A stretch of DNA of 64,000 nt from assembly GCA_026929865.2 (NCBI GenBank), contig CM049398.1:20435501-20499500 (forward strand). The letters run 5' to 3'. Shown one piece after another: positions 1-64,000 of this stretch. The position numbers and the translations under genes are program-made. Numbering within the stretch: the first letter of the stretch is position 1; each line of letters starts with the position of its first letter. Source of the DNA: Hyperoplus lanceolatus. Taxonomy: Eukaryota; Chordata; Actinopteri; Uranoscopiformes; Ammodytidae. Below the pieces are notes generated by a model that saw only the letters and a program-made list of their open reading frames with translations, did not search any database and was not told where the DNA came from.

Positions 1-1040
1 GTTCTGAGTGTGTCTATGTGTGGACAGTTTCTCTTTTCTTTCTGTCTTTGGTCAATATCCATTAGGCTGAGGCACAGTGAAAGCCATGGAGAGAAATGAG
101 AATGAGTAGACGGGAGAGGAGAGGATGGAGAGGGAAAACAACATATTGGTGTTGAACCATGACATGCCATGATCTCAACAAATTTAGCCCAGTACTTACA
201 CTGATGAGAATCCACATGTACTTTGGAGTGGTTGTTATAGTTCAAGTGCTCTGAGGAGGTGTTTACTGATGAGACTTGGGTTGTCTGCTTTTGATCACAC
301 ATTCAAAGAAAGCAATACAAATGTTTCTAGTAATCCAAATTAGTAAATTGCACCTGGAACTGAGCCTAGTGTGCCTCTTTTAATCTGTGTCAAACTGTAT
401 TTGAATCAGATCAGAAACCATTTAAATTCATATGCTGGTATTTCAGGCACATCAATCTATTTGAATTGTACTGCAAAAATAATCACTACAATACAACATC
501 AGTCCATATATTGATACTCCACTTTTCTATATTGCATCAACCACAGCATCCAGATCACAGCATCTTATGCTCTCTACACTATTCCTTTGGTGTCCTTTTA
601 TTCAACCAGGCAGCTCAATGTCAAACCATTTCCACTTTAGAAAGACCACCAACCGAACAGAGATGTTCTAAGGAGTTAGATAGAGAGCGCTCTCTGATGC
701 AGTTTCCAAACCCCCGGACTACTTACGATCAATGCCATTATAGCACCAAGGATTTGTGAGTTTGCGTGTGTGTGTATTTGTGTGTATGTACTTAGAAACC
801 AGTGGTAGGCACTGAGCTAGTTAACCCATCTGTCTGAGATGTGCTTTTCAGACCCTCCTGACTATTATAATCAATGCTTATTCAAGTGTATGTCTCTGAG
901 CATGTCTGCATGTGTGATGAGTTTCTGTCTATGTCCACTAGACCAGCTGGCGTTGTATGCATTATCTAAAAACCTGATGTCCTGTCATGTGCCACCGACC
1001 GCAACAGACCTCTGCGGGAGGCTTCCCTAAGTGTCAGTAG

Positions 1041-1117
1041 TGTTGTTGTTGTTGTTGTTGTTGTTGTTGGTGCGTGTGCGGCTGTGTGCGTGTGTGTGTT
1101 TGTGTGTGTGTGTGTGT
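1041..1117. repeat. compound (TTG)n and (TG)n microsatellite
   Basis: A run of about ten TTG units is followed after a short spacer by an interrupted TG tract. The ORFs that cross it on both strands are poly-Val/Leu or poly-Thr/His artefacts. Confidence 0.95.
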
Positions 1118-1412
1118 TATCATGTATTTTCTGCACCTTACAACATATTTGCTTTACTATGTATAAATGCACAAAGTAACAAGACATTACAAAAGGCAAA
1201 GATTATACCAAACTACGGGTGTGCATGTGGACACGTCCTAACCGTTTAGGAGAAATTAATAAACGAAAACCTATTTTTTTTAATTTTTTTTTTTAAGTTT
1301 TGAAAATTGTTTCAATATGTTCAGGAGACACGCATTCATTCATTTAACATCAGCAATAAAAAATACTATTTGGGGATGATACAAACTAGTCTTCAGAATC
1401 TGTCTCTCCCTC

Positions 1413-1439
1413 TGTGTGTGTGTGTGTGTGTGTGTGTGT
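1413..1439. repeat. (TG)n microsatellite
   Basis: Uninterrupted TG dinucleotide run of about 13 units. Confidence 0.95.
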
Positions 1440-1755
1440 CAGCAAGCACTGCAGACACACAACAGACACACATGCACGCCTGCACACATACACACGGGGA
1501 GTCGCCGTCGGGCTCCAGTCACAGCCTCAGGAAGACTGATGAAAGATAACCTGAAGAATGAAGTTACCCAGTTGACGTGAACTACACTCGTAAGTAGCTT
1601 CAGTGCATTAAACCTTCAAAAGTAAAAACTTTATAACACCTGTTCAACCTGCAGGTGGACATGTAGGCTAGTTGTGCGATCGGCTATGTTAATCTGGAAA
1701 TGAATGAAGGTGATAATGAAGGGGAACCAACACGTGTGTGTGTGGATACAGGCGA

Positions 1756-1761
<6 letters not shown>

Positions 1762-1792
<31 letters not shown>
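1762..1792. repeat. (TG)n microsatellite
   Basis: Uninterrupted TG run of about 15 units. It sits about 350 bp from the previous TG tract. Confidence 0.95.
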
Positions 1793-1797
<5 letters not shown>

Positions 1798-3208
1798 CGG
1801 CGCTTCTGACGGAAGCGGTCAACGTTCACACCCCTATACCAAACTGCTATTCATTTGACATACTGTACCTGTATTTGCACATGTCTATTCACACATAGCA
1901 TATGGGTGTGTATGTAGCCCTTTAGAATGTTCCTAATTTGAAAATGCCAGTATGTTCATTCTTCTCTGAGATGTTATGCCTTCATTAAATGGTGATAGTG
2001 GATAAAGGACAGCAAATGCGGCAGGGAGGGAGCCAACTGATATCCCCAGCTGGATTTGAAACGGGTACATTGCGGTTCATGGTCAGCTTCTAAACCTGTA
2101 TTCTTTTTTATTCGCAAGCATTTGGTTAGGGAACATTGTACCTATTGGTTAAATTTAGAAAAAAATCCAAACTTGACTTGAAGGACAGCCTGTAATTTTG
2201 TTTTTCTTCATTAACATTGAATTGCAGCAACAGTGTTTCCCTGACCTAACTGAAGTACCTTTGTTGCATGAACCTCTCCACACGGGAGCAGGACATGTGT
2301 TTTGTATACACAATCCACTCCAATCCAGGCAACTCGCCAATACAAAATGGACTATTTTCTACACTAGAAAAAGATTGCCAGGGCACATGGTGTAAGCATA
2401 TATAATGTATTATAATTGGGAACATCATCTCTAGTGCAAAAACACAATTTCAAGGAGATGGTTGTTTTTTAATTAAGTACACTTAACTATTACGTTTGTG
2501 TCTGTGCAGAATGTGTCAATATAAAGTCACACCATTGTTCAAGGCCTTACCTATCATAATCATCATACTTTACAAATTTGAGAACATACATATATGTAAG
2601 TTGCATGTGCAGTTCTAATCTGTTCATCCTTTTGTGAAATTGAAACTGAAATTAAACATAAACAATGACTGTTAACGGCTGAGCGGGAGCTGCGGATGGC
2701 TGCTGAGTCTCAAGCTCCTTGTCATCTTTGCTTTTTTATTTTATTTTACTTTTTCTCTCTTTTTTGCAACATGCAAAGTCTTACTAAAATATCACTAACT
2801 CATCAGCTGTCCTACAAATGTTGCTCAAACATTTGACCATGTTTACACTCCCTTCCATGAATGATGTAATCCACACAAGGCTCCTGAACATGACATGAGG
2901 CATCCCAGGCAGAGCTTTCAAGGTGTGTGCAGATCAGCGGACATTTTTAACATGTCACTTCTTCAGTCCCTAGCCCCCACGCATTTTATCGTTTTAAATT
3001 CACCGTTGCCTGAAACCTGAAACCCTATCCACTGGAGTGTGTTCCAGAAATGCTGAGGCAGTGGTATGAGCTGACAGTTGATGTAATAATCCCTTCCTCT
3101 CTCCGGTGATAGTTTCCTCAGTTTGACATATAGGGTCTTTTTTATGGTCCAGAGGGGACTTTAAGCATCAGACAGTTGGATGGGATAAATACTCCTGAAA
3201 AAGTAGTA

Positions 3209-3705
3209 GGGGAGAGTGGGGTGAGTTGTGCCAGGGGGGAAGTAGTTGTTTCTAGAAAACTGTAGACGAAATTGGTCCAAGTGACCACATATTTTTGAAG
3301 AGCCATCCATTTGACTCATCCTGTAAAGTAGGGCGACACATGGAATGAGATGTAAGCACATTAAAGCTCAAAAAGCTGTTATTTGCCTTTCAAAGTAAAA
3401 TGTCTATGATCAAGGTTTTTTGATAATTGTATTTGAACAATTATAGACACGTTTGAAAACATTTGAAACATGTTTTAGTGCTTTAGCATGCTACATTATG
3501 AGTCTATACAATGTGCACAATGTTAGCCCTAAACTGCTGCATCGTGCTAGGGGTTGAGGTGATTTGTGTCAAAAGGGCCTGGGGTGAGTTATGCCAATGA
3601 CATGGCTGTATACGCTGGTCACACACAATAAAGTGATTGTCTACAGTAGCTCAGAAGAGACATCTCCATTCCACTTAACGACACCACTGAGGAGTTCAGC
3701 TGGCC

Positions 3706-3736
<31 letters not shown>

Positions 3737-4160
3737 CTTTGTCATTGTGAGCTTTGCAGGTAAAACCCCTTAGACCTGCTAGGCCTTGTTTAAGAAAATT
3801 GACCATAAATCTTTGTAAACTATTTACTTTATTTAGTAAATAAATCTTAAATGAGTAGTTTGCTGATGGATGTATCTTGCTAAATGACTTTATGAGATGT
3901 ATATCAAAGGCACAATTTACCCCAACGTATTCTCTCCAAAGGCACAACCACGCACCGGGGGCAAGTTGTGCCACAAGACCACTTTTTTTTCCCAAAAGCA
4001 ATATTTCTTAAACAGTTTATTTCAGATCCAAAGTTATTGTTGCCAGGGATGCACCAAATCCTGAAATATACACACCTATGTAAGTTGGAAACATTACTGT
4101 CAAGGCCTCACTTTAAAGTGACTTTGAGAAAAAAGTTGCACAACTCACCCCACTCTCCCC
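3209..4160 (+). mobile_element. TA-flanked DNA transposon remnant, copy A (pogo/Tc1-like size class)
   Basis: The termini are inverted: GGGGAGAGTGGGGTGAGTTG at the left and its complement ending CCCCACTCTCCCC at the right. The left flank is TA; the right flank starts TT, so the expected TA duplication looks mutated on that side. The inner sequence is homologous, in inverted orientation, to the element at 40812-41932. At 3621-3772 both copies keep a relic of the same coding exon. It reads KVIVYSSSEE, then an acidic run (ten Asp here, made by a (GAT)n expansion), then DFVIVSFAGK and a GTAAAA donor-like sequence. Acidic tails followed by a DFVIV-type segment are familiar to me from the C-terminus of fish DDE transposases, but I cannot name the family with certainty. 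Most of the transposase gene is missing, so this copy is non-autonomous. Confidence 0.7.
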
Positions 4161-5354
4161 TTTATGCTATAGATATAATATGGGTCATAAGCAGAAGCAG
4201 CTGTGGCACAGAGGACAAAGAAGTGAGAGTGAGTAGTCTATCAATGAAAAAAATCAAGCTTAAGCCTTACACGTATTGAATCAAGTACATTTGTATTGAA
4301 ATAGGTCATACGCTTTCACTGTATTTGCATGTTTCAGTCAAATTTACCCCAACCAATGACCAGCATCTAGCTAAATAATTTACTTATACAGAGCTCTTTA
4401 AAGCATTGTGTCTGCCTCCAGACTTAAACGCCCACTACAAAAAACACACACTTAACCTATGGTGTGGGAGCATTGCAAGATTTTAAGGGTTAATAGATGT
4501 CTTTTTCAAAACCTACCTTAAGCACCTTTGATTCTGCTATAAATCACACATTGCAGTGTCTGGATGCAGGATGAGTGAGGAAACATTGAGTGTGGGATAA
4601 GATGGTTGAGTGTGTGCATGTGTGTCTGTTCTTCTTTGTGTCCAGGTTGATCTAGAGAATTCTATTCACCTCACATTCTCCTCAACACACAAGAGCAAAG
4701 AGAAGTCAATTTGATTTTTTTTTCAATCACACGAAAGCTTGCAGTGTACGCACACACACACACACACACACAAGCTGACTGCAGACCACTGCTTCTCGTC
4801 TGCCATTTCTTCACTGTCTTTGGTTTGTGGTTCTTTGGATAATGGACTCGACACATAAAATGTCCATAGACCAGCAGACTCAGGATATAGAGACTGGAAA
4901 CATGAATTAATAACTGATCAGTAGCAGTAGCTGAGCTCTCATGCATGTTTAGCAATTATTTACTGTAAGTGCTTTCAAAGATGCTGTACACATTATCTGA
5001 CGTAAATGCAAATGCACTCTAGGTGCATCATTATCACTTGTAAGATAACAAGCTAAGACACTCATGAGTTAGTATTTGTCGGACTCAATTATCAGAGCTG
5101 TTGTAGCTCTGATAGGTAGGGTTACTTTCCCCTCACTGTTTGGGGAAAATGGGTTAAAGGATACATATTTGATATGTTTTAATCTTGAAAAACACCTATG
5201 TTAATTATCTGAAGTCATTTAACATGCATTGTACATGCACTATACAAAGCTGAGACCCATAAGAGTACTTACTTAGTAAGATATTAATAGTGAGTTCTTA
5301 AGCATCATACAACTGAAATCAGTGTACATGTATGTGAGTGTGGAAGTCTAAGTT
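4161..5354. other. non-coding sequence
   Basis: No gene or transposon end recognised. Contains a (CA)n tract at 4750-4772. Confidence 0.5.
4750..4772. repeat. (CA)n microsatellite
   Basis: Perfect CA run of about 11 units. Confidence 0.9.
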
Positions 5355-6083
5355 CTGGGCTCTAGACTGCGACCAAATGCTCGCATTTTGCGACAATTTT
5401 TAGAGACAGTGCGAGTAGTTTTTAAAACTAGGGGCACGCGCACGAACGGAAAATTCGCCGACATTTGTATCATTATTATTAGTACTTTGAGAGAGAGAGA
5501 GAGAAGTCCGCGACTGATCAGTTAAACCAGGGTTTCTCAACGGGGGCGGTACCGCCCCCTGGGGGGCGTTCGTACAACCTAGGGGGGCGCTGGGACCAGG
5601 CTGGGACACGAGAGCTTTTTTTTTATTTTTTTTTTTAATAAATATATTTTAAACGTTCTTAAAAATCTTATAAATCTTTTGACTGCAAAAATAGGCAGCC
5701 AGCCAATCAAAGCCTTAGCGGCAGAGGAATCAGCCAATCACAGACTAGTATAATGACGTTTACTGATATTGCTAATGCTAGCGCAGCGAGATTCAAACTT
5801 AAACTAACTATTGTCTCTGAGGTGGAGAAAACAGAGTAATCAGCCAAAGCATGGAGTTAACTAACACACAAGCAGAACCATGTTAAAGACACAACTCTCA
5901 TATGTTGGAGAGAGACGATATACTAAACGCTGTGCACCGCGAGAGGCTCACTGAAGCCCTGTACAGCAGCAAAGCACAGCTACGTCATGAGCGCTAGTTC
6001 GCGGGATAACAGTTCAACAACCAATGAAAACGTACACAATTCATTGTAACATATTCAACTTTAATAACATAACAAAAACAAAC

Positions 6084-6710
6084 ATGGCGGATAGCAAGAA
6101 AAAGTGCCAGCAGTACAATGCCAATTACATTAGTTATGGATTTATCCTGTCACCGATGAACACCACTTTACCAATGTGCCTGCTCTGCGATCAGTTGTTC
6201 TCTAATGAGGCCATGAAACCCTCGCGACTACAGGAACATTTAGTGAAAAAACATCCCGAAAAATCAGCTGAAGATCCATCCTACTTTAAGTCTCTGAGGG
6301 ATCAACATTCAAGACGGCCCACCATCAACTCTCTGTTCGCCCGGAACGTCAATCAAAGCGAAAGCGGGTTGGTGGCGTCCTTCAACATCGCTTTATTAAT
6401 TGCTAAGTCTGGTTTACCGTTCACTGTGGGTGAGTCTTTGGTAATTCCGGCAATAAAAGAAGCAATATCGACAGTCATGGAGCGGGATGCTGCGCCAGTC
6501 ATCAAAGCCATCCCGCTCAGTAACGATACTGTTGCCCGGCGCATACGGGAGATGTCGCTCGACACTGAGCAGCAGCTGTGTGCCACCCTGCGTGCGTGTC
6601 CCTTCAGCATCCAGTTAGATGAGACAACAACTGCCGACAACAATGCCCTCTTAATGGGCTGTGTTCGGTACATGTCTGGGGGGGATCTCAAGGATTACAA
6701 CCAATGCTGA
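6084..6710 (+). pseudogene. truncated hAT transposase (BED finger plus start of catalytic core)
   Basis: I chose the ATG at 6084 (MADSKKK), because the frame upstream of it lies in the AT-rich leader. An atypical BED-type zinc finger follows: CLLCDQLFSNEAMK, then HLVKKH, so CxxC ... HxxxxH. After it come the helical region seen in ZBED5/SCAND3/FAM200-like hAT proteins and the segment IQLDETTTADN, which holds the first catalytic Asp. The frame ends at 6710 after about 209 residues; full-length relatives are near 600 residues. The second Asp, the insertion domain and the C-terminal dimerisation domain are absent, consistent with an internal deletion ending near the GT tract at 6882. In intact relatives the product binds its own terminal repeats and cuts DNA in the nucleus. 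Confidence 0.8.
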
Positions 6711-6879
6711 TAGTGTTTTTTTCTTTTTATGCAACCAGCCACCTGACAGTGGGTTAAATCTGCCTATCATAGAACAGGCTCATATTGGGATTTTTTTTTA
6801 ATAATTCTTATAAGAAACCAAAACAGCACAGAAAATATGTTTTATTGTTGATAGAGGATGTAGCCAAAACATATTCTTA

Positions 6880-6881
<2 letters not shown>

Positions 6882-6911
<30 letters not shown>
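6882..6911. repeat. (GT)n microsatellite
   Basis: Perfect GT run of 15 units inside the hAT element, near its right end. Confidence 0.9.
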
Positions 6912-6913
<2 letters not shown>

Positions 6914-7858
6914 AGAGTATCTTGGTAAGGTTAGGGGGGCGTTTGCTCAAAAAAGGTGGAGAACCACTGAGTTAAACGATCAACAGCGCGGATCACGTAA
7001 CCTACTCTCATCTCAGTGTCCCGCTGTCGTCACGTCTTTAACATGTTGCCAACTGGTGACTTTTTCCGCTATACCTGCCGACTTTGTTAGATTTATTTTT
7101 TAACCGCGCGCTCAAGAGCAGAGTAGCAACGGAGCTGCTACTCCTCACCGCTGACAGCACTCAGTCACACGGGCAGTCTGATAGAAACCCCCCGCCACCT
7201 GCAGCAGCCAGCAGACAGCACCGTGTGTCAGGGGACGTTTGTGAAGACCAAAATTGTTTGATATGTCCACATTCAATAGGCCACTGCATATCTATAAAAA
7301 GCTAACCTTGTAGTAATATGGCAACAAAAAAGTGTGTAAAGTGAGTTTGGAAATATGTAAATAGGCCTAGTTAATTTGTAAACTACCTGGTCAGCATTTT
7401 CTGTTCATTTTGCGTCTTTCAGAATAGCATAGGCTATAATGCAAATTAGTTGATAATGTCACCTAGCTCCTACTAGTTACTTTTGGGCCAATAACTAGGC
7501 TATTTTCCTGGAGTCAGCAGAGATAGAGTAGGACAAATCAGAGGGCTTGGATGTAGAGGTGGTTGTGGTGAAAATGGGCACAAAAAAAAATCCTTTTCCT
7601 AAAGGAATGTCTGAAGAATTTCACATGGTGATGCAAAATCGAAAACACAATGAACAGTATCATCTGTTGTCAGTGTGGTCCAAAACATGCTGGCAATACA
7701 ATATCAATAGGCCTAATATAGTTCAAATTGGGAAACATTTTAATAGATGCGTTGCAGGTCTATTTAATGTTTGCTCCTAAATTTTCTGCTTGCGCCCCTA
7801 AAAATTCTGAGTTAGGGGCGCCAGTGCTCCTAGTAAAATAGATTAGTCTGGAGCCCTG

Positions 7859-8789
7859 AAGTTGGTTGGTGGGTAGGTGGTTAAAGAGTGGAGATGGGTG
7901 TGGGGAGGTAATTGCATTGGAGCGGTTGATGGGGAAAATCTGGAGCAACGTTTGGTGGACTGAGGTGGGCTTGCATGTGGGTGATTGTAGGTGCCTTAGT
8001 TTATTTAAGAACACGTGTATATATTGTCAATATTGCATTCCACAGCCTCTAATACAACCGGCAATGTTGTTATATAATTTGAAAAACACGCTTACGCTGA
8101 ATGGCCAATTACCCTTTAATCTTAATTTCTTCTTCCTTAATTACAGCCTAAAACTTCCCAAATCAACCTGCTATATATAATCAGTTATTCATTGCAAGGC
8201 GGTGAGATTTCTACGGAAAACAGTGATGTCGATAAGGAGGACTTAAGGTTTTACTTAAGTATAAATGAAACATGATAGACTTTACTTCAGTACAAAGCAC
8301 TCTGGGCAGGTGTTTTGCTGTTACATCAACAAGGCTGCTGTTTAAAGGATTCACATGTTTTCTGTTTGTACGATGGACAAAATGTGTCAACTATATTTAG
8401 TTTAAGTGAAGCAAGCTGGTTACCTGGTAACATATTACGGCCTCTACACACATCCTGCATCTACAGTACCTCTGGAGCGCATCGCCTTCCTTTACTGCTG
8501 CCTCTCTCGTGCTTTTTTCGGCCACACATGGAACGTCTCAGCAGCTGCTTCTAAAAGCCCTGTCTTTCTACATAGTGTGTTCATAGAAAATTCCCATTAA
8601 AAATTAAGTTATTTCGTGTCATTTATGATGTATATGATTTATTTTAATCCGTTTGCCTTGGGCATATTCTTTAGGCTTCAGCATTATAGTCATAAATAAT
8701 AAAAATAAATTCACATTAAATAAGACCAAACAAGCTACATATCATATTCCACAACGTGGGGGAAAAGGAGAGGATATTCCAGCTCATAC
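7859..8789. other. non-coding sequence
   Basis: No gene, exon or transposon terminus recognised. It is AT-rich toward its right end. Confidence 0.45.
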
Positions 8790-10230
8790 AAGCATATTAT
8801 TTTTTTTTTTTTTTTTTTTTATTATTATTCTTCCGGACAATTACACATAATACATAATTTTCACATTGCATATTCATACATATTACTTTGTGTTATCGTC
8901 CGAAGGGTAGCAGGAGAAGCCAAAGGCTTATCGAGTCCCGCCCCCACTGCCATAAGATTCAGATACACAGATACACAGCTACTACAGTTAGAACACATTT
9001 TTTTTTTCTTTTTAAGAAGATTCATTCTAATACACAAATAATTTTAGGTCTCTATTTTCCTCTCTCCCTGTGACAATGCAGATATGGCCTTGTCCATTTC
9101 TTCTCTAGTAGCCTAAACACCTCTGCAAAAGTATTCAAAACAGTCAGTGTGTCTGCTGACCTCGGCTACAGTCCCATAACATGCAGTGTATTTACAAATT
9201 CTTCAGTCAGAGAAAGTCTTCCAATTTTAACTCGGGTGTTCTGAACACACAGCTGATAATTAACATGTATCTTTCATTTAAATTTCAATAGTCACACATT
9301 CCATTAGGTTATCAATAGCAGAGCACATTGTATTTACAATTTCAAACCTTATATTATGACACAAACCAGTTTAAATCCCTTTAATTCAAAGACCATGCCA
9401 ACTTTAATTCAAATTGTCCATGCTATGTCATTTGTAATAATGTAATAATGTCATTTGGGTCTGATAATCTAGGTTCCTCGTAAAGATTAGCTAATAACTC
9501 CAGACTTTCATGATAATTTATCCCTTCAGTTATGTTGCTCATTCTTGCTGCTTGGGTTGATCAGGTCCTCTTCCCTCCGGAATTGAACCAGATCCTCCTC
9601 CGTTCTGATTTGCACAATTTTAGCTTCTTCGGGTGTAGCTCCATTCATTTTGATGAAGATTCTTCCATCTCTTGTCCATGTTTGTTGGACCCGTCCACAT
9701 TTTTTTAACCCTCTTGCTTGGTAGGCCAGATTAGCATTTCTCTTGGTTAAGTTTTCTCTCATTCCAATTTGTTCGCCTTTAAGCTTCTTGCCTTGACTGA
9801 GCAAATTTATCTTATGCTTTCTACTCACAAATTTCAGAATAACAGCACGCTTTTTGGCCAATTTTCCCTTCAGGAGAAGAAAACAAGACTCCACGTTCTC
9901 CAGATCCAGACTAATGCCTTTGCTTCTCAGGAACCTTTCAACCTGGTTATCCACCGACACATTCCTTGTATCGCCCTCTTCTTCTCCACTCACGGCAGCT
10001 ACATACGACCTTGGTTTAATGTCCAAACCAGTTATTATCACATCTCTGTTTTTTGCTTGTTGATCTTGGTCATCAATTTTATCTCCAAGCTCTTTCAAGA
10101 GCTGATCTTTCTTCACATTCACGGCTTGAAGTTGACATATGATACCACCAAAACATATCTGCCCAAACAGAGGGCACACACGTCCAAGCACGCTCTTGTG
10201 CACATCTCTGCGCCCACTAGTGGCAATGTG
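8790..10230 (-). mobile_element. degenerate LINE-type retrotransposon fragment
   Basis: Read on the minus strand, an ORF1-like frame (10203-9526) is followed by about 700 bp of decayed sequence. It ends in an A-rich tail, seen on the plus strand as a T run near 8802-8820 next to ATT repeats. The sequence just before the tail contains ATAAGCCTTTGGCTTCTCC, a motif I associate with fish LINE 3' regions but cannot assign to a clade. Boundaries are approximate, and no target-site duplication was found. Confidence 0.5.
9526..10203 (-). pseudogene. retrotransposon ORF1-like protein (RRM-like nucleic-acid chaperone domain)
   Basis: A 225-codon frame. The middle has QQAKNRDVIITGLDI, an RRM-like first strand after a short coiled-coil stretch. 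The C-terminal half has the ordered motifs RAVILKFVSRKHKINLL, KRNANLAYQAR, QQTWTRDGRIFIKM and EEAKIVQIRTEEDL. This C-terminal pattern recurs in ORF1-type proteins of metazoan LINEs and in baculovirus FP-like C-terminal domains. Such proteins bind retrotransposon RNA. The first 25 or so residues (before QLQAVNVKKDQ) look non-homologous, so the true start is probably lost. No intact endonuclease or reverse transcriptase follows downstream. The clade is not assigned. Confidence 0.55.
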
Positions 10231-10322
10231 TAGTCAGCTTGCTGTAGGTCGTTGTCAATTAATTGAATGAGTCAGTGAGTATGTACTAATGAGCTTAAGG
10301 GCCTGATGACAAATGACTGTCC

Positions 10323-10325
<3 letters not shown>

Positions 10326-10352
<27 letters not shown>
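10326..10352. repeat. (CA)n microsatellite
   Basis: Perfect CA run of about 13 units. Confidence 0.9.
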
Positions 10353-10357
<5 letters not shown>

Positions 10358-11829
10358 GCATCACTGGTACCTGCTGCATTTGTGCCAATTAAATGCCGAA
10401 CTAATGAGTCAGATCAGGGAGGTTAAGTTCAAAGACATTGCAGACATGGTTCATTTAGTCATCACTCCTTCTTTCTCTCTTCCACACAGTCCTGTTCTCT
10501 TTATACTCTTTCTCATTGAAGTATTTTCCTTGTGGCTCATTCATACACGTCTATTTTTTTAAACTCCCTTATCCTTTTTAATTTTTTTCCTCCCCTTCAG
10601 TATATATCACGGTATGATTTTATTTTGTCTCACTCTCTTTTTCTGATCTTTTGTTTTGTTGTTTTTGCTGCATCATTCCAACTCTCTTAACTCCTTCCCG
10701 GTCTGCACACTTTGTTCTGCTGCCATATTTCCTTATTTTCCTTGTCTCCATTCTTCCTCCTCTTTGTTTTCTTTAACTGTTCAGTCTTATGCTTTTGTTT
10801 TCTCCTTCCCTCCATCCCTTCCTTGCCCTGCCTCCTGGAAATTTTGCGTAGCTCAGCAGAAAAACCCGCCCGACCCCTTAACCCTTTGATTGGCGATAGC
10901 AGTTGTTTTCATCAGCATCCCAAATGGATGTTTAATTATCCTGCGATACACACCCATAGCCCCACCTCCGGGTCCCATTCTCTTCCGATGTCCTCCGTCC
11001 ACTATCCCCCTTCCTCTACAGCCCCTCACATGGACTGCAGATCTTCACGGATGGAGAGACGAGTAATTAAAAAAAAGTCTAATGACACACATGGACAGAA
11101 AGAGTGTGAGGGGAAGGACAGTAGAAAAAGAGAGGCGGAGATGCAGGCAAAGAAAGAGGGAAGAGGATGAGAGGAAAGGGGCACTGGGTTCAGGGAGGGG
11201 TGGTGCAGGGAGGAACAGGGGCAAAGATAAACAGAACAGGATGAGGAGAAAAAGAGAGGAGGGGATCTCGATGGTAAGCAGGGATAAGAGATCGCAGATG
11301 GATTGCATCCCCCAACACTCAACGTAATATGAGTAAACTGAGTTGTTATTAATGACTGAGTTTGCATCATGTGCTTGCATGAGCTTAATATGGTTCTAAG
11401 CTGCTTGGCAGTTTTGGTGATTTCCTGATTTGACAGCAGCTGCGAGAGGCTATACAATCATAACATATTTCATCATCATCAAATATCAATACTTGCAGTG
11501 CGCTTTCATTCATTTAGCCATTTCTTTAACCCTAGTGCCTCCCTTACTTTTGTGTTACACTGGAGACCCTCGCGGCCACAAGAAGCCACTCCCAATTAAC
11601 TTCCATATAAACCTTATACAATAATGTTATTTTTTACTTTTTTTATAAACCATTTACTCCATTTGAGCTCTGTATATACATATTTAATATTAGTTGATTT
11701 TCGTTTGCTTTTAATGCTTAAAATGATTGGTTTTGTGTCAAAGTTAGTATTTTTTTCCCCTAAAAACGAAAAAAAAAAAAAATCTGATATAATAGATGCA
11801 GAGTTGATTTTTTTTAAAGTGGAATAACT
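10353..11829. other. non-coding; pyrimidine-rich then purine-rich blocks
   Basis: The segment 10470-10860 is strongly pyrimidine-rich. About 11090-11290 is strongly purine-rich (AG) on the same strand. The long antisense ORFs over the purine block are Ser/Leu/Pro-rich artefacts of that composition. No gene was recognised. Confidence 0.5.
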
Positions 11830-12903
11830 AGAGTCTAGGGCCACTGTTTTTCAGCTTGTGAGCTACTTTTAAAATGACCAAGTCAAAGTGAGCTACCACC
11901 TACTATAATGGGTCAAAAGTCACGGTTCGGTACGTACCTTGGTTTTTAAGTCACGGTTCTGTTCTGTATGGTACAGTTCTCAGTTAAGAGGAAAAATGTG
12001 TGCAGAATTGAATTTTCACTGAGGGCCACATACAGAAAAATCTACGAAGGGCCAGGCCACTTTGCAAAAATAACACATTTATCAGGACATAGCTGCTCTG
12101 ATGTTTAATTTCATAGTGTCTTCGTAAATTGTAATCCTTCTTCACGGCAACACTTTACTTGCACATTAAACAGATACACCCCCCCTCTTGTTAAATGCCT
12201 TTGATACACCCAGTGTTTTCTGGCCTGGTGCTACCAGACCATCGTACTTCATTTCATTTGTACAGAAGGTCTGGCAGTGCTTTAATTGGCAAACGTTAAC
12301 TCATGGAGGCGGGTGTCTGTTAAAGTTTAAAACTATTGGATCTGCCCAGTGCCACTCTGGATTAGCCAACCAATCGCATAACGTTTGGTCGTCACGTGTG
12401 TCATGAGCCGGCTTCTGGCAACTGAAACTGGAGCGCGACTTTGACGTCATCGTTCTCAGCCACTCGCTCTGTTCGCTGATTGGACCGGCTGTCGAATCTC
12501 CAGCAAAACTGGGAAATGGGCTGTACACCCAGACTGACTACTGAAGGGAAAATAAAATTTGGCCGGAAGTAGGCGGGGGGGGGGGGGCGGCGGGTGTTCC
12601 TTAGGCGAGGGCGGGCGGAGCCAGGCTTGAACGCACTTTGTATGAAGGATCTTCTGCAAACAAACTTAATTAAAACGATTGAACACCATTTAAGAAACGT
12701 TACTTTCTTGAATGTCCAGACTGGGTGAAAATAGTAGCCAGTTATTCACTTGTATTGAAGAGATCCCGCCCCTCTACAAAAAAAAAAATTAAACTAAAAA
12801 AAATTTTTTTAAAAAAAAGGGTTGGGGATCCGTGGGGTTAGCCTCGCGAAGGCTAACATTACCTCTACATACTTTTAAGAGTTTTGCGTTTTCCAAAAAC
12901 ACT
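11830..12903. other. mosaic of short repeat fragments and a CpG-richer segment
   Basis: At 11848-11905 the text around TGTGAGCTACTTTTAAAATG looks like the end of a hAT-type repeat. The segment 12350-12520 is CpG-richer with two CCAAT-like sites near 12370 and a TGACGTCA site near 12441, so it could be an old promoter or transposon leader. No coding sequence is attached. Fragment identities are uncertain. Confidence 0.35.
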
Positions 12904-13045
12904 CCCCGTATAGAAGGGGAGATGTTTTAAAGATTTTAAAGTGAAAATGCATGAATTGTTTTTTAGGGGGGGGGGGGGGGGGGAGGGCTGGTGCATTTTT
13001 TAAAGATTTTAAAGTGAAATGCATGAATCTGGTGCACTTTGAGAG
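12904..13045. repeat. imperfect local duplication with G tract
   Basis: The phrase GATTTTAAAGTGAAA(A)TGCATGAAT occurs twice about 90 bp apart, separated by an uninterrupted G tract near 12967-12983. The second unit continues CTGGTGCACTTTGAG, which resembles 19290-19312 inside the 18S-bearing element. A related fragment may therefore be present here. Confidence 0.5.
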
Positions 13046-13236
13046 GAAAATTAAGAGGCTAAAGCTGAAGAATTGTATATGAAAAATGGAGACACTGTGT
13101 CAGATGAATTAGAAGTTATTGGAGAAGGACACATGGATTTTCCATAATAATATTATTTAAAATAAAATATTATGCAGGGTCTTCTGGGATGGGCTTGGTG
13201 CTCTTTTTCTTTTATGGGACTTTTATGGGAATTTAT

Positions 13237-13239
<3 letters not shown>

Positions 13240-13303
<64 letters not shown>
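13240..13303. repeat. (TG)n tract flanking the left end of the giant element
   Basis: About 32 TG units immediately outside the left terminus at 13304. The matching tract outside the right terminus (47418-47451) is also TG on the plus strand. I infer both are halves of one target microsatellite. Confidence 0.9.
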
Positions 13304-13306
<3 letters not shown>

Positions 13307-13314
13307 AGGTGTAA

Positions 13315-13350
13315 TACGTATCATCATGCGCAGACCAGAACACCTAACAC
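13315..13350 (+). promoter_or_regulatory. subterminal repeat unit, probable transposase binding site
   Basis: TACGTATCATCATGCGCAGA and the following ACCAGAACACCTAACAC match two direct repeats in the right end (47225-47258 and 47372-47407, opposite strand). Repeated subterminal motifs near a terminus commonly bind the cognate transposase. Function is inferred, not shown. Confidence 0.5.
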
Positions 13351-13436
13351 TCCTACACGCCTTAACGTGTAAAACATTCTATTTTAACAGTTAAAGCATT
13401 ATATCTCAACGGTTTTAACACGTTAAAGGCCTTTGC

Positions 13437-13676
13437 ACACCGGGCGCGACGCGAATAAACGCAACGTAAAAGCGAATGTTTTGAAATGTGAATTTTGTCG
13501 CGTCTCACTTTAAGAAGCGACGTCCCAGAAAAATCGAACTCAGTTTGAATAAATAAAAAACGCAAATTTGTGGTGCGAAATGACGGCGCTGGTGTGGAAG
13601 CTTGTATTGACTCTGTATACATTCGTTAATTAACGGATAAATCGCACGAATAAAACGCGCCCGGTGTGCAAAGGCC
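13437..13676. mobile_element. MITE 1, TTAA target (Kolobok/piggyBac-like)
   Basis: Termini AGGCCTTTGCACACCGGGCG and its complement ...CCGGTGTGCAAAGGCC. Flanked by TTAA at 13433-13436 and 13677-13680. The right end of the giant element keeps the unoccupied version (ACACGTTAAGGCGTG, complement of 47290-47305), which proves both boundaries and the TTAA duplication. The element is 240 bp with no coding capacity. TTAA targeting is shared by piggyBac and Kolobok transposons. The termini do not begin CCC, so Kolobok is possible. Confidence 0.9.
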
Positions 13677-14298
13677 TTAAGGCGTGTGTGGCATGTACGC
13701 GACCTGAGACGTATTACACAATGATCTGGTGCACAACACTAAACACGTACACGCCACACACGCCTTAAGCCCTTTTCACACCGGGTGCGTTTTATTCGTG
13801 CGATTTATCCGTTAATTAACGAATGTATACAGAGTAGGGGTGGAAAAAAAAATCGATTTTCCGATTAATATCGATTCTCTCTCGGACGATTCTGAATCGA
13901 TTCAGAAAAGTTAATAATCGATTTTTTTTTTTTTTTGTAAATACTAAAACTTCCTGCGCCATTGCGCATGCACACCACACATGTGCGAGTTGTTTCCAAA
14001 GTTGCTTCAAAAGGGCTGAGAGCAGCAAATCCATGACCTGCACCGGCTTTATCTCTGTTTACGTTTTTGTATGAGAGCTGAATTCCAAGCCATACTTTTT
14101 GTACAATGTGTTGAAATGACATAGAAAATAATAGATAATAGAATAGAAATCCTATAGAAACATGATTTACGAGATTAGAAATAAAATAAAACTGAATCGG
14201 TTTAGTTTTTACATACTTCCATATTGTGTTGAAAGCTGCATTGATTATTGCACTGTTCATAGAAAGTCATATTTGTGACAAGAAAAGCTTTTCTCTTA

Positions 14299-17200
14299 CC
14301 CATTTATCCCAAATTTTTTCCAGACATGAAAATATCCAAATCATGTGCTATTGGTAACCCTTTGAAATAGTCTATCATTATTTTGGGAAATTTTCATGGA
14401 AAAATAGGTTAAAAAGTGTGTTTTATTGTCGGCCCAATTGTGACCGGTGGGATAATGTTATACTGATTTTTGTTTTTCTTGTTTCCAGTCATCAAATTTC
14501 TCATAGTTCAGCTCAATTATATCTGGGTTGGAATATAGAGCTTTGTTACTGGCAGTACCAGTTCAGCATGTATTAAAATATGCTAGTGTTCTTTATCACA
14601 TGTTAGTGTGACTGTTTCACATATGAAAAACATGAATCGACAAATGAAAGCAAAAACGAAAAGACACCCATCAGCATTAACATTATTATCTTAACATTTA
14701 TTAAAACATTCATATGGTAACTTTGTTGTAACATTTGACCTTGCACTTTTGTTTAATACTAGTAGTATTTTAGTGCATAATTCATTTTAACATTGTAATT
14801 GTAACATTTTAGTGCAACATTCACTGAACACTATGGAGTAGTCATATGCGTCTTTAAAACTAAACGGACCACTCAGAATAGAGGTAACTTGCATTCAAGT
14901 AGAAGCCTGCACTAAACAAAACTTTACTTACTGTACATAAAGGCCTCAGAACTAAGTGCATGTGCATCACAACTATGGTCATTGCTTGACTGATATGAAC
15001 TGACCTTTTCAAAAACCTCTTTTTGTCAACATTTCATCCTATAGTATGTTTTACTCCTTATTTCTTGCAGACTTTTCTATTTTTCTTTTATTGGCTTTTC
15101 TAGCCCTTTTTTTATCTATCCCGATCTCTTTTTCTACTGCCCATGGTAGGCCTTGAAACATTCAATGTGCAGTGGTGCTGTGCATTTTTCACATGCATAA
15201 GTAGTGCGTTTGTCACAATGACGACATCTCTGGAATCGATGCATGGTGTTGATTGGCCAGTGAGAAGTTTTGTCAAATCTTCCCTGATTTTCTACAGAAG
15301 CAGCCAGTAGAGACTTCCTTCCGTGGCTCAGTGGTTTTCTGCCAAACCTTTGCATAAGAGACTGTGCCACTGTACGTGAGAAGGTGAGCAGGTCAATGGT
15401 CCCTCCTATGACATCTCTGTAAAAGAGATGGCTGTTTGTTAGTGCACTGCTGAGGGACCATGCAAAGATGGGCCACCACCATTTTTTGGACCCGATCGAG
15501 ATGTGGTATCTTGAAACCTGTAGATCGTGAAGGTCAACCCCACCCATATGCTCATTGTATTGGTTGATGCATTTTGGCTGTTTGACTGTGTCAAATGCAC
15601 GCCGCTGCTTGTTCCATCTCTTTACAGAGGTCTCACTGTATTTATCTTCCATGTTTGTCCCCACTGTGACAATGTTGTTGTCTTTCCAACGGACCAACAG
15701 CTTCTCTTCCTCAGTCAGGACTTCAGATGTTCCCCGGGGGAATTTCATGAATTTTTTCTGTGATGTGAATGGGACATCAAACAGACGATTTTGTCTCATT
15801 GTTCCACAGCTCCCATACCCTCTTTTTGTCATTTCACCGAGGAGTGCAAGCGAAGTGAAGAGGTTGTCATGGAAGAATTTGCAACCTTGAGGCACTTCAG
15901 CCTGCTCTGCAAGGCCAAGAACTACGCTGGGTCCCTGACCTAACCCAGTCTCAGGAAGGAGGGTGTGGGAACCACCATATGGCTCCATGTGATGCATGTA
16001 ACCACTCGATGAGGCAAGGCTCCATAGCTTGTAACCAAAACGGATTGGTTTACCTTTTATGAATTGCTTACATCCATGTCGGCCATAGTATGGGACCATA
16101 CTTTCATCCACTGACAGCCATTCCTGAAATGGCATGATTTTATATGACTGATTGAGCTCAGCAAAGATGGGCCTGACTTTAAAAAATGGATCATCAGTGA
16201 TTTGAGTGTTATCAACCACATGAACTGATGCCATTATTTCATCAAAGCGATTTCTTCGCATTGTATCGGAAATGCTTTCATTGTGTACATCATTGTCAAG
16301 TGACCAGTACATGTGTCTTCTTGGGACAGAGCTGTACCCAGATGTGATCAGTATTCCATAGAATGTTAAGAGTTTATCCATTGTTAGACTCAGTTGCTTG
16401 ACCTTGGTCTGGGTGGAGTAGAGGTTGGACATTTCAAGGGTTAGCTCTCTAAGGGTGGGTGGATACATTAGTAGGAAAACATCCATTGGGCTGGGGCAGT
16501 TTTGTTTAACACATTCTGCAGCATTTGGGCTGTATACTGTGTGTTTTGGAATACCTGCTGTGACAGGCCTCTTAGATCGTTTGAAGGTTCGGTTTTTATT
16601 TTTGACCACTTGCAACTTGGTCCTTGGCTCGTCTGTCTGCACCCTGTCTGTCTGGTGGGTAGATGAACATGGCTCTTCAGAATCAACAGGAGGTGGAAGT
16701 GGGGTAGTGGTGAGGAGGGAGTTATCATCACTGATAACATCTGTTTCATTATTTCTTTGCATAAGTTCAGCACTTGCGTTTAGCAGCCTAGCGGGCAAAT
16801 GGCCTGTCTCACCCTCAAAGTCCATGTCTGACCCATCACTGTCACAGTCACTGACGACAGCGTCTTTCTCACTTTGAGGGACAACTGTAATGTTGCATGC
16901 CTTGTCTGAAGGGTCCACAAGGTCCAACATACAGAGAATTTCATTCAAAGTTAAGCTAAAAGGAAGAACAGAGTAGAAAGTTAGCTAGCTAGCTACACTG
17001 TGTTATCCCACCGGTCACTATTGTTGCCATCAACAACTTTACTCATGCTGTGACCATACTGAACATAGTAGAGTTAAGGTAAATAGACCTGTCAATACTA
17101 GACACCTTGAAGATGATGTGTACCAAAAATATTTGTCTCATCTTTATGTTAACCCTCTTTACTGACCTCTTTTGTTGGTGCTTTGATGCAGCCATCCTCC

Positions 17201-17405
17201 TCGGATGGTGCAACCAGGAAGTAATCAGCTCTGATCATGTGACAATTTACACTAAACATATGAAACTGCACAAATGTGTTTGGGAGTTTTTTTAACATCA
17301 GTATTTTCTGGAAATAGGTTGATTCTCCATTCAGTAACATTTTTAGGACCTTTAAACTGGAAATGTTTTTTACGGTCACTTTTGTGACCGATGGGATTAA
17401 ATGGG
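14299..17405 (-). mobile_element. piggyBac element with intact transposase
   Basis: Termini CCCATTTATCCCA at the left and, read inward from the right, CCCATTTAATCCCA. Starting with CCC is the piggyBac hallmark. The right flank is TTAA (17406-17409). The left flank reads CTTA at 14295-14298, so one copy of the TTAA duplication has mutated. Subterminal copies of TGTGACCGGTGGGATAA occur near 14442, near 17003 (inverted) and near 17380-17395, candidate transposase-binding repeats. The element is about 3.1 kb and carries one long uninterrupted transposase gene on the minus strand. Confidence 0.85.
15134..16948 (-). CDS. piggyBac transposase (PGBD-like), 604 codons, apparently intact
   Basis: One uninterrupted frame from ATG at 16948 to the stop at 15134. 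Residues 1-130 are acidic and disordered, typical of the family N-terminus. The catalytic core (DDE_Tnp_1_7 type) shows the expected ordered motifs. EWLSVDESMVPYYGR holds the first Asp, CKFFHDNLFTSLALL the second, and NEHMGGVDLHDLQVSRY the third. The C-terminus has a cysteine-rich zinc-binding domain (CRHCDKRTTYACEKC, then HIECF), which in this family binds the terminal repeats. Length is normal for the family (about 560-650). The enzyme excises DNA precisely and reinserts it at TTAA. No stop, frameshift or missing catalytic residue was seen, in contrast to every other transposase here, so it may be active or recently active. Domesticated PGBD genes are an alternative, but the flanking termini argue for a transposon copy. 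Confidence 0.92.
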   Translation of the reverse strand: MNEILCMLDLVDPSDKACNITVVPQSEKDAVVSDCDSDGSDMDFEGETGHLPARLLNASAELMQRNNETDVISDDNSLLTTTPLPPPVDSEEPCSSTHQTDRVQTDEPRTKLQVVKNKNRTFKRSKRPVTAGIPKHTVYSPNAAECVKQNCPSPMDVFLLMYPPTLRELTLEMSNLYSTQTKVKQLSLTMDKLLTFYGILITSGYSSVPRRHMYWSLDNDVHNESISDTMRRNRFDEIMASVHVVDNTQITDDPFFKVRPIFAELNQSYKIMPFQEWLSVDESMVPYYGRHGCKQFIKGKPIRFGYKLWSLASSSGYMHHMEPYGGSHTLLPETGLGQGPSVVLGLAEQAEVPQGCKFFHDNLFTSLALLGEMTKRGYGSCGTMRQNRLFDVPFTSQKKFMKFPRGTSEVLTEEEKLLVRWKDNNIVTVGTNMEDKYSETSVKRWNKQRRAFDTVKQPKCINQYNEHMGGVDLHDLQVSRYHISIGSKKWWWPIFAWSLSSALTNSHLFYRDVIGGTIDLLTFSRTVAQSLMQRFGRKPLSHGRKSLLAASVENQGRFDKTSHWPINTMHRFQRCRHCDKRTTYACEKCTAPLHIECFKAYHGQ

Positions 17406-18029
17406 TTAATACAATATTAGAGAAGGCAATTCATCTGTTGATTGTCTTTAATGATCATCACAAAAGTAGGAAGTGATTAGCAAACTCAGATGTGCATATA
17501 AATATATTTTTGAAATTCACACATGGGTATGTACATAAAAAATGTTTTGCATTGAGATGTATTGAAAATCGATTTTGAATCGAATCGTTGACCTCTGAAT
17601 CGGAATCGAATCGTGAGGTGCCAAGAGATTCCCACCCCTAATACAGAGTCAATACAAGCTTCCACACCAGCGCCGTCATTTCGCACCGCGAATTTGCGTT
17701 TTTTATTTTTTCGAACTGAGTTCGATTTTTCTGGGACGTCGCTTCTTAAAGTGAGACGAGACAAAATTCACATTTCAAAACATTCGCTTTTACGTTGCGT
17801 TTATTCGCGTCGCGCCCGGTGTGCAAAGGCCTTTAACATCTAACCCTTTTTTTTTATTTTTTATTTTTTTTTCGTTAGTCCACGATTTCTGTAGGCTAAC
17901 AGAAAATAAGCGGAGCTACTTTTATAACGCCTGCCAGGACCGGGTAGGGTTTAATAAATAGCAGCTGCTTCAACATCTCTATCCGTCTGATACTATGTCC
18001 ATGGGCTGATAACCGGGGCCGTCATCTGG

Positions 18030-18081
18030 ATTCACGGACACGGACACAGTGCCGTCAGATGTGAAAACCCAAAGGAAAATT
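18030..18081 (+). promoter_or_regulatory. first-exon-like segment ending in a splice donor, left end
   Basis: A GTAAGT donor begins at 18082, after AAAACCCAAAGGAAAATT. The right end of the giant element has the counterpart on the minus strand, CAAGGAAACTGTGAACT followed by GTAAGT at 47114. Conservation of a donor at both ends suggests that each end can start a spliced transcript directed inward. The transcription start is not defined by sequence. Confidence 0.4.
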
Positions 18082-18695
18082 GTAAGTATCCTATTGCTTT
18101 CTAATGTGTTCAAACTTTATTTCAATGATGAAAAGCAACGTGTGGTTAATATTGTAAGGCAGCATAGCTAAACCACTAGCTAACAATTCATAGCAGCTAT
18201 TCTTCGTTAGCGTCCTTTTTTTGTTGGACAAACCATTTCATGTGGAATTTGGTAACATCTAATGGTGTTAATAATTAACTGTAAACCTAAAATAGTAAGG
18301 CTGACCAATGAATCCTCCCGTTAATCAGTTAAAACAATAATTTGGCTAGCCGGGATTCAATGTTTACATGTGTCGATCCCAGTTGAAGTAAATTCCTGCC
18401 TTTATAGTGGCTAATGAAGTTCCAATTGAACAAATGTGAGCCCATATTCTGCTTAGCACGTCTCACAGTCAACAGACATGTAGCTTTTCTAAATAAAAAC
18501 CCGTAGTAGTGTGTGTGTGTGTGTGTTAAAATATGTCATGACATGATAACCCCATGAAGATAATTAATTGCAGGAATGTTATAATAGACTGCATTAGATT
18601 TATTTATTGAATAAAATAAAGTTATAAGTGTGTTACAAATAGGTCATTTTACTCATATGTTCAGCTTTTGAACTGCATAATCTGCTTTTCCACAG

Positions 18696-18838
18696 ACTCA
18701 TCTTCGCTGTTGTGCATTTCAAACATTATGGCAGATGAGAGGAAGCTTATGACGGATATAAAAGCAAGAGGCAAGATCAAGGCCTGTGTAGAGAAAAAAG
18801 CAACTTTCTTTGTATACCAAAGATACAATGTTTCCTAA
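18696..18838 (+). CDS. candidate second exon of a plus-strand transcript, 36-codon frame
   Basis: A polypyrimidine stretch and CTTTTCCACAG (acceptor ending 18695) precede ACTCATC and then ATG at 18728. The frame reads MADERKLMTDIKARGKIK and ends at TAA 18838. It lies about 600 bp downstream of the GTAAGT donor at 18082. The product is short, basic and not recognised. It could be the start of a truncated gene whose later exons were lost when insertions piled up to the right, or a chance open frame. It converges on the minus-strand HECT gene. Confidence 0.3.
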
Positions 18839-19203
18839 ACATTTAAGGCAACTTAACCATAGCTTTTTAAAGGAATTGAGAGTGGTTGAACAGTGGTAGA
18901 ATTCTTATTGTTTTCTCCCTTTAATTTAAAAAAATTTAAAAAGGTGAAATTTTTTAATTTTTATTATATATATTTTTTTTTTTTTTTTTATAAAAAAAAT
19001 AAATTTAATTTTAAAGATAAAAAGGCCATCTATAACAATTAAAAAAAAAATTACCAAAAAAAAATATTAGAAATATTATTATTAACAATAAAGAACAAGT
19101 ATTAAAACAAGTGCCAAAATTAAACAATGCAAGAACAGTAGGCATACTCATCAATGGTTGATACAGGGCTGTACAGTGCGACAGTTTTGATGAATACAAG
19201 TCT

Positions 19204-20259
19204 CAGTGTTTCCCACAGAATTTTTTGAAAGTGTGTGGGGGGGGGACCCCCCGGGAGAAAATGTTGTACCTTTTAAATGTTAAATGCATCAATCTGGTGT
19301 ACTTTGAGGAACACTATTCCTATATAAATGGTGATTAAGATGGAGTTTGAATAATGAATAAATAATTCTCTATGATACACATTTGAGCCATCAAAAAAAT
19401 TAAGCAAAGGTGGTGGTTACCTGTGGTTCAAAAGAGTGAACACAAGCGCCCTTTTGTTTTATTAGATTGTTGAATTACTAGTACTCAAATAACTGGGACT
19501 ACAATCACGAAAGGATAGCTCACAATATTCTTTCCAGCAGAGGGTGCTCTGCTGGAAAGGCAGCAGGCGCGCAAATTACCCACTCCCGACTCGGGGAGGT
19601 AGTGACGAAAAATATCAATACAGGACTCTTTCGAGGCCCTGTAATTGGAATGAGTACACTTTAAATCCTTTAACGAGGATCCATTGGGGGGCAAGTCTGG
19701 TGCCAGCAGCCGCGGTAATTCCAGCTCCAATAGCGTATCTTAAAGTTGCTGCAGTTAAGCTGGTAGTTGGATCTCGGGATCGAGCTGACGGTCCGCCGCG
19801 AGGCGAGCTACCGTCTGTCCCAGCCCCTGCCTCTCGGCGCCCCCTCGATGCTCTTAACTGAGTGTCCCGCGGGGTCCGAAGCGTTTACTTTGAAAAAATT
19901 AGAGTGTTCAAAGGCAATACAGTCACAGCGCGTGTTGACACCGCAGGGGGAGGGGCTGATTGACTCGGGGAGATTGAAGCCTCGATCCCTCAAGCGGCGC
20001 TTTGATAATACGTCCATGATTGAAGGAAATATTGTTTCTTGAGATCACAGCGCGAATCACACGTTAAAGATTTTTATGCGGAAATGCTATTGTTTCCAAG
20101 TGAAACTCGCGCATTGCAAATGAAATGTATAGGCCTACATGTATATTTTTTAAATAGTAAAATATACATATATCAAAAAAAAAAAAAAATGAAAATGTGG
20201 CGGGGCAAAATGAAAGTGTGGCGGCCCGCCACGGAATGATACATTAGTGGGAAACGCTG
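19204..20259 (+). mobile_element. 18S-rRNA-carrying hAT-type non-autonomous element, copy 1
   Basis: Termini CAGTGTTTCCCAC at the left and GTGGGAAACGCTG at the right. The flanking direct repeat AAGTCT (6 bp) lies at 19198-19203 and 20260-20265. An inverted sibling at 24690-26664 shares the entire layout, with a 5-bp ACTGT flank. Short 5-6 bp duplications with CAGTG termini recall the hAT5/hAT6 subgroups. The interior holds about 350 nt of 18S rRNA gene in sense orientation, plus a GC-richer unidentified segment at 19912-20040. There is no transposase. Confidence 0.85.
19556..19911 (+). pseudogene. 18S rRNA fragment captured inside a transposon
   Basis: The text matches the conserved central part of eukaryotic 18S rRNA, from GGCAGCAGGCGCGCAAATTA through the 530-loop GTGCCAGCAGCCGCGGTAAT to AAATTAGAGTGTTCAAAG. 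Only about 356 of some 1850 nt are present, so it is not a functional rRNA gene. It has local differences from the canonical sequence, for example GTTAAGCTGGTAGTTGG where 18S has GTTAAAAAGCTCGTAGTTGG. The second copy differs elsewhere, so both are decayed copies of one capture. Confidence 0.93.
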
Positions 20260-22883
20260 AAGTCTACTCGCACGAATGTGATAGGAGATGAGGAGATAGG
20301 CCTACTATCTCATTTAGACACAGAGAGAGGAGTGATGCACAACACTACTTAGAAGGCTCTACATTAACACACGCCACAAGCTGGTAAATGGCTATTTATT
20401 CATAGGCAATTAAGTAGCCTAGTTGAGTCCACCCGCCACTTTGGCTGGTGAAAGACGTGTGCTCGGGATTCTGTGCTTGTGCGGCGATTCTAGTGTCTAA
20501 GGGGCACTTTACACGGCCACGTGAAACGGTGCATACGCAGAAATATTCCCGCGGATCCACTATATCATTTACATGAACACAGCAAACGCAGGCATGAAAC
20601 CGCAGGTTTTTGAGATCACCTCCCAGGGAGGATTTTTTGGAAAACTTTACGGTTTTGGTTTCTTGTAAACACCGAAACCATGTCCCCTGGTAACGCTGAC
20701 GTTACGGCTCCACCCTCACACATGCGTAGTATATAACATTTGCTGTCAAAACACCCACAAGCGAGTTATAAAGTTAGAAGACAAAATGAACGGTGTCTCC
20801 ACGGCACCATCACTGTGATCAGCGGAGAGTGATGTGCAGGGCTAAAATGTAGGCTATCACTCGCCAATTTAGTCCAAGCGATTACCGCAGTAAGTTATTG
20901 AGACCACCCGCCACTTTGGCTGGGGAAAGAGTTGTGCTCTGCCTGTTTTTCTAGCTAAATAAACGTGTGTCACTTCTATATGCCAGGGACACGGCTCTCT
21001 CTACATTTAAAAAACACTATCAGCGTGCAGCGGTTAACTTAGGCTACTGTTCAACAAAAGGAGCATTAAGGCTACGGCTTCACAGTAATAGCATTTCACT
21101 GGCTAAACATTAATAGCATTTCACTGGACACAAAACTGGAAAACTGTCACGTTAGTTAGTGCCCCTAATAAACTTCACCAACGGTAAAAAACGGAAGGAC
21201 ACGGCTCTCTACATTAACGCAGTCAAGTTAGCGCATGTGCAAACCGAACATTTCCTGTGCCCCTTCACATTAAAGGCATGTTTCTAGCCAAACGTGAGTT
21301 TACTTTTATAAAAGCCGATAAGAACAGGAAATTAGCGATCAAGAGCCCCACAGTGCTCTAGCTTGAAAGGCAACTGAAAAAATTCACAACAAACTATTTA
21401 ATTGATCCTAAATTGTACAAATATGTATATTAGTTCATAGGCTATGTCCAATGGTTTAAAGTTTGGTTTTAATTAAAAGGAAATGTTCTAAAAATGATTG
21501 TTATTAATAAATAATGGAAATAATTCTGAATCAGCAAAAATTGCTATTGGCAGGTTAAATCTTTTGTCTATATTGCAATCATTGCACCCCTATTCATTTT
21601 TCTACAATTATAACTGAACAATAGGATATAATATTGATTGAGAATCTCACATGAGACCAAGATAATATGCTCAAAGGTAATTAGAGTGAAATGCAAGGGT
21701 TAGGGTTATGCAGGGTTATGCTTCAATCATACTTTGTGTGCTACAAAAAAAAATTGTGCAACTGAATTTTTTTGCTTGCTAGCACCAGTGCTACCACTTT
21801 AAAAAATAAGCGTACAGCCCTGGGTTGATAGCTTACATGTTTTCATTAAACAAGGCCAAACCCTGTATAGCATGTATTAATTGCAGCAAATAAGTCTTTT
21901 TTTTTTTTTTTTTTCGAAATCATCATATGATTTGTAGTGGACAGGCAACTTGATGGTTTCGAAGCACGTCATGGCCCTTGGATGAGTGCCAAAGGCCACC
22001 TTCACGATCAGCTCCTTGGGCGGAAGCTCCCAACTGACCCAGAACTGAAGAAGTGTTTTTAGTTGATCTGAACAGGCTGTAAAAAAATATTAAAAAGTAA
22101 GTAAAAACCTCCGAAACACCCATATACTTCACACACTTATAGGGGAAGCTATGTTTAAAATACACACCTTGTTCAATAAAGTTTCTGAGGTAGCCAGTGA
22201 CCTCAGAAATGGCCTCAATAGTGACGTCGTCATCCTCATCGTCAGAATCATAATTTGCAGGTGTGGGCCATGTTATTTGTGGAAGGATCATCTACAAACA
22301 CAGGGCATAGTCTCACGACTTATTCATACTTAGGAACAATAATAGGAGAGTAAGTATTTCAGAAGAGTATTTATAATAGCTTTTGATGAATGATGAACAT
22401 AAATAAATCTTTACCTGGGGTGTGATCTGTGCCTCTTTCTGTGTAGGGAAAAGGAGCTGTTTCACATCCGGTCTTCCTGAAAGAAGTGGCCAAATTCCAG
22501 TGTCCTTAAGTCTCCTTCTTAACTGCTTTATTTGCCTTGAAGCTCTCCCCAGAACCTGTATAAAACAGCATTGCACGTCTGGTTAAAAGATAACACCAAT
22601 ATTATTAAGATCACCAAATTATGTCAATCTAAAATGTGTTTTTACAGTATACCGCATGTATGAGCAGCTTCTCTTGTAGCCACTTCACGTTGGTGGTAGT
22701 TGGAGTGGGAAGATCCCAAGCCAAACAAAGGTTGGTGACACAGTCGAGCTGTTCACCTTTCAGTTCAGTATGCTCGGTCAACTTCAGATGGATAGGAAAT
22801 AAGAGGCAGGAACAAAGAGTACAGTGAAAGAAAAACTAATGAATTAATGTCACACAGGTTCTAATATATCCCAGTTAAACTTA

Positions 22884-23037
22884 CGTGCTGAATTGTATCT
22901 CGTATGTCCAAATCCGGACAGTCTTCAATTGTCACTGTGGCAGTGTCAATAAGGCCACCACGTGCTGAATTGTATCTCGTATGTCCAAATCCGGACAGTC
23001 TTCAATTGTCACTGTGGCAGTGTCAATAAGGCCACCA
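22884..23037. repeat. 77-bp tandem duplication inside the HECT domain exon
   Basis: 22884-22960 and 22961-23037 are identical. The unit covers the end of exon 13 up to the splice donor base. Because 77 is not a multiple of three, it shifts the reading frame if both copies are retained. Confidence 0.95.
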
Positions 23038-25032
23038 CAGACAACATGTGAAATGGCAGGGCTCAGACCAGGGAACGCAGGACCACCATAAAGTAGACAA
23101 TGCCCCATCATTTGCCCTGCCATCAGGAATAGCTCACTCTCAATCATGACAGCTGAGTTGGCAGGGACCAAGTGGTCTGTTTGACCCTCGAAGATCTTTG
23201 TGATTGGACCGTTTCCTGGTTAAATCATACATTGATAATCACTTAGAATTTTCACCCTCCGCATTTCTAATTTGAAATTTTAGAGAACAAGTGTGGTATA
23301 AGAACTTACCAAGATTTATTTGAAATCCCGTCCTTAGCTTCATCATGATTGATGACATGACATGTTGGTTGACGCCAAGACCTACAGCAGCATCACCTAT
23401 GGGTAAGATAGAAATAATAGCATTAACAATTTTCTAATTTAAAAACAGATTTATTTTCTTAAAAAATTGAAAGACCAAAAGTACCCCAAGTTTTTTTAAA
23501 TTTACCACATTAAAAAACATACACTTCACCTTCAAGCCGGCATGTTAGTGGAGACGCCCACTCGACATTGCTGCGCTTGTAAAAGGTCATATAAGACCTG
23601 TCCTGCTCTTCCTGGTCTTTCCTCAAGTCCACGCTAAATCTGCTCTCTTCAGAACTGTTGTTCCTGTGCAGGAGCTCTTTCGTAAATATCCAGACAGCTC
23701 TTGTCGGATCTGCAGCAGTCCTCCAATCTAAAAGGGAAAAAAACATTTTCTGTAGTTAGTGTGTAAACCTAGCATTTCACCCAAAATCAGGAATAAAAAA
23801 AATGCAAATGTAGGGGTAAGTAGAAGGGATATAGTGGGACATGTTCCAAAAAGGAGAAAAAGATTTAGGTGGAAAAAATTAAAGAGGAATAAAGCTACCT
23901 CACCTTCCTCTGAGCCATTCACCGCGGTGCCAGCCGAAGTGCCAGCAGAAGTGCCACTGAGTGCAGGCAAGATTGTTGTGATGCCTTGCAGGGAGGAGGA
24001 GGGGTGGATAAGGGGATCTGGGTTGATAGGGGGATCTGTATTGAAAAGTGGATCTGGATGGAGGAAGAGTGGAGAAGTGGATCTGGGTGGAGGGGGGGAG
24101 CCGGGTGGAGAATTATCCTGGGTTTCCTGTAGTCATTTTTAATATTTATTTGATCAATTACAACTAAAAATAATGTATGAAGGCATATACTACTTTTAAT
24201 AATAAATATTACATTATATGTCACTTGTCATTGACATTACCATATCTGATGAGTTTTGCCATTGCGTGGCAGAGACTCTGAAAAATATCTACAAAGATAA
24301 AACATTTGCACTGTTATTTTCAATCCCCTAAAATACTATTTTAATACATAGAAATGTTGTGCTCATAGCAGTAGAAACTTATGCAAACTTAGCTTTTAAT
24401 GTAGCTCATTTAATGTTCTTAACAGGATTAATAATACTGTACACATTACATCGTGAGCCAGTACCTTGGCTTTTAGGACCAATGTTTATATAGTTGCACT
24501 TGTAATACTTAAAAAAAAAACTTACGTCTGGTGTACCGGCATTCACCCATTCTGCGTTGTCAAATTCCTCCTATTTGAGAATGACAATGAATTTCAAAAG
24601 AAGTCTATGGCAAAAGTGTATATTTTAAGATAAAACATTTAGGATCCTTACACAGTCAGGAGTTCCCTCAATGGTACCGGATGCACTGTCAGTGTTTCCC
24701 ACCAATGTATCATTCCGTGGCGGGCCGCCACACTTTCATTTTGCCCCGCCACACTTTCATTTATTTATTTTTTTGATATATGTATATTTTACTATTTAAA
24801 AAATATACATGTATACATTTCATTTGCAATGCGCGAGTTTCACTTGGAAACAATAGCATTTCCGCATAAAAATCTTTAACGTGTGATTCGCGCTGTGATC
24901 TCAAGAAACAATATTTCCTTCAATCATGGACGTATTATCAAAGCGCCGCTTGAGGGATCGAGGCTTCAATCTCCCCGAGTCAATCAGCCCCTCCCCCTGC
25001 GGTGTCAACACGCACTGTGACTGTATTGCCGT

Positions 25033-26261
25033 TGAACACTCTAATTTTTTCAAAGTAAACGCTTCGGTCCCCGCGGGACACTCAGTTAAGAGCATCGAGG
25101 GGGCGCCGAGAGGCAGGGGCTGGGACAGACGGTAGCTCGCCTCGCGGCGGACCGTCAGCTCGATCCCGAGATCCAACTACGAGTTTTTTAACTGCAGAAA
25201 CTTTAAGATACGCTATTGGAGCTGGAATTACCGCGGCTGCTGGCACCAGACTTGCCCTCCAATGGATCCTCGTTAAAGGATTTAAAGTGTACTCATTCCA
25301 ATTACAGGGCCTCGAAAGAGTCCTGGGGCCTATCCGAAAACTTTTTTTTGCATAGGAAATTTCCTTTCCTATCGAGATGACCCGGAAGTGCTCGGCAGAT
25401 AGGTGATCCGAATAACCAAAATGCTTAGGAAAGGCATAGGAAAGGAGCCTCGATTCATCCTTTAACCCTCCTTTAGCATAGGTTACTCCTGGCTAACCTA
25501 TGCTAAAGGAAAGGAGATAGTGGTATCCCATAATCCTTTACGGTGGCAAGATTTAAAGCAACAGGCCACCGCCGGAGTTTACCGACTCTACACGAATACG
25601 AGCGAGAGGTAAAACAGAAGAGAGGAGAGGAGAAGAGAAGAGAGGAAGATTTAACTCGGCTAAAACAAAATACTCCCCCCCCCCCACACACACAGGCTAA
25701 AGATAATAAAGAACTCATAAAAGACCAACATCATAATAGTTATTTTCGTAGCACATAATTTACACCATAAGAAAATAAAATACCAACTTCACATTTAATG
25801 AAGTTACTGGGGGCAGTTCATTTCAACATCAACACAAGTGTAGCCTCTTTTTATTCCACATGTGAATTGGGATATATGGGAGTGATTCTCACTCTGTTGG
25901 CGACAACCTGATTAAAATCAATATGAAAAGAACGCATGGATCAAACGAGCGCTTGTTGTAGTCAATTTTCGGAGAATAGTGTAGTTTCACGCGACTCACG
26001 TCAGCAATACTCGCCGTCGCGCAATGACGTCGGTTAGGAAAGGTGGAGTCGAATTCATTTGAAACAACGCTGTCCTTTCCTATGTTCGATAGGAAGCACC
26101 TTTCATCTCTCCTTAACCCCGATGACGTTTTGGGGTTAAGGCATAGGAAAGGAGGCTTATAGGTAAGGAGATTGGACTTTTCGGATAGGCCCCTGTATTG
26201 TTATTTTTCGTCACTACCTCCCCGAGTCGGGAGTGGGTAATTTGCGCGCCTGCTGCCTTTC
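25033..26261 (-). pseudogene. 18S rRNA fragment, second transposon copy (split)
   Basis: The minus strand has the same 18S region as copy 1, including the complement of GTGCCAGCAGCCGCGGTAAT at about 25225-25250. It retains AACTCGTAGTTGGAT, closer to canonical 18S than copy 1 at that point. The MITE 25326-26192 splits it within TCTTTCGAGG...AGGACTC. It is not a functional rRNA gene. Confidence 0.9.
25326..26192. mobile_element. MITE with GGGCCTATCCG termini
   Basis: Perfect terminal inverted repeat GGGCCTATCCGAAAA / TTTTCGGATAGGCCC. Flanked by CTG at 25323-25325 and 26193-26195, a 3-bp duplication confirmed by the intact 18S sequence GAGTCCTGTATTG. A 3-bp target suggests PIF/Harbinger, but the canonical TWA is absent. 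The interior is rich in palindromic AGGAAAGG/CCTTTCCT motifs and has no coding capacity. Confidence 0.8.
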
Positions 26262-29022
26262 CAGCAGAGCACCCTCTGCTGAAAAGAATATTGTGAGCTA
26301 TCCTTCGTGATTGTAGTCACAGTTATTTGAGTACTAGTAATTCAACAATCTAATAAAACAAAAGGGCGCTTTTGTTCACTCTTTTGAACCACAGGTTACC
26401 ACCACCTTTGCTTAATTTTTTTGATGGCTCAAATGTGTATCATAGAAAATTATTTATTCATTAACCATTGATAAGTGTGTTAAACTCCATCTTAATCACC
26501 ATTTATATAGGAATAGTGTTCACCAAAGTACACCAGATTTATGCATTTAACATTTAAAAGGTACAAAATTTTCTTCCGGGGGAGCATAACCCCGGACCCC
26601 CCTAGGGGGGTCGGGGTCCCCCCCCCCCCACACACACTTTCAAAAAATTCTGTGGGAAACACTGACTGTCATTGTCACTCTTAAAAGAAATAGTAAAGAT
26701 GTTGTGTCATTTGATAGTATAGTATCACCTGTCCATAATCAAGTTTACATATCAGATGGATCACCTCCAAAAATTATATTTTAATAACTACTAAATGGAA
26801 GGTATATTACCACGAAGGAAATTGGAGCATCTTCAAGGGAGGAATCTGAAGACTCGTCTGAATTCTCTGAATCCTACATTTACAAAAGTCATTGCCATTA
26901 ACATAGGTATCCCAAAGGTTTTTATATTTAGTTATCATAGGTACCCTTTATGTTACTTACATTGGCAGTCGAATCCTTGTCCAAGGGTTCCTTTGGAGCA
27001 TATTATGTCGTTATTACATTTTGTCAAAAGAAAAAAAACTTAATTTAGTATTGAAAGTGAATATTTTACAGACCTTTGGCCGAATATAAATCGCCGATCT
27101 GGTTGACCTGGCCATTGCTTTCAGAGCAATCTCCGATCTCTCCCCAATCTCCAGTGTGTGGATATTTCTCTGGCAGTCTACCCGGCAGAAATCGAATTCC
27201 CTTTTTCCCAGTTTAGGGAATGAAGTCCCAATTGCAGACAGCAAACACGCTTCACTGTTTGTGAGTGCAATTGGGACCTTCATTATCGGGTCAGCTGCAA
27301 AAAAATCCAAGGAAAATATTATAAATATTTTGAAAAGAAGCTATAAGATAATAATGTCATATACAAATTGATTTCCTGTATTACATTTTTCATAGGAAAA
27401 CAAACAACATCATATTTAATTATACTGTATGTCTCCAGGTGTTTGATGTTCACATGAACAGATGCCATTACCGTTATGGCGTGAATAAACTGTCATTTGG
27501 GGATCAAAAAGAATCCCCATCTTTACTGTAGTCCTCAAGCTATAAAGAGATTTTAAATGTAAAAATCACATGTATGGAAAAAGACATTTGCAGATTAATA
27601 GGTGGCAGTTGATGGATATTTGCTATTAGATTACATGAATAACTAATCTGTCCCAGTTTGTTTTTAACACAGAGGCATCCTATATGGTAATATACATTGG
27701 TGAGGGGACATCCAAGAGTAACAGAGCATGATTCAATTCACTCTAGAAACAACTCAGAGTGGAAACTTACATAAGTGTGGCAGCTGCTGACGTCTCATTC
27801 TGACATTCCCCACTCTGTTGTTCACATGAGCTGTTCATAACAATGTGAGAGATGACATACTGTTGTACAAAAATGTTCTAAAATAATAGGTAAGATAATG
27901 TTTTTGAAAATCTATATTCAAACCATTACTGGCACAATTCATTTTAAGGTCAAAACATACTAAAAGAAGGCCTATCTCTGTCCACAAGACAGAAAGTGGA
28001 GCTCAAGTGATTGCAGGGGAAATTCCAGTTGGCATGTTCTGCATTGCTCTTTCACAACCTTGCACAATTAGAATGTTAGAAAAACTTACATAGTGAAGAA
28101 AATTACAAATGGCTATTAAACAACATTATTGGACAATAACTACCATTTGGTCATTCATAGCTGGCATCTCTCCAGTTGCTTTTAACTCCGCCTGAAGAGG
28201 AACGATATATGCAACAGCCCGATTCAGTCCACTTTCTGATCTGAGGAAACTGATGCTATAACCATCTGGTGGCATACTCAATTCTACCAACTCCCTGCTT
28301 CTGCTGCACCGCATTAGTTTAAATCCTCCACCATACTGCAATAAGGGATATATTTCTGACAGGCGCTTAACCAGGTCTACATGGGCCCCCTCGTTATTTT
28401 CAAATCTAATCATTTTCTTTCCAAGGCCAAGTCGTTGTAATTGAATTGTTGTCTGAAGGTCTGGGACTTGGCTACTCCCTGGTTTCGCCAAACAGAAGGA
28501 CGCATGCTCCCAGGGCTTCTTTTTGTTTTGCAATCGGCCGCCTGTGCAATATGGTTGAAAAAGCCTAGAGAGGGAGGCTTGGGTCCCACATGCCTGTCGG
28601 TAGGTGTGGGAATTAGCTGGATTAAAATTGGTGGCACTTGTAGATGGTTGGCTGGAATGGGTGTCGTCCCTTGATGCAAATTGTGAAGAATTAGTTGAAC
28701 ATATGGAGGAGGGGGTGGTAATGTTTCTATCTGCAGATGAGGCACTTGTAGATGGTTGGCTGGAATGGGTGTCGTCGCTTGATGCAAACTGTGCAGACAG
28801 TATCTGTGCCACCTGCTCCAGCAGCTTTGCAGCCTCCATACTACAAAATCTGTGTTTGGAACAAGGAGAGAAAGAGGTTGTTCCAGTTCGGACATCATTT
28901 TTGCATTTGCAAGTATTTGACATTGGAAATGTTTGCCATTTAATTTGCGATAATTAGAAGCAGAATTTATAAATGTATTTTAGGATTTATATATGAATGA
29001 CATATATAAATATAAAAATATA

Positions 29023-30661
29023 CAGTATCTCACAAAAGTGAGTACACCCCTCACATTTCTTCACATTTTTCTTTATATCTTTCCATGGGACAACACTGAA
29101 GAAATGACACTTTGATACAATGTAAAGTAGTCAGTGTACAGCTTGTATAACAGTGTAAATGTACTGTTCCCTCAAGATAACTCGACACACAGCCATTAAT
29201 GTCTAAACTGCTGGCAACAAAAGTGAGTACACCCCTTAGAAAAAATTTACAAATCGGGCCCAAAGTGTAAATATTTTGTGTGGCCACCATTATTTTCTAT
29301 CACTGCCTTAACCCTCTTGGGCATGTAGTTCACTAGAGCTTCACAGGTTGCAACTGGAACCCTCTTCCACCCATTTATGACAGCATCACAGAGCTGGTGG
29401 ATATTAAAGACCTTGCGCTCCTCCAACTTCTGTTTGAGGATGCCCCAAAGATGCTCAATAGGGTTTAGGTCTGGAGACATGCTTGGCCAGGCCATAACCT
29501 TTACCCTCAGCTTTTTAGCAAGCCACTGTCGTCTTGGAGGTGTGTTTGGGGTCGTTATCATGTTGCAATACCACCCTGCGGCCCAGTTTACGAAGGTTGA
29601 GTGCACGTGGTCAGCGTCGTACACAGAGGTTGGCTTTGGAAAATAGACGTATGAGTGCTGCCAGCATTGCTGAAGGGCTTGAAGGGGTGGGGGGTCAACC
29701 TGTCAGTGCTCAGACCATACGCCGCACTCTGCATCATACTGGTCTGCATGGCTGTCATCCCAGAAGGAAGCCTATTCTAAAGATGATGCACAAGAAACCC
29801 CACAAAACGTTTGCTGAAGACAAACAGACTACGGACATGGATTACTGCAACCATGTCCTGTGGTCTGATGAGACCAAAATACATTTATTTGGTTCAGATG
29901 GTGTTAAGAGTGTGGAGCGGCAACCAGGTGAGGAGTACAAAGACAAGTGTGTCTTGCCTAGAGTCAAGCATGGTGGTTGGAGTGTCATGGTCTGGGGCTG
30001 CATGAGTGCTGCCAGCACTGGGGATCTACAGTTCATTGAATTCTAACATGTACTGTGACATACTGAAGCAGAGCATGATCCCCTCCCTTCATAAACTGGG
30101 CCGCAGGGCAGTACTGCAACATGATAACGACCCTAAACACACCCTCCGAACGACCACTGGCTTGCTAAAGAAGCTGACGGTAAAGGTTATGGACTGGCCA
30201 AGCATGTCTCCAGTCTTAAACCCTATTGAGCATCTTTTGGGCATCCTCAAACGGGAGATGGAGGAGCGCAAGGACTCTAATATCCACCAGCTCCTTGATG
30301 TCGTCATGAATGGGTAGAAGAGGGTTCCAGTTGCAACCTGTGAAGCTCTAGTGAACTACATGCCCAAGAGGGTTAAGGCAGTGATAGAAAATAATGATGG
30401 CAAAACAAAATATTGACGCTTTGGGCCCAATTTGGAAAAAATTTCTTAGGGGTGTACTCACTTTTGTTGCCAACAGTTTAGACATTAATGGCTGTGTGTC
30501 GAGTTATTTTGAGGGGACAGTACATTTACACTGTTATACAAGCTGTACACTGACTACTTTACATTGTATCAAAGTGTCATTTATTCAGTGTTGTCGCATG
30601 GAAAGATATAATGAAATATTTGAAGAAATGTTAGGGGTGTACTCACTTTTGTGAGATACTG
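29023..30661 (+). mobile_element. rearranged fold-back Tc1/mariner element
   Basis: Termini CAGTATCTCACAAAAGTGAG and complement, flanked by TA (29021-29022 and 30662-30663). The left about 570 bp (29023-29592) is an inverted copy of the right end (about 30092-30661), including transposase 3' coding sequence. The whole can therefore fold on itself around a central piece (29593-30091) of the transposase gene. Ordinary members have inverted repeats of some 200 bp that stop before the gene. Confidence 0.85.
29593..30420 (+). pseudogene. Tc1-type transposase, 5'-truncated and frameshifted
   Basis: Begins inside the DNA-binding region (RRTQRLALENRRMSAASIAE, then PVSAQTIRRTLHHTGLHGC). It contains LWSDETKIHLFG with the first catalytic Asp. 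A small deletion near 30040 shifts the frame between FIEF and NSNMYCDILK. The next frame holds LQHDNDPKHT (second Asp) and SPVLNPIEHLLG (third acidic residue, Glu). A stop at 30316 follows VVMNG; homology continues as KRVPVATCEALVNY. The N-terminal helix-turn-helix is missing. The minus-strand frame at 29247-29624 is the duplicated, inverted 3' part, not a separate gene. Confidence 0.85.
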
Positions 30662-30822
30662 TATATAAAATATAAATGACATTTAAATAATGTTAAATAA
30701 AAAGTTACACAAAAATATTTGTCCTGTTTAAAATAAATACAAATCAAAAACACAAATATATTGTTTAAAACTATTTAGATAACCTTCACAAATAATGTAT
30801 TTGCATGTTGTTACATGTAAAT

Positions 30823-31302
30823 CGTCACCCTCTTAAAATAACGGCCTAAGTAATTTTTTTAGTGTTTTCAGGAAACACAAAAAACTTAACCAAAGATTGA
30901 ATATATGATATTCATTAATAATTTCACTCAAACAGGTTCTGTCAAAAGATGACTCTTGACATTGTAATAACAATTTCTGTCAATTATGTAACATAATAGG
31001 AATAAACCCTTTATATTAATGTTTAACTTGTGACTTAAGCCATTTTACACACTTGTGAAATGTCCTCGACAAAAAAAATTAACAGTAAATTTTGACTTGG
31101 GCAAAATAAAATGGCCTAAAACACACTCTTGACATTCTGGTAATATGGTATAATGGCCTATGTCAAGTAAAATCACATGATCTGTTCAACTGAGGATTTA
31201 GGCCATTTTACCAGAGGTGGCCAGCATCATGAGGAGATGATTTAAGCAAAAAAATCATTTTGGCCAAAAAGTGACTTAGGCCATTATTTTAAGAGGGTGA
31301 CG
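30823..31302. mobile_element. MITE with CGTCACCCTCTTAAAATAA termini
   Basis: About 30-bp terminal inverted repeats: CGTCACCCTCTTAAAATAAC at 30823 and the complement ending GAGGGTGACG at 31302. AAAT sits just outside both ends, a possible 4-bp duplication. Inside, the motif (A)GGCCATTTTA or its complement recurs at least four times (about 31040, 31110, 31150, 31200), with related copies near both ends. No coding capacity. Superfamily not assigned. Confidence 0.7.
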
Positions 31303-32254
31303 AAATACAAACTGTTAAACTTGCATTTAAAAAAAACATTTGATTTTTAAAAATGTCTCTATTTGTGTGTGAACTCGTTTGCAACATGAATATGTGAATT
31401 CCTGAGTCTCCCCTGTTGTCGATGGAATCAGTGAATGCATTTTTTTTCATCTGTTCGCCTGTGTTCACGCAATAAAAAAAGAGAAAAAAATTAAAAGGGT
31501 GCGATCTGTAGCCAATCGGATGTCTCCCTCGTTTTTTAGCCAATCACATGAGTGCAGTCCCACATGTGTATCACACATGGACCTATTAGGTCACACCACG
31601 TAGATGACAGGTCAGAGGTCAGCCTCAACATGACGTCTGATGGTGGCTACGCCAGTTCATGTGTAAGAGAAAATGTATTTCCGAGCGTTTATATATACGC
31701 TTCAGTTATGAATTAGTGTTACGTTACTGATGTTGCATCACGAATGCTTTTGTTTACATTATATCACAAAAATCACCGTAGTTGGAGAATGACCCACATA
31801 CACACGTCTGATTCCAACACACACATATATAGCCTACACGCCAGTATATACAATCTTTGAACACTGCGACAGCTACCGGAAACTTTAAGGTGGGCCATTT
31901 TATTTCATGTTAGTTGCCGTCGTGATTAATTCAATCCACCTTAAAATCACCGCGGGCCAGCCGGGCACAAAAGCAACTCTCGGAAGAATTGTAGTTTAAA
32001 ACGAATATAAGTTTAAAACGTTAACTATGACGTGTAACTTATTAAACGTGTTGCGTTTTGATCTTGATCATGGACCTATAAAGATCGTTGGATTATTATC
32101 AAATATATGTTCTTATTATTTTTACTTTAGTTTTGATCATTTTAAGTGTTAATGTACTGTGGGAAAATTACTAAGAGAACAAAAGGAGGGAGGGAAAAAA
32201 TCCCTGATTGAAAAAATGATTTCAATCTGTTTTTTTTTTTTTTACAATTTTACA
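31303..32254. other. giant-element core, non-coding
   Basis: No exon recognised. The segment near 31510-31640 has two CCAAT boxes and a TGACGTC-type site and is less AT-rich than its surroundings, so a promoter is possible. Its direction is unknown. Confidence 0.35.
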
Positions 32255-32821
32255 GTCTATGGCAGGGGTATTCAACTAAAATTCGAATAGGTCCAGTTAG
32301 AGAAAATGTCCTCAAGCAAAGGTCCGGAACATCATAATGTCTAACTTGCGTTATGATTCAGTGTGATATATAGTGAAGTAGCCTAGTAGTTGTATCAACG
32401 TCTGCAAGTAATCAACAACTGACTGTCAGATCAATATAGAAAGAACAATTCAAAAACATTTCGACAATATTTATTCTTACTTTTAAACAATTATACAGAT
32501 ATATAATACTGAAAACACATGTATTATTTAGGGAGGTTCAACTGACTCAACTGAAACTAATCTTCATAGAAAAGAAGGGCTGCATTTAAAAATAAAATGG
32601 TGAAAATAAATATAATAATAATCTTCAAATAAAGATAAAATATATAATTTGTTTTTGAAAAATAAAATATAGCAGCAACTTGAGTGTCCCCTTTTTCTTT
32701 GTGAATGTATTAACAGTTTCAACCAATTAAAAAAAAAAAAAATATTTAACACCATTACAATTGAACAGTTTTAGCTTCTCTTTCTTTCCCTCTTTTATCC
32801 CACTCCCCCACGTTCTGTTGT

Positions 32822-34679
32822 TCAGTGAGAGAACTGAGCTCTAGCTTGTCCTGCCAGGAGTTTAAATCTGGGCTGGAAGGATGTCAGGGCCATTCGCATG
32901 CACATGTGCAGGTGCTCATTGGTGAGCCTGGAACGATATTTACTTTAAATTATGTTCATTGCAGAGAATGCTGCCTCGCAGCTGTATGTGGAGCCAAACA
33001 TGGTCAATGTGTACAGGGCTACTTTCCTCAGACCTGGGAAAGCTGTCTCAGGGACCATTTGGAGCCAGAAAGTGGCGGGGTCAGTTATTCCAAACTGCTC
33101 TTTCAGCGCCACATCTGCTTGAAGATCAATCAGTTGCATCTGAAGAGGCCCAGCATTTGCCCACTTGAAGTGCTGTGTGACCTCCTTTGAGAAACCACTG
33201 ACATCAGTGATTAGAAATGGGTTCTGAATGAACAAGGTGAGCTGATGTCTAAAGTGGAAGCTGTCAAAACGTTTGCGGAAGTTTACAATCAGCTTATCGA
33301 CAAAGTCACCAAAAGAATACACATCTCTCTGTCCCTGAACCTGTTCCTGCACTGCTGGGAAGTGTGCACAGTCTCCCTGCAGGTCTACCTTGAACACCTC
33401 AAGTTTCCTCTGGAAGGAGCGGACAGCTGTCATCAGTTCACAAATTGTATTGTCCTTGCCCTGTAGCTTCAAATTAAGCTCATTGAGGTGTGAAGTGATG
33501 TCAACTAAAAAGGCCACGTTATCCATCCTTTTCTCATCTTTTAAAAAGAGAGAAAACTCTTTTGCCTTCTGACTTGGCAGCTCTTCCAAGAAAGCTGCTA
33601 CTTCCCTTCTGATGGACCAAAAGCGCTCTAACACCCTGCCCTTGCTAAGCCATCTCACGTTGTTGTGCAGCAACAGATCATCAGCGTTTGCATCAACTTC
33701 TCTAAGGAATTCCCTGAGCATGCGATGCTGATAGGAAGAGGATGCCCTGAGAAAATTGATCATCTTCATCATAGTATTCATTACTTCAGCATGCTCATCA
33801 GACAGGTTGGAGCACAGGATAGATTGATGTATGATGCAGTGATAAGAGATGAGCTCAGGATTATCCTCTTTCATTCTTGCCACAGCTCCTTTCTCTCTCC
33901 CTATCATGGCAGGGGCTCCATCTGTGGTGATTGAAACCACTTGTTTTGGCTCTATTCCTCGCTTTGTTAATAACTCCTTAATGGCCAGGTAGATGTCCTC
34001 TCCTCTTGTACTGGTCTTAAGGGGAGTTACACCTAACACGTCTTCACAGAACTCTTTTTTGTCTTGGTTGAAGAACCTAACATAAATTAACAGCTGAGCA
34101 TTGTCAGACACATCAGTTGACTCATCCACAGCTAAGCCTACACATGGTACCTTTTGAATGGCTTCATCCAGCTGGGCTAGCACATCCTGGGTTAACATTT
34201 CACTTTTCTTTGTGGCTGATGATGCTGACATGGGTATTTGTTTTATTTTGTCACAAAGCTCCCTCAAATAAGGTTTCTGCTACTGCACTCATGCACTCCT
34301 TGACAACCCCTCCATCAGTAAATGGCTTCTTGTGTTGCCCCAAAATCCAAGTGACTCTGAGGGAACATTCATTAGCACGTTGTTGGGCAGTGAATGAATG
34401 GGTCAGGATCCGGGTGGATTTTTCATATTGGGCTCTGAGACTGCTTATTTTCTGTGACCTCAGTTCAGATTTGGGTGGGTATGTTTGGTCAAACACTTTG
34501 TGCTTTGTCTCACAGTGGCGTTTCACGTTGCCACTTTTAATGAGTGCCACGGTCTCTGAGCATATGAGACAGACTGGTTTCTTGTTTCCAGTTGGCAGAA
34601 TGAACATGAATGAGTCTGTCCATTCTGGGTTGAAAGCTCTATTTTCGCTGTCCACTTTTCTCTTCTTAGAGAGCGCCAT
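32822..34679 (-). pseudogene. hAT transposase (GTF2IRD2/ZBED-like), one frameshift and one stop
   Basis: The start MALSKKRKV at 34679 follows the CT repeat leader. The N-terminal zinc finger has CLICSETVALIKSGNVKRHC with downstream H. A one-base frameshift near 34260 separates the first 138 codons from the rest. The second part contains VPCVGLAVDESTDVSDNAQ (first catalytic Asp), SITTDGAPAMIG (second) and the C-terminal dimerisation motif YSCEAAFSAMN. An in-frame TAA at 32947-32945 follows NII; coding-quality sequence continues to a natural TGA at 32824-32822. About 618 codons in all, the usual length. The family is also the source of the host GTF2IRD2 C-terminal domain, but terminal repeats and target duplication here show a transposon copy. 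Confidence 0.93.
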
Positions 34680-34719
34680 TTTTTGTTATTTTTGTGTATT
34701 TCTCACTCTTCTCTGCCTT

Positions 34720-35110
34720 CCCTACTCACTCTCCTGTCGCTGTCTCTCTCTCCTGTCGCTGTCTCTCTCTCTCTCCTGTCGCTGTCTCGTGTCTCTCACT
34801 CTCCTCTCGCTGTCTCTCTCTCTCTCGCTGTCTCTCACTCTCCTCTCGCTGTCTCTCTCTCTCCTGTCGCTGTCTCTCACTCTCTCCTGTCGCTGTCTCT
34901 CACTCTCTCCTGTCGCTGTCTCGTGTCTCTCACTCTCCTCTCGCTGTCTCTCTCTCTCTCTCTCCTGTCGCTGTCTCTCACTCTCTCCTGTCGCTGTCTC
35001 TCACTCTCCTCTCGCTGTCTCTCTCTCTCGCTGTCTCTCACTCTCCTGTCGCTGTCTCTCTCTCACTCTCCTCTCGCTGTCTTTCACTCTCCTCGCTTTC
35101 TCTCACTCTT
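34720..35110. repeat. CT-rich minisatellite
   Basis: Degenerate tandem units built on CTCTCCTGTCGCTGTCTCTC and CTCTCGCTGTCTCTCACT, about 20-28 bp each, some 14 units. They generate long Ser/Leu-rich frames in all plus frames, which are artefacts. It sits in the leader of the hAT transposase gene. Confidence 0.95.
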
Positions 35111-35150
35111 ATTGATTAATTCGCTGCAATTCTCGTAATTCTCTCTGTCA

Positions 35151-35187
35151 TTCATTCATTCAATCATTCATTCATTCATTCATTCAT
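35151..35187. repeat. (ATTC)n microsatellite
   Basis: About nine ATTC units with one interruption, inside the hAT element. Confidence 0.9.
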
Positions 35188-35525
35188 CTCTCGCATGATC
35201 GCTCAATGTCTCTTTGTCAGTAAGCCAGCCTGAGCCGGGAATGCACAGATTCGATTGGCGAGAATTCGATTCGAGTAGCAAAAGGCGGGATGGCTTAACT
35301 CGAATGCAATTGGTCAGTGGATTTCCTGATTCGCTAAACCAGCACCGTAAAGTCTAGAAAAGCTGCGCCGGTCAAAATAGAAGCGCTCCGTCAAAATTTA
35401 AAATACTTAAATAATGTATTGACTACAGGTCCGGGTCCGTATAGGACGGCGTCTGGGTCCGGACCCGGACCGCGGTCCGCCTGTTAGTGACCCCCGGTCT
35501 ATGGTATTCCCGAACTATATGACTA

Positions 35526-35552
35526 ACCCTAATATATATAACCCTAAATATA

Positions 35553-35584
<32 letters not shown>

Positions 35585-35590
35585 GGGTTA
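35526..35590. repeat. (TA)n flanked by inverted TAACCCTA motifs
   Basis: A TA run is bracketed by ATATAACCCTAAATAT on the left and ATATAGGGTTACATAT on the right, so the whole can form a cruciform. Confidence 0.7.
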
Positions 35591-36705
35591 CATATATGTG
35601 TGCGGTTATATATACCGTATGTGTGAATTGTAATTAATTTAAAAAGCGAGCTAGCTTAATATACAGTTTATGAGATAGAAGATAGATCACTTACCTTGAA
35701 TTGATCAATTGTTGAATTGAAAGAGAAAAGATGACACCTCGAATCATATTTATATGGTGGTGGCGGGGGGCTGTGATTGGTTCAACCTCCACATCCCCCA
35801 ATCAGATCTTCCTGGTAGACCTGTTGCTGAGGGCCCCGGAGACCTGGTCCAGGGGGTTTCCCACCCCGTGCCGCAGGGGCACAGACCTAGGTCAGACCAC
35901 ACATCTGGAAAAGGTGGACCAGAAGTTCTCTTCTACTGTCCAGCCAATGCTGTACATCTGAGACTTCAGTCCTGTCAACAAACTATCAAGTAATATGGAG
36001 AAGCGCTTGTCTGTGGATATATTGTCATGTAGGCCTTAATGCTGGTCCAGGACCTATTTTCTGAAACGGAAACCTCATTATGATGGAATTTGTGTTGGAG
36101 TCTGGTCCTTCTTCTGAAAAGCCAGTACAGACTATTTCACAATAATAATTACAATAATAATGACAACAATGACAATAGATAATAAAAATAACTTTATGAA
36201 TATAGAACCTTTAAAAAACAGTTTACAACGGGCTTTTGACAGACAAAGCTAGTGCAGGATAACCAGGCACATGCAGAATTAAGACATTTCAGCAGATAGA
36301 AGGGAAGACAGAAACAAAACTAGAAATACAAATTAAGGAATACATTTTTTTGTGTTTTATTATTAAGTATTAATATTCTAAAATAAAAATAAAGTAAATA
36401 GTATGTAATATGAAGATAAAACGACAAGTAAAATAGAAACATTACAAATAAAAACAACCTGTAAAAATCTGATGAAGTTATCTAGAAGAAGACACTTTAG
36501 AAGCATAGATAGTATAGGCCTATAAAAGAAGTTAAACAAATGCATTTGATTCTTAAATAACATAACGGGTACAAATAGAGAGCGCAACATAAGGTGGTTA
36601 ATAAACAAGTCCTAGCATGCCCACTGGAGGGTTTGGTGATGTCGTAAAGTTTATCTTGTGACTGTCAACTGAGGCAGGCTAATAAGCTATCCTTGATCTA
36701 AACCA
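35591..36705. other. giant-element core, no recognised gene
   Basis: The segment 35730-36000 is GC-richer and open in two frames for about 75 codons (for example FSSTVQPMLYI), but neither product is recognised. 36140-36260 is AT-rich and resembles a decayed LINE tail. Not assigned. Confidence 0.3.
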
Positions 36706-36713
36706 GGGGTCAC

Positions 36714-37023
36714 CAACACAGTGCCTGTGGGCACCAGGTAGCCCACAAGGACCATATGAGGCGCCCTCAGGCCTGTTCTAAAAATATAGCATAATAATCT
36801 GTTTCCCACCTTTTTTAAGTCATTGTTGATCATTATTGTGAGAAATCATTAACATGATCAGTGTCTTAGATGAATATCATTAATAATAATATATAACTAA
36901 AGGCAAACAGAGCAAATTTGTTATTTCAGAAGAGTGTATCAAACTGGGTGCCCTTCGTATGACGTAGTACCAGCGTAGTACCCATGAAGTAGCCCTCAGG
37001 TTAAAAAAGGTTGGTGACCCCTG
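36714..37023. mobile_element. hAT MITE
   Basis: Perfect 14-bp termini CAGGGGTCACCAAC / GTTGGTGACCCCTG with the 8-bp duplication ATCTAAAC at 36706-36713 and 37024-37031. 310 bp, no coding capacity. Confidence 0.95.
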
Positions 37024-37301
37024 ATCTAAACTAACTAGTGATGACTGACCGATGCCCATATCTCGGACGCACGCACAGTAAAACAATTAATACAGTATAA
37101 AAAAGCAAAACATACACATTCTTAGAGCAGTACTCACAATGTGCTTATGTAACGGGTGTGCCCGCACTGCTACTGTTAATGAAGGGGCGCACATCCGTTA
37201 ACGGATAAAATGGTCTGCGTTGTGTTCTGGGTGTCATGCACTGGATGTGTGCAAGGAAGGCTGAACCACAAGGAATGCTGGCTGATCACGTTTAATGACA
37301 T

Positions 37302-37422
37302 CTGCACAAGCCAAAGAAAAACGTGTCACTGCATGTAAACGGTCGTAGACAGGGCCACATTCCCTCCTCCACTCAGACAGATAACAGCATTCTGAGCTTA
37401 TACAATAATAATAATAATAATA

Positions 37423-37460
<38 letters not shown>

Positions 37461-37623
37461 CAAAATAACATACTAAATGCAATTTGCTGCATTCACACAA
37501 ACATAAACATGACCAGCATAGATAATATACACAGAATAGATAAAAAAAATTCATACCTGCACAAGCCAAAGAAAAACGTGTCACTGCATGTAACCGGTCG
37601 TATACAGGACCACATTCCCTCCT
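37302..37623 (-). repeat. duplicated exon-like segment
   Basis: 37302-37368 and 37557-37623 are about 95 percent alike by eye. On the minus strand the second copy has intact splice signals: acceptor TTTGATAG and exon 37621-37557 (65 nt) reading RECGPVYDRLHAVTRFSLA, then donor GTATGA. In the first copy the same exon body runs on without a GT donor (GCAG followed by ATGTC). An (AAT)n tract at 37404-37460 lies between. The product is not recognised. It could be a 5' exon of the HECT gene or a remnant of another giant-element gene. Confidence 0.55.
37404..37460. repeat. (AAT)n microsatellite
   Basis: About 19 AAT units with one AGT interruption, between the duplicated exon-like segments. Confidence 0.95.
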
Positions 37624-37860
37624 ATCAAACAAACACACGGGGAAACACTGTAATACTCTGACGCACATGTATACAATACAACTCTCAAGAAGTGCATTTA
37701 CAAAGTGTTAGCTGACTTAATTCCTAACACATTAAATTGCACACTAAACATTTTCATTGTCTAAAAAACCAAAAACTCCGAGTGATATCTTATTGCACTC
37801 CAAATAATATACAGGGAACATTGTGTTGGTTAAACAGTGTGGGCAACACGGTGAAAACAT

Positions 37861-37893
37861 GATGATTATCTAAAGATGCTTTAGATAATCATC
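37861..37893. repeat. perfect 15-bp hairpin
   Basis: GATGATTATCTAAAG, loop ATG, then the exact complement CTTTAGATAATCATC. It lies just downstream of the integrase gene stop on the minus strand. Could be a structured RNA, a protein-binding palindrome or a MITE trace. Confidence 0.85.
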
Positions 37894-37918
37894 TACAAAT
37901 ATTTTAAATTGTAATATA

Positions 37919-38017
37919 CACTCTGCGGCCACTTTATTAGGTACACCTTTATAATTGCTTATAAAAACTAATCTTTAAATCACATGGCAGCAACTGAATG
38001 CATTTAAGCATGTAGAC
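37919..38017. repeat. fragment of a dispersed fish repeat
   Basis: The phrases CGGCCACTTTATTAGGTACA and CACATGGCAGCAACT, then TGCATTTAAGCATGTAGAC, are in the order I know from an abundant fish DNA-transposon-derived repeat. No complete terminus pair is visible. It abuts the last codons of the integrase gene. Confidence 0.5.
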
Positions 38018-38018
38018 T

Positions 38019-40594
38019 CTAAAAAAGATAGGGGATGAGGGGTAGGGGGGATGGTGAGTTGTTTGTCAACAAAGCCTCAGCGAGGCTCAACGCCTCCATG
38101 TAAATGTCGACACCATACACTTCACTTCACTAGTTTTCCGTAGATGTGTCTCTATTGCATCCTGGAGAGAACTTGGATGTGCTGGAATCTCAACCGTATT
38201 CTCTGAATCTGGAGTGGGAAGGGGCCCATTCCAGTCAATGCCAAACATGTGGATGTCCTCCTGCTAACACACAATGTATAGGAGCCAAAAGAAAATAGTT
38301 GTCATTAACAACAGAAACACTGCCAGTGTACCAACATAACAATTATATGAATCCCCAAGGGTGAAACAAAAAAGATAGAATATGGCAATGTATTACATTG
38401 CAGTCATAAGGTTAAAATATGTATAGATTTCTCAATGGTTACAATGTGTGAGAATATATACACACAAAATCAAGTCATGAAGTGATTCAAAGCTGCGTTC
38501 ATGAAATACTAACACAATTGTTTAAAATGTTAAACAAAATTATGATTACATTTACCAGATCAAGATTATCTTGGTCACCCACAACCAGTCCTGCCACCCA
38601 CAGCTGCTGTGGAGACTTGTTGCCACTGGACGATAGTGGGTGTCCATCCCATGCCTGAATGAACATTTGCAGATGAAAGTTCAGCCTTTCCAGCATCACA
38701 TAGTGCAGACAGATGAGGTGGAGATCGCTGTTCGGATCAAGAGCTCCAATATCCTCCAGGTGTCTGAAGGCAGAGTAGTAACTAGCTACCACCACACACC
38801 ATAAGTCACGCCACAAACGTTCAATCCGTTGGTTATGGACAGACTTCCCAGTGATGTGGCTCCCTGAATTAAAAAAAAATAAAATTGGGTTCTTAATATA
38901 AAAATATATTGTCATTTTTTATTTGCTAGAAGGAAAATGTAATTATTGAATTATTTAAATTCAATATATCAGTGATTCTTGAGAAGTGGGACAAAACAGG
39001 GTGCAATGTTGAGAAAATACAAACCCTATGTTTCGGCAAATTAAATCACATGTATGTATCCAACATATACTAAGCTACTACCACCGTGATTAATAGGCTT
39101 AATTGCATATGAATGATTGAAACCTTCTCTGACACACTGTTTTGGATGCCGTGAGAAGATAACAAATATAATATATTTTTGACATAATAATGATACAATT
39201 TAATTTAATGGGATAATTGTGCTCCAGACATTCTATTCTTAATCCCTAATAACATCAACAATTTTAAATATTTTTAGTTTTAAACATACCAGCAGTTACA
39301 TATGGAAGACAGCCTTTTGTCCCGGTTCTCACGAATCACTGATATAGATGTTACTTACCAGGACCACGTTGGGGATGTTCCAACATGTACCTTGCCACTT
39401 CGATATTCTCTCCTTCCCTGTCGCTGCGTACACGCTGAGGCAAACTATGTTTGTGTACAGCCCCAAGAAAACACTGCAGAACAGTTGAAGCCCTGTTGTT
39501 GTTCCTGGCATGGACGTACATTACTTTCCTGCTGAAGCCATCAATCCCTCCATGAATGACTATTCCCCAGATGTACAGTGAGAGGAAAAAAATTAATACA
39601 GAGATGAATGAACCAAAATATTTATTAACTTGAATAACTACTTTCTATACTAAATATCAATCGGACATTTGGGACACTGCATGTAACAATATAAAAATAC
39701 CAATAAGATGGTCAAACTACATGTTCATGTCTTTAGGTGTAGCTAGTGCATCTTACTTCACCAGTTTGTGGTAGCCGTACATATGCCAGAGAGAGAGAGG
39801 AGCAGGAACAGAGTACGGCCGTCTGGGAATGACGTGTAGACTTGTGTGTAGTCCACGCAGCACAACACCAACTGGATCAACAGCACGTATTGCCTCTCGG
39901 ATTCTGTGCTGCTGGACCCTTATATAGATGCGAATGTGTGATACAGCATAGATTAGACGTAACACATAAATGAGAAATACCACAAATAGTGACAGGATCC
40001 TATACCACCACGACCCACAGCATTTACAAAAATACTTTTAAACTGTTTCAGTGCTTACCTGAGACCAAGTGATATAAGATATCCTGTGATTACTTTATTT
40101 CCAGTGTTTGGGCAATTGGCGATGAAGCCTGACACTAGCTGCGTCAATTGTTCATCAGTAATGTCAGTGTAAGTCTGGCGCATCGATAGTCCATACCGTG
40201 TTAGTCTGCGTCTTATTGTGATTATACTTACACCATACAATCTTGCTATTTCAGGCACCTTGAATCTTTGCTCGATGAGAAATAGCAGTTGTTCTTCCGT
40301 GATAAACTCCAATGGCTCGTTATTCACAATTGGCACATGTGTGGTGTTTAATATTTCCAAGGCCGCATACAGTTTGGAAAATATCTCGGATTCGTTCTTC
40401 AGGTTCCCTGCAGCTGCCAATATAGATAGTATGTGAATGATGCTTTGTAGGCGAAAGTAATAATGTTCGAAGTCAAGACCCTCTGACTGAGTAAGTTGTC
40501 CACTTAATGTATTCAACAATTCGGTGATATTCTCCAAAACCTCTTGCGGAATTGCAACTTGGTGACTGCAGAAATAACGACAAATGACAAGCAA
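38019..40594 (-). pseudogene. integrase-type (rve/DDE, IS3EU-like) transposase, five exons, disrupted
   Basis: Exons: 40565 (or ATG 40594)-40059, 39918-39757, about 39568-39359, 38863-38556, 38260-38019. Exon 1 encodes a helical N-terminus and a helix-turn-helix with KVPEIARLYGVSIITIRRRL. Exon 2 ends RPYSVPAPLSLWHMYGYHKL; the family has HIDGNHKL here, so the first catalytic Asp appears replaced by Tyr. Exon 3 has VIHGGIDGFSRKVMYVHA, then a frameshift into LPQRVRSDREGENIEVARYM, holding the second Asp. Exon 4 has SVHNQRIERLWRD with the catalytic Glu and the LEDIGALDP...ALHYV-like helices. Exon 5 has DIHMFGIDWNGPLP, then a further frameshift before VDIYMEALSLAEAL. Splice phases join cleanly for exons 1-2, 3-4 and 4-5. 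Intact enzymes of this fold cut and join the element ends. The loss of one catalytic residue and two frameshifts make it inactive. Confidence 0.87.
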
Positions 40595-40811
40595 ACAATT
40601 AGGCTACTGTACAGATGGACAAATGGCCACATATCACAATAAATAAGGGATAGTCATCAGGGGTGGGGGGCTGATTAAAGTCTAAAGCCTATTTTTCACT
40701 GTAAACCTCCAGGTTTTTTTTAATGACTTCAGTGTAATTCTATAAATTAGAGAAAATCAGGAAACAAAGTGGACTTTGAACAACTCTTACCAAAATTAAT
40801 ATATATATATA

Positions 40812-41929
40812 GGGGAAGGTGGGGTGATTTGTGCAACTTTTTACTCAAAGTGATTTTAAAGTGAGGCCTTGACAGTTATGTCTCCAACTCAAATATGTAC
40901 ATATATTTCAGGATGTTGTGCATCCCTGGCAATAAAAACTTTGGATCTGGAATAAACTGTTTAAGAAATATAGCTTTCGGAAAAAAAGTTGTCTTGACGC
41001 ACAAATCACCTCACTACGTGGGGTGATTTGTGCGTCATTGTGTCACAATGACAAAGTCACCATCATCATCTTTCTGGCCATCTGAACTCTCATCAGTGGT
41101 GTCGTTAAGTGGAATTGAGATGTCACTCTCTTCTGAGCTACTGTAGACAATCACTTTCTTTTGGTGACCAGCGTATACAGCCATGCCACTGGCACAACTC
41201 TCAGAAATGTACTTTGCACTAGTTGCTCCGTGCTTGTGGAACCAACTGCCACCTGACAAATGTGATTCCCCCTACATTTCTGCCTTTAAATCAAGGCTCA
41301 AACCCTTGTAACCCATATGTACACCCTGGTGTTTCCTCCCCATTAACTATCTTACCTCTGCACTACTATCTGTGTTTATGTGGATGTATGGGCTTTACGT
41401 CTTTTATTTTGGTTATTGTTATTGTACCTTCATTGTTTACCTACTGAATGCACTATGTACAGCACTTTGGACAGTGCAAACTGTCATAAATGTGCTTTTA
41501 TAAATACATTTTACTTACTTACTTACTTATAACTCACCCAGGCCCTTGCGCACAAATCACCCCATCCCCAGAATGTTGGATAATAGGCATGATGCAGCAA
41601 TTTAGGGTTGACATTGTGCTAACTATATAGACTCAAAGTGTAGCATACCAAAGCACTAAAACATGTGTCAAATGTTTTCAAACGTGTCTATAATTGTTCA
41701 GACACAATAATCAAAAAACCTTGATCATGGAAATTTTACTTTGAAAGGCAAAACACAGTTTTTTGAGCTTAAATGTGCTTATATCTTATTCCTTGTGTCT
41801 CCCTTCTTTACAGGATGAGTCAAATGGATGGCTCTTCTTAAATATGTGGTCACATTTCCAATTTCTTCCACGGTTTTCTAGAAACAAGGGGTTTTGCAAC
41901 TTCCAAAACGCACAAATCACCCCACCTTC

Positions 41930-41932
<3 letters not shown>
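40812..41932 (-). mobile_element. TA-flanked DNA transposon remnant, copy B, with a LINE tail inserted
   Basis: Termini GGGGAAGGTGGGGTGATTTG and its complement ...CACCTTCCCC, flanked by TA on both sides (40810-40811, 41933-41934). Interior homologous to 3209-4160 in opposite orientation. On the minus strand, 41190-41035 reads KKVIVYSSSEESD and then KDDDGDFVIVTQ, the same exon relic as in copy A but without the expanded Asp run. The LINE fragment at 41195-41535 interrupts it. Confidence 0.75.
41195..41535 (+). mobile_element. 3' end of an L2/CR1-type LINE
   Basis: The frame reads FALVAPCLWNQLPPDKC, then SAFKSRLKPL and stop. This is the standard end of L2/CR1 ORF2 proteins (W-N-x-L-P, then F-K-x-x-L-K). 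It is followed by about 200 bp of 3' UTR with GTACAGCACTTTGGA and a tail of ACTT repeats (41512-41532). Severely 5'-truncated. Confidence 0.8.
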
Positions 41933-41964
<32 letters not shown>

Positions 41965-42454
41965 AATTTAAAACATGCACATATTTAGAATCATTGAAAA
42001 TATATAAAATAAAGCTTGTAGGCTAGTAGCCTATAGATTCAAGATTCAAGATGGTTTTATTGTCATATGCACAACAATTACAGAGCAGTCGCACTGTAAT
42101 TGGGCTCTGTTGGGCTCCTCCAACAGTGCAATAAAGAAAGCGTAAGACTTAAATAATAAAAACAACAACAACAACAATAATAATAATAATAATAATAAGA
42201 AGAATTATGTGTATAAGAGGAATAAATATAAAATGTAAACAGACGTGTTTATCCAGATATAAAGTGGCAAGTTAAAAAGTGTCACTGTGGTGAGCTAAGT
42301 AGCTCAGGAGTTCAGCAGTCTTATTGCCTGTGGGATGAAACTGTCCCTGAGTCTGGTGGTGTGAGACCCTATGCAGCGCTGAGTGTAGAGGTCCTCCATG
42401 GATGGCAGCTCCGTCCTGGTAATGTGCTGGGCAGCTTTCACCACCCTCTGTAAT

Positions 42455-42933
42455 TGTTACGCGCTCCCACCTTTCTGCTCCTCTTGTTCCTCCACACTCT
42501 CTCTCTCCCAGGTGTCCTAAGGCCTGATTGGCGGCAGGTGCTCCTTTGGGGCTTAAAGGGGTGGCTTGTCTCGGTCTCTGACTGATGGCGGACGGCTCGG
42601 CTGGTGACCTGCGGCGTTTTCCTGTTGTTTCTTTAGTGTTATGGTTTAGTTAATGGGGGGCTGCTAGGTGGTGTTATTTTACTTTGATCGTAGTTTTAGA
42701 GGGGCAGGGGTATAGGTTAGTTGGAGGAAGACCTGGGCAATAACGTAGTCCAACTGTGGCTGCCCAAGGCTTCCTCCCTTTTACCCTTTTTCTTTTGCAG
42801 CCTCCGGATTGAGTTGAGTTGTGGGATTGGTTTAATAAATTACCTTATGGTTTAAACGTTGATTCATGGTTTCATTGTGGTTCATTTCATGTTTACTGGC
42901 CGGTTAACAAGCCTGGTATGGCCGGGAGTAACA
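42455..42933 (-). mobile_element. solo LTR (479 bp)
   Basis: Begins TGTTACGCGCTCCC and ends GGGAGTAACA, with the canonical TG...CA ends. The perfect 5-bp duplication GTAAT lies at 42450-42454 and 42934-42938. AATAAA occurs near 42834, so transcription is more likely on the plus strand; I leave orientation open. The internal region has been lost, presumably by recombination between two LTRs. Probably Ty3/gypsy-like, by length and target size only. Confidence 0.88.
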
Positions 42934-43552
42934 GTAATGTCTTATGGTTGAGGGCGGAGCAACTGCCGTACCAGGCGTGATGCAGCCAGTCAGGATACTC
43001 TCTATGGTGCACCTGTAGAAGTTGCAGAGTATCCTGGAGTCCATGTTGAACCTCCTCAGCCTGCGGAGGGAGAAGAGCCGCAGTCTTGCCGTCTTTGTGA
43101 TGGCGTCAGTGTGGTGAGTCCAGGTCAGGTCCTCGCAGATGTGGACCCCGAGGAACTTGAAGCTGCTGACTCTCTCTACCGTTGATGCTGATGGGGGCGT
43201 GCTGAGGTTGAGATGGAGGTTGTTGTCCTGGCACCAAGATGTCAGGGCTCTCACCTCCTCTCTGTACTCTGTCTCATCGCCGTCGGTGATCAGGCCGATG
43301 ACGGTCGTGTCGTCAGCAAACTTAATGATGGTGTTGGAGCTGTGTGTGGCCACGCAGTCATGTGTGAACAGGGAGTAGAGGAGAGGGCTGAGCGCAGCAA
43401 TGGGGTGCACCGGTGTTGAGAGTCAGGGTGGATGATGTGGCGCCTCCTATCCGCACTGCCTGGGATCTGCCCGTCAGGAAGCTCAGGATCCAGTCACAAA
43501 GGGCGGTGTTGAGCCCGAGGTCCCTGAGCTTCACAGCGAGCTTGGAGGGCAC
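42904..43552 (-). pseudogene. LINE reverse transcriptase fragment
   Basis: Two overlapping frames. The first contains LRDLGLNTALCDWILSFLTG. The second contains LSPLLYSLFTHDC, NTIIKFADDTTVIGLI (the F-A-D-D catalytic motif) and VERVSSFKFLGVHICEDLTW, then SLRRLRRFNM and FYRCTIESILTGCI. A frameshift lies near 43400. A short internal deletion follows NNLHLNLS: the usual K-T-K-E segment is missing. Endonuclease and upstream fingers are absent. Confidence 0.85.
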
Positions 43553-43655
43553 AATGGTCCTATAGGCATACTGTTTTCAAAATAATAAAAATTATTATTT
43601 TTATAATAATTGTTTTGCGCCACAGTTCAGCTTAGACTCGGCCATAATGCTGCTG

Positions 43656-43688
43656 CACACACACGCACACACACACACACACACAGGC
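43656..43688. repeat. (CA)n microsatellite
   Basis: Interrupted CA run of about 16 units. Confidence 0.9.
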
Positions 43689-44538
43689 ACACACTGCATG
43701 TCAGAGACGAGGGGCGCTACCAAAAAGACGAGAGGACATTCATTGCAGGCGGAAGTACATGCTCCGCTCTGATTTCACCCCGTTCACCCAAGGCTGTATT
43801 AAAAGTACATGGTTCCTAAATGTTGGTAATCAACAAGGTGGTAAAGCAGTTACTTCGGGCACAGCTGTCAACAACACTGATTTCCTCTTAGTTAAACCTA
43901 TGACTGACTATATTCTTCATTCAGTGTGCATAAGGGGTAGCCTACATGTTTAGTCTATTTTTCTCAGTTATTTGTGTAGGGTAATGAAGGGCAGAGTTTG
44001 CAACTGAAATGTGAATTAGCATACAGAAATAAAATACAATCAGCTGGTTTTCAGTAGACAGCTGTCAGTTCGGCCGCGGAGCATTGAATGTATAAAGATC
44101 ATCAAGATGTTGACAGATGTGCCCGTACTGCGACACTGGTAACGCGTTACTGATTAGGATAGGAACAACCCTAACCCTGTAAATATGTGATAAACTAAGG
44201 TCCAAAATGTTTATATTTTATGAGTTATAACATTTCTGTAATAGGCTACGGCCTCTTTTGTGTTCCTATCTCAACCACTAGCTAGGCTTTATTCGCATCT
44301 ATACTCCTCCTCTCGTAAAACAGATATAATCGATAAAACTATTATAATCTTTACAATAAAATAACCCCACACCGATGACAGGTAATTTATTTAATCAAGG
44401 TTGGATGGACACCTACCTCGTCATCTTAATTCAAAGCAAGTCCATTGACGTAGCGGGCTCAGGGCACTATGATAGAAAGTTAGCAACGATTATTTTATTT
44501 TCCCGCTTTTGATCATTGTTTGACCAACGATCATTCTA
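43689..44538. other. giant-element core, non-coding
   Basis: No gene recognised. Its right edge holds the first of three tandem units described at 44497-46240. Confidence 0.35.
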
Positions 44539-46131
44539 CACTCAACAAAAATATAAACGCAACACTTTTGTTTTTGCTCCCATTTTTCATGAGATGGACT
44601 TAAAGATCTAAAATTCATTCCAGATACACAATATTACCATTTCTCTCAAACATTGTTCACAAATCTGTCTAAATGTGTGATAGTGAGCACTTCTGCTTTG
44701 CTGAGATAATCCATCCCACCTCACAGGTGTGCCACATCAAGATGCTGATCTGACATCATGATTAGTGCACAGGTGTGCCTTAGACTGTCCACAATAAAAG
44801 GCCACTCTGAAATGTGCATTTTTTTTGCTTTATTGGGGGTCTGGGGACTCAGAACCAGTCAGTATCTGGTGTGACCACCATTTGCCTCATGCAGTGCAAC
44901 ACATCTTCTTCGCATAGAGTTTATCAGATTGTCAAATGTGGCCTGTGGAATGTTGGTCCACTCCTCTTCAATGGCTGTGCGAAGTTGCTGGATATTAGTG
45001 GGAAGTGGCAAGCACATCCCAAACATGCTCAATGGGTGACATCTCCGGTGAGTATGCTGGCCATGCAAGAACTGGGACATTTTCAGCTTCCAAGAATTGT
45101 GTAAAGATCCTTGCAACATGGGGCCGTGCATTATCTTGCTGAAACGTGAGGTGATGTTCATGGATGTATGGCACAACAATGGGCCTCAGGATATCATCAC
45201 GGTATCTCTGTGCATTCAAAATGCCATCAATAAAATGCACCTGTGTTCTTCGTCCATAACAGATGCCTGCCCATACCATAACCCCACCACCACCATGGGC
45301 CACTCGATCCACAACATTGACATCAGCAAAGCGCTCACCCACACGACGCCACACACGCTGTCTGCCATCTGCCCTGAACAATGTAAACCGAGATTCATCT
45401 GTGAAGAGAACACCTCTCCAACGTGCCAGACGCCATCGAATGTGAGCATTTGCCCACTCAAGTCTGTTACGGCGATGAGCTGGAGTCAGGTCAAGACCCC
45501 GATGAGGACGACGAGCATGCAGTTGAGCTTCCCTGAGACGGTTTCTGACAGTTTGTGCAGAAATTGTTTGGTTATGCAAACCAATTGTTTCAGCAGCTGT
45601 CTCAGTGGCTGGTCTCAGACGATCTTGGAGGTGAACCTGCTGGATGTGGAGGTCCTGGGCTGGTGTGGTTACACGTGGTCTGCGGTTGTGAGGCCGGTTG
45701 GATGTACTGCCATATTCTCTGAAACGCCTTTGGAGACGGCTTATGGTGGAGAAATGAACATTCAATGCACGAGCAACAGATCTGGTTGACATGCCAATGC
45801 ACGCTCCCTCAATGCTTGTGGCATCTGTGGCATTTTGCTGTGAGACAAAACTGCACATTTCAGGGTGGCCTTTTATTGTGGACAGTCTAAGGCACACCTG
45901 TGCACTAATCATGATGTCAGATCAGCATCTTGATGTGGCACACCTGTGAGGTGGGATGGATTATCTCAGCAAAGCAAAAGTGCTCACTATCACACATTTA
46001 GACAGATTTGTGAACAATGTTTGAGGGAAATGATAATATTGTGTATCTGGAATGAATTTTAGATCTTTAAGTCCATCTCATGAAAAATGGGAGCAAAAAC
46101 AAAAGTGTTGCGTTTATATTTTTGTTGAGTG
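44539..46131 (-). mobile_element. nearly complete Tc1 transposon
   Basis: Inverted termini CACTCAACAAAAATATAAAC and complement, flanked by TA (44537-44538, 46132-46133). Terminal inverted repeats extend about 270-280 bp (44539-44817 and 45852-46131). One transposase gene on the minus strand. Confidence 0.95.
44859..45912 (-). pseudogene. Tc1 transposase with one small deletion
   Basis: The paired-like DNA-binding region contains MSTRSVARALNVHFSTISRL and TAAETIGLHNQTISAQTVRN. The catalytic core has LFTDESRFTLFRADGR (Asp), LTFQQDNARPHVARI (Asp) and AYSPEMSPIEHVWDVL (Glu). Just after HVWDVL, near 45000, about 20 nt are missing relative to the family. The frame shifts, and the last 50 residues (PTNIQQLRTAIEEEW, then MRRRCVALHEANGGH) lie in another frame ending at 44859. 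All three catalytic residues are intact. The exact start is uncertain because the open frame extends into the terminal repeat. Confidence 0.92.
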
Positions 46132-46248
46132 TATTTTCCCGCTTTAGATATTTATCATTGTTTGATCAACGATCATTCTATTTTTAAATTGTATTTTCCC
46201 CTTTATTTAGGCTATCATTGTTTGAGCAACGATTTGACAGGAGTAAAA

Positions 46249-46600
46249 GTCAATTGGTTTACTTGTTATTACAAGACACATTCAAAATGTACAGTAATAT
46301 TTTTAATTTGTACTTAGTACAAGACACATGCTAAATGTACAGTAAAGTGTCACAACATTTATTAAAAACACATACTTATTTCAACACTATTAAATTAAAA
46401 CTGCTTCCAAAATTACTTAATTAAACTAATACATTTGAGGAATTAAAACAAAATATTTCATTGTTGAAATAAATGTGTTTTTAATAAATGTTGTGACACT
46501 TTACTGTACATATTGTATGTCTTTTGTACAAATTAAAAATGTTACTGTACATTTTGCATGTGTCTTGTAATAACAAGTAAACCATTTTTCAATTAACTGT
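46249..46600. mobile_element. long-hairpin MITE
   Basis: Imperfect inverted arms of about 135 bp: 46249-46385 starts CAATTGGTTTACTTGTTATT, and 46463-46600 ends with its near complement AATAACAAGTAAACC. The loop is about 77 bp. No coding capacity. Boundaries and duplication are uncertain. Confidence 0.65.
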
Positions 46601-47224
46601 ACATTTCTTGGGGAAGACATGAACTATTTATTTAGTAATTAAACTTGCGAACAAGTTAACTACTTTATTTTACAGAACAGTAGGCTAAGAAGGCAATAAA
46701 ACTGAATTGGAATAGTTTTGTAATTCCATATAGGCTTATGTGAGGATTTACTAAATGTATATGGTCAACCTTTTAATGTAATATTATATATAAAAACAAA
46801 AAATAACTTTATTACACATGGTCCACGTATTATCACTATACTTGTAGTGACAGTGTTGTTTAACTGATTACCGGAAGGATTCATTTGTCATCCTTCCTAT
46901 TTTAAGTTTACAGTTAATAATTAACATCCTTTGACATTACCAAATGCCTTATAAAATGGTTAATCCAACAAAAAAGGATGCTTACGAACATTAGCCGTTA
47001 TGAATTGTTAGCTAGTGGGTTAGCTATGCTGCCTTACAATTCGAACCTTCCCGTTACTTCCCATCATTCATATGATTATGCCGACTAATTTGGAAGTTAA
47101 AATACAAGACTTACAGTTCACAGTTTCCTTGGGGTTGAATATCAGACCGCTCCGTGTCCTTATTATAGGTCTGTGTCTCCGTGACCGTAACTCCAAACGC
47201 TTCAGACGTTAACACGTGTAGACG

Positions 47225-47258
47225 TGTGAGGCGTTCTGGTCTGCGCATGGTGATACGT
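47225..47258 (-). promoter_or_regulatory. subterminal repeat unit (inner)
   Basis: GGCGTTCTGGTCTGCGCATG followed by GTGATACGTA, a near-exact repeat of the outer unit at 47372-47407, about 147 bp apart. Probable transposase-binding site by analogy; not demonstrated. Confidence 0.5.
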
Positions 47259-47371
47259 AAAATACGTATCAGGTCGCGTACATGCCACACACGCCTTAAC
47301 GTGTTAAAACCGTTGAGATATAATGCTTTAACCGTTAAAATAGAATGTTTTACACGTTAAGGCGTGTAGGA

Positions 47372-47407
47372 GTGTTAGGCGTTCTGGTCTGCGCATGATG
47401 ATACGTA
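47372..47407 (-). promoter_or_regulatory. subterminal repeat unit (outer)
   Basis: GTGTTAGGCGTTCTGGTCTG then CGCATGATGATACGTA, ending 11 bp from the terminus. Matches the left-end unit at 13315-13350. Confidence 0.5.
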
Positions 47408-47415
47408 TTACACCT

Positions 47416-47417
<2 letters not shown>

Positions 47418-47451
<34 letters not shown>
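47418..47451. repeat. (TG)n tract flanking the right end of the giant element
   Basis: About 16 TG units directly outside the right terminus, on the same strand as the tract outside the left terminus. Confidence 0.9.
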
Positions 47452-47452
<1 letters not shown>

Positions 47453-48353
47453 TATGTTAGGTAATAGAGTGGTCAATCAGAATTTTAAAAAATCATGTTC
47501 AGATCAATCTTATTTTCTGTAAAAAATGTGATTTTGTCACTGTCCCAGGGACAGTGTATTACTGGCATCATGGGACACAGTGATTCAAGTCATTTTAATG
47601 GGGAATTTTGTCCTCATACATTTAGATGGTAAAATTTGCAAATCGATTATTCTAAATAGCTTTTATTATAAAAAAAAATCGGTTTATAATAGCTAGCAAG
47701 CAATTAGCATCACATTTATCATTAGCACTGCCAGCTAGCTCAATGGTAGTTTTAGTGAATATTTGTTGAGTAATTTTTTTTTATTGTCCTAGGCATTATA
47801 GCTCAACAATGATTAAGATAATCTGTTGCACCCTTCCTTTGAGATTAAAGTGCTTTTTATTTGAATTGCTACTGTTTTATTACTTCAATTTGATGTGTTT
47901 TAATTGTCCCAAGATGCCAATAACAGGTGTCCCAAGATGACAGTAATGCCTTGAAAAACGTTTTTTTGTTTGCTGAAGAGTCATTCATCCTGTGTTTAAT
48001 TTTGACTTATTTTTCTTCTCTGTTGTATAGTAGAGATCTCAAGCTGTTTAGAATGGTATCATGTGATGGGAAAAGACCTTTGAATCATACTTAAAACTTC
48101 CACAAGACATGTATTTTCGCAAAATGTCCCAAGATGCCTGTATTCACCCTACTTAAAACTTTGGTTGGTGTTGCACCTGTGTAAACAAATCCAGACTTTC
48201 CCAGACTTTTGTTTTTTGTTTTCACTTCATCGGCATCTTTATAGCGCTGCAAGATGGAGTGTGCATCACTTCAAAGAGAATGTAGGAAGGATTTTGCATG
48301 ATTCAAGAGGCTCTGAGCTGTTCTTTATTCTTATCCACCAAAACGTGGCGTAA

Positions 48354-48399
<46 letters not shown>

Positions 48400-49396
48400 A
48401 CACACACACACACACAGTTTTGGGAGTGTCAGTGAAGCAGCCACCTGAAACCCCCAAAATAGCACCTTTTAGCTGCATATATATGGAAGCACACAAAGAC
48501 ACACACATACGCACACACAAAAATTTCACAACAAACACACAGACACAACCCTTAGGTATCCATATGGACCCTAACCTTTCATGAGTTGCTAATTTTTTTA
48601 TGTATAGGTCTGCAACTCTAAAAAATGACAAAAATCATGTGTTTTTCTTGTTTTGTTTTAGGGAGCATTTTGACTTATCAGTAAAAGGTGAAGTAAATGA
48701 ATAATTCAGCTAAGTGGGGGTAAAAAGTGTAATTTTGGTGTCTTAAGTTTGGGATGCATGCCTAATATCATCACATTTACATATGTCTGTCAACATGGCT
48801 ATGGTTTGAAAAAGATACGTTTTTACCGATTTTAATGCTTTCAAATTGAGCCATTTGTTACATACAAGTTTGGGTGTTTGAAGTTTGGCTGTCTGTACAC
48901 AGACACACAAACCATAATTTCTCAATATCTACATACACACCACACACTGGTATCCCTACCAACACATCAACACCATTTAGGTTGAAATATTATTTGACAT
49001 TGACCTTTGGGGGGCAACAATATTGCAGGACTGACAACCAGGAAAATAGCCTGTCATTCAACCCCATGTAAAATATACCTAAATGGCACCAACTAGTATA
49101 GTTGGGGTGAAAATCACAAATTTTGATGCCTTTTGTGAAGGATGAAAGCACAAAATAATAGAAAAATATATTTTATGTTGGTTTGTCAGCAGGATCAAAT
49201 TTTGAAAAAACGGCCGTTTTGAATGGAAGTGAATGACAGCAGAAAATGGTCTGAGGGTCTCATGTGTAACAAAACAATGTCCTGCCTTTATTATAGGTGC
49301 TATGAAGTTGCTGAGTAGAAATTCAGAAATGATCTGCATAAAAATTAACCCTGGCCAAAATGTAATAGGCTAACATAAGCACAGCCAAAGTTATCC
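47452..49396. other. non-coding sequence
   Basis: No gene recognised. GTCCCAAGATG recurs at about 47909, 47929 and 48124, with a related inverted copy GGCATCATGGGACA near 47562. Contains a long CA tract at 48355-48416. Confidence 0.4.
48355..48416. repeat. (CA)n microsatellite
   Basis: About 30 CA units with one TA interruption. Antisense frames over it are poly-Cys/Val artefacts. Confidence 0.95.
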
Positions 49397-52300
49397 GAGT
49401 CTTGTTGAGCTTTCTTGTGAGTGCAAGTGAAGATGGCGCCCGTGATGGCAAGCCGTCCGCCTCGCTCCTTCGCTGTTACGTTTGTTTTCCTGCTCCTATT
49501 GCTTTTTGCTTTCGGATATGTTTCCGCTCTGCTGGCATATGATCGCCAAACCCTCCTCGACCTCAGGGCTTGGTCTGAGTCCCTGTTGCCATCTGATCGC
49601 CCACTTTTCGATCAGCAAACACCGGTGCTGGCGGACATTCCTGATCACCTGCGCCGACTGCCTACTGTCTCTCCCCGGAGGGATCGTGACCAAAAGTCCC
49701 GCTCCAACGGACCCTGTGGCTCCGAACACCGATGCCGGCTATCATGCCCTCTCCCCCAGAGAAAGCGCTCTAGAAGACGTGGGAAACGCGCCGGTGTGAT
49801 TGCCCGTCTCAAAGCTCACCTGAGAGTATTTTCCTCAGCTGAGTTGCGCCTAGGATCTTCTCCCTCTGCCCGGCTCGTATGCAGCCGATGGATCCGCCCT
49901 GTCTTCCCGGAGCCAGCGCCGCTGATTACTCCGGTTAACGGACCCGCTACCTTGGCACAGCTTAAAGCTGGAAGCTTGCGGAGAAAGTTTATTTACATCC
50001 AGCCTCCCGACACCGGCTCCATCTCATCCACCTGGCTTGCCGCTCTTCCTGTCGCATCGCGGACACGTCATCAGAGTGCCGCCACCTCGGTAAGGAATAT
50101 CGCCGGGAACATCGCGAGACTGTGCCATGCTGTGTGTGATGGAAGGAGAGGTGTTGATCCTACTCTGCTCTGTCCCATCCAGAGGTCTACTGATCAATCA
50201 CACATTAAAACTGAACTCTTTAATGCACAATCCCTGTCAAATAAATCAAGTCTGGTTCAAGATCACATTCTTGATAAAGATATTGACCTGATGTGCCTCA
50301 CTGAGACCTGGCACAAACCTGAGGTTTTCTCATCATTAAATGAAGCCTGCCCTCCCGGATACAGTTACCTGCAGAGGGCTCGCTGCACTGGCCCGAGGTG
50401 GTGGCCTGGCGGTAATTTACCGCGACACTCTCAAGCTGTCTCCTCTGTCTCTTCCTGATGTGTCCTCTTTTGAATATCTGGCCTTCAAATCAAAAACCCC
50501 TTCCAATATCAATGCTGTACTGATCTACCGGCCGCCCAAACCACACCCTTCCTTCATCACAGAGATTCACGACCTTCTCACCTCGCTCTGCTCTCTATCC
50601 TCCAATAACATCATACTTGGTGATATGAACATTCACATTGATAATCCCTCCTCCCCCCTGGTAGCTGATTTCCTTCATGTACTGGACTGTCTCAACCTCA
50701 CACAGCATGTTGATGCACCTACACACACCAGGGGGCGCACTTTAGACCTGGTCATCTTGGACTCTCCCTCCGTCAAAAATCTGTCAGTATATGACCTGGG
50801 CGTTTCTGATCACAGCATCATTTCCATGGACATTTCCTGCCCATACCACTCCCCCCAGCCGAAACGCGATATTCATTTTCGCAACATAAAAAACATCAAC
50901 CCTGCCATCTTGCACTCTGACCTCCAACTGCTGGCCTCAGTCAACCTTCCATCAGTTAACAAATTGGTCGAACACTACAACCTTTCTCTTCAATGCCTCC
51001 TGGATATACATGCCCCTCTCAAAACAAGAACTGTGTCTTTCTCCCGCTCTGCCCCCTGGTTCACGAAAGAACTGCGCAAGATGAAGGCTGCTGGCCGTGC
51101 CATTGAGAGGCGTGTTAAATCATCTGGCCTGGTGGTACACAAGCTGGCCTACAAAAATCACCAGAAGGCCTATGCAGCAGCCCTTAAAGAAGCCCGGTCC
51201 ATCTATTTCTCCAACATCATCAATAACAGTCCGGGAAATTCAAAACTGCTTTTTTCCACCATAAACTATCTCCTTAACCCCAAAAACCAAACCCATACAG
51301 AACCCACAGCAGAACACTGCAACAGGTTTCTTGTATTTTTAAGACAAGATCAATTCCATCCGGTCCCAGCTCTCTGGCTCCCCAGCTCCATTTCTGCCAT
51401 CTGCCTGCCCTCAACCAGCACCTCTCAGCACCTTTGCTACAGTCACACAGACCGAAGTTGTAGGGTTTCATCAAAAAAATGAAGCCTTCCACCTCCCTCC
51501 TGGACCCCATCCCTACAACACTCATCAAATCAAACCTGTCTGTCATAAGCCCTCTTATCACACAAATAATAAACCACTCGTTAAACTCCGGCCATGTCCC
51601 GCCCTCACTCAAAACTGCCATTATCAAGCCTCTCCTGAAGAAACACAACCTCGACTCAGATTGTCTCTCAAACTACCGGCCCATTTCCCATCTTCCATTC
51701 CTGTCCAAAGTGCTTGAAAAAGCTGTTGCCGTACAGCTACAGGAACATCTACAACGTCATTCACTGTTTGAAATTTTTCAATCTGGTTTCCGTTCGGCCC
51801 ATAGTACTGAGACAGCATTGTTGAGGGTAACCAATGACCTTCTCATCTCTGCCGATTCTGGATCCCCCTCCCTGCTCATCCTTCTCGACCTTTCAGCGGC
51901 TTTTGACACTGTTGACCACCACATCCTCCTGAACCGCCTCCACACCGACATTGGTCTCCATCATTCCACACTGAAATGGTTCACTTCTTACCTCGCTGAC
52001 AGGACAGAGTACGTCAGCCTGGGATCTGCCAGGTCCCAAACAGCCCCTGTTACTTGCGGTGTCCCCCAAGGATCTGTCCTAGGACCCCTCCTTTTTATCC
52101 TGTACATGCTGCCACTGGGTCGTGTCATCAGCCGGCACGGCATCTCTTTTCATTGTTATGCCGATGACACTCAGTTGTACCTCCGAACCGACCCCAACCT
52201 ACATTCAACCCCGGTCCGCTCATCATCACCAACGCTAACCCTCTCCAACTGCCTGGAGGAGATTAGGGCGTGGATGAGTCACAACTTCCTCCAGCTGAAC

Positions 52301-53229
52301 AGTTCCAAAACCGTAGCCATACAAATTGGCACCCCTCATCAGGTCCAGTCATCACCCATAACCGCCATCTCCTTCTCTGGTCAAGTCATCCCCCTCTCTA
52401 CCTCAGTTACCAACCTCGGTGTGAAGCTGGACCCACAACTTACCTTTGTAAACCACATCAAACATCTGTACAAAACCTGCTTTTTCCATATCAAGAACAT
52501 TTCTAAACTCCGCCCATTCCTCACTTTCTCTGATGCAGAAAAACTCGTCCATACCCTAATCTCCTCCAGGCTTGATTACTGTAACAGCCTGCTCATCGGC
52601 ATACCCAACAAACACCTTCAGAAACTTCAATTCATTCAGAACTGTGCTGCCCGAACTCTGACAAAAACCCGCAAATACGACCACATCACCCCCATTCTTC
52701 AAGACCTCCATTGGCTCCCCATAACCTCAAGAATCCAATACAAAATCGCGCTCATCACCCACCTTTGCATCTACAGCAACGCCCCTCAATACCTCAAAGA
52801 CCTCCTTACCCCTCACTCATCCACCCGTAACCTCCGGTCCCAAAGTACCAACCTCCTCCATCAGCCCCGCACACGACTCCGCACCATGGGAGACCGAGCC
52901 TTCTGCTTCGCTGCCCCCCACATCTGGAACTCCCTCCCTGAACACCTACGACAACCCCAGTCTGTGGTCACCTTTAAAAAAGGCCTTAAAACTTAGACAA
53001 AAAAAAAATTTAGACAGGCTTTCCCAGGTCGTCCCTAGTTGTTTTTATTCTCTCTCTGCAATTTTTTCTCTTTTAGCTGATTTTAACGTGTCTGATTTAT
53101 TTTATTTATTTATTTATTTTTTCTCTCTTAGTCTTCTGTTTATTTTGTTTCTGGTTTCTGTAGCATTTTGAGATTACTTTATGAAAAGTGCTTTACAAAT
53201 AAAATGTATTATTATTATTATTATTATTC
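49397..53229 (+). mobile_element. nearly full-length L2-type LINE
   Basis: Contains one long ORF region (endonuclease plus reverse transcriptase). The 3' UTR has AAAGTGCTTTACAAATAAAATG and a tail of ATT repeats at 53207-53229. The 5' boundary is approximate, placed just upstream of the first ATG. No clear target duplication was found, which is common for L2. Confidence 0.9.
49421..52996 (+). pseudogene. L2 ORF2 (AP endonuclease and reverse transcriptase), frameshifted
   Basis: ATG at 49421 or 49433. A hydrophobic segment (FVFLLLLLFAFGYVSALL) and a basic linker precede the endonuclease: ELFNAQSLSNKS, LMCLTETWHK, a one-base frameshift near 50385, then NNIILGDMNIHID and VYDLGVSDHSII with its catalytic Asp and His. 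A second frameshift lies near 51337 and an in-frame TAG near 51462. The reverse transcriptase is then open to 52996: DCLSNYRPISHLPFLSKVLE, LLDLSAAFDTVDHHILL, TCGVPQGSVLGPLLF, HCYADDTQLYL (Y-A-D-D) and the C-terminal WNSLPEHLR and FKKGLKT. About 1190 codons, near the family length. Only three lesions, so it is a fairly young copy. Confidence 0.93.
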
Positions 53230-53280
53230 AAAAAACAAAACAAAACAAAAGGCCAAATGGCAGAAAATGGTGCGAGGGGT

Positions 53281-53310
53281 GCATCATCATCATCATCATC
53301 ATCATCATCT
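53281..53310. repeat. (ATC)n, tail of a minus-strand LINE
   Basis: Ten ATC units. On the minus strand they follow AATAAA and mark the LINE 3' end. Confidence 0.9.
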
Positions 53311-53393
53311 TTATTGTCAGACTCAAGGCCCATAAAAAGAAGACACAAAACAGAAAAAAACAGAAAAAACCCACCCCACAGACACACACATTT

Positions 53394-55216
53394 TCATAAA
53401 AGACATTCATACCAATACCTCCACATTGGTGAATGGTAAGAAATTGTACTGTAGCTGGGATTAGTCAGCACAACAACAATGCAATTCTGTGACGTATTAA
53501 GGCGACAGATACATTTATACATCAGGTTCCTCAACAATGCTCTGAAGATGCTGGCACCTGCATTACAAAACAGGGCACTAGCACTACAGCACCTAGGCCT
53601 CCTCAGTAGAATCCTGAAGCAGTCATTATAAGCAACCTGTAGCTTCTGTAGACTGGCCTTTTTAAACTTTTCCCATAGGGCTGCAGTGTACAGTGGAGTA
53701 CAGTATGCTTTAAAAAGTTGGATTTTTACTTTTTCAGAGCACATATGGAATTTTCTTGTCAACATATTAGCTTGGGCATATAGCATGTGACACTGTCTAT
53801 AAATGTCATCATCATCATACATCTGATCTGTGATGTAGTGACCCATGTATTTTGTTTTCCTACAGACTCCCAACACTTGTCCTGACAGATATAAATCTGG
53901 AAAGCACAATTCTTTGTCCCCTTTGGTTCTGCATATCATAACAATACTTTTTTTTTAGCATTGTATTGCATATTCACGGCATAAATACACAACTCTGTAC
54001 CAAGCTTTGCTTTGAAACCAAACTGATTTTGACTAGTGCTCAGATATTGATTAAGGCGATCAAGTAAAATCTTCTCCAGGATTTTTGACACTACACTGGC
54101 TAAGGCTATTGGCCTATTGTTATCCATACTGCCAATCTTGCCTGCCTTGTCCTTGATGACTGGTACTAGAGTGACAGCCAATATAGAACTAGGCAGCAGT
54201 CCATGTGTCATGAGGCTAGTAAAACATATGGCAAGCAGTGCAGCAACCTTAGGGGTTGCAAACTGGAGGTGTTCTGTTGTGATGTAATCAGAGCCACTCG
54301 CTTTATTATCAGCTAACTGTTTTATTGCATGATGTATTTCACTGAAAGTAATTACTGTATCCTTGTTGGAAATATTGCTCACTTCATACGGATCACTCTT
54401 AACACAGTTGAATAAGGCAGATTAGTGTTTCCTCCACAGCTCAGCTATATTATCACCCCCAGCAACTCCCTCTATGACATCAGGAAGTGATGTTGTTACA
54501 TAGAAGCTTGTCAGCTATAGCATCTGCTCTCATGACCTGTTCATGCTTATCAATGTAACGGATAGCATATTTGTATCTAGCATTAGTAAGCTTTTTATGC
54601 TCCAGGACAGGTCCATTTCTAGGTCTGCCTGCCTGTACCCATGCCATAAAGGCCTCCTTAGCTTATGCATGGTGAACTGCTACAAATCTATTCCATCCTG
54701 GCTTGATTGTATTAGGCTTTCCAGTATGCCTACAGTATGGCTTACTGGCCTCATACATAGCTTCCACAACACAGTCATACATATCACAAAGGGCTTTACC
54801 ATGGGAGATGTCCTGACAGCCCACATCTGAACACATAATAGCATCCCAGGGTATACTTAGATTACTTAAAACTGCATCAGTTGTCATGTAATATGATAAA
54901 AGGTCATGATCAGTGAGTTTTGACCAGTCCAGATTGGCCCCGCGGCCACCATTCACCTCATGAGTCAACTCAGGAAGGCTTTCAATCTTAAATGTCATGA
55001 CAAATGGCACATGATCAGCCATGGTCATCCCATATAAGATTTCCATGGATTGTAAAGCTGCATGGGCATCAGCAGTGCTTGCTCAAGCCAAGATGTTGAG
55101 TGCCAAGCCTCACTTATATAAGAATAACTGTTTGCAGGTAAGAGCAGTTGACTAGACAGCATGAGATTGTTATCATCACAACATTGTAACATTGTGCTTG
55201 GCATTGACTCCTCCAC
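53394..55216 (-). pseudogene. LINE endonuclease/reverse transcriptase remnants
   Basis: Three blocks. 55216-54663: AWHSTSWLEQALL, then MTMADHVPFVMTF in another frame, resembling the end of an endonuclease domain, and SKPYCRHTGKPNTIKPGWN. 54382-53936: reverse transcriptase fingers, EIHHAIKQLADNKASGSDYI, NNRPIALASVVSKILEKILL and QNQFGFKAKLGTELCIYAV. 53939-53394: post-polymerase region, FPDLYLSGQVLGVC, QCHMLYAQANMLTRKFHMC and LFKAYCTPLYTAALW. The palm motifs, including the Y/F-A-D-D box, have been deleted between the last two blocks. Confidence 0.85.
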
Positions 55217-55230
55217 ATTGTGTCATTATT

Positions 55231-57109
55231 CCAAGCATGTTTTCAAGCAATCTCAAATGATTTTTTTTTCTTTTTTTTAGATCGAAAGAAATTCATAAGA
55301 CAGCTTTTGGCCTTAGCTCATGCCTAGAAAGGTAGTAGTCTCAGTGTTCTGATGGAGAGGCAAGGCGAGGTGAGGGTAAGGCAGGTTTGGAGTAGGCAAA
55401 AAAGAGCTAAATAAAGTATTTTATTTGCACATATCGTCTAGGTAGAGCACTCCACTTGTTCGCTTGAATTTCCTCCCACAGTCCTACACACGCAGGTCAC
55501 AATAAAATCCCTTAGCTAGAATGTTGTCTGTGAGAGACATCAAACACCAGACAAATTGTGGGACTGTTTCTTGACTTTCAGGTTGCACCATCATATATCT
55601 ATGTGGAGCACTCTGATAATTTCTAACTACATTTACATGGACAACCATCGGCTCATAATGAGCAAGTATACACCATTCTTCTGTAGTGAAAACTTAAACG
55701 GTTTATTTTCAGTGGCATGAGCATCAATCCTTTTTCTACCACTTAGTTCAGGTCCAGGTCGCATTCATTTGATTAACTACATCATTTAGAATAATTGTTC
55801 CAATCTGTGCTGATAAAAATGGGGCATAATGAATAAATCTAGGCCAGATCATCCCCACTGATTTTCAATTAAATGTCATACTTTGGCCAGTAGCCTATTA
55901 ATGTGGAACAGGTATTAAATTACATTGATTGTGGTATCAACAGGCTCTTAAAGTATTATGTTTAACCTTGTGAACTCTGCAGATGGCCCAGATGTGCAGG
56001 AATTGTTGGATACATACGAAAGAAAAAAATAATGAGGGAATATATATAGTCCTTTATTAAAATACTTATCTCGATATTAAAGACAGACTGAGATCAAGCC
56101 AATATCGATAGTAAACAGGAACAATCGAATATTGAGTATAGTGAAGCCCATATTAGTTCAGCAGTAAACCAGGATGAGATTAACAATGTATTAGACATTT
56201 GTCTTGGTCCTATTCTAATTACATCAACGTTGATTAGTATTATGTGGCTATGTTTTCTTCTCTCGAGATGTAATGTTATTGACATAGATTACAACACACC
56301 TGATGATACGGAAAAAGATAATCTGCTCCAACATACAGTAAAAAAACAACAATCTTTAATATTTGTCTTTTTCTTCAATAATTGTTCCACCATGCAAACC
56401 CTTGTCTGTAAACTTAACGTGTCACATAAATATTCACAGCATGTTTAAATGCTGAAACAAAAATCATTCATTGCTTGTGTTTTCTAGATCAAAATTACCA
56501 CTATATTTTAGTTGCTTCCTTATTATTATTCCATCTTTGAGTAGTTCCCTCTCTGTACCTCCTCTGCTTGATTAAATGCATTTTTCCCTGTTAAACAAAG
56601 GAATAAAATGGTCTTGCAAATGGGTGTTACTGAGTGATTGGTTTTGTTTGATGTAGAACATGGACACTACATGAATCCATAATGAGGAACACATGTTTGC
56701 AGGTCAAATGAAACGTGATCAGATCAAAGGTATTGATGTTAAGCTTGGTCGATGTATGGGGACATGGAAATATCCATTGTTTTCCTGTTAGTGTAGACTT
56801 GAAACATAACACTCTGATTGCCTACATCCGTATCCATGTTTTCTTTGCTTTCCATATCATTATCTTGCTTGATCACTCTATTATTCATATCCTCATTCTT
56901 GTACTTCCTCCTCCTGTGTCTTATTTTAATCTTCTAATCCAGGATTTCTTAAATAAATATACAGATGCATGGTTCCACACACGCATATACAACGCTCTGA
57001 TATTATCCTGCATGTTGTCATACTTGCACACTTTTTCATTTATCTGCAAAATTGTGTCTGCAGATGGAGCAGATTTGAAATCAATTCTCCAAGTGACATG
57101 TTAACAGTG
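55231..57109. other. non-coding sequence
   Basis: No gene or complete transposon recognised. AT-rich with no long conserved frame. Confidence 0.45.
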
Positions 57110-58762
57110 CAGAGATTTTAGAACCAATGTATTGTGGTTGTATTCCCTGGTATTTTGTCTGGACCCTAGCAGCGGCATTCTGCATAAGTTTAACTTTTTT
57201 TCCAAAGCCCATTGAATTGATCACTGCAGTAATCTAATCTACTCAAAATGAATGTGTGGGTGAGCCTTACAATATCTTGTTTTGACATCAAACATCTGAC
57301 TCTCGCAAACTATTTTCAGATTGTACGAAGCTGATGAAGTTACCAACATAATGTAACTATTGAGATTTAAATCAATGTCCAACTTAATGCCTTGATATCT
57401 GGCTTAATTATTAGAGACAGTGGGTGAAGGTGAAAGCTGAAATCACGTCTTGCCCTCGTTACTTCAAGGACAATAGTCTTGGCCTTACTTCTATTTATTT
57501 GGAGAAGAAAAGCTGATAAGACCAACTTTTACTAAGGAATGGGAGGGACTCCTTAGCTAAGACTAGAGGGCGGTGTTGACACTGTTGCTATGGATGATGT
57601 CATGTTCATACCTTCTATGCCCACAGTGATTGGCTGAGAGGGAATGAGAGCTAAGAGTGAATTTATGATGGAAACACTGTGGGAGATATCCATATCGTGT
57701 CGCTGTATTAAAGTAAAGAGTTTTTATATACAATTAATGACAAGTGACACTGATTTAACATGAAACCAAGATACTGCAGGGTTTCCCACACATTTGTTCA
57801 CAATTAACCTACAATAGCGCCACATAGGTCAATTCATTTTAAATTTTACAATGATTTGAATCGGAAAAATATCCTCATTGAACAGCTGCACGCCATGCAC
57901 TCTCACTGTATTTCTCTCAATGGCGGACTATGCAGCAATAGTCAGACAGCGACAAACCAGGAAATTCACAATTTAGAAACAACAGTCGGCGAAATCGTAA
58001 AGTACATGCGGAAGGAAAAGGCGAGACGCGCAACTATAAAGTAGCGGATCTGTGGAACGGAGGAGATGCTGCGAAGCGCCACATATAGGCCTACTCTAGT
58101 AGGAAATCCAAACGTGACACCAACAGTAACTTTCAGTGCATCATAAACCCAAAGCAACTGGAGGAAAATTAACTTAATATTTTTTTTTTATAACAATATA
58201 ATAAATATAAATGTGTCTATACTTTCTAAATATAGCTTTACTAAGATCATTAAACCCTTACAGCTATTAAGGTATCTTTTATAAAGCTCACTAGCATTAG
58301 ATCTCTCCAAAACACCATCAAATGATTGTCTGTGATTTACTCTTAGTGACTTAGGAGTCCTCTCGAGGACTCCTAGCTTTTTATAGATTTAGGAGCTAGT
58401 TTTAGCGCTAAAAGGCTTTGTGAATTACACTTATCTTAAAAAGTTAGGAGTCCTAAAATTAGGAGTGAAACGCCCCTTATTTTTGAGAGTTACTCCTAAA
58501 TCAGCACGTTAGGACCTACTCTTAGCCTTAAAATGTTTTGTGAATACGGCCCCTGGTGACTAAGTGATGTGTAGATTAGTATGTCATCTGCATACCTATG
58601 GTATATAGGTTTATTATGTGAGTTTTGGCCCAAATAAAGGGCATATAGATATAGATTAAACAAGAGAGGTCCCAAAATTGACCCCTGAGTTCTTGGCCGC
58701 CAAGTACTTTCTGTCATGAAGCTATTGCTTGAACCATGCAAGGACTTCACCAGAAAGTCCAA
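57110..58762 (-). pseudogene. L2-type reverse transcriptase fragment split by a MITE
   Basis: On the minus strand, 58762-58557 reads QGSILGPLLFNLYLYALYLG and HRYADDILIYTSLS (Y-A-D-D). It is broken at CACCAG/GGGCCG near 58556. Homology resumes at about 57510-57110: RSKAKTIVLEV, SSASYNLKTIARVRCLMSKQ, LTHTFILSRLDYC and LMQNAAARVQTKYQ. The right-hand break coincides with the terminus of the Harbinger-like element. Confidence 0.75.
57515..58556. mobile_element. Harbinger-like MITE remnant
   Basis: The right end reads TTTTGTGAATACGGCCCC, and the preceding 200 bp hold repeated TTAGGAGT/AGGAGTCCT motifs with a palindrome GAGTCCTCTCGAGGACTC near 58360. This is the layout I know from a common fish Harbinger MITE (GGGGCCGTATTCACAAA). 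The left side is degenerate; its boundary is inferred from where L2 homology resumes. A CAGGGTTTCCCAC motif at 57777 may mark a further inserted fragment. Confidence 0.55.
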
Positions 58763-58974
58763 CCCAATTTCACAATCTCTGTAATGGAATTGAAATCTTA
58801 ATCAGAAATGTAATCCGTATTACTGCTAACTTAATGTGCCAAGGTACTGAGCACTAGTCAGTTATTCATAAAATATGTCTAAAACTTGAGATTTAGGTTG
58901 CCATAAGCTCCTGCAGGACCCTGTACACTTCTAACATGTTAGTGACTGAATGGTGGTGCTAAAGAGGATATGTT

Positions 58975-59946
58975 CAGAGGTGGAAAGAGTACAAAAATAT
59001 TCTACTCAAGTAAAAGTATGATTACTTGGATGAAATTTTACTTAAGTAAAAGTAAAAGTACTGGTCTAAAAATCTACTGAAGTAAAAGTAAAAAAGTAGC
59101 TGATTTAAAATGTACTTAAAGTACAAGTTACTAGTTACTTCTTAACGGCGGGAGGGGGCGGGGGTCTCTTCAGTGTAGGGCATTATATATATATAGACAA
59201 ACTAGTTTTGTTTAATTAATGCAACACTTTTACAAATTAAAGTGCACAAATTAAACAAATCATGTCACCACACATGTATGGATGTATACGGTGTCATTAT
59301 ACTTTAGATAAGCAAATATGGAGCAAATAGTCTGTTAATGTGGGAGTTTAACCGGTCTACAGACCTAAACAGACTGCAGCTGCAGTTCTAATAATGTAAT
59401 TGTGTATAATTGATCTAAACCATGGACATTGCAAGGTTAGGCTGCTCGATTTTGACAAATCATAATCATGATTGACATTGTTTAATCAAAATTATTATAG
59501 ACAGTTATTCATTGATTTAAGAACTGCAAAATGCACTTATTTAACATTTGAAACCATGACGTTAAACATAGCCTATCCTAGTTGAACTGAAAACAAGGAA
59601 AATACAAATAGCCTAAGAAAAACATATTTTTAATAATTAAATTAAATAAGAGTCAAAATCAAAATAAACCGTTGCAAATGTTGTTGATAGGGCACGTCTT
59701 TTGCTAGCAGGAATGTGAGGGCATATTTTATTTATATCTCATGGAGCTGGCAGTTTAAGCAAATTACATTGTAGGCTACAGTGTTCTTAATTGATGACTG
59801 TTGTGGTGACAAGAGTCAAGGAGCTTTAAACTTCCTGTGTTTTTATTCCTTTATTGCTTGGTCATAGACCACTAGGATTCAACTTTAAGTGAGTAAATTA
59901 ATTGGTCGTGATGTTTTGAAGTGCAGCTGGTTCGGATATGCCTTTT

Positions 59947-59987
<41 letters not shown>

Positions 59988-60628
59988 GCGTATGTCAGAT
60001 GACTCGCGTGTCCGCGCGTAACATATCTTGCACATTATCTTAGTCTATTAGTTTTACCTTTCTTCTCGACCAAAGGCTGCCTTTCTGCCGTCTTCTGGAA
60101 GTTTTTCAAAGCTCCCGGCAACACGCACCGTCTCCATCCTACTCTGCACTGTTCAACTGAAAGCTAAACTATCAGGTGAGGGAGGGGCCGATCGCACGGC
60201 TGTATGAAAGGTTTGCTGCATTTAAAAGCCTTCACGTCTTCTCGTGCGGTACAATGATAGTTTAACTAGGATTATTTTGTTTTAATGATAAAGGGAAGCA
60301 ATGTTTGTTGTTATCATGTAGGCGCAATGTGTTCTTTATATCTCCATGGTTCTCTCCTCCTGTCGGGCATTCACTGTGTTAGTTTCCGGTATTGTGCCGT
60401 AAAAATAAAAGCCCCCCGCGATATTTCTTTTCTTTTCTCTCCTTTCCCTATCTATTTTTTTACTCAGTAACGCAGGTGATATAAAATGTAGCGAAGTACA
60501 ATACTTCACAATAAACATACTCAAAGTAAAAGTATAGGTTTTAAAAATCACTTAAAATTACAAGTACACGAAAAAACTACTCAATTACAGGAACGCGAGT
60601 AAATGTAATTCGCTACTTTACACCCCTG
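58975..60628. mobile_element. non-autonomous hAT-like element
   Basis: Termini CAGAGGTGGAAAGAGTA at the left and TACTTTACACCCCTG at the right. The perfect 8-bp duplication GATATGTT lies at 58967-58974 and 60629-60636. The ends carry repeated AAGTAAAAGTA / TACTTAAAGTA motifs characteristic of a widespread fish family. No transposase. The interior includes a (CT)n tract and a GC-richer stretch at 59990-60250. Confidence 0.93.
59949..59980. repeat. (CT)n microsatellite
   Basis: Perfect CT run of about 16 units inside the hAT-like element. Confidence 0.95.
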
Positions 60629-60636
60629 GATATGTT

Positions 60637-61880
60637 GCATTGTGTATTCAATTATATAAAAAAAACTACACACTGTCAGTCACTAATGTTCAGTTGCTGA
60701 TGATAGTAGCTCTCATGTCAGCATGTTTTGGTGTAATCAAAACAACTGCACTGAGCAAATGTGTTGCGGTATTTTATGTTCAATTATATATGATTTCAAT
60801 CCCTTTTTCAGATCTCCACTGGCTAAAAAATTGGCCTATCATGTTGTTAATTTGTTAAATGTGATCTGCGATATTCTAAGATTAGTTATGCCCTTCACAT
60901 AATTTGGTTGTTATTTTCAACACGTAGTTTAATGATTTTTCCCATAAAACACATTATAACAACTTGGCAACCAAAATACTAGTTCATATATGATAGTTTT
61001 ACATTCATCTGATGCTGATAATTCACAATATGTATAATCTTGCCACGTGTCAACGTCTCCCTGACATTAACAGATAATTGTTTAGCAGCTCCGGCAATAA
61101 TTTTATATCCCTTCTTTCAAATGACTTCCGGTAGACAAATACAGCTTCCCGAGTGGTGTTGTTTGATTTTTTTCTAATGCTCTTATTCAAGAGTGACTTA
61201 AAATAACTTCAAAGAGGTGCACACATTAATTTTCATTTCACTTTCATTCATTCATTCCCATAGTATTGAGATGTGAGGCAGGGATGGGAAACTAGGGCAA
61301 AGGGAAGAGTCGGAGGCAAGGTGGAAAGTACAAGGAGCTGGATGCAAGAAACAGATACAGGTTAGAGTTGAGTAGAGATGAAAGAGAAGAGAGAAGGATA
61401 GAGAGCGGAGAAGAGAGAAGAATAGTGACAGGCAAAATGAAAAACAGTGAATAAGTATGGAAGGGCAAGGAGCAAGATGAAAAGGGGGGGTTGAGGGAGG
61501 ATGGGACAAATAGTTAGGGTAAGACAAAGGATGGAGGGAGAGTGGAAGACAAAGGAAAGATGAAATAAAGGGGAATAGGGAGGGAGGAGGGAATGGTGCC
61601 TCATAGGAGCCCTGGCCCAGCTCAACACATACAACCTGCAGTCAGGGGTCCTAAGACACAACTGAGTCGCCAAGCTTGTGAACACACAACCACCTTCTTT
61701 TTTTCATTGGGACCGAGAAAGGAATGTGAAAGAAACTCAAATGACTGATGAAACTCTAGAAGTCTCAAACCTGGCCGGAGTGCTGACAGTTGGAATTTAT
61801 CAAAAGTGAATGGGTTGCTGAGCATTCACTTTTTCCCCTTGTATTACTACAGTGTATCACACATATATCTGTATTGAGAG

Positions 61881-61915
<35 letters not shown>

Positions 61916-63837
61916 ACGCTACGGATATGTGGTGATGTGTGGCACTGTTCAGGATGAGTGTCTGTAAAATAACAAGCTATATGGGTTTTCTCTCTCTTGT
62001 TGGAAATGAATGAAAAACAAATCTGAAAGATTGAAAACACAGGGTTTACAGGGATGCAACTTCCGGGCAACCAACGCTATCACAGAACTGGATTGCTGAG
62101 TGTTTTTGTTGTGTTATGTTTATTTATTTATTTGATTAAAGAAAACAATAAAGAAAAAATAACCATAGCCAGGGTCAGAGGCAGATGGAAAAAGTAACTA
62201 GCATTCACTGACCAATTTAATTTCTAAAGTAGTTAAATACAGATTGTATTCCCAAATTATTCAGTCTGATTGAAATGCATAAAAGCAACAAAGTGACAAA
62301 AGTGAAAGCAATTTACAACAACACAGCAGTTTTTTGCTAATAGCCGAAAAATTATAATATGATCAATTGTCATTCGGTTACAACGATAAATATGTTTTTG
62401 TTCAAATAAAGTTAAAAGTAGTTGCAGAGACCAGTCCAGACTGAAATATCTCAGCAACTTGAGGATGGATTAACATTACATTTTGTACAGACATTGGACA
62501 GATTGCCATCAAATTTAGTAAAGACATGTAACTGTTATGACTTTGAGAACCTTTTTTCTTTGATTTGAAATTAAATACAGTGTCACAGTTTTGCTAACAT
62601 GTCTTATTTTAATATATATATATATTTTTTCATATCAGCACAGTAAGGCATTGGGAAAAAATAGGCTCAATGAAACACATGTACTGATCAATCAAGGCTT
62701 TTATAGTAGATGTCACATACTTGTTTACATTTCCACCATTAGGCCTACCTTGATTTTATTAGCAGCCTTTTATATTATATCAAACACCACTGTGTTGCTG
62801 TGGGAGGAAAATACAGTCTGTCCCTGCCTGTTTATAAGACACACCACATTAACCACTTTCCTTGGAAATTAACATACCATATGAAGTTTAACAAGGGCTA
62901 TAACACATTATGTTTAGGAACATCATCAGCACCTTTGAAAACACAAGGTAGGTAGGTGATAGCTTTTGTGACGTTCAACCATGCTTTGCATAACCATAAT
63001 CTTGAAGTAGAGGTGAATCTGATTATATTGTTTAAAACGCTAAGCCTTTTATGTCGCTCTGGTGTCCTGAGCTTATGGCCTCACACACTAAGCAATTACT
63101 GTTAATTGTTTAAAACAGTGTCCGGTCCCTGCTGATCAGGCCAATGTCTCGATAGCGCTCTCTTAATTGGCCTATTGGAGTTGGTTACACTCCGCTGGGG
63201 TGTATAGTCCTACTGTAGATGTGATTGAGTGAGCGTTTACACATATGGGCTGGTCGATGGTTACTGAGACTTGTAATACGTATTCCTCTGTCACTGTCTC
63301 TCCGTATGTGTATTTGATCTCCCACATCCTCCTTTTGTCAAACGATCTCTCTTCTACTTTGTCTTTAAATCTCTTTCCCGCCTCTCTCGTTCGTCTCTGT
63401 CTTTTGTCCGCTTCTTCGCTTTCACACAGCATGAAGGCACGGTAATGACAGGCTCTTAAATAATCACCATACACACACAACTACTGTAAGTGAGACCGAA
63501 ACTCAAACACACTGCCGTAGAGGAGCACAGGGAAAGGTGTGAGTGCTTATTATGGGATTCATTTATAGGGAGATGGAGAAAGCAGGGACAGGGATGAGTT
63601 GAGAATGGGATCAGGAGTCTACAGAGAGAAAAAAAAAAAACCTACGCCTTACTGTGCTTATGATGTACATGCAAGTGTGTATGTGTGTGTTTGTGTGCAA
63701 TCATAGTTGTGTATTCATGTACTATAATGTTAGTGTGTGGTGTGCACTGTACACACACATAATGGCTGCTCACAATTTGTGTAAAGGTATGCATGAGTGC
63801 ATGTTTCTATGTGAGTGTTCATACACAGTAAAACATG
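60637..63837. other. apparently unique non-coding sequence
   Basis: No gene recognised. 61260-61600 is a purine-rich (AG) block whose antisense frames are Ser/Leu/Pro artefacts. 61885-61912 is a (GT)n tract. 63040-63200 is less repetitive and could be a conserved non-coding element, which cannot be judged from one sequence. Confidence 0.45.
61885..61912. repeat. (GT)n microsatellite
   Basis: Perfect GT run of about 14 units. Confidence 0.9.
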
Positions 63838-64000
63838 CTGTTTTGGGTTGGGTTGTTTAACACATTGCTGGGTTATTTATGTTGGGTCAAAATGCTGGGT
63901 TGTTTGGGGCACTTTAAACACACTGCTGGGTTATTCTGCTGGGTAAATGGGGGCAGTGAGGGGTAAATCGCAGTTGAACATCTGGTTGGGTTATTTTGAC
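63838..64000. repeat. TGGGTT-rich repeat, cut by the window end
   Basis: TGCTGGGTTATT and TGGGTTGTTT variants recur at least seven times, for example at 63869, 63890, 63925 and 63983. This resembles a dispersed fish repeat with TGGGTTATTTTGACCCA arms. Only part is in the window. Confidence 0.6.

Follow-up and report, generated by a model that had tools for sequence, protein, structure and literature searches.

A probable IS3EU/GingerRoot-like transposon with a HECT ubiquitin-ligase-like gene in a (TG)n microsatellite of Hyperoplus lanceolatus

The window analysed here, a 64,000-nucleotide stretch of CM049398.1 from Hyperoplus lanceolatus, very probably contains a single IS3EU/GingerRoot-type DNA transposon of the cut-and-paste kind, which inserted once into a (TG)n microsatellite and was then hit by about ten other transposons (Table 1). 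A first-pass annotation of the same DNA had described a single giant element of about 34 kb. That it is one element is supported, whereas the element proper is far smaller (at most 19 kb here, and 12.1 kb in a relative on C12), and later insertions make up much of the 34 kb. Names such as C1, C2, C4, C7 and C12 denote sequences of the 807-Mb H. lanceolatus genome, which was searched by a similarity search that passes over simple repeats.

Table 1. Features of the element and its flanks (positions in the window)
Feature	Position	Strand	Basis or remark
(TG)n tract, left target flank	13239-13303	+	TRF; final T (13303) is alternatively the element's first base
Left terminal inverted repeat, outer part, starting ATGAGGTGTAATACG	13304-13426	+	121/123 identical to 47418-47296 reversed
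MITE-like insert	13427-13676		TTAA on both sides; absent in C4 copy
Left end, continued	13677-13768	+	Matches 47299-47261; also copies on C4, C8, C14, C18
Second TTAA-flanked insert	13769-17836		Absent from C4, C8, C14 copies
piggyBac-like ORF in second TTAA insert	15134-16984	-	PF13843, E 2e-69
Left end, inner part	17837-19050	+	5' exon-like stretch; 18124-18333 matches right end
MITE-like insert with 18S rRNA fragment	19203-20263	+	Rfam SSU_rRNA_eukarya; 6-bp duplication AAGTCT
Segment beside HECT gene 3' end	21187-21693		Kept in small C4 copy (92%)
HECT E3 ubiquitin-ligase-like gene, G2E3-like family of fish	21849-28839	-	15 modelled exons, 867 aa
Second copy of 18S-carrying insert	24685-26665	-	In HECT gene intron
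Nested element	29018-30666		Inverted arms 29018-29596 / 30666-30086; Tc1-like ORF assigned by eye
Nested hAT-like transposase	32945-34685	-	Two overlapping ORFs; first one scanned, Pfam matches below cut-off
IS3EU/GingerRoot-like transposase relic	38058-40565	-	PF24764, E 4e-70; alignment; tblastn
Reverse-transcriptase fragment, LINE-like	42904-43576	-	RVT_1 below cut-off, ALKBH8_N above
Nested Tc1-like element	44537-46134		Arms 98% identical; also adjoins other copies
Right terminal inverted repeat	46859-47418	-	Homology to left end
(TG)n tract, right target flank	47419-47450	+	TRF; tract also given as 47418-47450

The inverted homology between the two ends, put at about 600 bp in the first-pass annotation, comprises the outermost ~560 bp of the right end when the two TTAA-flanked inserts on the left are skipped. 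Inside the outer repeat, the homology continues inverted at 13677-13715 against 47299-47261 (38/39 identical) and at 18124-18333 against 47068-46859 (83% identity over 211 positions). Each end carries a 5' exon-like stretch with an inward-reading GTAAGT, at 18082 on the left and at 47114 on the right (minus strand). Further inward on the left, 17833-18787 was found in the C4, C8 and C18 copies at 92-96% identity, and 18823-19050 in the C4 copy at 81%. The C4 copy is without both left TTAA inserts, and its matches overlap only by TTAA at each site. Comparison across copies places the true terminus one base further out than 13304/47418, giving TATGAGG...CCTCATA. The T precedes ATGAGG at nine of ten intact ends, including the window left end (13303), the exception being the window right end, where G replaces the expected A.

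The plus strand reads TG beyond both ends, as the earlier annotation had stated. Six further loci have an end intact to the same terminal base, and all ten intact ends (seven loci including the window) adjoin TG/CA-rich sequence, with flanks that differ between loci. The (TG)n does not belong to the repeat: in the window and in C4, reading inward gives TG on one side but CA on the opposite side, and the seven loci have different flanks. Duplications of 7 bp, lying in low-complexity flanks, surround TATGAGG...CCTCATA at C4:15188980-15193075 (GCGTGTG) and C18:4889861-4896926 (ACGCGTG). These observations suggest that the window family favours TG/CA microsatellites. Alternatively, the tract may not be a chosen target, having grown from the element end, or the sample may mislead, as it comprises seven loci only; duplications within simple repeats are hard to measure, C2 has a CA tract inside the end as well, and the C12 relative is without a TG flank. 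However, a tract derived from the end would read alike inward at both ends, whereas those of the window and C4 differ. The flank score is at least 11 of 23 at all ten intact ends, a value to be compared with 37,691 background windows, 2.6% of which reach 10 and 1.3% of which reach 12, and the sample of ends was not selected for TG because the similarity search skips simple repeats. We regard this alternative as improbable.

Two independent solo ends or small copies could also enclose unrelated DNA, a host HECT gene among it, with no single element present. The examined other copies of the subfamily are indeed gene-free, tblastn having found neither HECT nor transposase in 20 tiles around the subfamily's other ends; within the window subfamily, it is thus by position and by end-proximal segments that the interior is assigned to the element. 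Copies ending at the same base, which the first-pass annotation had sought with both genes inside, exist at six other loci, but those tiles gave no second copy of this subfamily with both genes. Against two insertions stand the TG on the plus strand beyond both ends, the opposite orientation of these ends, and the linkage of HECT and transposase genes at other loci described below. Moreover, three small gene-free copies (C18, C8 and C4) combine window-left with window-right or interior parts. Window-left and window-right subterminal sequences are joined in the copies on C18 and C8, the latter without the right tip, and C4:15188980-15193075 preserves the window order of left end, 21187-21693, 43035-44538 and inverted end. 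The ends thus occur as a pair, and we consider two insertions unlikely; a single insertion into one microsatellite, as originally proposed, is supported.

Ten later inserts were placed, summing to 14.8 kb, although both borders were not defined in every case. Because they leave at most 19.3 kb, the earlier figures of at least eleven insertions and a core of about 15 kb are possible rather than established. An arm of the MITE-like insert at 13427-13676 recurs inverted at 17641-17837. An inversion of the HECT gene by the pair of 18S-carrying inserts was considered and dropped because the exons flanking the insert at 24685-26665 share one strand.

The transposase relic and the large multi-exon gene reported inside the element are both real (PF24764, and a HECT gene of 15 exons), and the Pfam family together with the TA termini agrees with the proposed IS3EU type, so that the element is best described as IS3EU/GingerRoot-like. 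The transposase exons lie at about 40565-40059, 39918-39757, 39566-39359, 38863-38561 and 38263-38058. The first catalytic Asp (D1) is replaced by Tyr, D2 and E are kept, and there is a frame slip near 38130. A Pfam scan up to E 1 returned only rva_4, rve, HTH_23 and Sigma70_r4_2, the last three below cut-off, and no HHCC domain before the transposase core. Among the best 120 of 1447 relatives, the named ones are mainly from fish and corals, and also from sponges and a priapulid; scans of viral contigs with the transposase and with protein P0121 found no relatives. Searched with the transposase alignment, the Protein Data Bank returned a single marginal hit (8vd6_A, E 0.005). The locus of the nearest other transposase (70-78% identical), a 3-kb stretch at C1:41.83 Mb (L037), contains the N-terminal transposase exon twice and gave no match to HECT.

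The exon phases of the HECT model agree. Exon 11 contains a 77-bp tandem duplication (22883-23038), and a frame slip in an A run precedes the last ~16 residues. The PF00632 match scores 26.5 bits (cut-off 23.9) and covers the C-terminal part of the profile alone; it is accompanied by the motif TCFETIKLP, identical in P0121 and P0124, whose Cys we take to be the catalytic residue of the predicted ligase. Searches of the genome gave 74 transposase matches in 53 clusters and 33 HECT matches in 10 clusters. With a HECT cluster scored as linked when a transposase cluster lies within 15 kb, a limit chosen after the distances were known, 7/10 HECT clusters are linked, or 6/9 with the window left out (binomial p 1.2e-14, assuming an even spread and ignoring the clustering of transposons). 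The ubiquitin-ligase cargo, earlier thought unusual, is therefore not a one-off.

Of the six other linked loci (C12, C7, C4:38.2 Mb, C6, C14 and C19), the first three were examined, and an end pair around both genes was found only in C12. There, C12:5240424-5252571 is a 12,148-bp element starting ATATTTATG, whose inverted ends are 1028/1028 identical and enclose a complete HECT gene on the plus strand and a transposase on the minus strand with D, D and E all present; it has no visible target-site duplication and no TG flank. No such pair was seen at C7:1856500-1882499 or C4:38244000-38269999, and an end of the C12 type on C14 is directed away from the HECT gene. The two genes share a strand in the window and converge in C12, C6, C7 and C4:38.2 Mb. 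In Triplophysa tibetana, one gene model (P0137) combines PF24764 and PF00632, and P0022 has, after its transposase, sequence that shares 52% identity with the P0137 HECT part; the window HECT type is about 24% identical to that of P0137. The related copies within the H. lanceolatus genome suggest that the HECT-transposase pair often moves together. The HECT gene might instead belong to an ordinary host family beside which transposons land, since G2E3-like HECT genes occur in many fish, 3/10 HECT clusters are without a nearby transposase, and two of the linked loci show no end pair. However, the perfect C12 ends surrounding both genes, the linkage enrichment, and HECT copies on C7 and C16 that score equally argue for cargo, and we find a host family the least probable of the alternatives considered.

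PMC10045372 gives the IS3EU/GingerRoot superfamily an integrase-type DDE transposase and TA..TA termini; the window family likewise has TA..TA termini and an integrase-type DDE transposase that is putatively of this lineage. IS3EU is reported from fish in PMC12763893 and PMC4746887, and fungal members, according to PMC12730594, end in TAYGG..CCRTA with a TET/JBP dioxygenase and an alpha-kinase as possible cargo. We note several differences. The apparent duplication in the window family is 7 bp at the two measurable copies, whereas 6 bp is usual. The cargo is a HECT ubiquitin ligase, and the target is TG/CA. The C12 relative has 1028-bp ends. The main texts of these four papers do not contain the terms HECT or ubiquitin. 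Teratorn resembles the window element in being large, mobile, found in teleosts and equipped with a DDE transposase, but, as PMC6431247 describes it, combines a piggyBac-like transposase with herpesvirus genes, whereas the transposase of the window element is from a different family; the piggyBac-like ORF here sits in a separate TTAA insert, and nine scanned ORFs of the 45 listed in the window gave no viral family above cut-off. For Cottus, a passage of PMC5638112 describes candidate repeat elements that are unclassified and match G2E3 by blastx, and leaves their transposase, ends and superfamily unnamed.

Among the top open-access matches listed, no paper linked IS3EU with HECT, and no open-access paper matched three of five microsatellite-targeting terms. 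Microsatellites are targeted by the non-LTR retrotransposons Waldo, Kibi and Koshi and by the rice TA-repeat MITE Micron, whereas the window element belongs to the integrase-type DNA transposons and lies in TG/CA. The recurrence of HECT cargo and the TG targeting are apparently new.

In the mechanism that we propose, the transposase would bind the long ends, excise the element and integrate it into TG/CA tracts, duplicating 7 bp; the ends may also act as promoters that supply a 5' exon and a splice donor. An accessory role would fall to the HECT protein, most likely ubiquitinating a host or element protein, with candidate roles in silencing, in repair or on the transposase itself. On a broader reading we are evenly divided: teleost IS3EU-like transposons may carry a standing pair of transposase and HECT ligase, both started from exons in the long inverted ends, with one branch homing to TG/CA, many fish G2/M-phase-specific E3 ligase-like genes being transposon genes, and two distant HECT types having been acquired or retained to serve a common need.

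If true, the repeated presence of a ubiquitin ligase in a cut-and-paste element would point to manipulation of host protein turnover, and an integrase-type transposase that prefers TG/CA would add another case of microsatellite targeting. The intact-looking C12 copy renders the HECT-transposase link testable. Annotation is affected as well: many of the fish gene models labelled 'G2E3-like' may be cargo of transposons.

Reading inward, the inverted termini of the element at 13304-47418 are identical at 121 of 123 bases between 13304-13426 and 47418-47296. Farther inside the ends, 13677-13715 matches 47299-47261 (38/39 identical), and the innermost end homology joins 18124-18333 to 47068-46859 at 83% identity over 211. 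The inverted ends claimed in the first-pass annotation were recovered in these blocks, as was TG on the plus strand outside both (see table, in which C1, C2 and so on denote chromosome contigs of this genome). Because the ends are inverted, a tract owned by the element would appear as TG outside the left end but as CA outside the right one; the observed TG on both sides thus indicates that the tract is not part of the element. The homologous pieces of the left end are separated by two TTAA-bordered inserts, both of which are missing from the copy at C4:15188980-15193075 (the C4 copy), where the flanking matches overlap by exactly four bases per site. Just inside the left end, at 18720-18830 on the plus strand, a short open stretch, MADERKLMTDIKARGKIKACVEKK..., was spotted by eye; a plus-strand gene that has since been lost may have had its first coding exon here.

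The window occupies C4:20435501-20499500 of the 806.7-Mb assembly (527 contigs), in which the first 133 bases of the element gave 16 matches; 20 tiles of 10 kb were retrieved around these. At least one end is intact to the same terminal base at seven loci, i.e., the window and six more, giving ten intact ends in total. This count leaves out C14:3303098 (truncated, with a flank that is not TG), C18:4893203-4893273 (read as the remainder of the C18 end, lying beyond a 3.6-kb insert), and inner repeats and further pieces of ends already counted. TG/CA-rich sequence adjoins all ten ends, with flank scores of 11–23 of 23 steps (lowest at the C18 left end, 11, and C1, 12). Among 37,691 background windows, a score of 10 is reached by 2.6% and one of 12 by 1.3%; this background is conservative, having been drawn from the window plus the retrieved loci. 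Since the flanks are otherwise unlike one another, these loci represent separate insertions. With the termini taken as TATGAGG...CCTCATA, 7-bp duplications are seen at the C4 copy (GCGTGTG) and at the C18 copy, C18:4889861-4896926 (ACGCGTG), and any even length fits inside the repeat of the window. The outermost T is present at nine of the ten ends, the window right end having another base. The end copy at C2:34519870 is only about 32 bp long and its inner side also runs directly into a CA tract, perhaps through slippage or abortive insertion.

Coordinates of the element features and related loci
Feature	Position	Strand	Remark
(TG)n outside left end	13239-13303	+	tandem-repeat listing
(TG)n outside right end	47418-47450	+	tandem-repeat listing
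HECT gene	28839 to about 21849	-	15 modelled exons, phases agree, 867 aa, no stop
Transposase	about 40565-38058	-	PF24764 (integrase core), E 4e-70
C12 HECT gene, complete	5242359-5247093	+	between arms
C12 transposase	5250483-5248171	-	D, D and E present
Loci with two intact ends	window; C4:15188980/15193075; C18:4889861/4896926
Loci with one intact end	C12:18471428; C1:19444151; C8:2822509; C2:34519870

Several small copies unite sequence from both window ends. The C18 copy joins window-right 46244-46825 (in pieces) to window-left 17881-18781, and the C8 copy, whose right tip is absent, joins 46249-46825 (in pieces) to 17833-18787. The C4 copy runs from the left end through 18823-19050, 21187-21693 and 43035-44538 to an inverted end that resembles both window ends. 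From this arrangement, we take the three to be probable derivatives, shortened by internal deletion, of an element that had both ends of the window element. About 160 bp separate the retained segment 21187-21693 from the 3′ end of the HECT gene; a weaker match (72%), to 21170-21806, occurs on C1, about 15 kb inward of the end there. A tblastn search of the 20 tiles with both proteins gave no match; the further copies looked for in this subfamily were recovered by their ends, and among the copies seen only the window carries the genes. Nested insertion, the basis of an earlier estimate of a core of about 15 kb after at least eleven insertions, is borne out; ten inserts could be placed, totalling 14,796 bp and leaving 19,321 of 34,117 bp. 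As some of the borders used are merely those of an ORF, this sets an upper limit of about 19 kb on the core. Among the repeats, 19203-20263 (+), flanked by the 6-bp duplication AAGTCT, and 24685-26665 (-) are two copies of a MITE-like repeat with an 18S ribosomal RNA fragment (Rfam RF01960), and 40789-41887, inside the element, and 3246-4185, outside it, are inverted copies of another (85–88%).

The predicted transposase relic and the large multi-exon ubiquitin-ligase-like gene were both borne out. The transposase also has an rve match below cut-off (E 1e-4). In a 13-sequence alignment, the residue at position 216 is Asp in all 12 relatives but Tyr in the window, which keeps D273 and E309; the stretch surrounding these two is missing or altered in P0022, a Triplophysa tibetana gene model. 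The Tyr at 216 and a frame slip in the last exon suggest that the window copy is probably not autonomous today. At the nearest other transposase locus (L037, 3 kb at C1:41.83 Mb), the N-terminal exon occurs twice in tandem (1216-2769; C1:41.8277-41.8293 Mb). The HECT protein scores 26.5 bits against PF00632 (cut-off 23.9), and its search, which scored the 8000 candidates sharing most words, found 15 relatives; PF00632 is present in 14 of these, and the best match reaches 67% across 46% of the query. The gene has defects: in exon 11, 77 bp are perfectly duplicated in tandem, and the usual ...TGFGLV tail lies in another frame following a frame slip within an A run. A relative protein, P0125, suggests an extra zinc-finger exon near 28067-27978, outside the 15-exon model. 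The nearest named relatives of the window proteins are teleost.

The clearest case of cargo is an intact-looking 12,148-bp relative at C12:5240424-5252571, with both genes between inverted arms of 1028 bp that are 100% identical. In an arm search that scored 40 of 3158 first-look candidates, 61 of the 78 matches listed (its own two included) begin at arm base 1, making the arm an exact unit; several form back-to-back pairs (about 840 bp), an indication that the arm sequence recurs as a large MITE family. Neither a target-site duplication nor a TG tract was seen at this element, and TG targeting is therefore ascribed to the window's branch rather than extended to the whole group.

Across the genome, the transposase query gave 74 matches in 53 clusters and the HECT query 33 in 10. 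A transposase cluster lies within 15 kb of 7 of the 10 HECT clusters (6/9 without the window), where an even spread expects 0.23% per locus (binomial p 1.2e-14, ignoring transposon clustering, with the limit picked after the distances were seen); at 10 kb, 5 of the 9 others are linked (p 9e-10 computed for 4/9), and at 20 kb, 7/10. No transposase was found near the HECT clusters on C10, C16 and C14:3400743. HECT exon matches at C7:1872936-1875022 and C16:30470699-30472784 have equal scores and spacing, suggesting that the two chromosomes hold recently made copies of a single HECT gene. Outside this genome, HECT also occurs in one of six long proteins found with the transposase (P0137, Triplophysa tibetana), its HECT part being only about 24% identical to that of the window in two stretches (79 and 103 residues); P0022, on another contig, is a second fusion model. 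Both genes lie on one strand in the window and, by gene model, in P0137 and P0022; they are convergent at C12, C6, C7 and C4:38.2 Mb, on the same strand with HECT first at C19, and mixed at C14, with a C12-type end in between. These orders reflect either reshuffling or uptake more than once.

IS3EU elements have TA..TA termini and duplications usually of 6 bp (PMC10045372), are reported from fish (PMC12763893, PMC4746887), and in fungi can carry genes for TET/JBP dioxygenase and alpha-kinase (PMC12730594); neither the word HECT nor ubiquitin appears in the main text of these four papers, and among the papers listed in our search of the open-access literature, Repbase records lying outside it, none was seen to join IS3EU with HECT. 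The element is IS3EU/GingerRoot-like, the suffix replacing formal membership because the duplication is 7 bp, rather than usually 6 bp (PMC10045372), at both measurable copies. We are fairly confident that a single IS3EU/GingerRoot-type element, carrying transposase and HECT gene, inserted once in (TG)n; our confidence is slightly lowered because no end pair was seen around both genes at two of the three other linked loci inspected, C7 and C4:38.2 Mb.

At each window end, an exon-like stretch points inward and finishes in GTAAGT (18082; 47114), the two stretches being similar; in the C12 arms, an open frame that includes ATG precedes GTGAGT. Together these suggest that transcription probably begins within each end. 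For transposition, the transposase would bring the two ends together and insert them into TG/CA DNA. As for the ligase, our best guess is that it may remove or mark a host factor involved in silencing or repairing the element, or may control the transposase level.
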